DNA from: Argopecten irradians | Taxonomy: Eukaryota > Mollusca > Bivalvia > Pectinida > Pectinidae | Length of the DNA: 64,000 bases | Direction: 5' to 3' | NCBI RefSeq assembly: GCF_041381155.1 | Contig: NC_091140.1 | Location: forward strand, 27,506,952-27,570,951 | Shown: positions 1-64,000 of the stretch, piece after piece | How positions within the stretch are numbered: the stretch's first letter is position 1 | Layout: each line of letters starts with the position of its first letter | Notes under the pieces: generated by a model | Database searches by the model: none | Seen by the model: only the letters and a program-made list of their open reading frames with translations | Told to the model about the DNA's origin: nothing | Program-made: the position numbers and the translations under genes

Positions 1-412
1 AGGATATGGAATTTTATGTATGTTCACAATGGGGAATCTTTACTGTATCTTTTGCATTCTGTCTCGTTCCTAAATATACAGTCCCTGGTGTAGTTTTATC
101 TAAGTTATATTTAGATAAACCATTTTTACTTTAGCCTTATGGCTCGGGAGTTGTTATGTAGCTGTGAAAACCAGTTTCGTTAATCAACGGTCAGTATCTG
201 TTGTGTCTTGGCAACTAGCCACTGCCCATTTCCTCCCAAATCAAATGTTTGATAATGCTATACTAGTGTTGCCTGGACCTTCTCAGGTACACAGCATAGC
301 GTTGAAGCAAATTTTAATGTTGATGATATCACTTAAAGAAATAGAAAAGTTTTTTAAACAATTGCAAGTCATAGAGACAGACGCTAGGCTAAGGATCGAT
401 GCATCTGAACAT

Positions 413-420
413 TGACGTCA
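413..420. promoter_or_regulatory. CRE-like palindrome upstream of the ApoL-like gene
   Basis: A perfect TGACGTCA palindrome lies about 77 bp upstream of the proposed start codon of the apolipoprotein-L-like gene. This is the consensus site for CREB/ATF bZIP factors. Its position suits a promoter element, but no TATA box is clear nearby and TGACGTCA-type sites recur elsewhere in the repeats of this window. Confidence 0.35.
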
Positions 421-496
421 CGATTCATAGAACACTACTAGGCCGAGTTCTCGGAAATACGGGACACTAGGGCAGATAAATTGTACCTGTGTCAAT

Positions 497-504
497 ATGG
501 CGAG
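497..504 (+). CDS. ApoL-like gene, coding exon 1 (8 bases)
   Basis: ATGGCGAG followed by a consensus donor gtaagt. It joins in phase 2 to the exon at 850, giving the codon AGC. The joined reading frame stays open through three exons, which supports this start. Confidence 0.75.
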
Positions 505-3500
505 GTAAGTGCATTTTACGACTATTTCTCTACCACAAAAAAGCCATCAAAGACATTGTTTGCACGTACTTATCAAATTTGAAACTCATCAAGATATACA
601 CCGTATATAATGTATAAGATCTTACATCAATTGACCATGTACATAAATATGTGGTAATGTGGTTAATTCATTAAGATCAGGGGTGCATGGCATTGTTTTA
701 TTCATGCATTGATAATCTGCTCTGTTTATATTCATACATTCTTAAACCGGATTGTTTTTTCATACAATGTATTTCATGTCGATTTAGCTGGAACTTCTCC
801 TTAAATAATACTGCAATGTGTTTTTGATGCATTTGTTTACTTTTCCCAGCGACGGTTCGGGTGAAGAGGAAGATATTCTATGTAAGTATCAAATTTGTAT
901 TAGGTATAATATATATTTTATAAGGAACACTCATTTTATAATTTCCCTTTGTTTTATTCAAAACAAAATTATAGTTTATTCAACCTTTAAACTAATTATA
1001 TATATTCATGTTAGTTATTACATATTCATAACTATTATGTAGAATGCTAAACACTGCTAATCCCTGACCGTGGCATACCATATCTAGTCTGTAATATGAT
1101 AAAGAAGTAATCGCGGAAGCAATACACGTGTCCTGCTGTCTGGTCACCGGTACACAGCTAATATTTCTTAACCTGAATTTCAGGTCAAAGTCAATTTCAG
1201 GATGGCTCTGTAGCTATTGCACCGACATATCCTGATAATAATGTTCAGATGGTATCCAAATCCTTTTTAAAACATGGCTATGATGTCATCTTTTGTTGTC
1301 CCCAATACTTTATTTAGACTATTGTTCAAGTATTTGTTCTCTCTGTAGATTAGTACACCTTTCACTGTACATTAGTTTACCTGTAGCTGTAGATTAGTTT
1401 CAACTAATCTACAGTTCCAGGTAAACTAATGTACAATGAAAGGTAGAGAGTGACACTACATGCAGCATTGTAAAATTGGACAGATAAATAACAAATAAAT
1501 GTAATCAAATTCAACAAATATGTAATAGAAAACTTCAATAATACATATTATTACATATTTTCTGTTTTCAACATTGATCCGTGGACATCGGCATAAATCC
1601 AATCACATCAACCACAACGCATAAAATTACTCCTTGTGTTGAAAATCAAGACTCTTTAGTATTTCGACAGCACAGGCATTCCTACAATGATGTTTTAATT
1701 TTAGATAGATATGTGTACTTTCTTTCTTTGAAAATTGAATGAATGCTTTCGGTATATTTCCCAATAATTTCACTGTTAATTGCTTCATTTCTTGAATATA
1801 CATACACGTAACACATAAATCCACGTTTCCCAAATTGAATAATTTCGGTATAATTCCTTATCTAAGAACCACACAAAGCCTATTGAACAAATTTGAAATT
1901 TTAAGCTTTCTTTTCATCACTCATATTCTTCATTTCATAACGTAGAGCGGTATATTCAAAATTAATACGTTTCCATGGTAGTCCTCCATATCTTGTGAAT
2001 TTCCGACAAGTTATATCCAAGTGAATGGTCTGCCTCTGACATAAAGAACAGTTAAATTAACATATCACAAAATAAACTCTGTTATTGGAAATTTGATAAT
2101 CATTTTAGATAGTTTGACTTCATAAAGATCTGATCTGTACTGTCTGCCATGTTGCCTCTTGTACTGCTCTACTCAGAATGAAGAAAAGTCAAACTCACAA
2201 AAAATTCTCTGGGAATAACATTGGTATGGAATTTCATGAAAAATTCATGCAATGCATGCACGACCAGAGTAGACATATATTACAACAATTACTGTGCTGA
2301 CATGTTCAATGTCAAAGATGGTTGAAGGCCTTACCTGTAGCTGTAGATTAGTTACACAATAGCCATAGTTAGCATTGTACATCAGAGTGCCATGTTTTAA
2401 GTAAGAGAAACACCTCAAACTGTAGATTAGTCAAGATATTGAACAATGCTCGGCCCTTCGGGCCTCGCATCGTCCATTATTTTGACTAATCTACAGTTTT
2501 CAGTGTTTCTACTATACATATTGAAGTGTATAAATACAAGTTGTGTGGTTAAAATAAATGAAGCCACATCAGTTCAGATATGTTGATCAACGCTTGAAGA
2601 CGTTAGAGAGCTGACAATAATATTCTATAAATAGAAACAGTGGCCATGGTCCCTGGAACTCAAATTGTTCAATGTATTTCATCATTCAAATTAATTCATC
2701 GTGTTAACCTCTTGACTCTCAATCATCCTTCTATATGTTTCAGTAATATTGTATTAAGTTCCAATCAAAGTTACTAATCCTTTCTCTATATCTTGTCTGC
2801 AAACTAACAACCAGACATACAGATGGAGATAAACACTACAGTTCAACGATGTTCAAGATGGTGGTGCACATGTTGCTCTTTGTGATTGTTTGTCAAAAGG
2901 AAAATGTTTTCTAAGTTACACTCATTTCAATATACTTTGACTTTTGTGGTAAATATATTCATCAATAGTATTACTCACAGCGCTTTCCCTGAGAAAAAAA
3001 CCACAAGAGATTTCCATCAATGCAATAATCAGTAAGCACTTACAGATTAAGTAGTTCATATTGCTATATTATTGGTATCGCCAGATGTTTGGGAGGCCAG
3101 AAGACGACGAACTATACAATCACTACGAACGCTTGCCGATGAACTGGATTATATGCAAGGCAATGTGAATATTGCGAGATTGACTGGATCGTCTACAGCC
3201 ATCGTGTCAGGAGTGGGCACGCTGGCCTGTCTGGCGTTATCCCCCTTCACTGGTGGTCTGTCTGCCATGGCCTTAGTCGGATTCGGGGGTGTTGGAATAC
3301 TCAGTGGTGTTGTAAGTATCGGCACCCTCATTGGAAAGTATTTCAGAGAAAAGGGTATTATGGAAAACGTCCAACAAGCCATCAATGAAGACAGAGAAAC
3401 AACTGAACGTCTGAACGAAGAAATGAACGAACGTGAACAATTTGTAGCTGGTACAAATGTTAATACCATGGAGGTCGCTGGCGCTGTCGGGCGCTGTATA

Positions 3501-4364
3501 AAAACGCCTGTTGCTGCTGGAGGTAAGGCTGCGGCTGGAGCTTGTTCAGTTGGAGCAGAAGCTACAAGAGTGGGAACAAGTGTTGCGAGATGTGCAAAGG
3601 CTGCACAAGGGGCACGTGCCGTAGGAACAGGGGCGTGTACCGGAGCTAAGGTTATTGCAGCCGAAGCTGGTGGAGTGTTAGGCAGAAGTGGACAAGTTAT
3701 GGCAGCCGAGGCTGCAAGGGAAGCTGGTGGGGCTATGGGTGGAGGTGCTGCTATAGGAGCACGAGCCGTGTCAAAAGTGGGTGCCGCTTTCATCTTTGTT
3801 CTTTTACCATTTGACATACATGAATTCGTCGTGACATCCATTGACACTTATAATGGCTCTGTACATGAATCTGCCAAACAAATTCGGAACCTTGCTAATG
3901 AACTGGAGACAGAGATGGCGAATGTGGTGGCTGTGTGTAAGTTTCTACTCGTCTTAGAGTATTTCCTGACCTTTAGATCTTCTTTAATATATATCAAAGA
4001 AATGTTTTTTAAGTACCTCGTATAATAGGCAAGTGATATGAGTGTAATTTCAATATGTGATACAAGTTCTTTTCTCATACTCGTAATACTCAAAGCTAGT
4101 ACATTATAAAAGTATTGCTAACTGAAATCAAAACTTCCAAAGTCTCGAGTCACGGAATTTCATTTTCGTTTGATTCTAATACTACACAATTAGGATCTCA
4201 TATATATATTTTTTTTAAATCATTGAACTTAATTAACTACCATTTTATTTTGATTATTGTTTTTTATTCATTTTATTATCTTTCTTGAAGATCGGGCTTG
4301 GCGCGGGGACCTTGGCATGGACATGCGTGCTTCTCTTCTGAGGTCTGGAGTTATCACAGAATAA
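497..4364 (+). CDS. Apolipoprotein L-like protein (spliced gene)
   Basis: Coding pieces: 497-504, 850-881, 1184-1251, a large exon from 3085 (or 3096) to 3936, and 4291-4364. The first three join cleanly (acceptors ttttcccag and gaatttcag; donors gtaagt twice, then gtatcc) to give an acidic N-terminus starting MASDGSGEEEDIL. The large exon carries the apolipoprotein L domain: a charged helix (RTIQSLRTLADELDYMQ), then a long Gly/Ala-rich hydrophobic stretch (GSSTAIVSGVGTL...SAMALVGFGGVG) typical of ApoL membrane insertion, an acidic coiled stretch, a Gly/Ala/Cys-rich linker, and the C-terminal PFDIHEF...NELETEM segment. Donor gtaagt at 3937 joins in phase to the last exon, ending in TAA at 4362-4364. 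ApoL proteins bind lipid and membranes; bivalves often carry many copies. About 340 residues. Join 3 to 4 is uncertain: the strong acceptor at 3084 is out of phase with exon 3, whereas an AG at 3095 restores phase; a small missed exon is the other option. Confidence 0.87.
850..881 (+). CDS. ApoL-like gene, coding exon 2
   Basis: A 32-base exon between acceptor ttttcccag and donor gtaagt. It encodes the acidic stretch SDGSGEEEDIL and ends one base into a codon. Confidence 0.75.
1184..1251 (+). CDS. ApoL-like gene, coding exon 3
   Basis: A 68-base exon after acceptor cctgaatttcag. It reads CQSQFQDGSVAIAPTYPDNN then VQM and ends at ATG|gtatcc in phase 0. The donor is weaker than those of exons 1 and 2. 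Confidence 0.65.
1358..1443. repeat. Inverted repeat (MITE-like hairpin) in the ApoL-like intron
   Basis: Arms 1358-1400 and 1402-1443 are close to perfect complements with almost no loop. The inner motif CTGTAGATTAGTT also occurs near 2337-2352 and in the hairpin at 2408-2509, so these belong to one small palindromic family within the same intron. Confidence 0.75.
2408..2509. repeat. Palindromic element sharing the CTGTAGATTAGT arm
   Basis: Arms at 2408-2434 and 2482-2509 are complementary (aaacactg/aactgtagattagtcaa type). The centre holds a second GC-rich hairpin, CGGCCCTTCGGGCC. It is related to the hairpin at 1358-1443. Confidence 0.7.
3085..3936 (+). CDS. ApoL-like gene, main domain exon
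   Basis: This exon holds nearly the whole ApoL domain. The reading frame has no ATG upstream of its first conserved residues, so it is an internal exon. The acceptor is either ...tatcgccag (start 3085, needs a preceding phase-1 exon) or ...gtttgggag (start 3096, phase 0, matches exon 3). The donor at 3937 is gtaagt. GC content is clearly above the flanking DNA. Confidence 0.85.
4291..4364 (+). CDS. ApoL-like gene, last coding exon
   Basis: Acceptor tttcttgaag after a T-rich tract. Joined in phase, it adds RAWRGDLGMDMRASLLRS and a few more residues before TAA at 4362-4364. Confidence 0.7.
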
Positions 4365-4789
4365 TTGATTTCGGATTAAAATTTGTATTACTATGTGCTC
4401 ACATTAAGAAGTTGCTAACGCAAATATATTGAATTCCGGTTAGCAAATGTCTAAAGTTTTATGTGCCATAAGGTTTTTTGAAATGTTATCCTTGTCTCTT
4501 GATGAATTAAGCTATGAAAGTCATTCAAATTAACAAACATATATGATGTCTTTTAAATATTAGTTACAACACATAATTTATGCATTGTAAAATTTGTTTT
4601 TGTGTCTTATGTATGTTCAGATGAAATCACTTCACAATTACTAATATCATTGTATAATGTGAAATGCAGTTGTAGACCACAACTTAGCTCAATGATTTGG
4701 CCGTGCGAACTCCTTTCATTGAACTGTGGACGTTAATATTATTATTTTTGGAAGTTCTGCCAAAATAATTTTAAGCTCTTGTTTGCTTT

Positions 4790-5300
4790 GTTTATTTGAT
4801 TAAATTAACGTCCTATGAACAGCCAGGGTCATGTAAGGATGGCCTTCCATATATCCGGTGTGTTTCGTGTACTGTATGAAGTGCGTGGTGCGTGTTTTGG
4901 GAGACTGTGATATATTCTTGTTTTGTCTTGATATACAAATAGTAAAACTTTTGCGTTTTATAGTGCTATATCACTTAAGCATGCCGCCGAAGACATCAAG
5001 CAACGCACCCCATCCGATCACATTATACTGACAACGGGCAAACCAGTCGTCCCGCTCCCTTTATGCTGAGCCCCAAGCAGGAGCAGAAACTACCACTTTT
5101 ATAGACTATTATGTGTCTCGGTCAGGGAACAGAATCTAGAGCCTAGCGCTCAACAGAAGGCCAAAATGTGAGGCGGTGTCAATGGAGACATTAGGAGGTA
5201 GAAAGTTAGAAAGAAATTAAAAGATAAGATCCTAAATTTAGGCGCCTTTTACGATCATGCAATGATACAATTCTTACGCCCTATCTGCAAGGCGGCTCTT
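4790..5300 (+). repeat. Dispersed repeat family A, copy 1
   Basis: A stretch of about 500 bp whose sequence recurs at 42105-42570 (same strand), at 28660-28983 plus 29767-29912 (opposite strand, split by an insertion), and in degraded form near 13470-13830. Shared landmarks are a segment like AGTGCTATATCAC, another near ACATTATACTGACAACGGG, and a tail like AGATAAGATCCTAAATTTAG. No protein-coding potential is seen. The class is unknown to me. Confidence 0.7.
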
Positions 5301-5497
5301 GTTTGCGCTTGTTAAATAAAATCTATGCATTGTTAATAATAAAATTCTCAGAATAATGTGAACTATGATGATGATTAACTAATATTAAAAGCTCAACTTG
5401 ATTATTCAGTGTACAGGTACATGTAGATCCGTGCCGAATTAAAAACAATACACGGCTGAAATAATGTTGTTGTTTTCTTGTAATATTTAGCACCATT

Positions 5498-5930
5498 TTA
5501 GCTCACCTGACCCGAAGGGCCGGTGAGCTTATGTCATGGCGCGGCGTCCGTCGTCCGACGTCCAGCGTCCGTCGTCCGTCCGTCAACATTTCCTTTAAAT
5601 CGCTACTAGTCATAGAGTTCTGCATGGATTGTAACAAACAAGGCGGGACCAAATAAGGTAAATAGAGGTAAATTCTATAAATCGTTACTTGTCCTAGAAT
5701 TCTGCATGGATTATAACCAAATTTGGCCAAAAACATCCTTTGGGGAAGGGGAACAGAACTTTTATAAATTTTGGCTCTGACCCCCTGGGGGCAGGAGGGA
5801 TGGGGCCCAATAGGGGATTTAGAGGAAATTATTCAAATTCCTTCAGAAAAGAAACAATGAACCTGTATTCAGAACATTACTTGGCATTACAAACCAGGTG
5901 AGCGATACAGGCCCTCTGGGCCTCTTGTTA
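5498..5930 (-). mobile_element. Pearl-type element, family D, copy 1
   Basis: Read on the minus strand the element starts AACAAGAGGCCCAGAGGGCC (short hairpin), continues TGTATCGCTCACCTGG, then core repeats (…AGAATTCTATGACTAGTAGC… type), a GACGGACG-rich tract and a 3' hairpin GCTCACC…GGTGAGC followed by TAAAA. A second, longer copy is at 34247-34843. This layout matches the bivalve pearl elements; it is non-autonomous and has no reading frame of its own. Confidence 0.75.
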
Positions 5931-6097
5931 CTTTAAAACAAACTTTCACATGAATAGTGATAAGCGTCATTAAAACATACCGACAAAAAGGATTCTACGT
6001 CTGCCAGTCATCAATGAAATTGGTATTTCCCTGTACCCGGTCTGTGCCTATATAAATAGTTTCCCTACAAGAAACAAACAGTCATGAGATCAAGGGA

Positions 6098-6171
6098 GAT
6101 AACTCCAACATATATATATATATATCACTTATTAGATAACTCCAACATATATATATATATATCACTTATTA
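6098..6171. repeat. Tandem duplication of 37 bp with an (AT)n core
   Basis: Two adjacent copies (6098-6134 and 6135-6171) of a unit starting GATAACTCCAACATATATAT and ending CACTTATTA or near it. This is a recent local duplication around an AT microsatellite. Confidence 0.8.
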
Positions 6172-6785
6172 TTTGACTGGGTGTAAAAACATAAATATGT
6201 TTTATTCAGCTAGAATCATAAGCAGTATAAGCTTGGTTTTTGTTGGATTTGCAAACATTCAGTGCTGCATTCGTGAAAAAGAAGGTCCAATAACACCACA
6301 TAATTTGCTTTCGTAGAAATCAGGATTTAATTGTTACATACATACTGACATAGGTGTTTACGTTATGACAGAAATTGAGTAGATCTGGATTAAAAATAAC
6401 GTTCTGAAACGGTATGTTTATAAAACTATAAGTTAATACATAAATAATGTTCAATTGTTATATAACATTCACCAGTACAACGCTTTTACGGCAACTGAAT
6501 TTCGTGACTCCAGAGGGTGTACAGAACTCTTGATACATTGACTATAGGACTAATAAGTTTAATAAATTCAGATATAGATTGTAGGTTATCGAAGCATTAT
6601 CGGTACTTCAGGGTTTACTATTACTGTCGTAATATCCAACCATGAAATAGGTCATAGTAAAACTGAGGGCATTTCAGGAGAGAAAAAAACCCTTCCAATT
6701 CAAAGACGCCCAACTTTATAACAATACAGTGAACCGTTTTTGGTTTCTGTTGACATACATCAAAGGAGCAAACTAACTGTTTTAT

Positions 6786-9590
6786 CTGTTAGCGCACAGA
6801 GCCTTCATTTTTTATATGACATAGTGACAGTGACAGTCACCTAAGGAACTGTTAGCACACACACAGCCTTCAGTTTTGATATGACATAGTGACATATACA
6901 GTCACCTAAAGAACTGTTAGCGCACACACAGCCTTCAGTTTTGATATGACATAGTGACAGTGACAGTCACCTAAGGAACTGTTAGCACACACAGATCCTT
7001 CAGTTTTGATATGACATAGTGACATATACAGTCACCTAAAGAACTGTTAGCGCACACACAGCCTTCAGTTTTGATATGACATAGTGACATATACAGTCAC
7101 CTAAGGAACTGTTAGCGCACACACAGCCTTCAGTTTTGATATGACATAGTGACAGTGACAGTCACCTAAGGAACTGTTAGCACACACACAGCCTTCAGTT
7201 TTGATATGACATAGTGACATATACAGTCACCTAAAGAACTGTTAGCGCACACACAGAGCCTTCAGTTTTGATATGTCATAGTGACAGTGACAGTCACCTA
7301 AGGAACTGTCAGCGCACAGATCCTTCAGTTTTGATATGACATAGTGACAGTTACAGTCACCTAAGGAACTGTCAGCGCACAGAGCCTTCAGTTTTGATAT
7401 GACATAGTGACAGTTACAGTCACCTAAGGAACTGTCAGCACACACAGCCTTCAGTTTTGATATGACATAGTGACAGTTACAGTCACCTAAGGAACTGTCA
7501 GCGCACAGAGCCTTCAGTTTTGATATGACATAGTGACAGTAACAGTCACCTAAGGAACTGTCAGCACACACAGCCTTCAGTTTTGATATGACATAGTGAC
7601 AGTTACAGTCACCTAAGGAACTGTCAGCGCACATAGCCTTCAGTTTTGATATGACATAGTGACAGTTACAGTCATCTAAGGAACTGTCAGCACACACACA
7701 GCCTTCAGTTTTGATATGTAACAGTCACCTAAGGAACTGTAAGCGCACACACAGCCTTCAGTTTTGATATGTCATAGTGACAGTAACAGTCACCTAAGGA
7801 ACTGAAAGCGCACACAGATCCTTCAGTTTTGATATGACATAGTGACAGTTACAGTCACCTAAGGAACTGTTAGCGCACACACAGCCTTCAGTTTTGATAT
7901 GACATAGTGACAGTGAAAGTCACCTAAGGAACTGTCAGCACACACAGCCTTCAGTTTTGATATGACATAGTGACATATACAGCCACCTAAGGAACTGTCA
8001 GCACACACAGCCTTCAGTTTTGATATGACATAGTGACAGTGACAGTCACCTAAGGAACTGTCAGCGCACAGATCCTTCAGTTTTGATATGACATAGTGAC
8101 AGTGACAGTCACCTAAGGAACTGTTAGCGCACACACAGATCCTTCAGTTTTGATATGTCATAGTGACAGTGACAGTCACCTAAGGAACTGTCAGCACACA
8201 GATCCTTCAGTTTTGATATGACATAGTGACAGTGACAGTCACCTAAGGAACTGTCAGCGCACAGAGCCTTCAGTTTTGATATGACATAGTGACAGTTACA
8301 GTCACCTAAGGAACTGTCAGCACACACAGCCTTCAGTTTTTATATGACATAGTGACAGTTACAGTCACCTAAGGAACTGTCAGCGCACAGAGCCTTCAGT
8401 TTTGATATGACATAGTGACAGTTACAGTCATCTAAGGAACTGTCAGCACACACACAGCCTTCAGTTTTGATATGTAACAGTCACCTAAGGAACTGTAAGC
8501 GCACACACAGCCTTCAGTTTTGATATGTCATAGTGACAGTAACAGTCACCTAAGGAACTGAAAGCGCACACAGATCCTTCAGTTTTGATATGACATAGTG
8601 ACAGTTACAGTCACCTAAGGAACTGTCAGCGCACAGATCCTTCAGTTTTGATATGACATAGTGACAGTGACAGTCACCTAAGGAACTGTCAGCGCACAGA
8701 GCCTTCAGTTTTGATATGACATAGTGACAGTAACAGTCACCTAAGTAACTGTAAGCGCACACACAGCCTTCAGTTTTGATATGACATAGTGACAGTGACA
8801 GTCACCTAAGGAACTGTTAGCGCACACACAGAGCCTTCAGTTTTGATATGACATAGTGACAGTAACAGTCACCTAAGGAACTGTTAGCGCACACACAGCC
8901 TTCAGTTTTGATATGACATAGTGACAGTAACAGTCACCTAAGGAACTGTTAGCGCACACACAGCCTTCAGTTTTGATATGTCATAGTGACAGTAACAGTC
9001 ACCTAAGGAACTGTTAGCGCACACAGATCCTTCAGTTTTGATATGACATAGTGACAGTGACAGTCACCTAAGGAACTGTCAGCACACACAGCCTTCAGTT
9101 TTGATATGACATCGTGACAGTAACAGTCACCTAAGGAACTGTTAGCGCACACACAGCCTTCAGTTTTGATATGACATAGTGACAGTGACAGTCACCTAAG
9201 GAACTGTTAGCGCACACACAGAGCCTTCAGTTTTGATATGTCATAGTGACAGTGACAGTCACCTAAGGAACTGTTAGCGCACACACAGCCTTCAGTTTTG
9301 ATATGACATAGTGACAGTAACAGTCACCTAAGGAACTGTAAGCGCACACACAGCCTTCAGTTTTGATATGACATAGTGACAGTTACAGTCACCTAAGGAA
9401 CTGTCAGCACACAGATCCTTCAGTTTTTATATGACATAGTGACAGTGATAGTCACCTAAGGAACTGTTAGCGCACACACAGCCTTCAGTTTTGATATGAC
9501 ATAGTGACAGTTACAGTCACCTAAGGAACTGTCAGCACACAGATCCTTCAGTTTTGATATGACATAGTGACAGTGACAGTCACCTAAGGA
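6786..9590. repeat. Minisatellite of about 65-bp units, roughly 43 copies
   Basis: The unit begins AACTGTTAGCGCACACACAG, continues CCTTCAGTTTTGATATGACA and ends GTCACCTAAGG. Length varies (63, 65 or 67 bp) through a CA dinucleotide tract. Variants (GTTAGC, GTCAGC, GTAAGC; AGAGCC or AGATCC; ACATATACAG or ACAGTGACAG) are interspersed, and there is a longer-range period of about 756 bp. Runs of 63-bp units keep one frame open on the minus strand (CADSSLGDCHCHYVISKLKA-type peptide), but the frame is lost wherever the unit length changes, so I read this as non-coding satellite DNA. Confidence 0.95.
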
Positions 9591-9983
9591 ATACTAAAGA
9601 TGGGTTTGAACAATAACATTAGCATAATACACAATAAAGTGTAAAATACAATAAAGTGTAAAATATGAGTGTATAAAATAAGTTGGCTGTTTGACAGAAG
9701 AGCGAGAGTGCCAATAGCTAATATTCAGGAATACCGATGTAAAGTGGAGTCATAAGTATTAGATAATACGGAGACTTTGATTATTGAGAATTTTGAACAC
9801 CAATTGCTAACCTGTGTTGCTTTCTCATCCGTTGTAGTAAATGTATTGCGATTCAATTGATAATTAGAAAGGCATGATATATTAATTTATATTTAAATAT
9901 ACCCGGTAAATAAGCAAATCATATACATAAAGTATATTACACGTTATTGTTCATTAGGCTTTGAAGTTAGAGAGTATACCAAA
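9591..9983. other. AT-rich spacer, nothing recognised
   Basis: About 390 bp between the minisatellite and the stop codon of the lectin/WSC gene. It presumably includes that gene's 3' UTR. ACAATAAAGTGTAAAATA occurs almost twice near 9630-9660, on the strand opposite to the gene. Confidence 0.4.
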
Positions 9984-11285
9984 TCACCCTTCAACGATTT
10001 CTAGATAGTCTCTATTCGTGTCTACTGACGATATATAATCGTATGTTACAGCATTCTGTTGGAGGTCGCAATACTGGGCACTTTCTCTAGGGTTTAAGTG
10101 GTCGTAATTGGCGTCCAGATTATCATCATTTCGTCCATTTACGATCGCCCTTTCTTCCACTACCTTTTTTCTGTGCCGTAAAATGGCAAGAGCTGTTAAC
10201 ACAATCACCAACGTGGTCACCACACCCACTGCAATTCCGACCACTAGGGACCGCACGTTCAAATCATCACGTGAGATCGTGCTGTTGACGTCCATGTGTG
10301 TAGTTGTGTCATCACTTTTGTCTGCTGCTTCACACAGCAAAGGTAACGTGGTGTTACAATTATTCACAGATGTCTCTAACACACCATCCATATTAATAGT
10401 AACAGAAATGCAATCAAAATATCCATTTTGGTTTAATGTATTCCCCCATTGAAATGTTTCCTGTCGAAATATCCCGATCCAGTGCTGGCCATTCGGGAGG
10501 TTCCGGATGTCAAAATTGCCACTGTAGAATTGTCTTCTGTGTTCACGATGACAGGCCAGTCCAGCGTAAGCCCAGTTTACTTCATTTTTGTAAAGTTCTA
10601 CATCATTTCTTCCGCTCCGTCTTTGGCAAAGGAATGAATGACGTTCATCACAGTCCTTTGTACGAAACGTTCTATCTTCACGATTTACCTGCATAATTTT
10701 ACAATTCCCAATTTCATTATCCTCAGCTAAATTCAATGGTTCATAGACACAAATACAGCTACGTCTACCCTCCACTGTGTTTCCACACAGCTCATCGCCA
10801 TTTCTTGGACACTTCGCGGCCCTGCAGTAATCATCATAATCCTCATCTTCGAAAGTTCTAGTAGTATCAAAACAAAAACAACGCTCGGATGTTAATCCGA
10901 AACTCGATCCCTCGCAATAACTTGAACATTCTTTTACATTGTTTCTCCCTATCACAGATTTATATCTGCTTGAGTCGATTAAAAAGCATCCTCGAATTTG
11001 CATCCATTTTGTGTACTGGACGCGTGCAGCAATCCAGTACTCTTGAGTTCTTCCCACACCTAGACGTGACGCCCGAAACACACGAATGTCGTCGAGATTT
11101 TGATTGGTGAACGACTGACCCAATAGTTGACATCCAGGCTGATTAAATCCGTCTCCCCATACATAGTTACCCTGGAGAACACTAACGTTCTTTGGAACAA
11201 GGCACATTCCGAAGATACATTGAATGGACACAAGCACCACTTCAAAACAACGGCAAGAAAGCATAGTACCGGTCACATATGGCAT
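9984..11285 (-). CDS. WSC / C-type-lectin-like transmembrane receptor with ITAM-like tail
   Basis: A single open frame of 433 residues from the ATG at 11285-11283; a second ATG at 11264 starts MLSCRCFEVVLVSIQCIFGM, a weak signal peptide. Numbering from the first ATG: about 38-96 looks like the first half of a C-type-lectin-like domain (…EYWIAARVQYTKW); 99-182 is a WSC-like cysteine-rich module (GCFLID…ECSSYC…CFCFD…KCPRNGDELCGN); 194-220 looks like the end of the lectin fold (GNCKIMQ…DERHSFLCQ); 238-319 is a second lectin-like segment (HWIGIFRQETFQWG…LLCE). A Thr/Ser stalk and a transmembrane helix at 347-369 with an RHRKK stop-transfer follow. The tail holds YDHL, YCDL, YDYI and YLEI. The frame stays open upstream to about 11374, so an upstream exon is possible. 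A carbohydrate-binding surface receptor that signals through Src/Syk-type kinases is a reasonable inference; ligand unknown. Confidence 0.85.
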   Translation of the reverse strand: MPYVTGTMLSCRCFEVVLVSIQCIFGMCLVPKNVSVLQGNYVWGDGFNQPGCQLLGQSFTNQNLDDIRVFRASRLGVGRTQEYWIAARVQYTKWMQIRGCFLIDSSRYKSVIGRNNVKECSSYCEGSSFGLTSERCFCFDTTRTFEDEDYDDYCRAAKCPRNGDELCGNTVEGRRSCICVYEPLNLAEDNEIGNCKIMQVNREDRTFRTKDCDERHSFLCQRRSGRNDVELYKNEVNWAYAGLACHREHRRQFYSGNFDIRNLPNGQHWIGIFRQETFQWGNTLNQNGYFDCISVTINMDGVLETSVNNCNTTLPLLCEAADKSDDTTTHMDVNSTISRDDLNVRSLVVGIAVGVVTTLVIVLTALAILRHRKKVVEERAIVNGRNDDNLDANYDHLNPRESAQYCDLQQNAVTYDYISSVDTNRDYLEIVEG

Positions 11286-12659
11286 AGGGGACACACAATC
11301 TAAACCATCGAAAATATGTAAATAAATGTTAGCGATGACAATAATGACACGAACAGCATCCGGACCCTTGTCTGTTTAGGAGAGATAAGATATGACTAAT
11401 TCGTAAGTGTAAAGGTCACAGTGTCAGTCTCTGTATATTAGATGTACAGTAATAAGAGCTGGGCTGACTTCCGTCAACAATTTCAATTATGTATATACAA
11501 GCTATAAACATCAAAATAATAGCTAAACTCGATAGTCGAAGTGACTCGATGTCCAAATTGCAAACAAAAGGAGGATCTATTTAGTGACGTCATCATAGGG
11601 AGATGTTGGTGACGTCAAAATTGGAGATCTAAGAATAGTTGCTGCTTCCTATTGCATTTGCCATTCTATCTTCAATTTTGGTGCAATTTATCAATAAAGA
11701 TGTTTTTGTGACGTTCATTACTATTTTTAGAATAAAATGGTGGTAATAACGATGGTGACAGAAACTATCGTTATTAATGATTAATGGTCTAAAATTCATT
11801 TTGTAATGTTCACGACAAATTTACCTGTCAAATTTTTTTTCTAAAATTGTCGCTATGCTTGTTCCAGGTCATGAGCCAACTTTTTAGAAAATATTTTTGG
11901 TGCACTCAAACTGGAAGTGGGTGAATCCCCTTTGTTAATAATTGACATGGCCGAAAATAACATCAAAATTTTTGACATTTTCTGTTTTAGAAAATGTAAC
12001 CAAAATTTGTATTTGTTACAGTTTATCTACATGTTTTTGATCATAGTATGTAATTATTTATACTCTTCAGAAAATAATACAGTTTGACGACATAAAACAT
12101 AATTTTGATACCGTTTTGTATCAAAAAGAGAACCGTCTTTACACCTCCACAGGGCAATTTTAATTTGGCCATAGCACAGGCCCCTGGGACCTTTTGAATT
12201 TTTTAAACGTATTTCAAGGGTTGGCATTAATGTTGTTACACATAACATTTAGTTTTAATAAAATTGGTTCGTGGGCAAACGTAAGTAGGGTTTTAATATA
12301 TTTTTACACTGGTTTTATGAGCTTAATTTTAAGCAACGCCTTCACTGAGGTGGGATTTTAGAATTTTGCCTGCTCTCCCACTGCATTAAAACCTATCCAT
12401 TGTAAGTATTATAATAATTGAAATATTGATAACTTTCAGTGGTGGGTAACATTAAAATTTCTTCTTGATTCGTTAGAATGCATATTACAGCACATATAAC
12501 TTTAAGTGTTATAGTTTCAATGTAAGCGTAATAATCTGGAATCAGTGTAGACTATTTAGATTAATTATATAATTATCTTTAAAAACTCGAAAAAATAAGT
12601 TCTGTGCCTGCAGTAGTTGTTCATCTTGGTAATACGTTGTCTTCGTCGTCACCGTACAT
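11286..12659. other. AT-rich intergenic DNA, no gene recognised
   Basis: About 1.4 kb upstream of the lectin/WSC gene and so its likely promoter side. A possible splice acceptor (tctcctaaacag on the minus strand) lies near 11375. No TATA box stands out. No coding potential is seen between 11.4 and 12.6 kb. Confidence 0.35.
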
Positions 12660-12742
12660 GTAGTTCTACATTTTGCATCATGATGCCATCGTACTTACAA
12701 GTCGTAAGTACGATAGCATCATGATACAAAATGTAGAACTAC
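12660..12742. repeat. Near-perfect hairpin, arms about 39 bp
   Basis: The left arm (12660-12698, starting GTAGTTCTACATTTTG) is complementary to the right arm (12703-12742) with a loop of about 4 bases and very few mismatches. Such a long, tight stem suggests a young fold-back element or a cruciform-forming site. Confidence 0.85.
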
Positions 12743-12984
12743 GGTCAAGTAGTCGTGCTGCCTTAACTTATCATAATTAATTAAGACCATCTGATAACTT
12801 CGTGGTTCCTTCGTATTGATGAATGTACATATTGTCGACGATGATTGCGCGATGGAAAGACAAAGAAGACACGGAACGATAAGATGTCCTCGCGGTAACC
12901 TTACGAAAGACAAGATGAACACACGAATTCAACACGAAAATGAACCTTCGCGTGGTGTTTGGGCAGTTTTTTGGCATGCCTGAC

Positions 12985-13442
12985 GGGGGGTTGGTGGACC
13001 CTCTGATCATGACGATATCAATTAATGTTCGGAGGTAGGGGGTTGGTGGACCCCCTGATCATGACGATATTAATTAATGTTCGGAGGTAGGGGGTTGGTG
13101 GACCCCTGATCATGACGATATCAATTAATGTTCGGAGGTAGGGGGTTGGTGGACCCCTGATCATGACGATATTAATTAATGTTCGGAGGTAGGGGGTTGG
13201 TGGACCCCTGATCATGACGATATCAATTAATGTTCGGAGGTAGGGGGTTGGTGGACCCCTGATCATGACGATATTAATTAATGTTCGGAGGTAGGGGGTT
13301 GGTGGACCCCTGATCATGAGGATATCAATGTTCGGAGGTAGGGGGTTGGTGGACCCCTGATCATGACGATATCAATGTTCGGAGGTAGGGGGTTGGTGGA
13401 CCCCTGATCATGAAGATATCAATGTTCGGATGTAGGGGGGTG
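12985..13442. repeat. Tandem array of 51-bp units (about nine copies)
   Basis: The unit contains GGTAGGGGGTTGGTGGACCC, then CTGATCATGACGATATCAAT and TAATGTTCGGA. Successive units alternate between GATATCAATTAATG and GATATTAATTAATG, giving a 102-bp higher-order period; the last units have lost ATTAATG and are 44-47 bp long. The minus strand stays open (17-residue repeat, MIRGPPTPYLRTLINIV) only because 51 is a multiple of 3. Confidence 0.92.
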
Positions 13443-13469
13443 AATTGATGAATATATGAAAGACCTACA

Positions 13470-14125
13470 TCATAACAGTTATATGTCAGGATGGCCTCAT
13501 ATGCATGCGGTGTGTACGGTGACTAGAAAGAGTAATCATACCCTGCCTCTACTCCGTTCCCGACATCGCTGGATGTTTTGTAACACTACAGTCAATGAGA
13601 CGGATTCGAAGCTCTGACAACGACCATCTGTCAGAAATCTTCCGTCCGTCGTTCAGAGCTACGTATACGTCATCACAGCTATAGAGTGACCTGATCATGA
13701 GGCTGTACTTGATTTTGGTAATATTTGTGTAGTGTCCCCTTGTGATAGAGGAACTCTTGTCCTTTGTATAGTGCTGTCTCACTGACGTATGTCGCCGGAG
13801 ACACCGAACCAAGATCTAGAGATAAGAACTCAGTCGATGATTCAACTAGTCGCCGGAGACACCGAACCAAGATCTAGAGATAAGAACTCAGTCGATGATT
13901 CAACTAATCCGCATTGTCATTAAAGGCCTATACATATATATATGATACCATGAAATGATATGATGTCTGTCATCTAGATGTAGAACTAGATTGGATGTAG
14001 CTGCGATGACGTAGCTCTGAACAACGGAAGAAAGATTTCTGACAGATGGCCGTCGTCAGACCTGTCAGAAACGGAGTGGTGGCAGGGTAGGATTCGTTCT
14101 AGAGGCAGGGTATGATTATTCGTTC
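13470..14125. repeat. Degraded palindromic element with family A sequence
   Basis: Outer inverted segments (about 13543-13680 and 13985-14120) match, including CCATCTGTCAGAAATCTT and its complement, and CAGGGTATGATTA-type ends. Between them lies sequence like repeat family A (GTGATAGAGGAACTCTTGTC) and two exact tandem copies of a 58-bp unit (13791-13848 and 13849-13906, starting GTCGCCGGAGACACC). No gene is seen. Confidence 0.65.
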
Positions 14126-14480
14126 TAGATTGGATGGGGTGATTCCTCGGGTGTACAGGAAACCGACTGAATGGGTTTAACCTTGTGATACATATCAATG
14201 CTTTTCATGGTCTAGGCTGTTTATAAACAAAAGAATGAAACCAGGAATATAGATTGTATCACAATATTTATTTCAACCCAATGTAGTTGAGATAGTTTGA
14301 AGTATAAAAAATAAACATTTTTCCATTTACATTTTGAAAATTTATATTTAAACTAATTTATCACTACATAATCAACATTTGTTATGAATACCAGAAACAT
14401 ACATGTTTCTGTGGAAACCTACTATGATTTTTGTATTTGCCTGTAATACCATAATCAACCTATAAATGCCTCCACATTAG

Positions 14481-14514
14481 CACCCCCACCCCACTCCCAC
14501 CCCACTCCCACCCA
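14481..14514. repeat. C-rich tract (G-quadruplex potential on the minus strand)
   Basis: A run of CCCCCACCCCACTCCCACCC type with six or more C-blocks in about 34 bp. The complementary strand satisfies the G3+N1-7 pattern several times. It stands out in a strongly AT-rich region. Confidence 0.6.
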
Positions 14515-17500
14515 CTTTCAGACTTTCGTTTTCTATTATTCTATTATACTTAAGTATCCCAAGACTGTTTAGTGGCCTAATTAATAGTATTCTTTGTTTC
14601 TTGATGAATACCAGTAAAACTTGTGAAAAGTATCAGAGTTTCCACCTCACTAGATGAAATATTAAAACTGGTATTCATAACAAAACAAGGAATATTCTAT
14701 TTTTACAGAAGACCATCAATACTAGTTCTGCCAAAGGTATTTCGCCATTGTATTAAGTTATTTACCATTGCAATTGTTCCGTCATATTTTTGTGAGCATA
14801 ACATCATTTTTCTTCACAAAAATATGACATCATTATTGTGCACCAAGTAATGACTAACAACCAACATATTTTCACTGTCAATGCTGCAATCTATTTGGTC
14901 AAAAGCGAGTCAAAATATCAAAATATCATATATCGCTTTTATGTTCACCATTTGGAAAAATGTAATAAATGCCTTTAATTTATCTTATTTACTGATTTAA
15001 TCACTGCATAATTGCTAATATTCCCTGTTTCATTTTGCTAATTTTCTTTAACCCAAATTCACAAAATTTAATACCTATCATTTTTTGTCAAAAACTCATG
15101 GTTTAACAGGTCATACCTATGCCAGTCATGTGATACTTTTAAAGTCAATAACAGTGTTTTTAGGAAATACACCGAAAATATCCTCAGTTCCAAACAGTAA
15201 AGAAAGTAGTTTTAATACATATGTGAAAAACAACTATACAGTAAGTAATGATGAATAATCATATCTGCAAAAACAATAAGAATGCAAAAATAAACACCTA
15301 AAAAAGAGTGCATGTACATGTAACTGATAAAATATTTTGTACAGTAATCAAGTAGCATGACTCAATCAATGACAGCTGCTGGCTTTTTGCATTCCAATCT
15401 AATATGATCAGTAATTACTTCCCTTTATTTTACTCTGTGATTAAGAGAGTAACAAAGGGAAGTAACTCTGATAGATCTGAATGGCTTTTTGGCATGGCTT
15501 TTTTGGCATGCCCTTTCTACAAGACTGGTCACTAAAGGTAAAACAGTTCACATGGATGGCTAGTTTAACTATTATTTGCTTACCATTCTTACTAACTAGT
15601 AGTTAGTAAGAATGGTACGCAACAACTGTGACAAAATTCAGTTTACATTTAACATATAAGAAATTTTTTACACTTACTAGTGGTTCAAATGAACAATAAT
15701 GAATAGAAATCAGATTACACAATCAGTACACCCTCCACATGAATTTTTTTTATCTAAGGATTTATCTTGAAATGAAACTCATTTCTTACATTAAACGCAA
15801 AATGCATGTTTTTGTTTACCTTTTATTATATTAGCTCATAAAAAGTGACAAAATTTAAACTCTATGAATTATATAAGACATACAACATCTATCCCATTTT
15901 AAAAATATCTTTAACCAGTCAACGAAATAATCATTATTGTTACTCACGGAATAAAATTCATCGCAAACACCTCTGACATATGATGTATCCATGAAATGAC
16001 CCAAAATTCGATAAAAACTCATTTCATGTCATTTATGGTATAACTTGATGACTTCAAAAATAATTACATAACATCATGATCGTAAAAACCATTTGGTTTG
16101 CAACATTTAGAGGAAAACTCTAAGCACAATTATTTTAAAAGAGATGTCAAAGTATCTAATGCTGACAAATAAACATAATACCAGTAAAATTCAGTTTATA
16201 TTGAAAATCCTTAAACATACTTAGACCTTCAACAGTCTGCTTAACTATTGGTGGCCAATATTACATATAATTATAGCTGCTGACCTGACAATATTGCAGA
16301 TTGGTTATAAAATGAAAACAGTAAAATCAATTTCATAGTTGATTCAATGGTGTCTATCATGAATTCAAAGACATTTTAACTCTCCTGAAAATCTTAATTT
16401 AACATACTTGTATTTTAATTCCTTTATATACTGTTTTCCCTATTGAGGTGTCTCTAATAAGGATGCCTCTGTGTAGGTATATATAATGTGTAATTAAACA
16501 TGTTAAATCTCTACATAAAACATTGTAGATGTAAATCAATACGGATAACGACCTACCTGAAGATATTACTTCATTAACAATACTTTATATACATAAATCA
16601 AGCCCTTAATTATACAACAAAACAATGTACATGGGTATTTAAAATTAATTTCAAAACAAAACAATAGTTGTACTTTAAATAACACAAACTTAAGTGGGAT
16701 CATCTTTATCAACAAAAAATAACTACATATTGTATATATCTTTTTCGTACTGATGAATTGAGTAATCGTTCTAAAAAGCACCTTTGATAGCATAACAAAG
16801 TCTACATCATATAGGTGATAGTATGGATGATTAAAGATGAAATTCATTAAAACCTGCCTTAGTGACCACCTCTGTATTACGACCCCCTGCTCCGTAAAAC
16901 CACGGTACAATACCCAATAGCAAATTTTAACACAATTTGTCCTGCAAAAGACCACTTTGTCTATATATTTTATATAAACTGTCTGTACTCTTGATACTGT
17001 ATGTGCAATCTCAGAAAAAAATCTGCTGTCAAAAAGTGAACATATCTGACATCTTTTGTCTTTAAAGAAGGTCATGGTCATTCACTTGTTAAGCCCTTTA
17101 TACTAGCTAGCAAGCTTAACTATATGGTCTCTGTCTTTTAGGTATTGAGAATCATAGGTTTAAATATGTTAATTATCAAGAAGAACCTTAAAGGTGTAAG
17201 CCTGATTCACACCTGTGGCCTTGAATGAATGTCAAGGTTATTCATTTTAACAAACTTTAATTTTCTCCATCCTGGTATATTATGGGCCCAGTACAATCCC
17301 CCTAGGGTTCTTAATTTTGGAGAAGTTGTTATCAAAAGTGACAGCAGAAAAAAAATGATGATGGATGCTTGTACCTCGTACATCATATAACACTTGTTTA
17401 GGCTGAGAGCAGGTGAGATAAGTAAGAGAAGGATTACATTTAAAGGTTTTTTTTTCTATGATTTAATGTCTGTTATACACTGCCTGGTATCCTAGCACAC

Positions 17501-17639
17501 ACCTCCAATCTCACACTTAACACTTTTTATACACCCTCATGCACTTCTTACTGTATAGCTGGCCAGGTCAAAAATTTTCGTTATTTTAACAAATCAGCAA
17601 GAAAAATCAAATGTTAGAGGTTTTAATTTTCACATCAAT
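14515..17639. other. AT-rich DNA downstream of the GLIS2-like gene; no gene recognised
   Basis: Contains two short hairpins (15414-15466, and 15581-15617 with perfect 17-bp arms and a 3-base loop) and a segment around 16845-16975 with GACCACC…GACCACTTTG motifs resembling one at 33390-33515. An open frame of 171 codons at 16566-17081 (-) is rich in Phe, Ile, Tyr and Lys as expected from AT-rich DNA and has no recognisable domain. A motif like GACCTTGAATGAATGTCAAGG near 17219-17240 is a widespread low-level repeat. Confidence 0.4.
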
Positions 17640-18030
17640 TCAGTCTAAGAGTGCATGAAAATAAGCTTATATTTCAGAAACAAACCAGTTCTAATGGAAG
17701 TCAGATTAGTTGGTTTTACTGTGACATGCAAGAAAAGCCTACTGTGGTGAAAATTGTGTGTGAAATGTTCAAAGTTGCTCGCTGTCCACCATTACATATT
17801 GTGGTCAGATTTCTTGTATGCTAAACCCTAGAACAAATATACTGTTTGCATAATCATAACTTTTCCCCATTAGCAGTAATAGGCACAAATTGTACCTCTA
17901 AAGACGTCACCATAATTATCTGTCTAAAAGGCTTTTGAGCTACAATATTGCAGCTAGCTGAGCCCTGGTCATTGCCAGTAGAGTATAGCAACTTTTGTCT
18001 AGAATAACTTAAATTGCTCTTACAGTAGCG
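17640..18030 (+). repeat. Dispersed repeat family F, copy 1
   Basis: Shares an ordered series of segments with 23410-23665: AAACCAGTT, then TTACTGTGACATGC, then GTGTGTGAAATG, then CATTACATATTGTG, then AGCAACTTTTGTCTA. Both copies are on the same strand. Class unknown. Confidence 0.6.
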
Positions 18031-20926
18031 TGTTTACTTTATTTGGTGCATGTTACTGTCTAAAAACAATTTCATCAACTCTGTGATGTTTATGTATTGT
18101 ATTTGTTATGTATTGCATTTGTTTAACTTATGTGACATTAGCGCGGTTGTGGGTACAGTGGTATAATTCAACGGTATTAATTAAAACACTTAACAATGTC
18201 GTGGACTTTGTCAATAATTTTTGTTATACGTTTCTAAGGAATGTGAAACAACACATTTATGCCATATTTTGCTTCATATTTATGTAACAGAATTAGCCTC
18301 ACTGAAATTTCCCTTTTAGGGAGTATATGAATGAATATTTTCTCAAAATTTACCTTGCAAATCAAATTTTCACGAATATAGCTAATTCCCACATAATCAC
18401 GAAAATGTAATTCTCACAAGTGTGACCAGCTACACAGTATAATACTTTCTTAATTATATGTTGCACATTTACATAATCATATTCTTACATCATACCTTCT
18501 ATATATATATATATGAGTTAACAATATGTATATCATAATCATATTTCATCATCATTCATATTATCTTATTCATACATCTTTAACCATATTTTCTAAATTG
18601 ACAATTTATTAATCATATTCAATCTTAATCAAAATGCTTGTATTTTACAATTGTTATCCTTAATTAAATCATGTACCCTCGGTACAGCATCTTCTTATTT
18701 ACAATCTCATTTTATAAACTGGATAAAAATGATTGAGATATTACAAGCTCAATATATGTTCCAGGTATAACTACATATATCACAGTCGACACTTTGAACC
18801 ACAACTTAACACTATACATTGTACAGGAAACAAATGAATGGGATCTACAAATCTACATTGTAGGACAGGATTGAGCTAATGAATCAAGGAAATCTATAAA
18901 ATGAGGGTGACAACAGAAGCATTATCATAGGTGGGATATACCATATATCTACATCCCAATATATGTGCCAAGAGCCGTTACAGATTGAGAAACTGAAGGG
19001 ACATTTTAAGGATATAAGATATTGCACTAAGTACATTTGTATGTCACAAATCAATTCTCAGTCTGCATTTAGATAAAAAAAATCCTGGTAAGTGAACTTG
19101 ATTGAGTCCTGAAAAAGGAGGAGGGCTGTTATGGGAACGGGAGCACTTCAGTAACTATTATATTTAACATTGAAAATTAGGTACAATATACGTGAGATTC
19201 AATTCCCAACATCATCTAACATACTATTTTTTTTTAGATATTTTTTCTTTCATTAATCATTTTCTCCCCTTGATTCCAATATTGTCCATTACTTAAAAGA
19301 AATTATGATATGCAAGAGATTCAGATGATCAATAAATTTTTAATTAATATAATATAGATCTTCCATTTTAAAAATAATCAATTAACTTGATTGGCTTTAT
19401 AACTATCAAATAAAAATATTTAACAAACTGTCCTAGAGTTAAGGAGCGTCAAAAAAGGGGTGATCAGAAAGCATAGTAAAGTTCAATATTTTCTTCAGCG
19501 TTGCAGGAATTTCCCTAATCTAGTACAAGTAACTTTTGATTTATAGCACAACAATAAAGAGTGTAACTTTTCATGGTTTTATCATTGGATAGCATATAAT
19601 GTATTCTAGTTATTTTTATATGAAAGAGTTATCTACCCTTGCGGGTAGGCATTGACTGAGACGTCATGTGTTTGTGAGCGTATAACGTCACAATAATTAC
19701 CGGTATATTTAAGAGAAAACAATGTGAATTTCGCTTACAAAAAAACTGACATCAGAATCAATACCTTTATGCAGGGGAGATAACTCTGTAATTTGCTGAG
19801 ACAGAATTAGGAATTACCTTTAACTTACATTTCTTCCACATATTCAGTAGACTGTAAATATACTGTGGTGCACAATATAAAACTTTATTGTGATGAAAAT
19901 ATTAGGACATTAAAATGAAATCATTTACGTTATCATTTTTTGTCAACATTCTTGCTGTATTTGACAAATTAGTTTATATTAGAGTGCATTGCGTAATACT
20001 TTTGTGATATGACTTAAATAACTAAAAACAAATGGAGATGGGAATAGCACAAATAAGATTTTGTATTTCTATTATCTAAGATAAATCTAACATAACTTTA
20101 TATGAAATAAGATATTCTGTGAATAACATTTAAGGAATTGTGAATACATATGCAGATTTAGGTGTTATTACACGAAGTACTGCAAAGATACATAAAGTAG
20201 TATTGTATCTCAATATTTAACTGTTTATCACACAATATCCATGTCAATGATTGATATCATAATATACTGCATATTTTCATTTCTTGAAAAAAAAAAAGTT
20301 CAAACTGAAAATAATGTTCTCAATAAAACCACCCTATTTGTAAATTTTAAAGCTTTGGTTCACTTTTAAAACCGTTATGAAAAGTACATGAATAAAACAC
20401 TTAAGTGCACTACTGTGTACTGTGTTTGATTGTATATGACCCTAATTACAATACTATCATGGACTTGAATTGTTTAGCGGAAAATATGTATGTGATACAT
20501 GTACATATTATACTGTCAGTTAGGTGTATCATTGCAGCCCTACTAAGAATAAAAATGAAAATTACTACTGCAACAACTTTGGCCATATTAATGACTTCTA
20601 ATTAACATTATCCAGCTTTAACTAAATAAACTTTAAACTGCTGAAATATTTATATAAGCACACAATGAAGAATAAAAAAATGTTTCAATGATACCAGATA
20701 GCGGATTATTTTAGTGGGTTAAAAGCTGTAATTTTCACAAGGAAATTAATATATTTTAATGAGAAAATAAAAGTGATTTGGGGTATAAAGAATACACAAT
20801 TCATCTATTACTTACAATCTAATTCTCTCAATAATGCAGATGAGCAGTGAAATCCCAAAAAGTCATCCTTACAAGAAATAACCAGTTGATATTTTTAGCA
20901 TAGAAACTCTAATCGCGTTAACACAG
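18031..20926. other. AT-rich DNA, possible 3' UTR of the GLIS2-like gene
   Basis: About 2.9 kb downstream of the GLIS2-like stop codon with no coding potential seen. Several AATAAA-type signals occur on the minus strand, for example the complement of TTTATT at 19884-19889. Sequence alone cannot say where the transcript ends. Confidence 0.35.
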
Positions 20927-30484
<9,558 letters not shown>

Positions 30485-30580
30485 TCTTCAGCTGCTTGCT
30501 GTGGAGTTTAGCAGTAACCAGGGTGATATGGTGGCACTGTGGTCACTAATCGACACGAGAATCATCCTGTCTTACTGCAC

Positions 30581-30590
30581 ACTTTTATAT
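30581..30590 (-). promoter_or_regulatory. TATA-like box of the GLIS2-like gene
   Basis: On the minus strand the sequence ATATAAAAGT lies about 100 bp upstream of the start codon. Initiation about 30 bp downstream would give a 5' UTR of about 70-75 nt. A second possible donor-bounded segment at about 37161-37190 (…GTAACTGACAG|gtaagatt, minus strand) could be a distal non-coding first exon instead. Confidence 0.45.
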
Positions 30591-31748
30591 GTAATGTGTG
30601 ATGACGGGTCTGCCAATCAGCTTCATCTGTGGAAATTCAGATACTGTGAAAAATAATGCTTTAAACATTCGCAGTTATAACTAAAGGATTCATAGTATGC
30701 ATTGTCAATTAACTGGCGATAACAAATATCTTGTAATTCATAAGTATATTATCAGTATCCATTTATTCTATCACTCTAGAACGCCATTAACAGTTTGCTT
30801 TATAGATTTATAACAGCCAGGTACAATAAAGGACACACCAGGTTTAGGGGGATAATTAAAGCCGGAGTACCCAGAGAAACAACACCAACCTGCAGTCAGT
30901 ATTGCACCCGGCAACTGCACCACATGGGATTCAAACTCATGACTCAGAGACAAACAGCTTTTGGTAATATCTCACTAAGTGAAAGTCTAATTAGATTTGA
31001 TGTTGTATCCAAACCAAAATAATCCAAGGGAAAAAATGTATCAACAGAAATAATGCTCGATGAATGAGAAGTCATGGTGGCCATCTCAAATATCTGACCA
31101 AGAAATCTAAAAAGTTTGTTTATGACCTTATCCTTCAAAATGAGTAATAGAATAAGTTTACATCAAGTTCCATAGTTTGTACAGGTTTTAACCAATATGG
31201 AGCCTCAGCTATGATCTTGAAATTTTGACAGAGAAAGAAAATGTTCTGGCATACGTTTACCCCACACAGTCTTCTGAGAATATTTCAATACCTATAATAT
31301 AGTCCTGTATTATACTGTAATTTAAACTGTGTATGCATTGCTACCCTATAGCCATCTTAAATAACACTGAAATTTTTTTAACTGTTTTGGTTTAATGTCC
31401 GCTCTATGGATTTTTTCCTGAACCCAATAAATCGCCTTGAAGGTTGATGTGTATTCAGAGAATAATGTAACTTTTCTATACACTAAACATATCTTAAACA
31501 CTACATCCTTTGGGCCTTTATAGCTAGCTCTTGTGTAGAAGCAGGCTCAGAATTTTTATCTATTTTTGATCATCAAAACACTTTTGTGTTTATCCATGTT
31601 TCATACATTGATTTTAACAATTAAAGTAAGAAAACACTACCTTACGAATGCCTGTTAAATATCATCAGATGGAATCAGTATATTGTAGATCCCACTAACC
31701 TAGGGCCAGTGGTTTAACCATCCCAAGCCATGCATGTAGGACTAGGTA
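30591..31748. other. Upstream flank of the GLIS2-like gene, no gene recognised
   Basis: About 1.2 kb of AT-rich DNA. No coding exon, RNA gene or clear repeat is seen; regulatory elements cannot be judged from one sequence. Confidence 0.35.
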
Positions 31749-31946
31749 TGTTTATCACATAACTGACCCGTTCAGCCATGACATACGGTCATGTCAGAAA
31801 TATAAGTAAGACTCTCATGTAATAACACTATTGTGACATCACGATAATAATGACATCATAATCAAAATATGACGTCATACGATTGTCTCGGTAGCCAAAA
31901 AAAAGTCTGATTTTGCCACTCTTCTATATTAGTTATGTGATAAACA
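31749..31946. repeat. MITE-like element with 16-bp terminal inverted repeats
   Basis: TGTTTATCACATAACT at 31749-31764 is the exact complement of AGTTATGTGATAAACA at 31931-31946. The inside holds several TGACATCA/TGACGTCAT motifs. The right end overlaps the first bases (ACAAGAG) of the adjoining family C pearl element. Confidence 0.75.
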
Positions 31947-33021
31947 AGAGATCCCAGAGGGATCTTGGCGCCCACCAAAGAATGATCTATATCTGACAAA
32001 GGAAAGATGGATCTTTTCTTTACTTTTTAAACTTTTTCAAACATACTACATATAAAATTTGAGACAGATCGCTCCAGTACCTTTTGAGAAATAGCGGTAA
32101 CAAACTTCAACTATCAAAATCCAAGATGACTCCTTGGCGGCCATCTTGTTGATCAATCGGTCCCAAATCACAATATGCACAACTAGGGCCCCAGGGGAAC
32201 CTACATGTGAAATTTGAGAAAGATCCATTCAATACTTTCTGAGAAATAGCGATAACAAACTTTGAATATAAAAATCCAAGATGGCTGCCTGGCAGCAATT
32301 TTGTTGACCGATCGGTCCCGAATCACAATATGCACAACTAGGGCCCTAGGGGAACCTACATATGAATTTTGAGACAGATCCCTTCAGTACTTTCTGAGAA
32401 ATAGCGATAACAAACTTTGAATAACAAAATCCAAGATGGCTGCCTGGCGGTCCCAAAATGCAATATGCACAACTAGGTCCCTAGGGGAACCTACATATGA
32501 AATTTGAGACAGATCCCTTCAGTACTATCTGAGAAATAGCGATAACAAACTTTAACTATCGAAATCCAAGATGGCGGTCGTTTGAACAAAATCCCTTCAG
32601 TAGTTCTCAAGAAATATCGATAACAAACTTCAACTGCCAAAATCAAAGATGGCTGCCTGGCAGCCATCTTGTTTTTCCAATCAGCCTCAAAATCTGTATG
32701 GCATAACTAGGGACCAAGGGTAACCTCCATGTGAAGTTTGAACAAAATCCCTTTAGTAGTTCTCAAGAAATATCGATAACAAACTTCAACTGCCAAAATC
32801 AAAGATGGCTGCCTGGCGCCAGATTGTTTTTCCGATCAGCCTCAAAATCTGTATGGCACAAATATGGACCAAGGGGACCCTCCATGTGAAGTTTGAACAA
32901 AATCCCTGCAGCAGTTTTTAAGAAATAGTGATAACAAGCATTGTTTACGGACGAACGACGGACGACAGACCACGGACGCAGGGCGATTTGAATAGCCCAC
33001 CATCTGATGATGGTGGGCTAA
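31943..33021 (+). mobile_element. Pearl-type element, family C, long copy
   Basis: Starts AACAAGAGATCCCAGAGGGA (hairpin GATCCC…GGGATC), then TCTTGGCGCCCACCAAAGAA. About six core units of 110-150 bp follow (ATCCAAGATGGCTGCCTGGC, GGTCCCAAAATGCAATATGC, ACTAGGGCCCTAGGGGAACC, TTCAGTACTTTCTGAGAAAT). It ends with GGACGAACGACGGACGACAG and the 3' hairpin GCCCACCATCtgatGATGGTGGGC followed by TAA. No encoded protein. Confidence 0.88.
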
Positions 33022-33116
33022 TAAAATCTTGCACTTGTGGCTACGTAATATAAAATTTATCAAACTCGTTAAAGAAATTCATATTTATACACAGTCACTC
33101 ATATAAGATTCTTTAT

Positions 33117-33322
33117 ATACCGTATTTGACCCAATAAGCACCCAGGGTGTATACAAATTGAAAAGAATGAACAGGTGCTAGTAGGACGAAATTGTATTGG
33201 AAATCTATACATTTTTGTGTAGTTTTGGTCTTTCTTTATGCCTGGGCAATTGAAATCGAGGCCTCGAAAACGGGGAGGGGCGCTTAAAGGGACATGGGCG
33301 CTTATTAGGTCGAATACGGTAT
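33117..33322. repeat. Family I MITE-like element, best copy
   Basis: Imperfect terminal inverted repeats: ATACCGTATTTGACCCAATA at the left and its complement ending CGAATACGGTAT at the right. The inside carries GAGGCCTCGAAAACGGGG and GGGCGCTTAAAGGGACATGG. Related copies lie at 26930-27106 and 41500-41686. Confidence 0.75.
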
Positions 33323-33519
33323 ATGTATCATGTGTGAAGATGAATTACATATCTAATGACATAGCTAGCATCACATCTATTACCAAACATAGAAATGACC
33401 ACTCTAATGACCATTTCTGTGTTAGGTCCACCTTAATAAGACCTTACTTTATCAGGTTACCTAATGACAATTCCAACACATTGTGACCTGTGTAAAAAGG
33501 TCACTTGGCTAAAAAGATC

Positions 33520-33930
33520 ATTTTTTTCTCCCATACTTCACAGGGATATTGCGTGGTTGCTAGGGAAAAGATAACTCTGTCTTACACAGGGGGTATAAGA
33601 CAGCTCACACGCGCTAGACAATATAGTAACGTCATCAATACAATTATATGCTGCGTAACTGCAGTGTGCATTGTAGATGACTTCATCAATTTGACGCATA
33701 ATGACGTTCCTGTGATGAAAAAGCTGGAACCAAGTGGCATTCCATCATTTTTTCTACTAAGTATGGGAGAGAAAGAATCAAACAAAGGTCTGTGAAGTGG
33801 ACAAGGATATCTCAACCCTTGTGAAAAATTTTGGCTGTCAACCCTCGGCAAGCCTCAGGTTGACCGGCCAAAATCTTTCTCTCGGGTTGAGATATCCCTG
33901 TCCACTTCACAGACCCATGTAAGATTCTAT
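33520..33930. repeat. Family H palindromic element, copy with extra hairpin
   Basis: Terminal inverted repeat TTCTCCCATACTTCAC at the left and AGTATGGGAGAGAAAGAATC near 33760-33780. It shares the inside with 37548-37835 (GTGGTTGCTAGGGAAAAGAT, CACACGCGCTAGACAAT, AAAAGCTGGAA…CCAAGTGG). A hairpin of about 130 bp (33785-33916, arms GGTCTGTGAAGTGGACAAGG and complement) follows; it is absent from the other copy. Confidence 0.7.
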
Positions 33931-34179
33931 TAATCTTTATTCCTTGGGTGGCCTTAATAGAGACAAGTTTGACTGGTACCCATACATAACATACAATTCT
34001 ATACCCCCAGTGGTTCTTTATAACAATTTTACTGTAAAATACATAAAATACACAGATTCTTTAACTACATTTTCTGGGTATATTCTGTCAGAATTAACTT
34101 CATTCACTGCAACATTATAAAGAAAATCTACATTGATATCCATGGTTTTTGGTACATATTTTTTTTTTATCATCAAAAA

Positions 34180-34246
34180 AACCTCAAATTATATATGGCT
34201 GTCTACTCTGACTATAATTGTATGTAAAACAGTTACAGTAAAACTA
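34180..34246 (+). repeat. First part of a split tandem array
   Basis: TATATGGCTGTCTACTCTGA, then TGTATGTAAAACAGTTACAG and TAAAACTAA. The same unit (about 95-110 bp) continues at 34850-35050 on the far side of a pearl-type insertion. Confidence 0.7.
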
Positions 34247-34843
34247 ACAAGAGGCCTAGGGGCCTGTATCGCTCACCTGGTTATTGTAATGCCAAGTAAT
34301 GTTCTGATTACAGGATCATTGTTTCTTTTCTGAAGGCATTTAAGGTTAAATCTTTTATTTCCCTATTGGGACCAATTCTTTCTGCTTCAGGGGGTCAGAG
34401 CCAAAATTTATACACTCTATGATCCCCTTCACCAAAGGATGTTTCTGGCCAAATTCGGTTACATTCCATGCACAACTCTATGACTAGTAGCGATTTAAAG
34501 AATTTACCTCTATATTCCTTATTGAGCCCTGCTCCTCCTGCCCCCAGAGGGTTAGAACCAAAATTTATACAAATTCTGTTCTCTTTCCTCCAAGGATTTT
34601 TCTGGATAAATTTGGTAACATTCCATGCAGAATTCTATGACTAGTAGTGATTTAAAGGGATTACCTCTACTTCCCCTATTTGGCCCCGCCCCCGGGGGTT
34701 AGAGCCAAAATTTATACAAACTCTATTACCCTTCCCCCAAGAATTTTTCTGGCAAAATTTGGTTACATTCCATGCAGAACTCTATGACTAGTAGCGATTT
34801 AAAGGAAATGTTGAAAGACGGACGGATAGCCAGATGAGCTAAA
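34247..34843 (+). mobile_element. Pearl-type element, family D, copy 2
   Basis: Starts AACAAGAGGCCTAGGGGCCT, then GTATCGCTCACCTGGTTATT. Three core units of about 155 bp each carry AGAGCCAAAATTTATAC, TTCTGGC…AAATT…GGTTACATTCCATGC and CTATGACTAGTAGCGATTTA. It ends AGACGGACGGATAGCC and GATGAGCTAAAA, with a weakened 3' hairpin. Confidence 0.82.
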
Positions 34844-34849
34844 AAAACA

Positions 34850-35050
34850 AACTATATTTGGCTGTCTACCCTGACTAACATTGTATGTAAAACAGTTATT
34901 GTAAAACTAAAACTTTATCAAAGTCCATTTCATTAAAAATAATTAAAGTATTTTTGGCTCTCTACTCTGACTACAATCGTATGTAAAACAGTTACTGTAA
35001 AACTAAAAATTCATCAAATTCCATTTCATTAAAAAAAAGAAGTATTTTTG
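34850..35050 (+). repeat. Second part of the split tandem array
   Basis: Two units containing TTGGCTGTCTAC/TTGGCTCTCTAC, TGTATGTAAAACAGTTA and TCCATTTCATTAAAAA. Continuous with 34180-34246 before the pearl insertion. Confidence 0.7.
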
Positions 35051-37547
35051 ACACAGGTGTATGTCCTACCTTTACCACCAGCACATTATACCTCCAGCAT
35101 ATTTGTAATCCTGTTGTGGGTAGGTAGACCTACAGGTGATCCACACTTCCTTACCATACAGCCCTGTAACAAACACAACACTCACAATGATATAAGCAAG
35201 ATTTAATTTACTTCATAATGAAAAGCAATTTGATATACTTATTGTCCTGTGTGAAATTTGCTTGTGTGATTGATTGGGAAATCTAACTGAATTTAACTAT
35301 GGTCGCATGGATACCACCAGTACCGCTGTTGGTTTCTGTCTTTTATCTAGGGTACTATAAAATTCAACAAAGCTTTCAAGCTATCATTTTTAGTTTCACC
35401 AATTGTACATTAGATAACTTTAGAACCATCTAAACAGTAAAAGAATTGAATATGTTTTTCAAGAAGGTGACTTTGGCATCAAGGTAGGATTTTGGATTTA
35501 GACAAGGCAATCATTTATTGGGAGGAGGATAGACATCGCGAAAGTTGAAAAAATGACCGGCAAGGACTGGGAGTAAGCCGGACTGAACAAATTTTTGCCG
35601 TACCGAACATTAATGTGAATTTTTTCAGTAAAGATAACTCCTGCTATTAGTATTCAGGCAGCTGTTTTCATGATTATCGTAAGCAGTTTACATTTTTGGC
35701 AGGCTCAGCACCTGCATCATACTTCAGACACCATTTCTTCTGACTTTGGTACTCAATAATTGCCGGACAGTCGGTCTGGACCAGATTTTAAAATCGGCGG
35801 TTCGAGTCAAATTTTGCAGGACATGTCCGTCGCACCAGCAAATATTGCGATGTCTGGGAGGATGGGTATATGGCAATAACAACACTTCTTGGACTATCCT
35901 CAATCGCACTAGTGGAACTGGAGAGGAAGCTTAAAATGTGTTTTTAAGATGGAGGCTGTAGTAGCCATCTTTGATTTTTGACTAAACAAAAAATAACAAT
36001 ACTTATCGGGATTATTCCACACAAATTTAATTTAAGCTCAATCCAGTCTTTGGAACTTTTATTAAAACATGAAAAGTTTACGGACAGTGTATGGCAGACC
36101 TATTCCTCATAAAAACATAACTTTATTAGATAGATTTCACCAGAATAATTAAAACAGAAATAAAAACAATTAAAAAGCGAAATTAATCAAAATGATTTCC
36201 ATAAATGAAATGGAATTTCATCAACATTTTATCTTTATTTTTTGGTTCCACATTTTGACAGCCCAGTTATTATGTATCTATTACTACATTCCAAATTGAA
36301 TCACAGACAATAAAGTGGCACTACTATATATAAACCCCAAATGTGGTATTTTGGGGATTTTTTTAATCATCTAGCTGATACCTCTTGTTCATGTACAGGT
36401 TACTAAAGCATTATCTATAATATTTGCAAGCTGTAAGTCCCACTGCCAAGGTTGAATGAAGGTACTTTGTAACGGTACAAAGATTTTTGCTATGGTCTCA
36501 TTGTATGCATCCTAAATACAATGGTTGTACCAGAATTTATACAATTAAAGCTATATCAATGTAAGTACATGTGTACACTTTAAAGCATAACTGCAAATAC
36601 TTCATGGCAGCTGTCAAACACCAATGGGAAATTAACTGAGATATTTAAATACAAGTTGTCTATATAGCTATCTGCATGACCAATACACATCCATAGCTCA
36701 AGGGGCAAACAAAGAAACACATTAATATGCAAAATTGATTCCAGTCCTCACGCTACTCTTTCCACGTTAAAAAAAAATCATCGTGCAAGTACTTTACATT
36801 TAATTATGAGAGATGTTTTGTGTAGTCAAACACCTTGTGATGTTATCAAGTTTTAGCTCGGAGTAAATAACACAATTATATGAATAAAGTAGAAAATGTT
36901 TTTATAGCAAAATCAAGATTAAGCGTTTGAGTATTATAAATATAGTACGTAAAATGTAATGTTTGTTCCATTCGGGTATAAATTGAGTATTTGACGAGTC
37001 TTGACAGGATTTTAGCAGACAAAAGATGCATGTAATTTATTTTCCTTCTCCGTATTTGTCGACATTTTATATTCATTCTTTCACATACAAAACTACCAGG
37101 TACGGTATTATAAAAAATGTGCCTGAGATTGCACCTGTGTATGCTCAACGGCTAATCTTACCTGTCAGTTACGACAGCACAATCCCAAGGTAACTCTGCA
37201 CAGTTGATTATCTTTCAGGTGAAAACTACTTGATTTTAAATCAAGTACAGACTATTAGAAATTTTGAATATTCTGAATATTGCATTCATGCATTTGAATG
37301 TTTCGTTAATACAGTTTGTAAACTCCCGTTTAGAATTTAAAATCACTGTATATCATAATGTTCCGCATGACACAATGTAGTGTTGAAGAAAGGAAATGTG
37401 AATTTATATACTAGAAGTTTGAATATTTCTAAGTATTGAAAATTTTAAAATTTAATATCAAGCAAGTTTTCATGAATTAAGATCATTCAAAATGCAATCA
37501 TAAATCTAAAACTGGTCCAATATACATTTTAAATCTAATTAGAATCT
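35051..37547. other. No gene recognised; degraded family B core at 35880-36100
   Basis: 35880-36100 resembles one family B core unit (CAATCGCACTAGTGGAACTG, AAAATGTG, TAGCCATCTTTGATTTT, AAAAATAACAATACTT). The rest is AT-rich. On the minus strand GTAACTGACAG|gtaagatt near 37161 looks like a donor and might close a distal 5' UTR exon of the GLIS2-like gene, but this is speculative. Confidence 0.4.
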
Positions 37548-37835
37548 TATTTCTCCCATACTTCACAGGGATATCCCGTGGTTGCTAGGGAAAAGATATC
37601 TCTATCTTACACAGGGGGGTTTAAGACAGCCCACACGCGCTAGACAATAACGTGATGTCATCAATATATGCAGCGCACATTGTAGATGACGTCATCAATT
37701 TTGACGCATAACGACGTTTCTGCGATAATGGCGCGATGAAAAAGCTGGAAACCAAGTGGAATTTCATCATATTTCTGCTATGTATATATATGTATGGGAG
37801 AAAAAGAATCTTCACAGACCCATGTAAGATTCTAT
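37548..37835. repeat. Family H element, copy without the extra hairpin
   Basis: TTCTCCCATACTTCACAGGG at the left and TGTATGGGAGAAAAAGAATC at the right. The sequence passes straight from AAAGAATC into TTCACAGACCCATGTAAGAT, where the copy at 33520 has an additional hairpin of about 130 bp. Confidence 0.75.
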
Positions 37836-39889
37836 TATTCCTTTTTATGTCGGTAAGACAATGTACATATATGGATTGTTATGTAATGGTCTCTGATAAT
37901 TAACAAGTTTTTGAAAGTTCCTTTTAGTCCCTCACAGGAATTTACTCATTAATTTAGAATTTGATTTTTAAAATATGTCTACCCTCATCTGAACTGGTTT
38001 CAATCATCATATCATGATTAACTTTAAATGGATTTGACCAGCATCAAACCTTTTCCAGTTCCTACTTGTCATTATCCCCCATAACAGAGATACAAATACC
38101 ATTTATATTACAGTAGCAAAGACTTTCACAACACACATTGAATTCTAATGTCTTCATCTCGAACGGAGAAAAATTATCAGCTAGTATATGTACAAGTGTT
38201 AGACAAATAGTTTTAAATGTGAATGAAAAAAAATATATGACTGTCCTTTTAAAGAGGAAATCAATTAATTTTCATGTCAAAGTGTTTAAAGTAAACTATT
38301 CTTGACCTTCAACAAAAAGGTCAAGATTTATTTGACAAGTACTTTCCTCTGTACTGTGCATTACCTACAGTGATTCAGATAGACTCGTAGGCACACAGTA
38401 CCACATGTTATATCTTCAATTATAGTGGAAAAATTGTGCACTAGATTTCCCTGGTATGTTGATTCTTTTATGGCTATATACTTAATGGCACAAACAATTA
38501 TCAAACAATTTAATAAGAACAAGACAAATTTAAACAAGGAAATGTGTATGAGTATTTTTAAGCCCTTTCATTCCAAGAGGATAAATCTATCGATTGCCAA
38601 AATTTTCAATTTCAGTATTGAAGTTCTGTTTTATCCTTGTGACCTTGAATAGGTTTGGCCAAGATTATTTATATTCAAACTAAAGTAAAATACTACATTT
38701 AAGCATTACTTATATCCTATTAAAAACTGTACAAATACATAATTGAATTTAAGAAATTTTCAAATCTATACAGTAGTATTTGTAGTATGTGTTATATCTA
38801 AGATATATCACAATTATGATTTGTCAATTTTTTCACTTGAAAGTTGAAATGAAATATTTGAATTCTGTTTTAAAAACTTTTGAATAGAATATACTACCTG
38901 GAGTATTTATCACTAAACCATACAATATATAGTACATTTAATCCATATTGTTAGTTTCTTTGGTAGAGCCAGATTTTCTATTGAACAATGTACTTTTATA
39001 GTTCAGGTCAAAATAATATTTTCTGTTATCATTATCTTTGTGTCCACCTGTCATGTATAAAGGGCAAAATGTGGTAACATGACAGAAATGTCCACAGCCG
39101 AGACACTAAGACATTACAGCTAGGTTACTATAAGTCCTATGTGACTTCATAATTCTATTGTCTGAATGATAAAACAATGCTTCGTTAGTGGGCCTGGGCA
39201 CAGGTTGATTAGCAGTGTACCTATACCCTTTTACATTAAGTAAGGAAACACCAAATTCTTGTAGCCTTATTATAGGTTAAATAAAAGAAAGATCGATGGT
39301 TAACAGATACCTACTAAAGGGCGGTCAACCAGTTAATATAGACCGGTTACAGAACATTAAACCGAAAAGTTTGGTCAGCATATAATTAAAACCCTCAATA
39401 TTACTCACATTATCATTCAAAAAATATATGACAGGTTACATACTTAAGTTATAACAGTACCCTAATTTAATTTTTGATAAATAGTTATTTTATTCTGTTT
39501 TAACATGAGATATATTTTAATATGGAATGACAACCTAGCCATTACCATATAGGTAACAATAGTACACGGATAAGATATATATAGGATCATGAAACTAGGT
39601 CTTGGACTGTTCAATCAACTGTTTTTGTTACAAAGCATTTTAATTGTATCCTATAAAGTATTAAAATTCTTTGACAGTTTCGTTGCGTCGCCATATCCAG
39701 ATACTGGAACATAGCCATACCTCCCGCAGGCTTGGTACAAGTCCCCTGCGAATTTATCCTCGGGACAGCTGATCAAATAATTAATGAGGTTTTATTAATC
39801 TGATTAGTGTACCTTAAATAATTCTTCTCATTGCAGTAAAATTGTTACCCGACATTAATTGTTATCATTTAAGCGGAGTTGTGTCTAAA
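37836..39889. other. AT-rich DNA, nothing recognised
   Basis: About 2 kb without coding potential or a clear repeat. A GACCTTGAATAGG-type motif near 38640 is a faint dispersed repeat. Confidence 0.35.
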
Positions 39890-40935
39890 CATTTTCTTGT
39901 TTTGAAATCTAGCAATTATGCACCAAACTGGGCCCTAGGGGAACCTACAATGAAAATTTGAGAAAGAATTTAACTATCTAAATCTTTATTTTTATGCAAA
40001 TGCCCACGTTTATCCCTTAACTTTTCAGGGTATAGCGGTAACAAACTACTAGATGCCGCCCAGATCTTGTTGGCCGAATGGTCCCAAAATGAAATAACAA
40101 CTAAAGTCCCTAGGGGAACCTACCTGCAGCAATCTGAAAAGTCTATCATTAAAAAATCGGCCATCTGACCGATTTTGGCAAAAGCAATATCAAATAGGGA
40201 CCCTAGGGGTAACCTACATGTGTTACAAACTTTCTGAAAAATGTAACAAACTTTAAACTATCAAAATTGGCCCCCCAGCTTTGAAGATACAAAAAGGGGA
40301 GCCTACAGAGAAATTTGACAAAGATCCCTTCACAATGGCAAACAAATGGTAACAAACTTAAACTATCAAAATCCAAGATGGCCGCCAGTCGGCCATCTTG
40401 TTGACAGATTGGTCCCAAAATGCAATATGCACAACTAGGGCCCTAGGGGAACCTACATGTGAAATTTGAGAAAGATCCCTTCACAACTTTCTGAGAAATA
40501 GCGGTAACAAACTTTAACTATCAAAATCCAAGATGGCCGCCAGTCGGCCATCTTGTTGGTCCCAAAATGCAATATGCACAACTAGGGCCCTAGGGGAACC
40601 TACATGTGAAAGTTGAGAAAGATTCCTTCACAACTTTCTGAAAAATAGCGGTAACAAACTTTAACTATCAAAATCCAAGATGGCCGCCAGTCGGCCATCT
40701 TGTTGACCGATTGGTCCCAAAATGCAATATGCACAACTAGGACCCTAGGGGAACGTACATGTGAAATTTGAGAAAGATCCCTTCTGAACTTTCTGAGAAA
40801 TAGCGGTAACAAACATTAAACTATCAAAATCCAAGATGATATTGGTCCCAAAATGCAATATGCTCAACTTCTACATGTGAAATGTTGAGAAAGATCCCTT
40901 CACAACTTTCTGAGAAATAGCATAGGTAAACAAGA
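39890..40935 (+). mobile_element. Pearl-type element, family C, degraded core array
   Basis: Seven or so core units, four of them well preserved (40370-40920: AAAATCCAAGATGGCCGCCA, GTCGGCCATCTTGTTG, AATATGCACAACTAGGGCCC). The first half is heavily decayed and the 5' hairpin start is not seen. It ends at AAACAAGAATTGT, the point where intact copies enter the ACGG tract. Confidence 0.75.
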
Positions 40936-40941
40936 ATTGTC

Positions 40942-41031
40942 ACTGTAAAGGTTGGTGGTAACATTATATCAGTACATAAACATTACACTGTAAAGGTTGG
41001 TGGTAACATTATATCAGTACATAAACATTAC
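40942..41031. repeat. Exact 45-bp tandem duplication
   Basis: Two identical copies (40942-40986 and 40987-41031) starting ACTGTAAAGGTTGGTGGTAA. They lie directly after the core array of the decayed family C element, where a 3' end would be expected. Confidence 0.9.
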
Positions 41032-41499
41032 ACCCCCCATTACCCTTCAGATGAATGAGGTAAGCTTCAGCCAATATATCAATAAAATTCACATAAATTA
41101 GTGTAGTTTCCTAATATGGTAATACATAGATAATGAAATATCGACTTCTCTAAGGACATCATTAATCTGTTCTTAAGACTTTAAAAATCAATTTAATTTT
41201 ACAGCTGAGATGTGAACTATCTATATGGAGCCTTTTATCTATAGAATATGGTATTTAACATAAATAGATCAGCAATGAGAACTGATACTGGACTACTTTA
41301 TCAGAGAAACAAAACCTGCTCTATTGAAATTATAATACCTGTATTCAAATCACCTGAAAGATTTGCTAATTGGCCAATGACTTTGCAAAAAAAAAAAAAA
41401 AAAAAAAAATCCTCTACACAAAGTCATATAGCTAATGAAAATACGCCTACAAGAGCTAAATGTGACAAAATAAAAAGTTTCAAATGCACTAATACAGTA

Positions 41500-41686
41500 T
41501 TACCAAATTTGACCCAATACCCATTACATTTAAAAAAAAAAGAAAATAAGACACCCATAAATCAATGGCAAAAAAACCTACACTGTTTTTATATTTTCTG
41601 TTTGCATTTAATTTGAGGTAAGTGAAATTTAGGACTCAAAAAGGGGGAGGATACCAATAGGGATACTTATTGAGGCAAATATGGTA
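41500..41686. repeat. Family I MITE-like element, decayed copy
   Basis: AATTTGACCCAATACCC at the left, and GGACTCAAAAAGGGGGAGG then ACTTATTGAGGCAAATATGG at the right, match the element at 33117-33322. A poly-A of about 21 bases lies nearby, at about 41388-41409. Confidence 0.6.
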
Positions 41687-42104
41687 TATCATTAAGGAAA
41701 CTAAATAATATCTTATCAATCAATGACCTTGTAATATAACTTTATAATTGTCCCTTTAACTCCTTCTGAAGAGATTAACAAGCCTTAGATACTAATACAT
41801 CCGGCATCACACATATGTGACCCGATGTTACCTTTGATAAAAAGTTTCCTTTAATTAATTTTCCCTGTAATTTAAATCACTATCTTTATAATTGTACATG
41901 TTATATTAAGGTTAGACTTGTTATTTTATACCCCTTATGTGACTTTGTTCTGGTAATTAGCATTATGTATCTGAATGATTGAAGAAAAAATAGATTTCTA
42001 AATAATTAATATCTATAGTCAGACTAAATGCTAGTTTTACCATACAAACAGCTTAAGTAGAGTTGGTTCAGGTTGGTGAATTGAAAAGGACTTCCTTGTA
42101 AAAG

Positions 42105-42570
42105 CTAATGTAAGAATAGCCTCCCATGTATGCACGATGTGTTACATTTATGATTGAACCTCAGTATGTTTTGGAAGGCTGCAATATATATTCATATTGT
42201 GTCTCCTTGTGATAGTAGAACTTGCCCTTTTTAGTGCTATCTCTCCATAGATAACGAACAACACACCCCACCTGGTCTTATTATAATGACAACAGGCAAA
42301 CCAGTCATCCAACTGCCATTATGCTGATGAGCACTTAAGCAGAAAGCCTAAAACTAAAACTGCTGCTGGTCTCTGCCAGGGGACATTACCAAAAGCTTTC
42401 CTCACACAGAGGCAAGCATTTAATTCAACAGCAAAACCTGCAGTGGTATCAATGGAAAACGAAGGAAGAAGAGAGCCGGTTAGAAAAGATAAGAGCTAAG
42501 ATGATAGATCCCAAATTTTAGTCACCTTTTACAATCATACATTGGGGACAAACAGTACAATTTTAATGCC
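42105..42570 (+). repeat. Dispersed repeat family A, copy 3
   Basis: Matches 4790-5300 over most of its length, including TCTCCTTGTGATAGTAGAAC, CTTGCCCTTTTTAGTGCTAT, ACACCCCACCTGGTC and AAATTTTAGTCACCTTTTAC. It shows the uninterrupted target sequence for the family B insertion in copy 2. Confidence 0.7.
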
Positions 42571-42654
42571 CTTCCTGTAAATACTAAATGCAGCAAACTA
42601 AAGGGGTCTGAGTGTTGCTTTTTAACTACAGAGAGAGTACCAGAATTGTTAACG

Positions 42655-43797
42655 GATAGACAGAAGGATAACGGACCACGGATGGAAGGATAGACAGAAG
42701 AATAATGGAACCACGGATGGAAGGATAGACAGAAGGATAATGGACCACGGATGGAAGGATAGACAGAGGGATAATGGACCACGGATGGAAGGATAGACAG
42801 AGGGATAATGGACCATGGATGGAAAGATAGACAGAAGGATAACGGACCACGGATGGAAGGATAGACAGAAGGGATAACGGACCACGGATGGAAGGATAGA
42901 CAGAGGGATAATGGACCACGGATGGAAGGATAGACAGAAGGATAACGGACCACGGATGGAAGGATAGACAGAGGGATAATGGACCACGGATGGAAGGATA
43001 GACAGAGGGATAATGGACCATGGATGGAAGGATAGACAGAAGGATAACGGACCACGGATGGCAGGATAGACAGAAGGATAATGGACCACGGATGGAAGGA
43101 TAGACAGAGGGATAATGGACCATGGATGGAAGGATAGACAGAAGGATAACGGACCACGGATGGAAGGATAGACAGAAGGATAATGGACCATGGATGGAAG
43201 GATAGACAGAAGGATAACGGACCACGAATGGAAGGATAGACAGAAGGATAATGGACCACGGATGGAAGGATAGACAGAAGAATAATGGACCATGGATGGA
43301 AGGATAGACAGAAGGATTACGGACCACGGATGGAAGGATAGACAGAAGGATAATGGACCATGGATGGAAGGATAGACAGAAGGATAATGGACCATGGATG
43401 GAAGGATAGACAGAAGGATAACGGACCACGGATGGAAGGATAGACAGAAGGATAATGGACCATGGATGGAAGGATAGACAGAAGGATAATGGACCACGGA
43501 TGGAAGGATAGACAGAAGGATAACGGACCACGGATGGAAGGATAGACAGAAGGATAATGGACCACGGATGGAAGGATAGACAGAAGGATAACGGACCACG
43601 GATTGAAGGATAGACAGAAGGATAATGGACCACGGATGGAAGGATAGACAGAAGGATAATGGACCACGGATGGAAGGATAGACAGAGGGATAATGGACCA
43701 CGGATGGAAGGATAGACAGAAGGATAATGGACCACGGATGGAAGGATAGACAGAAGGATAATGGACCACGGATGAAAGGATAGACAGAGGGATAATC
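42655..43797. repeat. Minisatellite of 34-bp units (about 33 copies) inside a pearl-type remnant
   Basis: The unit is ATGGACCACGGATGGAAGGA followed by TAGACAGAAGGATA. Variants alternate at a few positions (AACGG/AATGG, CCACGG/CCATGG, AGAAGG/AGAGGG). The left flank reads AGAATTGTTAACGGATAGAC and the right flank CATCTCATGATGACGGCCTAAAA, both resembling the 3' part of family C. Because 34 leaves remainder 1 on division by 3, all three minus-strand frames read the same peptide cycle (PSVYPSIRGPLSFCLSFHPW) and long open frames result. These are not genes. Confidence 0.95.
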
Positions 43798-44823
43798 AAC
43801 ATCTCATGATGACGGCCTAAAATTATGCAGTACTATCAAAAACAGTATTGCAAGGTTTATTATGGAATTTACTCCATTAAAAAGATGGTTGCTCTTTATT
43901 GTGAGCATTCACTTTTGCTATATTAGTGAACGAGTTAATTTTTCCGAAATAAACAACCCACACACGCACACATGCAAAGAAAATGGAAATAACGACAAGT
44001 GAAATACTCTGTATAGAATATTACTGTTAGAAATTGACAAACACATGATCTTTAATTCCTCTCCAAGCAAATCACTATCAAAGAGGTGAATGCACATTTT
44101 CTTCTCGCAATATTAAACTACCAGATATTAGTATTGTTCTGATTAATCAATTTTGCCGATGTCTAGTCGTTTTGGCCTAAAAATTAATTAATCAATCTTC
44201 GTTTATCTTGATGGATCACAATTTGACTAACTAACATTTACATACAAACAATTTGGTAAATTCATGACATCTAGCAAGATGTTCGATCTCATCAAAAGCT
44301 TCATATGTAGATACTGAAAGCTTATGTCCGAACGCTTTGTGAAACAAGGGCACTGATTGGCTGAATAGCTCAATGTGATGACCAATCAGAATAGTCATTT
44401 AAATTTGTATGCTGCATGGACATGGATACAAAATGTCTGAGTAGTGAGTCACAAGGGGCATTTCTTACCAAAGAAGCTAGCGTAACATTGGCTGATCCAG
44501 CTTTTTATTGTGGAAACAATTTAAATGAAATGTAGCACTTAGACAATAATACATCTTCATTTTCAAATGACATAAGGATTTTCCCGGAAACAAAAATGAA
44601 AGTAACGTTAAGTTTTCGTAGAAAAATAAATAAAATGAAACCTTTATTACCTCATTTATTTGGTTAAAATAAAACTTCAGTTCATAATCAATCATTAGTC
44701 GATCATCAGTCACTTGCTTGGATGTGACAATCGATCATGAAAATACAACCGATTCCCAACACTACCAGGTATACAGTACAGTGTTCCAAGTCAGTTTTTC
44801 AGTTTTCTGTACTCCCCTACCTG
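43798..44823. other. AT-rich DNA, nothing recognised
   Basis: About 1 kb without coding potential, RNA gene or clear repeat. Confidence 0.35.
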
Positions 44824-45385
44824 AAACAAGAATTCCACAGAAGTGGATGTGTTGCCTGCACAGCATCCCAAAATACTACTATTTACAGTTGAAAATATAG
44901 TTAATAATTAGGTGTAGTTATCAAGTCTCGTAACTCTTGCCAATTTTGATGGATTTTGACCAGTATCGAACCCATCTAAGATCTAATTGATATAAAGCAA
45001 TATACCAAAATTGGTTGAAATTGGACAACAAATGACAACAAATACTAAAGTTTATGAGTGGAAACCATGGATTTATCTGTTTTAATGATTTAAAAGTCCC
45101 ATAACTCCTGCAAATATTGACGGATTTTGATCAGTATCAAACCCATCGAAGATCTCATTGATATAAAGCAATATACCAAAATTGGTTGAAATTGGACAAC
45201 AAATGACAACAAATACTAAAGTTTTTGAGTGGAAACCATGGATTTATCTGTTTTGCCGATTTTGAAGTCCTGTAACTCTTGCAAATATTAATGGATTTTG
45301 ACCATTATTAATCTCATCCGAGCTTATTGATGTAAAGCAATATACCAATTTTTTTTTTGAAATCAGACAATAAATATTTAAGTTA
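44824..45385 (+). mobile_element. Pearl-type element, family E, 3'-truncated copy
   Basis: Starts AACAAGAATTCCACAGAAGTGG (hairpin TTCCAC…GTGGA). About three core units of 155-160 bp follow, with TCTCGTAACTCTTGCCAATT, ATATAAAGCAATATACC and GGTTGAAATTGGACAACAAA. The 3' hairpin seen at 25080-25120 is missing. Confidence 0.78.
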
Positions 45386-45465
45386 CAAAAATGTGGGTAC
45401 AATGCCATATTTAAGGGGTACCTATATTTGCATATTTTTCTCATGTGTTTTCTTAGGTAGAAAAT

Positions 45466-45894
45466 AACAAGAGGCCCAAGGGCCTTAACGGTCATCTGAC
45501 TACCTTGACAATAGTCATATAGGAAATTAATTAGATATAGTAGCCATCTTCAATTTGGGACAACCAGAGATTAACTACACTTTGTCAGCACCAGGTAAGG
45601 ATCATATTTCATGCAAGTTTCAGCCAAATGGCACAGGTAGAACTTGAGAAGAAGTTCAAAATGTGTTTTCAAGATGGCGGTTGTGGAGGCCACCTTGAAT
45701 TTCGGATCAACCCCGAAAAATAACAACACTTTGTCAGGATCATTTCATTAAAGTTTCAGCCAAATCGCATCAGTAGAACATGAGAAGTTCAAAATGTGTA
45801 AAGTTAACACACAGCGGACAACGCACGGCAGACGTCAAAGGACGAAACATGACGACTGTAGGTCATCCTGACCCTTCCGGGTCAGATGACCTTA
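45466..45894 (+). mobile_element. Pearl-type element, family B, copy 2 (short)
   Basis: Starts AACAAGAGGCCCAAGGGCCT, then TAACGGTCATCTGACTACCT. Fewer core units than the copy at 28979. It ends GGACGAAACATGACGACTGT, hairpin CTGACCCTTCCGGGTCAG, then ATGACCTTAAAA. Confidence 0.82.
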
Positions 45895-45944
45895 AAACAA
45901 ACTGTAACATATATTTTGCTAAAGGAGGAAAAAAAACGCAAATG

Positions 45945-46300
45945 AAACCAGATCATGATGTAACAACATTTTATCAATATCATATTAGGATCATTTCAGG
46001 CAAGTTTCAGCCAAATAGGACCAGTAGAACTTTAAAGTAACAAAACTTGGTCTGGACCATGTCAGGATCATTTCAGGCAAGTTTCAGCCAAATAGGACCA
46101 GTAGAACTTTAAAGTAACAAAACTTGGTCTGGACCATATGTCAGGATCATTTCAGGAAAGTTTCAGCAAAACGCACTGGTAAATCTTGAGAAGAAGTTCA
46201 AAATGAGTTTTCTGCGGCCATCTTGGATTTCGAATTGGGCCGAAAAAATAACAACACTTTGTTGGTACCATATATGTCAGGATCATTTCGTTTCAGGAAA
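45945..46300 (+). repeat. Family B core units without element ends
   Basis: Three partial units with CATTTCAGGCAAGTTTCAGC, ATAGGACCAGTAGAACTTTA and CGGCCATCTTGGATTTCG. They follow the short family B copy without its terminal hairpins, so they may be an older, decayed insertion or an expansion of the core. Confidence 0.6.
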
Positions 46301-49300
46301 TAGTTTCTGTCTCAGGGGACAATAAAAGTGCTATTATCCTAATATCCATTCAATAAAGGTATATATTATTGCCAAAAAAGGAATGATATTATCAATTCAA
46401 AAATGCTCATACCATTTTTTTCTTCATAGTTCATACTTATACCAGTTCATACAGTTTACTTAAACAGAGAGTGGTAATATTTACTTGCTGTGAAAAACGA
46501 TAACTGTAATCCAAACAAGTATTGTGAATGCGTCATTAACAGTTTTTATAACCTGTATGACGTCGTTCAATAAAGAAAAAAATGTGTTAAAATGTTAATC
46601 AGCACAACAGGACATAAGGGTTCACACAAAAAACAGAAACTTATACCTGACCATAATTACTAATTGTGAAACTCCTAATTATAGGACTTTTTCAAACTGA
46701 GATGGCGTAACCATTTAGTGTTTTAATATACACTGATTTTCTGAGAACAGTAACCGTGATTAGCTTCCATGACCTCAATGCCAGCCCAGAAACCCAACAT
46801 TGTATCCTCACGATGTGCTAATGTGTAGCTTCGTGGAAATTCATAGAAATATTTTTGGGAAATATATATTGGCTTGTCAAAATAAGTAGCCATGAAATCT
46901 TGCAATTGTTTGGTGTTGTAACCTCATCTTAGGCCATCGTTATACATTTTCTGATGTTATTAATGTTTTTAAGAAACCTTTTTCTCTGATGAAAGGTAGT
47001 GGGCCTTTAAATCTGATTAATTTATTGCAATGCAGATGCCTTGACTGGCATCTCATAGTGATAAAAAAGGTACCAGGTGCATCATGGAAGGTGTTTCCTG
47101 TTTGTTTTCAGCAGTAATACTGGCATCATATGGTTTGTTGTGTCCCTAAATGGGAAAGGTTGGACATTTGCAGGATCATACCAACAAATGACAATGTCCA
47201 ATTGCTTTGCATTGCCGAGACGGATAAAGCCATATCATCAAGAGCCGCGAGGGCTGCAATGGTTTATCATTTTGTTACCTTATCCTACTATTAGCCTCCA
47301 CGTCTGAAGTCACGCTAAAGTACTTCTCAGGTCCGGGTTTTTCTAGTTGGTATCCCTGTTGTCCTTTAAAACCCATCTAAAACTGGTACGCCTAATTGAC
47401 CCTGGCTTTTAATTCAAGCAAAACTAATCAAACCAACACCATACAAGAGCCAAATCAGTTCTTACCATCGGCCAAATGCTGCAATCTAATAACAAAAAGA
47501 GAGGGGTCGAAATTCTTTCGGAAGTATGTCACAGGAATGTTATTTACAGTAGGATTCCCGCTTAGATTGAATATGTCATTTTCCGGGAACAAAATATGCA
47601 AATTGGAGTATTCGATATCTCGGAGATGACATTTTGCACCTCCGTTTGACCCACACAAAGTATGTGAATACCCTCGGGTAGAATCGTTTCCGTTTTTTTT
47701 TTTTTTTTTCTTTGTTAATACGTAAATTTTTTACACTTAAAAATGAGTCATAAAGTAATTATTTTCCCCGAAGCTGTAAATCGATTTTAATTGTTTAATA
47801 ACAAAAATATTCCATATTAGATTGTGTTTAAGTTTGATCGACAATGACAGATTGAGATTTGAGAAACAGCTAAACGATCGATATCAAATGCAATTAGATT
47901 CTACTAAACAGGATTGGATTTGTGTCTACAATTCTGAACCTAAATAATAAACAAATTTACGTACATTTGCCTGGCAAAATGAACTTACGATCGTGATTAA
48001 ACTTCAAAGTGCCGATCAACTAGTAGTGTTGTTTTAACATGTGTATATGAATTCAAAAATGGCGGCAGGTGATGAATCCATGCGTTCACTCGACCTAAAT
48101 GTGTTTTTGAGAATTTTCCCTGTATTTTTGATCTATACGGTGAATAGCTTGATAACATTTCAGAAATTAATGCATATTCAATTAGCAATGAAACAACGTA
48201 GCAAGTATCTTTTTGTATCCTAAGCTTACATACTGTACGAAACTTGCGGTAGTCATTGCACGCCGACTTTGCATGCTTTTATGTCTCGTTCAACGAGACG
48301 CTTGATACGCACATGTCTGTCGTAGTCAACAAGACTCTGGTTGAACGAGACTACTCATCATGAATGGCGATTGTTGTAAGGAAGCATGGTTTCTCCAACC
48401 GATCGCGAACTAAGGTACGTTACGTTAATATATAAACATATTTCAAAATGCAAATGCTTTAATTAGATGTTTGAGTCAGTGAATATACTAAAGTTATGAT
48501 CAACCGCTGCTGATGTAAATCGTAACAGCGTCGAATACCTTTGCAGATTCATGCATAAAATAACAAGCCATACTATAACGTTAATCTGTTACCAGGATGA
48601 TTTCTAGTAAAAGCGAAGTATCTTGAAACATATATCGGCGAATTTCGCTAAAAATATATTGCAACATTGAAAAATATTCGATTTTATTTTTAGAATTTCC
48701 CAAATATTTTATTCAAATAACCGGAGGTCATGTAAAAGTCTATGCAAATACACGGAGTTGAAAAACAAAGATAAAGAAGGAAAAAATCGGGACCGCAGAA
48801 TTTTATGCAAATAACCGAAATATTCGAATAACCGTTATTCGATTATGTGGAGTCCTCTGTAATGCCTACAACATAGTACAACCTTACATAATGTTCTCAG
48901 GAAATCTAGTGGGAGGAAGCCAACAACAACTAATCACCTACAGATATTAAAGACATTAATAGTAACAGATGAAAAAAACTCTCACTTTCAATACATGTTT
49001 TATAAATTACAGGTCAAAAATCAAATTATATTTGATGCATAATTTAACATCAGCTAGACAGGCATCAATTAATATTTATCAATATAAATTAAATTTCCCT
49101 TCATTATATGTGCTTTCACTGCTTTATATTTGAACAGTACACAGCAATGATGTTCTGACAAAAAATTCTGATGTCATATTGTAAGGCAATGAATTTCTAG
49201 ACAGATTAAATTTGAAAATAGATCCATTTATTAAAAGAAAACAAAATAGCTGACACCTGGTCTGACAACTATAATCCAGGATCAGCTAAGATCTAATCGA

Positions 49301-50059
49301 TTCTCTCATCTGTGGAAGAATAAATATGCTCAGAGTGTCAATTCCCTGTATCGGCCGAGGCAAGTACACAAAACTATATCAACACCCTATAGTTCTCCAT
49401 TCAAAATCTTTGTTAACATATGTGTGACAACCTACATATATGCCGCTGTTGGATTTTTCCAATTAATCTATCCACTAACACTTTGGATGGTAATCTCTTT
49501 CAAGTTGACTTTTACAGGTATTCGAAATGAAAACATAAGCATTATATACCGGGATACCATGTTCTAGAACCCCCCCACTGAGAAATTCCGAGACCCCACT
49601 AGGCTTTCAAGTTGACCCCCTATGAAGAATAGAAAATAAACAAACAATAACTACCTGGCCAATTTCAATTGCAAATCCACAATAGCTAGGTGTTAAATGG
49701 GCTTTCCTTACCTGATATGTAGGAGAGGGGCCCCCGATTACTGCCAAATGTAAACAATCATTACCGCGCTTGAAGAAAATCACCTGGTCGTTGATAATGG
49801 TATTCCTGGGACATGTTAATGTATATATATTACACAGACTGGAATTATATTGCTATATTCTACCTGTAAGATCCTATCTAATGCTCATCAGTCTTTATAC
49901 ATTTTAATCATGCAGCATATAATGTAGATACTTAACTCAATCATTAATTATTTATACAAAGTCTCTGTTCAATCAAGTAGCAAACACAACTGGATTATAA
50001 GTCATAATTTATATACTGAACTTCTAAAAATGTTATTGTAAATGAGATATGTACGCCAT
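46301..50059. other. No gene recognised
   Basis: AT-rich DNA. 46920-47010 (TAGGCCATCGTTATACATTT … AGGTAGTGGGCCTTTAAAT) resembles 63740-63870. A poly-T lies near 47693-47710. Around 48250-48420 GC content rises and a short frame ATGAATGGCGATTGTTGTAA occurs, but no exon can be supported. Confidence 0.35.
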
Positions 50060-50514
50060 TCAACATAATCCCAGAGGGGTCTTTGCGCCCACCTATGAAA
50101 TTTGGAAGAAGGAACATTTCCCTGTTTTTTTCTTTTTTCCTTGAAATATTTAAAACAAATAGGAAAACCTCACATTAAGTCTGCTTAGAAGCAACACACT
50201 TCAATATGTCAAATTCAAGATGACTCCTTTCCATGATGTCATTGGATTTGTTCTATTTGCAAAATTATATATAAGTATCAAGTATACTCTGAACATTAAA
50301 TTTTTTTAGGAAGTGTCAAAATTCAAGATGGCTGCTAATTATATAATAGGCCAATTAAGTTGTTTTCTGATCGTTTGCAAAATACAATAGGTAGAACTAT
50401 AAGAACCAAGAGTAATCTACATATGAAATTTCAGAGAGACTCCTCAATAGATTATGTGAAATAGTGATAAAAAAAACTTCCATTAACAAAATCAATGATA
50501 AACAAATTTTAATC

Positions 50515-51042
50515 CAGAGACAAATAGTTATTTATAGTTGAAAATTTTGTTAATAATTAAGTGAATTCCCATAACTCTTGCAAATATTGATGGATTTTGA
50601 GATCGAAGCATCAAACCCATCTAATTATAATATCTCATTGATATAAAGCAATATACCAAATTTGGTTGAAATCGGACAAATTACACTAAAGTTGTCAAGC
50701 GGAAACCATAAATCAAAGATTTTAAAGTCCTGTAACTCTTGCAAATATTGACGGATTTGCCAGTATCAAATCCATCTAAGATCTCATTGATATAAAGCTA
50801 CATACCAAATTTGGTTGAAATTGGATGATAAATATTTAAACATGGATTTATCTGTTTTGACGATTTTAAAGTCCCGTAACTCTTGCAAATATTGACGGAT
50901 TTTGACATTATTAACGTCATCCAAGATCTCATTTATATAAAGCAATATACCAAATTTGGTTGAAATCGAACTATAAATACTAAAGAAATCGAGCGCAAAC
51001 CGTTTCCTTGACACTGATGCTGACATAGTGATACAGGCAACA
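50515..51042 (+). mobile_element. Pearl-type element, family E, nested copy
   Basis: Three core units (CCCATAACTCTTGCAAATAT, TCATTGATATAAAGCAATAT, AATTTGGTTGAAATCGGAC) and the 3' end CTGACATAGTGATACAGGCAACACAAAA. The 3' hairpin is eroded compared with the copy in the GLIS2-like intron. It interrupts family C sequence. Confidence 0.72.
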
Positions 51043-51112
51043 CAAAAACCAAGATAGCTGCCAATTGCCTATTGGCCATCTTATTGTCTGATTCCAATTC
51101 CATAATTGACAT

Positions 51113-51655
51113 ATGTAGCGGGATTGGACTAGGTTGATCATTGATAACTATAGGTAGCTCAGTCGGTAGAGCACTCGGCTAGTGTTCGGAGGGTCCCAGG
51201 TTCGAATCCCGGTCTGGCCGCTACATTTTCTCCTTTCCTGTTACAGAATTGGCACTCAACTAAATAACCCAGGGTGTTGGTGTTGGAAGGGTCTTGTATG
51301 TTTTCCAGGGGAGGCTTTGAGAAAGGAGGGAGGAGTGTAGCGAGATTGGACTGGGTCGATCATCAGTGACTTATCTAATGGGTAGCTCAGTCTGTTGAAC
51401 ACTCAGCTAGTGTTCGGAGGGTCCCGGATTTGAATCCCAGTCTGGCCGCTACATTTTCTCCTCTCCTGTTACAGAATTGGCGCCCAACTAAATAACCCAC
51501 AGTGGTGGTGTTTGGAGTCTTGTATGTCTTCGAGGCCAAAGACTTCGAGAAAGGGGTGTAGTGGGATTGGACTGGGTTGGTAGAGCACTCGACTAGAGGG
51601 TTTGGATGGTCCCGGGTTCGAATCTCAGTCTGGCTGCTACATTTTCTCCTCTCCT
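51113..51655 (+). mobile_element. tRNA-derived SINE-like units in tandem (about 2.5 copies)
   Basis: Each unit of about 220 bp starts GTAGCGGGATTGGACTAGG and contains a tRNA-like head with box A (TAGCTCAGTCGGTAGAGC) and box B (GGTTCGAATCCC), then CGCTACATTTTCTCCTTTCC and a unique body. The first copy has the best boxes (51150-51225); later copies are eroded. The acceptor stem does not pair, so this is not a functional tRNA. Further decayed copies lie at 56185-56420 and 57190-57300. Confidence 0.72.
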
Positions 51656-51815
51656 ATCAAATATACACAATTATAGGCCAAGGGAAACCTACATATAAAA
51701 TCTGAGATTCCATTATTACTTTCGGAGAAAAAGCGGTAGCAAAAATTGTTTACAGATAGGCAGTGCAGTCGACCGATGGCAATTTGAATTGCCTTCCTTC
51801 TGATGATGTTGGGCT

Positions 51816-53942
51816 AATATTCATGCACCTATCATATAGTAAGTCCATAAACTGAAAAAAAAATTAAAGTTAAGTAGTTCCTATAGATTCATATTGTTGA
51901 TTTAACAAAAAGCTCCGGCTATGAATAACAATATGTACCAGTACATGTGCAATATCAGATTCTCATTATATCTACTATCTATCTTGTCTCCCTTGAATGA
52001 TTACAAATCACCCCTGCACTACCAAAAACAAACATCTGTCACCTTACATCAAAACAACCATACTAAAACCAATTATGACATGAGATCAATGGTATACTGA
52101 AACCTATAATTAAACATTTCCCCTAATTTTCCCCAGGACTTTTTTCCACTTTCTTTTCATTACACATGGTATCGCAGAAACCCTTTATATGAATCTGCAT
52201 GAAGATCTTTCAGTTTTCGAATATCGAACTTCAATGATGACCAACTGTCAATTGACTGTTTTGGTTATCAGATCAAACATCCACATTAAGTGATAGTTAG
52301 ACCAAAGAAAACACACCTGCACATCATGAATAAAGAGAAACTTTCATTGCAATAAAGTTGGATCAAGTTGGACCTGCAATTACATGTATTCAATCCGCAT
52401 AGTTATTGAAATATCATACTTGATAACCATGTTATACCTTTCAGTATAGACCTTTGTAATTCCAGCATAGTTACAGAACATGGTCAATTGAGTAGTCTTA
52501 TTATCATTTTAACTATAAAAAGAATTAAGTCATTTCTCAGTATATTTGACTCCTGTCATTACACCTATCGGTCTCATTGAAGAATCTTAGCACATATCAC
52601 ACCTGTGACTTGAACAAAGGTCAAGGACATTTATTCGAACAAATTAAACAGTCCTTCATGCAAACATGCTACCTTACATTTGCTACCAGGTATAAAGTAG
52701 AAGTTGCAAATATATACATATTGATCGAAGCAAAAAAAATAATCTCAGATGAACAAAACAGATCCAAAATGGAATAGACAATTCTTTCTCTTACCTTGGA
52801 CATTGGACAGAGAAACCTATATATAGTGTTGGGAATCGGTTTAGATTTCATCATAGATGGGTTGCCATGAAGGCATTTTGTTTTCATATTGGATTTATTC
52901 TACATAGTGTATAATACTATTTTATTATCAGATTGACTCAAGTAACAATCTTTATTGATGAACATATTAGGCCAAAAAAATAATATGTCTGTTTAGGGTT
53001 ACCCGACCAACCCTAATTTTTACTCTCGACCCTAACTTTTTCGCACTTTTCTACAAACAAAAAATATTTGAAAGTCGGGATATCAATCTCAGACTCTGGT
53101 TCCGGTCAATATTTTAGAGCGAAAGACAAAAATCTGTCCCACCTACCGCTCCTATTTTTTGAGTGAAGAGAGAAACAGCATAAACTCTACTCTCTAAGGA
53201 AAAATGAAAGTAGAATTCCTACTTCCTGTTTTGATACCAATCATCGATGTTGATGCATCATAATCGATTAATCGTAATTGGTTATCTTTTTAGATACGAC
53301 ATCGATTATAATTGATCATTGTGACAACACTATGTCTTAATACTTCCTGTAAAATTTCTTTTATCCTACCAAGGGTTAGTCACCATATAATATGATCAAT
53401 GTTATGATGTCATGACATTATTATAATGACAGTCTTCAAGTGTACCAATTAACTATCAACTGTATACATTGTATAATCATTAAATCAATATTTAATAGGT
53501 GTAATAGGTAAGAGACTGAGATCACAGCTCTTGATACCTTTATTTCAAATGACAACTAGAATATACAAAAAACTTCTTTCATCGGCTTAATTCAATTTCT
53601 GAGACACTGTGATTTAAGATAGACCATCCCTTCTGGTTTCCTCTCAAGGATTTTGTTCTTTTTTTATATTTTGATTATAGGTATACCCTGATCACAAATA
53701 CCACATAAAAATCATATGTCACCGAGTTAATTTTTCTTCCATGGTTGCTTAAAAATATGTACTAATGACATAAATTTCCGGATTTTAAGGATTTTTAAAT
53801 AAATAATATTTCCTCCGTGTAACATCTATTAACATATAAAGAATATGCCCGTAACATGTTCATACCTTGAGTAGGTAATAAAGAATTCATAAATATATCA
53901 AATAAGCTGGGTTTTACACAATAAAATGAAATATCATTATTT
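51816..53942. other. No gene recognised; dispersed repeat at 52985-53220
   Basis: AT-rich DNA. 52985-53220 has a more structured, GC-richer stretch (GGGTTACCCGACCAACCC, ACCCTAACTTTTTCGCAC) that looks repeat-derived but has no second copy here. Confidence 0.35.
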
Positions 53943-54826
53943 AACAAGAGATCCCAGAGGGATCTTGGCGCCCACCAAAGAATGATCTATGTCTGACAAT
54001 GGAAAGAGGGATCTTTTCTCTGCTTTTCAAACTTTTGCAAACATACTACATATAAAAATTTGAGACAGTACTTTCTGAGAAATAGCAGTAACAAACTTCA
54101 ACTATCAAAATCCAAGATGGCTCCTTGGCGGCCATCTTGTTGATCGATCGGTCCCAAATCGAAATAAGCACAACTAGGGCCCTAGGGGAACCTATATATA
54201 TGAAATTTGAGACAGATCCCTTCAGTACTTTCTGAGAAATAGCGATAAGAAACTTTAAGTATCAAAATCCAAGATGGCTGCCTGGCGGCCATCTTGTTGA
54301 CCGATTGGTCCCAAAATGCAATATGCACAACTAGGGCCCAAGGGGACCTACATATGAAATGTGAGACAGATCCCTTAAGTACTTTCTGGGAAATAGCGAT
54401 AACAAACTTTAAGTATCAAAATCCAAGATGGCTGCCTGGCGGCCATCTTGTTAACCGATTGGTCCAAAAACGCATTATGCACAACTAGAGCCCTAGGGAA
54501 ACATACATATGAAATTTGAGAAAGATCCCTTCAGTACTTTCTGAGAAATGAAGATAACAATCTTTAACTATCAAAATCAAAGATGGCTGCCTGGCGGCCA
54601 TCTTGTTGACCGATCGGTCCCAAAACGCAATATACACAACTAGGGCCCTAGGGGAACCTACATATGAAATTTGAGACAGATCCCTTCAGTACTTTCTGAG
54701 AAATAGCGATAACAAGAATTGTTTACAGACGGACGGATGGACGGACGGACGGACGGACGGACGGACGGAAGGACCACGGACAAAAAGCGATTTGAATAGC
54801 CCACCATCTGATGAAGGTGGGCTAAA
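53943..54826 (+). mobile_element. Pearl-type element, family C, well-preserved copy with (ACGG)n
   Basis: Starts AACAAGAGATCCCAGAGGGA, then TCTTGGCGCCCACCAAAGAA as in the 31943 copy. About five regular core units of roughly 148 bp follow, then a pure GGAC/ACGG microsatellite near 54727-54772, then ATTTGAATAGCCCACCATCT and the hairpin ending GGTGGGCTAAAAA. This is the clearest example of the family. Confidence 0.9.
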
Positions 54827-57315
54827 AATTAAATGCGGACCAAATTTTAGTGAAAAATTGCATCAAAATAGTCATGTATCCTTTTTTTCTGAAAAATCGA
54901 TTTTTTATAATTTCTATAAAGATTGACCTTTATGCAGTAAGAAAAACTTATAAAAAGTATACCTCGCCTTAATATTTTTCAAAATATCACCGATTTTCTT
55001 TCTAATACCCCTTAAATTTTGGCCTGAAAACGTTAATAGGTGAATCTGTAAATACTTCCATATAATGTGTATTTATTTCTATTCTGCAAAAAGATAGGTA
55101 TACAATTAAAATGATAACGGTCATTCGTTTGTTACTACTGACGTGAAGTTTTTCATTTTGTTTAGTGGCTATTATGATTCTTCGATTTAACTTAATGCAC
55201 GAATCTTCAAAATTATACTATATTTACCAATTGCCACACATTTAGATTGATATACTTCAATTAAACAGTCGGAAAGGTTCCAGACGAAATATTTGCTCGA
55301 ATGCCGATGTCAAAAGCGAGTTATAACAGATGGGTACGGAGAAATAAATTATGTTTGTCGGGATCCGGATAGCAACGTTACAAACGTATGATGTCACAGA
55401 AGGAACGGTCTACGTAAATGTAAAATTCTATTGCTATGAGAGCTAATATGAAACATCACTTTGAGCAAATTATAAATATAATCACTTGAAAAATTAATCA
55501 ATCAATCAATGGACGAATCTTCAAAAGCCAGTTCAGACTAATGAGGAAAAACGGTATAAAGCTAGTATATTAATAATCCGAAATAAAAGGCCAAAATAAT
55601 TTAATAAATTCAAAGTAAAATCAAAATCATTTCTATGGAATATATATTCAGCCACTATAGGGCCTTCTTCAGTCCGAAATAACACTAACACAACGTGTTC
55701 GTCTAAATGTTTGTTTACATCAAAAGCCAGTTCAGACTTATGATACATATATCTATATATAATATAATATATAATATATATATATATAGTCATCATGTGA
55801 TTATCAACTTATCCTTTATAACATTTCATCACAGTGTAAATAATACTGGGGTGTTTCCTTCATGAAGAATGAATGTACCAATTAATTCACCTAATATAGT
55901 AAAAACCAGATAAAAGGGAGGAGCTGTAACTCCCTGTGGTTTAAAGCTATATACATGTATATGTGCATCCTCCATAGTGAATTAATTGACAAATTACACA
56001 CACTACAAATATAACAGGTGGAATTTCCCTTAAAGCTAGCATCTTAACCTATCGTAAATGCATTGACAGATTTTGACAAATGGATCAAAAAATTTAATGT
56101 AGAAGTGAAATACACATCATTACTTATAAATTAAGCTACAACTTGGACCCTGGTTTTATTGGAATCTAGCTGATCTAGCTCAACTAACATATAATTGGAC
56201 AGAGTCGATCATTGGTACCCAGGTTGTTCAATCAAGTACAGTATCCAGCTTTAGTTAAAAGATACCAGGTTTGAATCCCGGAACAGCCCCTATACATTTT
56301 CTCCTCTCCTGATAAAGAATAGTCAAAGGGTCTCATATGTCTTTGAGGACAACTTCTTTGTAAAATAGGGGTAAGAGTATATGTTGTGGCATTTGACTGA
56401 GCCAATCATCAGTGACCAGGTAGCTCAATCAGTACTCCAACAATGTAAAAGGTATAGCACGACGAGACACTTTTGGAACATTAAGTCGTGTCTAACCTCT
56501 AATTTCCAATAGGCCATTTACTCGATGCTGAGGGTAACATTTTCAAAGTTTGGATTGTGACAATATAAAACGTTAAAATCATATCTAAATATTCATCGAT
56601 GTCAAATACCTACCTCTTTTTCATAGATAAGGAAGAATTTTGACAAAATCAGCAGTAAAATCTATCTAAAACAAACATTTACATCTCCTAACGTAAACGT
56701 TCATGACCCAGACAAAACTTCATGTTGATAGCAATCCAGCCGCTAAATAAAAAAAAAACGAATTGCGAAGTCCCCAAAAAGCTTGACTGTCTTTAATTTA
56801 CTTGTATTCTGCTGTGCCGTTTTTTGTAGTAACCAGTCGCAATATTGAAAACTAAGTCAAAATAAATTTAAAGGATTTGTCTTATCTTATCCGCTTAAAT
56901 ACTATTTTATGAGGCCTCAAGTTATATATGTTTTTACTAGATAAATGGGATAATTGATACCTAAACTGTAAGTACACATCGATGTTATCACTGTTAGAGC
57001 TATTAATATTGATATAATTGCATTTTTCCTTCCGCTTCATCTAACGTCAGAAGCTGCATCAAAGAAATAAGCCTTCGGAAACGAGAGTCGACAATCAGCA
57101 AAATAACGTCTGATAAAAAAAACGGCTGACCAGTCAACTCTCATGTTACGGAAGTACTCAATCAGTAGAACCATGGCTAAAATATTGTTGGGATGTTCTG
57201 GGTTGATCGCCGACGACCAGCTCAACTGCTAGAGCATTTGGCTACTATTTGGATGGTCTTGGGTTTGAACCCCAGTCCAGCAAAGCATTTCCCCTCCTAT
57301 TGTACTGACATTGCA
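54827..57315. other. No gene recognised; eroded tRNA-SINE copies
   Basis: AT-rich. Decayed SINE-like units lie at about 56185-56420 (CAGGTTTGAATCCCGG box B) and 57190-57300 (GGGTTTGAACCCCAGTCC). An AT-dinucleotide tract lies at 55745-55790. A short direct repeat AAAGCCAGTTCAGACT occurs at 55525 and 55723. Confidence 0.45.
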
Positions 57316-58417
57316 TTAAAGCTGACAATGCAAGTTAAAAAGTATACATTTGAGAATAAAAAAAAAATAAAGTTTTTTTCAAGTTTTTTTTCAAAATTTG
57401 TTACTGAGACAACCCCTTGCATTTCTGAGGACGGGCAGTCGCCATTTTGTTTAAACTCTGCTTGGATACACCACCGGGTACCGACCCCTATATAAAGCGC
57501 GTGAACCACGCACACGTGCAATCAGTCGAACGCTTGCTGATCAAGGTGTAACAACTAACACTTGACCGGCTCTAGATCTACTGTACTATATACCCAAGAG
57601 GTAAAAATGTTAAAATGGTTAGTTCTTTCCCTGTTTTCTCAAATGAAGTTTCCAAGAACCATATAAAGATCTATACAGTTAAATTAAAAGTAATGAATGA
57701 ATTTATACCTTCTTTCCACGTGCGAAATCCATTTTGATTATAACGTAAACAAACACGGAAATTCTAATAAGGAGATAACATTGTCAAACTAAAAATAAAT
57801 ACTGCACTCACCTGACAAGGTTTCATTGAACTAATATTGTCCGCTAGATCCCAAAATATGTCAAATACGAGCTAATAAAACACTTCAATATACATTATAT
57901 ATTACACGCACATGTACACGTGTGTACCTTTGGTAGCGTCACTTGTTCGGGACAGGTGGTCACGTGCAAGTGGCCAGTCGAGTACATCGGGTACGATAGT
58001 ATACGTGGAGATATGTGGACGGATTATTATCAGGATTTTTATTCATTGTGTACTGTGGAAAGTTAAATTTGTGAAACATCTAAATGACAGCTTAGAAGAG
58101 TTGACATGTTTGCTTCGTAAAACAAACCATACACTTATTTACAGGTAAGGGGTTTTGTTTATGTATTAGTAGGCGATACACAGCGGACAACTTGTAGGTG
58201 TATATGTACATGACTGAGCGCACGTGTGTCGATTCACGCGCTTTATATAGGGGTCGGCAGGAGTCTTGTATCCAAGTAGAGTTTAAACAAAATGGCGTCT
58301 GCCCGTCCTTAGAAACGCAATGGGCTGTCTCAGAAACAAATTTTGAAAAAAAAAAAACTTCAATATTTTTTTTTTAATCTCAAATGTACATTTTTTAACT
58401 TGCATTGTCAGCTTTAA
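57316..58417. mobile_element. TTAA-bounded element with terminal inverted repeats of about 210 bp
   Basis: TTAA at 57316-57319 is followed by AGCTGACAATGCAAGTTAAA; the right end reads …GCATTGTCAGCT and TTAA at 58414-58417. The arms (about 57316-57530 and 58215-58417) match over some 200 bp including a T/A-rich tract, ACGGGCAG…CGCCATTTTGTTTAAACTCT and CCGACCCCTATATAAAGCGC. The TATATAAA boxes in the two arms point inward. The middle of about 690 bp has one short frame (57912-58148, +, 78 codons) without a recognised domain. TTAA ends are typical of piggyBac-type targets, but TTAA is part of the arms here, so the class is open. Confidence 0.65.
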
Positions 58418-58619
58418 GAATCAATCATCAATGTGTCAAGTGGTTGCATAAATGAGATTTAAAGCTTTAAATAGATATATCAAACATTTGCATGCAAACA
58501 GTATGTAGATTAAATTACTTTGATAATGTATCGATCCTTAAAAGACAATATTAAAGTGAATTGATAGACCTAATCTTCTGTGAACCATTGCCATTGCCCT
58601 GGCATGGATTACCAGATAA

Positions 58620-60530
58620 CCTTCAGTGAAACCAAGTCGGATCTCCCTTAATAACGACAACAAATGACAAGACGTTACATACAAGAAAAAGTTAGTGACA
58701 ATTAGGGCTGAAACGATTAGTCAAATAATCGGAGGCGATTAGATTAATGAAGCTAATCGCTGATAATGGATTAAAGATTTTATTAATCATTAATCGTAAC
58801 ATGCATAGCAAGTGCATTGTAAGCTGACTAAACACGTTGACAGATCATGGATTTCTGAGTGAGCCATTCCGACTGGAGTTTCATCTTTTTATGTACATGT
58901 TTTGAACTCAACAAAACATATATGATGTGAGAAATACTTGTTAAATTACGTCTCTGTGGAAGTTAAAGTCATTAATCAATGAAAAAGTGGATGTCATGAG
59001 AAAGCTTGCAACACGCTGTTCACCAATTTTCACTAGAGATCGACTCCATGTTGTTACGTCACGGAGGCCTAATCGCCGCCGGGACGCTCTGGAGCGGAAG
59101 GAGCAGTAATCTTGAACATTTAAATTTTACTATTGCATGTGTTTATCATATAAAAAAAAATGTTTTTGTTCATATTCTAATTAAAGATAAGAGTTGTTGA
59201 TTTATTTTATTTTTTGATCACGGAAATAAAAAAGTTTATAGACGAAAATTTGGTCATGTTGCTCCATGGCAATCCAGATTTGGTTGATTAGTCGTACGTG
59301 TGAAGGTCACGTCAAAACAGCGGGTTAGCAGACTTGATTTAAACGATGTTACGGAAGACGATACAGGAACGGAATTAAGAGCTTATTTGGGATAAAATAC
59401 GTTTGTTTTGTCAATAAATCTATTCTTATTTGTTGGTAGGCTTATATTATATAAGGCATGTCCTCTGTCATATTATACAGTAGGTGTTATTATTAGTTGA
59501 TAACAAAACATGGCGGACGTTTTCAGTAGTCAGTAGTGAAACTATATAGTTGCCTTCAATTCAAACGATTAATCGATTAGTAATTGATTTTATCTGACCG
59601 AATTATCGAATACAAAAATAACTAATCCTTTCAGCCCTAGTGACAATGCAAGATATGTTATTCAGTACAATAAAATGAACATTTCTACCAAGTTTTTTGA
59701 AGATTGGTGCAAAAATGAAGGAATTAGAGCGATTTGAATATTCTGAAATCGGCCACTGGTCAACAATAGATCAAGTGACAGAGGTTTGCCTTGACGGGAT
59801 AACGACAACGCATTGTAACATCGAAAATATTTTAAAAACGACAACAGAAGATACATTATTTTTCGTACTATAATGCATCTAACGTTATGTACAAAATTTC
59901 ATTAAGATTGGAACAAAAATGAAGACTTTATAGCTGTTTTAATGTTATGAGATCGGCGGCTGGTCAGGTTTACAACCGACAACGTATCGATGGCTCACAC
60001 ACGCCTGTACATGCGTGTTCACGAGTGCATAGGGTCTCAAATCTAAGCCATTGTTGGGTAAACATCATTATACTCTCGACCATACTCAATACATGAGTAT
60101 GTTTCCAGTCCCTACGAACGTGGACATGGTTCTACTCAGGGTCCTTTATATGTTGGTGTAGCTAATCTATATGTATTTAGGGGTTTTTTTGTGTGTGTAA
60201 TTTAGCTGCGTAAATATTTTTATATTAATTCACTATTTTATTGACGGTAACTTTTCCTTTATTTTATACGTTTTATTTGAAAGGTCAACTTTTTAAATCT
60301 TTCGCTAGCACTGATCACTTGATCTATCGTTGACCAGTGGCCGATTTGGGAACATTCAAATCACTCTAATTCCTTCATTTTTGCACCAAACTTCATTAAA
60401 CTTGGTAGAACTGTTTATTTTAATGTACTGAATAACATATCTTGTGTTGTCACTAACTTTTCCTTGCATTTAACGTGTTGTCGTTTGTTGTCGTTATTAA
60501 GGGCGACCGACCAAGTCATATCATAAAATG
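58620..60530. repeat. Large imperfect inverted repeat (host of a hAT insertion)
   Basis: The left arm (58620-58702 continued at 59640-59800) is complementary to the right arm (about 60300-60525): CCTTAATAACGACAACAAA, AGTTAGTGACAA, GATATGTTATTCAGTACA, TGCAAAAATGAAGGAATTAG and CGGCCACTGGTCAAC on one strand, their complements on the other. The centre (59800-60300) holds a second weaker copy of the GCAAAAATGAAG segment. No coding potential is seen. Confidence 0.75.
58703..59639. mobile_element. Non-autonomous hAT-type element, 937 bp
   Basis: Termini TAGGGCTGAAACGATTAGT and …CTAATCCTTTCAGCCCTA, flanked on both sides by GTGACAAT (58695-58702 and 59640-59647), a perfect 8-bp target-site duplication as made by hAT transposases. 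The ends are rich in AATCGATTA-type motifs. Inside, the longest frame (59006-59200) does not resemble a transposase, so the element is non-autonomous. The identical target duplication suggests it is fairly young. Confidence 0.9.
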
Positions 60531-61364
60531 CCTATGTTGACATATGGCCATAGTCAGCCAGTTATTGGCGCCTGACCAGGCCTAGATATCATCAAATGAC
60601 TCGAACGCTTCGACTTCACTTGCACCAGTGTGAAAGAAATGACCGGTTGAATTTAGGCGCAAACACGACATACACACCCAGTTATGACACAGAGATAGTC
60701 AAATTTAAACTTACCAACTTCAAGTTTGTCGTTCAAAATTTCTTCAAAAAGTTCTATTCACAGTCGATGTGCACTATCCATAGGGTCGTATTCAATGAGC
60801 ATTCGTTATATGCGACCGAGCAATCTTGGTAGATCTGCTACCGGTACGTTTTTTTACGATACACAAGTGGTATTCCATTCATAAACGTTTCAACCGAGGT
60901 GACAGAAGCGTGGTAACAACCGCAATACACATGCTCAGACCCCCAACATGCCAAATAAATGACGTCATGGATATATTAACCGATGAAAAGTCTGCTTACA
61001 TTGATATTCGGCTCGAAGTTGAAGCAGGGAAGTAACTCTCAATACTTTTGGCGCTAATATTGGAAAAGAGCAAGTTAAAGAAATTTAGTATGCCACAAAT
61101 ATAGAGCATTCAAAAACAGTTGAAAAACGCGACCCGTAAAATCAGCATTTTTTTCCAGAAACATACATTGTATATACGGTACTATATATGCATTTGCATA
61201 TTGTCTATATACTTAAATTAATTCTAAACAACATAAATCAAAATTCTATGAATTGGGATTATAATCCTTTAATAATCCTAATAAATGCACTCGGCTGATT
61301 TTTCCAATATAGATTCTAGATCTCCATAAATGGATCAATTTTATGTTCTAATTGTTTACTGGCT
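60531..61364. other. No gene recognised; two short open frames
   Basis: Frames at 60596-60832 and 60826-61035 (+) are somewhat GC-richer than the surroundings but have no recognisable domain and no clear splice context. They could be remnants of a coding sequence or chance. Confidence 0.3.
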
Positions 61365-61367
61365 CTG

Positions 61368-61496
61368 AGTTATAGGACCACTGCCTTTCCGAAACGGCTT
61401 TTAATTTTTTAAATGGGAACGTATTTCAACGAAACTGATAGTTTTGTAGAGTAGTTTACCGTTGATACTACGCTTATCATATTCTGAACAGTTCAA
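61368..61496 (+). repeat. Direct repeat G, copy 1
   Basis: CACTGCCTTTCCGAAACGGC, TTTAAATGGGAACGTA, TTTTGTAGAGTAG, ACCGTTGATACTACGCTTAT. The same series recurs at 63218-63370 and at 63852-64000 in the same orientation, so copies lie on both sides of the large palindrome. Confidence 0.7.
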
Positions 61497-63011
61497 TATT
61501 ATACAAATATTTCATGGGTTACTGTGCTCTAGTTCATAATATTTAACCCGAGGTGATGGTAATCAACAAATTTGGCCTCGTGCAATATAACATTTGTTGA
61601 TTACCACAATCTGATTAAAATACAGATCCTTATAACCACTCCGTTAAGTAGTGATAATAAGGATTTGTATTTTAATCAGATTGTTGATTACCATCACCGA
61701 GGAGTAAATATTATGAACTAGAGACAGTAACCATGGAATATTTGTTTTATTACATAATTACCAGTTTTATAAAACGAATACGAGGTCGACAATCACTTAA
61801 CAAAATCATCAACACCGTACCGTACGGGAAAAAAAAACTAATATCCTATTGAAGATTGACGTATAGCCCACGTACGTCATGTTGTAACTCCGGTTTGGAT
61901 GTCTTATTGTCTGTTTTCACATTATTAGACCTGCTTGCAGCCTTTTGATCTAATACATTCATCGTGTCCGTCCTTTACTCGGTACAGTAAACGTCTACAT
62001 GACGTGCTTGATTCGAGATCTATAAATCCAGCGCGAAATTGAGCGTGAACCTTTGTGACGTCATAATAACGTAACTCACTGTTACTCGCAATTCCTCGGA
62101 AGTTTTCTACAAAACTAGACAACAACAGCGAGGTGTTCCTAAAGCCGTGCAATATAACATCTCGAACCGTGCAATATAACGTTTCCATGGAAGCGTGCAA
62201 TATAACTTCGAACCGTGCAATATAACAAGGTTTTATTGAACGGTCGGTGTAATAGTTGAAAATTATTACATAATTTGTTTACACCAATCTATATATGAAG
62301 AAATATAATATTTTCAACTATTACACCGACCGTTCAATAAAACCTTGTTATATTGCACGGTTCGAAGTTATATTGCACGCTCCCATGGAAACGTTATATT
62401 GCACGGTTCGAGATGTTATATTGCACGGCTTTAGGAACACCTCGCTGTTGTTGTCTAGTTTTGTAGAAAACCTCCGAGGAATCGCGCGTAACAGTGAGTT
62501 ACGTTATTATGACGTCACAAAGGTTCACGTTCAATTTCGCGCTAGCTTTATCTCGAAACAAGCACGTCATGTAGACGTTTATCGAGTAGAGGACGGACAC
62601 GGCGAATGTATTAGATCAAAAGGCTGCATGCAGGTCTAATATTGTTAAAGAAGACAATAAGACATCTAAACCGGAGTTACAACGTGACGTACGTGGTTTA
62701 TACGTCAATCTTCAATAGGTTTTGAAGCTTTTCTGTACGGTACGGTGCTGATGATTTTGTTAAGTGATTGTCGTATTCATTTTATAATAATATTCAACTG
62801 AAAAACTGGTGATTATGTAATAAAACAAATATTTTATGGGTTACTGTGCTCTAGTTCATAATATTTACCCCTCGGTGATGGTAATCAACAAATATTATAT
62901 TGCACTCGGCCTTCGGCCTCGTGCAATATAACATTTGTTGATTACCACCACCTCGGGTTAAATATTATGAACTAGAGCACAGTAGGCCATGAAATATTTG
63001 TATAATATTAT
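61497..63011. repeat. Large palindrome of 1.5 kb with repeated GTTATATTGCAC motif
   Basis: The left arm (61497-62258) is the reverse complement of the right arm (62312-63011) apart from point differences and small indels, with a loop of about 50 bases. The arms carry the 12-mer GTTATATTGCAC or its complement (one copy varies at the first base), 11 copies in all, clustered next to the loop. The outer part of each arm is itself a smaller palindrome (61512-61742 and 62838-62999). Mirror-image open frames (61925-62200 -, 62295-62639 +) arise from the arms; they differ by compensating indels and have no recognised domain. Confidence 0.88.
61608..61682. repeat. 75-bp hairpin insertion in the left palindrome arm
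   Basis: AATCTGATTAAAATACAGAT at one end is complementary to the sequence ending TTTTAATCAGATT. It is flanked by an 11-base direct repeat GTTGATTACCA (61596-61606 and 61683-61693). The right arm lacks it. Confidence 0.75.
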
Positions 63012-63217
63012 ATTTCTTCATATATAGATTGGTGTAAACAAATTATGTAATAAAAAAATATATTTATGTTTCTGGTTCACGCGGTGATTAATTTTAATAT
63101 ATCCACTATCTAGTTAATTAATGTACATCCATAATGGTGCATTGATTCGTGAACATGAGACCTGTAACTCTATAGATTCTGGGATATTACTCATAATAAT
63201 AATCATTTATACATTTA

Positions 63218-63370
63218 AAGGCCATTACCTTTCCGAAAGGTCTTCCAATCTTTAAAATGGGAATGTAAAACAAGATTGATAATCAGTTGTAGAGTCGCAG
63301 AAGTTATTATAGAGCTAACCGTTGATGCTACACTTACCATCACCTTCCAGACACTTTGATTAAAATTAAT
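63218..63370 (+). repeat. Direct repeat G, copy 2
   Basis: CATTACCTTTCCGAAAGGTC, AAAATGGGAATGTAAAACAA, TTGTAGAGTCGCAGAAGTTA, ACCGTTGATGCTACACTTAC. Matches copies at 61368 and 63852. Confidence 0.7.
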
Positions 63371-63557
63371 TAAATGTTAATTTGAATGTTAAATGTTCTC
63401 GCGTTGTTACCGATCGTTTATAGCTCACTGTCGTAAATTTACGCCAAAAAGTGACGCGATATTGCATATTGTGACGTAATAATATTTATGACGTCATGTA
63501 CATTGTACGTTAAATATAGTGGAAGAAAAGAAAGAAGATGGCGTTGGTCATATTTTA

Positions 63558-63620
63558 GTCCTCCTCCGCATATACACATTTGTGGTGCCGTGACCAGGAT
63601 GTGTATATGCGGAGGAGGAC
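63558..63620. repeat. Perfect 22-bp-arm hairpin
   Basis: GTCCTCCTCCGCATATACAC(AT) at 63558-63579 is the exact complement of 63599-63620, separated by 19 bases. The high GC of the arm contrasts with the AT-rich surroundings. Confidence 0.85.
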
Positions 63621-63851
63621 CTATTTGGCGTACATTTACGACATTAACTTTCACTAAGCCATACGACAAACAGCCGTTATAGTTCACTTTCACTAGGCCA
63701 GACGACAAACAGCGATATGAATCGGACATCTTGCTAGGTGTTGTTAACTCATATTAGGCCATCGATATACAAGAATGTATATTTTCTTATGTTATTATTG
63801 CTTTTAAAAAAACTTTGAATTGTTATTTCGGAAAGAATGTAGTCTTTTAAA

Positions 63852-64000
63852 GGCCCACTACCTTTTCGAAACGACTTTTAACTTTTCTAAATGGGAATGT
63901 AAAACGAGATCGATAATTTTGTAGAATCGCAAAAGTTAAAAACTTACCGATAATACTACAGCTATCATTACCTTCTGAACAACTTGATTAAATACATAAA
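63852..64000 (+). repeat. Direct repeat G, copy 3 (runs off the window)
   Basis: CACTACCTTTTCGAAACGAC, TCTAAATGGGAATGTAAAAC, TTTTGTAGAATCGC, CCGATAATACTACAGCTATC. The preceding segment (63740-63851) resembles 46920-47010. Confidence 0.65.

What the first reader, a model, noticed from the sequence alone, without database searches (positions are those of the whole stretch)
5498..54826. Four sequence-unrelated repeat families share one pearl-like blueprint
Families B (28979, 45466), C (31943, 53943 and partial copies), D (5498, 34247) and E (24494, 44824, 50515) have different core sequences but the same order of parts. Each complete 5' end starts AACAAGA, at once followed by a short hairpin (GGCCC/GGGCC, GATCCC/GGGATC, GGCC/GGCC or TTCCAC/GTGGA). 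Core units of about 150 bp follow in tandem, then a GACGGACG or CAGACGCAG tract, then a 3' hairpin and an A-rich end. A shared frame with swapped cores suggests one mobilisation machinery served several cargo sequences. Pearl elements from bivalves are established knowledge; the shared AACAAGA start across four families in one 64 kb window is what I see here.
Basis: partly seen in the sequence, partly recalled or inferred. Interest (0 to 1): 0.72.

Follow-up and report, generated by a model that had tools for sequence, protein, structure and literature searches.

The report
Jumping-DNA families sharing interchangeable end modules
The window holds four families of small rolling-circle jumping elements of an already known type that share one end plan but carry different repeated middles, and the same genome holds a large protein-coding element whose two ends match one of these families, which is the likely machine that moves it.

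Summary
The repeats are real, but the plan is a known one read backwards. Pearl and oyster Cg_HINEs are already filed there, and unrelated cores in related ends are published for oyster. Exact palindrome+terminus patterns occur 5,871 (D/B type), 3,592 (C) and 345 (E) times; each reversed pattern 0 times.

New here: an autonomous Helentron (Rep family, PIF1 helicase, weak endonuclease match; ~18.6 kb, middle unread) whose two ends and two flanking core arrays are family B. Five copies end in TCTTGTT with different flanks; two share the 5' start. A sister element, 90% identical over 4.6 kb but with another 3' module, also stops at TCTTGTT in three further copies. The oyster authors could not link any autonomous Helentron to their HINEs.

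Against "one machinery, several cargoes": only B has a shown partner; subTIRs and palindromes are family-specific; 30 Rep loci form 13 clusters. An old D-type end inside the sister element suggests that cores are swapped by read-through past the terminator (inference).

The parts
28979..29763 (-). HINE B1: 5' subTIR/IR hairpin at 29763 side, microsatellite, about 4 x 146-bp core, 3' end TCTTGTT at 28979
   Evidence: ends and core match the autonomous Helentron
45466..45892 (-). HINE B2: same family, about 2 core units
   Evidence: last 39 bases differ from the autonomous element's by one extra loop T there
31943..33019 (-). HINE C1: 155-bp core, palindrome GATCCC/GGGATC, end TCTTGTT
   Evidence: 3,592 exact palindrome+TCTTGT matches in the genome, reversed control 0
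53943..54823 (-). HINE C2: as C1
5500..5929 (+). HINE D1: end TCTTGTT at 5923-5929; reads on the + strand
   Evidence: 5,871 exact GGCCC-type matches in the genome (8 of 8 loci cut out are D-type), reversed control 0
34246..34840 (-). HINE D2: three core units; degenerate 5' hairpin; sits in an array of about 96-bp units
   Evidence: neighbouring array units show the unfilled site
24495..25117 (-). HINE E1: about 157-bp core, CAGACGCAG tract; decayed 3' subTIR
   Evidence: 345 exact E-type ends in the genome, reversed control 0
44825..45355 (-). HINE E2, incomplete: 3' end and 171-bp core present, 5' module missing (right limit approximate)
50515..51040 (-). HINE E3, incomplete: core and remnant of the 5' module; no TCTTGTT end (limits approximate)
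27533..27750 (.). Partial C-type core copy (limits approximate)
   Evidence: families D4, D9, D10
40295..40930 (.). Partial C-type array without a recognised 3' end
4787..5196 (-). Paralogous unfilled copy of the site that holds B1
   Evidence: left flank of B1 matches 5196-4960 (76%), right flank 4929-4787 (80%); insertion falls in an A-run, no duplication seen

Best explanation
Families B, C, D and E are HINEs, non-autonomous rolling-circle transposons of the Helentron type. Family B is moved by an autonomous Helentron in the same genome that has the same 5' end, the same 3' end and the same core repeats. Inferred mechanism: the Rep/helicase nicks at the T-run before the 5' subTIR hairpin and peels one strand; the 3' palindrome plus TCTTGT is where it stops and cuts, and the copy joins a T-run without target duplication. 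The terminus TCTTGT is common to all four families, while subTIR pair and palindrome are family-specific but self-complementary, as if it were a fixed cut site next to an exchangeable recognition address. HINE B is most simply the Helentron minus its coding middle, because core arrays in the same direction flank that middle on both sides and recombination between them would remove it. Cores would be exchanged when replication runs past one terminator into a neighbouring element and stops at the next. Shown: anatomy, boundaries of B and of its sister element, shared ends and arrays, empty-site form, internal old ends. Inferred: nicking, termination, deletion and read-through. The confidence given is for the identity and the B partner; for the deletion and read-through steps I would say about 0.5.
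For: HINE anatomy in the complete copies. subTIR complementarity is higher within families (mean 8.3, 13 pairs) than across (4.8, 36 pairs); shuffles reaching own score: B2 1, D1 2, C1 12 of 2000. Helitron_like_N: 104 matches. Autonomous B element: five copies (L047, L048, L050, L051, L052) end in the B palindrome and TCTTGTT with five different flanks; BLAST identity of L047 with L048 (97%) and L050 (88%) runs exactly to the last T. 5' end: L074 and L075 share AGGTCATCTGACCC... with different flanks. In one search (40 of 5,182 candidates scored), 42 rows run from query 618-627, beside the element's A at 629, to 1977-1979, where Helentron-only sequence begins; six shorter rows also start at 624; apart from the query itself no row starts before 618. 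No HINE 5' terminus of B, C or D type lies between genes and 3' end in L041/L047, L048, L050, L051, L052 and L045; the positive control is exact. Sister element: three copies match L045 to query 1797, 1803 and 1804; 1797 is the last T of its TCTTGTT. PIF1 E 2e-18 on L041, Helitron_like_N E 2e-27 on L034. L048: TCTTGTT is followed at once by a B 5' end.
Against: Of eight Helentron 3' flanks taken, two have a shown own TCTTGTT end (L041, L045), and these two are sisters (90% over 4.6 kb), not independent lineages. L043 has such an end whose boundary I did not test. L039's is a nested HINE, since homology runs past it. L040, L042, L044 and L046 showed no end of the four types. Of the seven loci at 78% identity or more, L053 ends TCTTGT-G and L049 shows no B end in 1.5 kb. 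No autonomous partner found for C, D or E. E1's own 3' subTIR does not pair (1461 of 2000 shuffles reach it). The endonuclease match (19.9 bits) is under Pfam's cut-off of 24.5. About 5.5 kb in the middle of the C9 element were not read. The monomer tree (no support values looked at) is only weakly in favour of array-array deletion: B2's last monomer groups with last monomers of Helentron 3' arrays, but B1's last falls outside and C14's last groups with inner ones. The deletion could also have run the other way, a coding block entering a core array.
Confidence: 0.88

Rival explanations
1. One Helentron machinery moves all four families because it reads only the shared terminus TCTTGT and any adjacent hairpin.
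For: Identical last 7 bases in the four families and in two autonomous sister elements with different cores; palindromes differ in letters but keep their fold.
Against: subTIRs are family-specific, and the two sister elements share the same B-type subTIR GTCAGATGACC; 30 Rep loci form 13 nucleotide clusters; Thomas et al. define Helentron families by the subTIR (PMC4067079, passages); no C, D or E partner seen.
Confidence: 0.3
2. Each family has its own autonomous Helentron; the shared terminus is common descent of the ends only.
For: Shown for B; many Rep clusters exist; B and D 5' ends are visibly related.
Against: Partners for C, D and E not found in what was read; the sister element has another core but the same subTIR, so it is not a second family in this sense; TCTTGT is kept although everything next to it has changed.
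Confidence: 0.5
3. Retroposed SINE-like or palindromic MITE elements that share AACAAGA by chance or as a target site.
Against: No tRNA or Rfam match inside the elements (the one tRNA match is at 51152-51215); the A-run belongs to the target at B1; TCTTGTT ends elements with a Rep gene; no target duplication seen at B1.
Confidence: 0.03
4. AACAAGA plus hairpin is an internal core motif and not a boundary.
For: 5 of 9 hairpin-preceded cases in the window are inside C-type cores.
Against: The copies part company there in five B elements and in L045 with three relatives.
Confidence: 0.03

Closest known systems
Cg_HINE elements of the Pacific oyster (PMC7492417; sections 7-9 and passages read)
   Same: 5' subTIR, complementary IR, microsatellite (GTCY/GTCC in several), tandem core often of 140-180 bp, 3' subTIR, palindrome, T-rich insertion without duplication; related flanks with unrelated cores in one group
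   Different: No autonomous partner could be related to them there; no shared terminal hexamer is stated in the parts read
Pearl elements (CvA, CvE, CvG; Gaffney 2003, not read, known through passages of PMC7492417 and PMC11136912)
   Same: About 160-bp core repeats, up to six, modular plan; re-filed as non-autonomous Helentrons
   Different: Sequences could not be compared here
Oyster Helitron-N families sharing Box 4 and Box 5 (PMC8268682, passages)
   Same: Eight families share a 53-bp start and a 42-bp end; eleven satDNAs are tied to boxed elements
   Different: Box letters are in a supplement I could not open, so identity with TCTTGT is untested
DINE-1 and its Helentrons in Drosophila, HINE-Mo in mites (PMC4067079, passages)
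   Same: subTIRs, 3' stem loop, TT target, partner encoding Rep/helicase/endonuclease
   Different: Core arrays flanking the coding region on both sides are not mentioned in the passages read

Membership tests
HINE / non-autonomous Helentron | subterminal inverted repeats at both ends | tested here: met
   B, C, D met; E only when E1's 5' end is set against E2's 3' end (11 of 12 by eye), not in E1 itself
HINE / non-autonomous Helentron | IR complementary to the 5' subTIR | tested here: met
   stems of 8-11 nt in B1, B2, C1, C2, D1, E1; absent in D2
HINE / non-autonomous Helentron | 3' palindrome near the terminus | tested here: met
   GGCCC/GGGCC, GATCCC/GGGATC, TTCCAC/GTGGA; imperfect in B1, D2, E1
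HINE / non-autonomous Helentron | microsatellite and tandem core between the modules | tested here: met
   the tract is short in D2
HINE / non-autonomous Helentron | T-rich (TT) target, no target duplication | tested here: met
   two or more Ts directly before the 5' end in six of seven complete window elements (B2 has TTTT then A) and in L074, L075; unfilled paralogue of B1 and array around D2. Few sites
HINE / non-autonomous Helentron | autonomous partner with same ends encoding Rep/helicase/endonuclease | tested here: met
   B only (endonuclease match weak)
HINE / non-autonomous Helentron | autonomous partner for families C, D, E | tested here: inconclusive
Canonical Helitron | 5' TC and 3' CTRR (recalled; oyster form TC...CTAG in PMC7992393 passages), insertion between A and T | tested here: not met
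   ends are AG... (GT... in E) and ...TCTTGT
Pearl | sequence similarity to CvA/CvE/CvG | not testable with these tools
   Gaffney 2003 not read; no eukaryote repeat library at hand

The most novel reading that the evidence does not exclude
The Helentron 3' end here is a two-part code: a fixed hexamer TCTTGT that marks the cut, and an exchangeable address (palindrome plus paired subTIRs) that changes between families while staying self-complementary. Autonomous Helentrons themselves carry satellite-like arrays on both sides of their genes, so that array recombination keeps producing HINEs and terminator read-through keeps swapping cores; the dispersed satellites of such genomes would be a by-product of this cycle.
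Probability: 0.35. Interest if true: 0.68.

Novelty: new member of a known kind. Interest (0 to 1): 0.45.

Why it matters
In the Pacific oyster a large share of the satellite DNA is tied to Helitron/Helentron elements (PMC8268682, passages), and the relation of these HINEs to autonomous Helentrons 'remains unresolved' (PMC7492417, passage). Here one such family is tied to an autonomous element by both ends and by its core, which makes the origin of the tandem core testable: array-array deletion predicts in-register arrays with 5'-type monomers followed by 3'-type monomers. The kept terminus with changing, self-complementary neighbours also gives a concrete prediction for what the Rep protein reads.

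Tried and rejected
Presence of a TCTTGTT end near a Rep gene was first taken as a sign of a partner. L039 showed that this is unsafe: its D-type end belongs to a nested HINE (with its own 5' hairpin at reverse-complement position 4906), and homology with L070 and L071 runs on past it. I therefore required that copies in different places stop at the terminus. L040's 3' region turned out to lie in a repeat of about 3.1 kb found in tandem at several places and gave no end. An exact phase match between the 5' and 3' core arrays was considered and dropped, because the C9 3' array has an internal deletion. SINE, MITE and canonical Helitron were considered and rejected (see rivals and membership). 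Literature: the letters TCTTGTT together with Helitron gave 0 papers, GGGCCTCTTGTT 0, AACAAGAGGCCC four unrelated papers; these searches cover open-licence full text only. A scan timed out and was redone more simply. One whole-genome search was left unused (11 of 12 used).
Full report
WHAT IS THERE. Read on the other strand they run: T-run; 5' subTIR and its IR, forming a hairpin (AGGTCATCTGACCCGAAGGGTCAGGATGACCT in B, AGCTCACCTGACCCGAAGGGCCGGTGAGCT in D, AGCCCACCATCATCAGATGGTGGGCT in C, GTGTCGCCTGCAATGCAAGGGCGACAC in E); a GTCC-like or CTGCGTCTG tract; a tandem core of 146 bp (B), 155 bp (C), about 150 bp (D) or 157-171 bp (E); a segment pairing with the 5' subTIR; a palindrome; and the terminus TCTTGTT. 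This is the HINE anatomy of Thomas et al. (PMC4067079, passages read) and of the oyster Cg_HINEs (PMC7492417, sections 7-9 and passages read).

CHANCE AND SPECIFICITY. TCTTGTT is preceded by a perfect hairpin in 9 of its 31 window occurrences, with 0.06 expected from the window's hairpin rate. Four of the nine are element ends (B2, C1, C2, D1); five are inside C-type core repeats, so the motif alone is not a boundary, and other 7-mers reach 8, 8 and 7 through tandem arrays or cores. Genome-wide the case is clear: exact palindrome-plus-terminus patterns occur 5,871 times (GGCCC type with loop 3-12; the 8 of 8 loci cut out are D-type), 3,592 times (C) and 345 times (E) in 846 Mb, and each pattern read backwards occurs 0 times. 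Across one example of each family the last seven bases are identical. The 5'-3' subTIR pairing is family-specific: mean score 8.3 for 13 same-family pairs, 4.8 for 36 cross-family pairs. It fails in E1, whose 3' subTIR has decayed. B and D 5' ends are related (20 of 24 columns), and B and C cores share a short CAAGATGGC palindrome, so the families are not wholly unrelated.

THE AUTONOMOUS ELEMENT. The Rep-type domain Helitron_like_N gives 104 matches in the genome. The 30 loci taken form 13 nucleotide clusters. Eight 3' flanks were read. For the element at C9, a search with its 3' untranslated stretch brought copies of which L047, L048, L050, L051 and L052 end GTCAGATGACCGTTAAGGCCCTTTGGGCC-TCTTGTT, each followed by a different flank; BLAST identity of L047 with L048 (97%) and L050 (88%) runs exactly to the last T, while with L051 and L052 the alignment breaks off earlier, inside the core arrays, and the end is seen by its letters. 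L053 has a TCTTGT-G variant and L049 shows no B end within 1.5 kb. Two B core units lie just inside this end in C9, C607, C510 and C15 and three in C14 (anchor counts). On the other side, 5' of the genes, the same element starts TTTTT-AGGTCATCTGACCCGAAGGG..., followed by nine 146-bp B core units. The C363 copy shares this start with a different flank. In one search (40 of 5,182 candidates scored), 42 rows run from query 618-627 to 1977-1979 (the element's A is 629; Helentron-only sequence begins after 1979); six shorter rows also start at 624, and apart from the query itself none starts before 618. No HINE 5' terminus of B, C or D type lies between the genes and the 3' end (positive control exact). 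The element spans C9:37370589-37389204, about 18.6 kb, of which 37377261-37382743 was not read; it contains an old nested C-type HINE that the C510 copy also has. It encodes a PIF1 helicase (E 2e-18) and has a weak endonuclease match (19.9 bits, cut-off 24.5); Helitron_like_N was scored by genome search on C9 and as a protein on the related L034.

THE SISTER ELEMENT. L045 (C11) is 90% identical to the C9 element over 4.6 kb from within the Rep/helicase gene and 71% over the next 1.3 kb, then differs. Three further copies match L045 up to query 1797, 1803 and 1804, where 1797 is the last T of its TCTTGTT. So nearly the same machine carries another 3' module, with the same kind of subTIR (GTCAGATGACC). 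Inside that module an older D-type end (TCTTGT-C) lies 516 bases before the present end; I read it in L045, L055 and L056, and the C449 copy matches through it. In one search (39 of 7,767 candidates scored), 27 rows that begin at 833-869 stop at 1275-1300, where 1280 is the last T of that old end, and eight rows run on through it to 1453-1620. I read this as a terminator that was passed and replaced. L048 carries a B element directly head-to-tail behind the Helentron, TCTTGTT-AGGTCATC, and L050-L052 carry an extra end 130 bp inside the final one.

A WARNING CASE. L039 has a perfect D-type end 2.1 kb behind a Rep gene. It is a nested HINE: homology to L070 (99%) and L071 (85%) runs past it. L043, in another Rep cluster, has a similar end that I could not test; L040, L042, L044 and L046 showed none of the four types.

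TARGET SITE. The site holding B1 has an unfilled paralogue in the window (5196-4787 on the minus strand); the insertion falls in an A-run with no duplication seen. D2 sits in a local array whose other units show CT-AAAA at the same point. Two or more Ts stand directly before the 5' end in six of seven complete window elements (B2: TTTT then A) and in L074 and L075.

HOW IT WORKS. Shown: boundaries of B and the sister element, shared ends, shared core arrays, empty-site form, internal old ends. Inferred from what is known of Helitrons (recalled): nicking at the T-run, strand displacement, stop and cut at palindrome plus TCTTGT. Inferred from the arrays: HINE B arose by loss of the coding middle between direct core arrays. 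The monomer tree (support values not looked at) helps only a little: B2's last monomer groups with the last monomers of the C9, C607, C510 and C15 3' arrays and most inner monomers of HINEs with the 5' array, but B1's last falls outside both and C14's last groups with inner ones; monomers of 100 bases or less were dropped. The reverse order, gene block into array, is not excluded.

WHAT IS KNOWN AND WHAT IS NOT. Related ends with unrelated cores are published for oyster (PMC7492417 section 8; PMC8268682 passages). The autonomous partner was stated as unresolved there (PMC7492417). The listings of searches in the open-licence library, and passages of PMC7992393, PMC10294476 and PMC11136912, showed no paper that links one in a bivalve. 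The organism here is unnamed; that it is a bivalve is an inference, not a tool result.

Noticed in passing
window 42654-43796: 34 copies of a 34-bp tandem repeat, 94% alike; the long open frames there are probably repeat artefacts.
   Followed up: no
window 6795-9591: About 44 copies of a 65-bp tandem repeat, 90% alike.
   Followed up: no
window 61495-63053: Nested foldback structure, arms of 242 nt at 97% and several shorter pairs; looks like a foldback element.
   Followed up: no
window 51114-51554: 228-bp repeat in two copies with a tRNA-like stretch (Rfam tRNA 31.6 bits at 51152-51215; ARAGORN finds none), possibly a tRNA-derived SINE.
   Followed up: no
window 3072-4025: Open frame of 317 aa with an apolipoprotein L domain, E 6e-19.
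   Followed up: no
window 20927-21634: Open frame of 235 aa with one C2H2 zinc finger.
   Followed up: no
window 27585, 32667, 40396, 40551, 40698: C-type core repeats contain a palindrome such as TGGCTGCC/GGCAGCCA followed by TCTTGTT, a look-alike of the element's own 3' end inside the core.
   Followed up: partly
L040 region, also C11:480278-487917, C12, C13, C5, C691: Unit of about 3.1 kb, repeated in tandem at several places, next to a Helentron Rep gene in L040.
   Followed up: no
L072:980-1357 and L072:2213-2792: Two likely insertions inside the C9 Helentron: the first skipped by the C363, C654, C510 and C14 copies (7-bp overlap of the C363 pieces), the second a high-copy repeat of about 580 bp skipped by the C14 copy.
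   Followed up: no
L010, L011, L012, L013, L022: Helentron Rep loci 99.3-99.9% identical; recent movement or duplicated contigs of the assembly.
   Followed up: no
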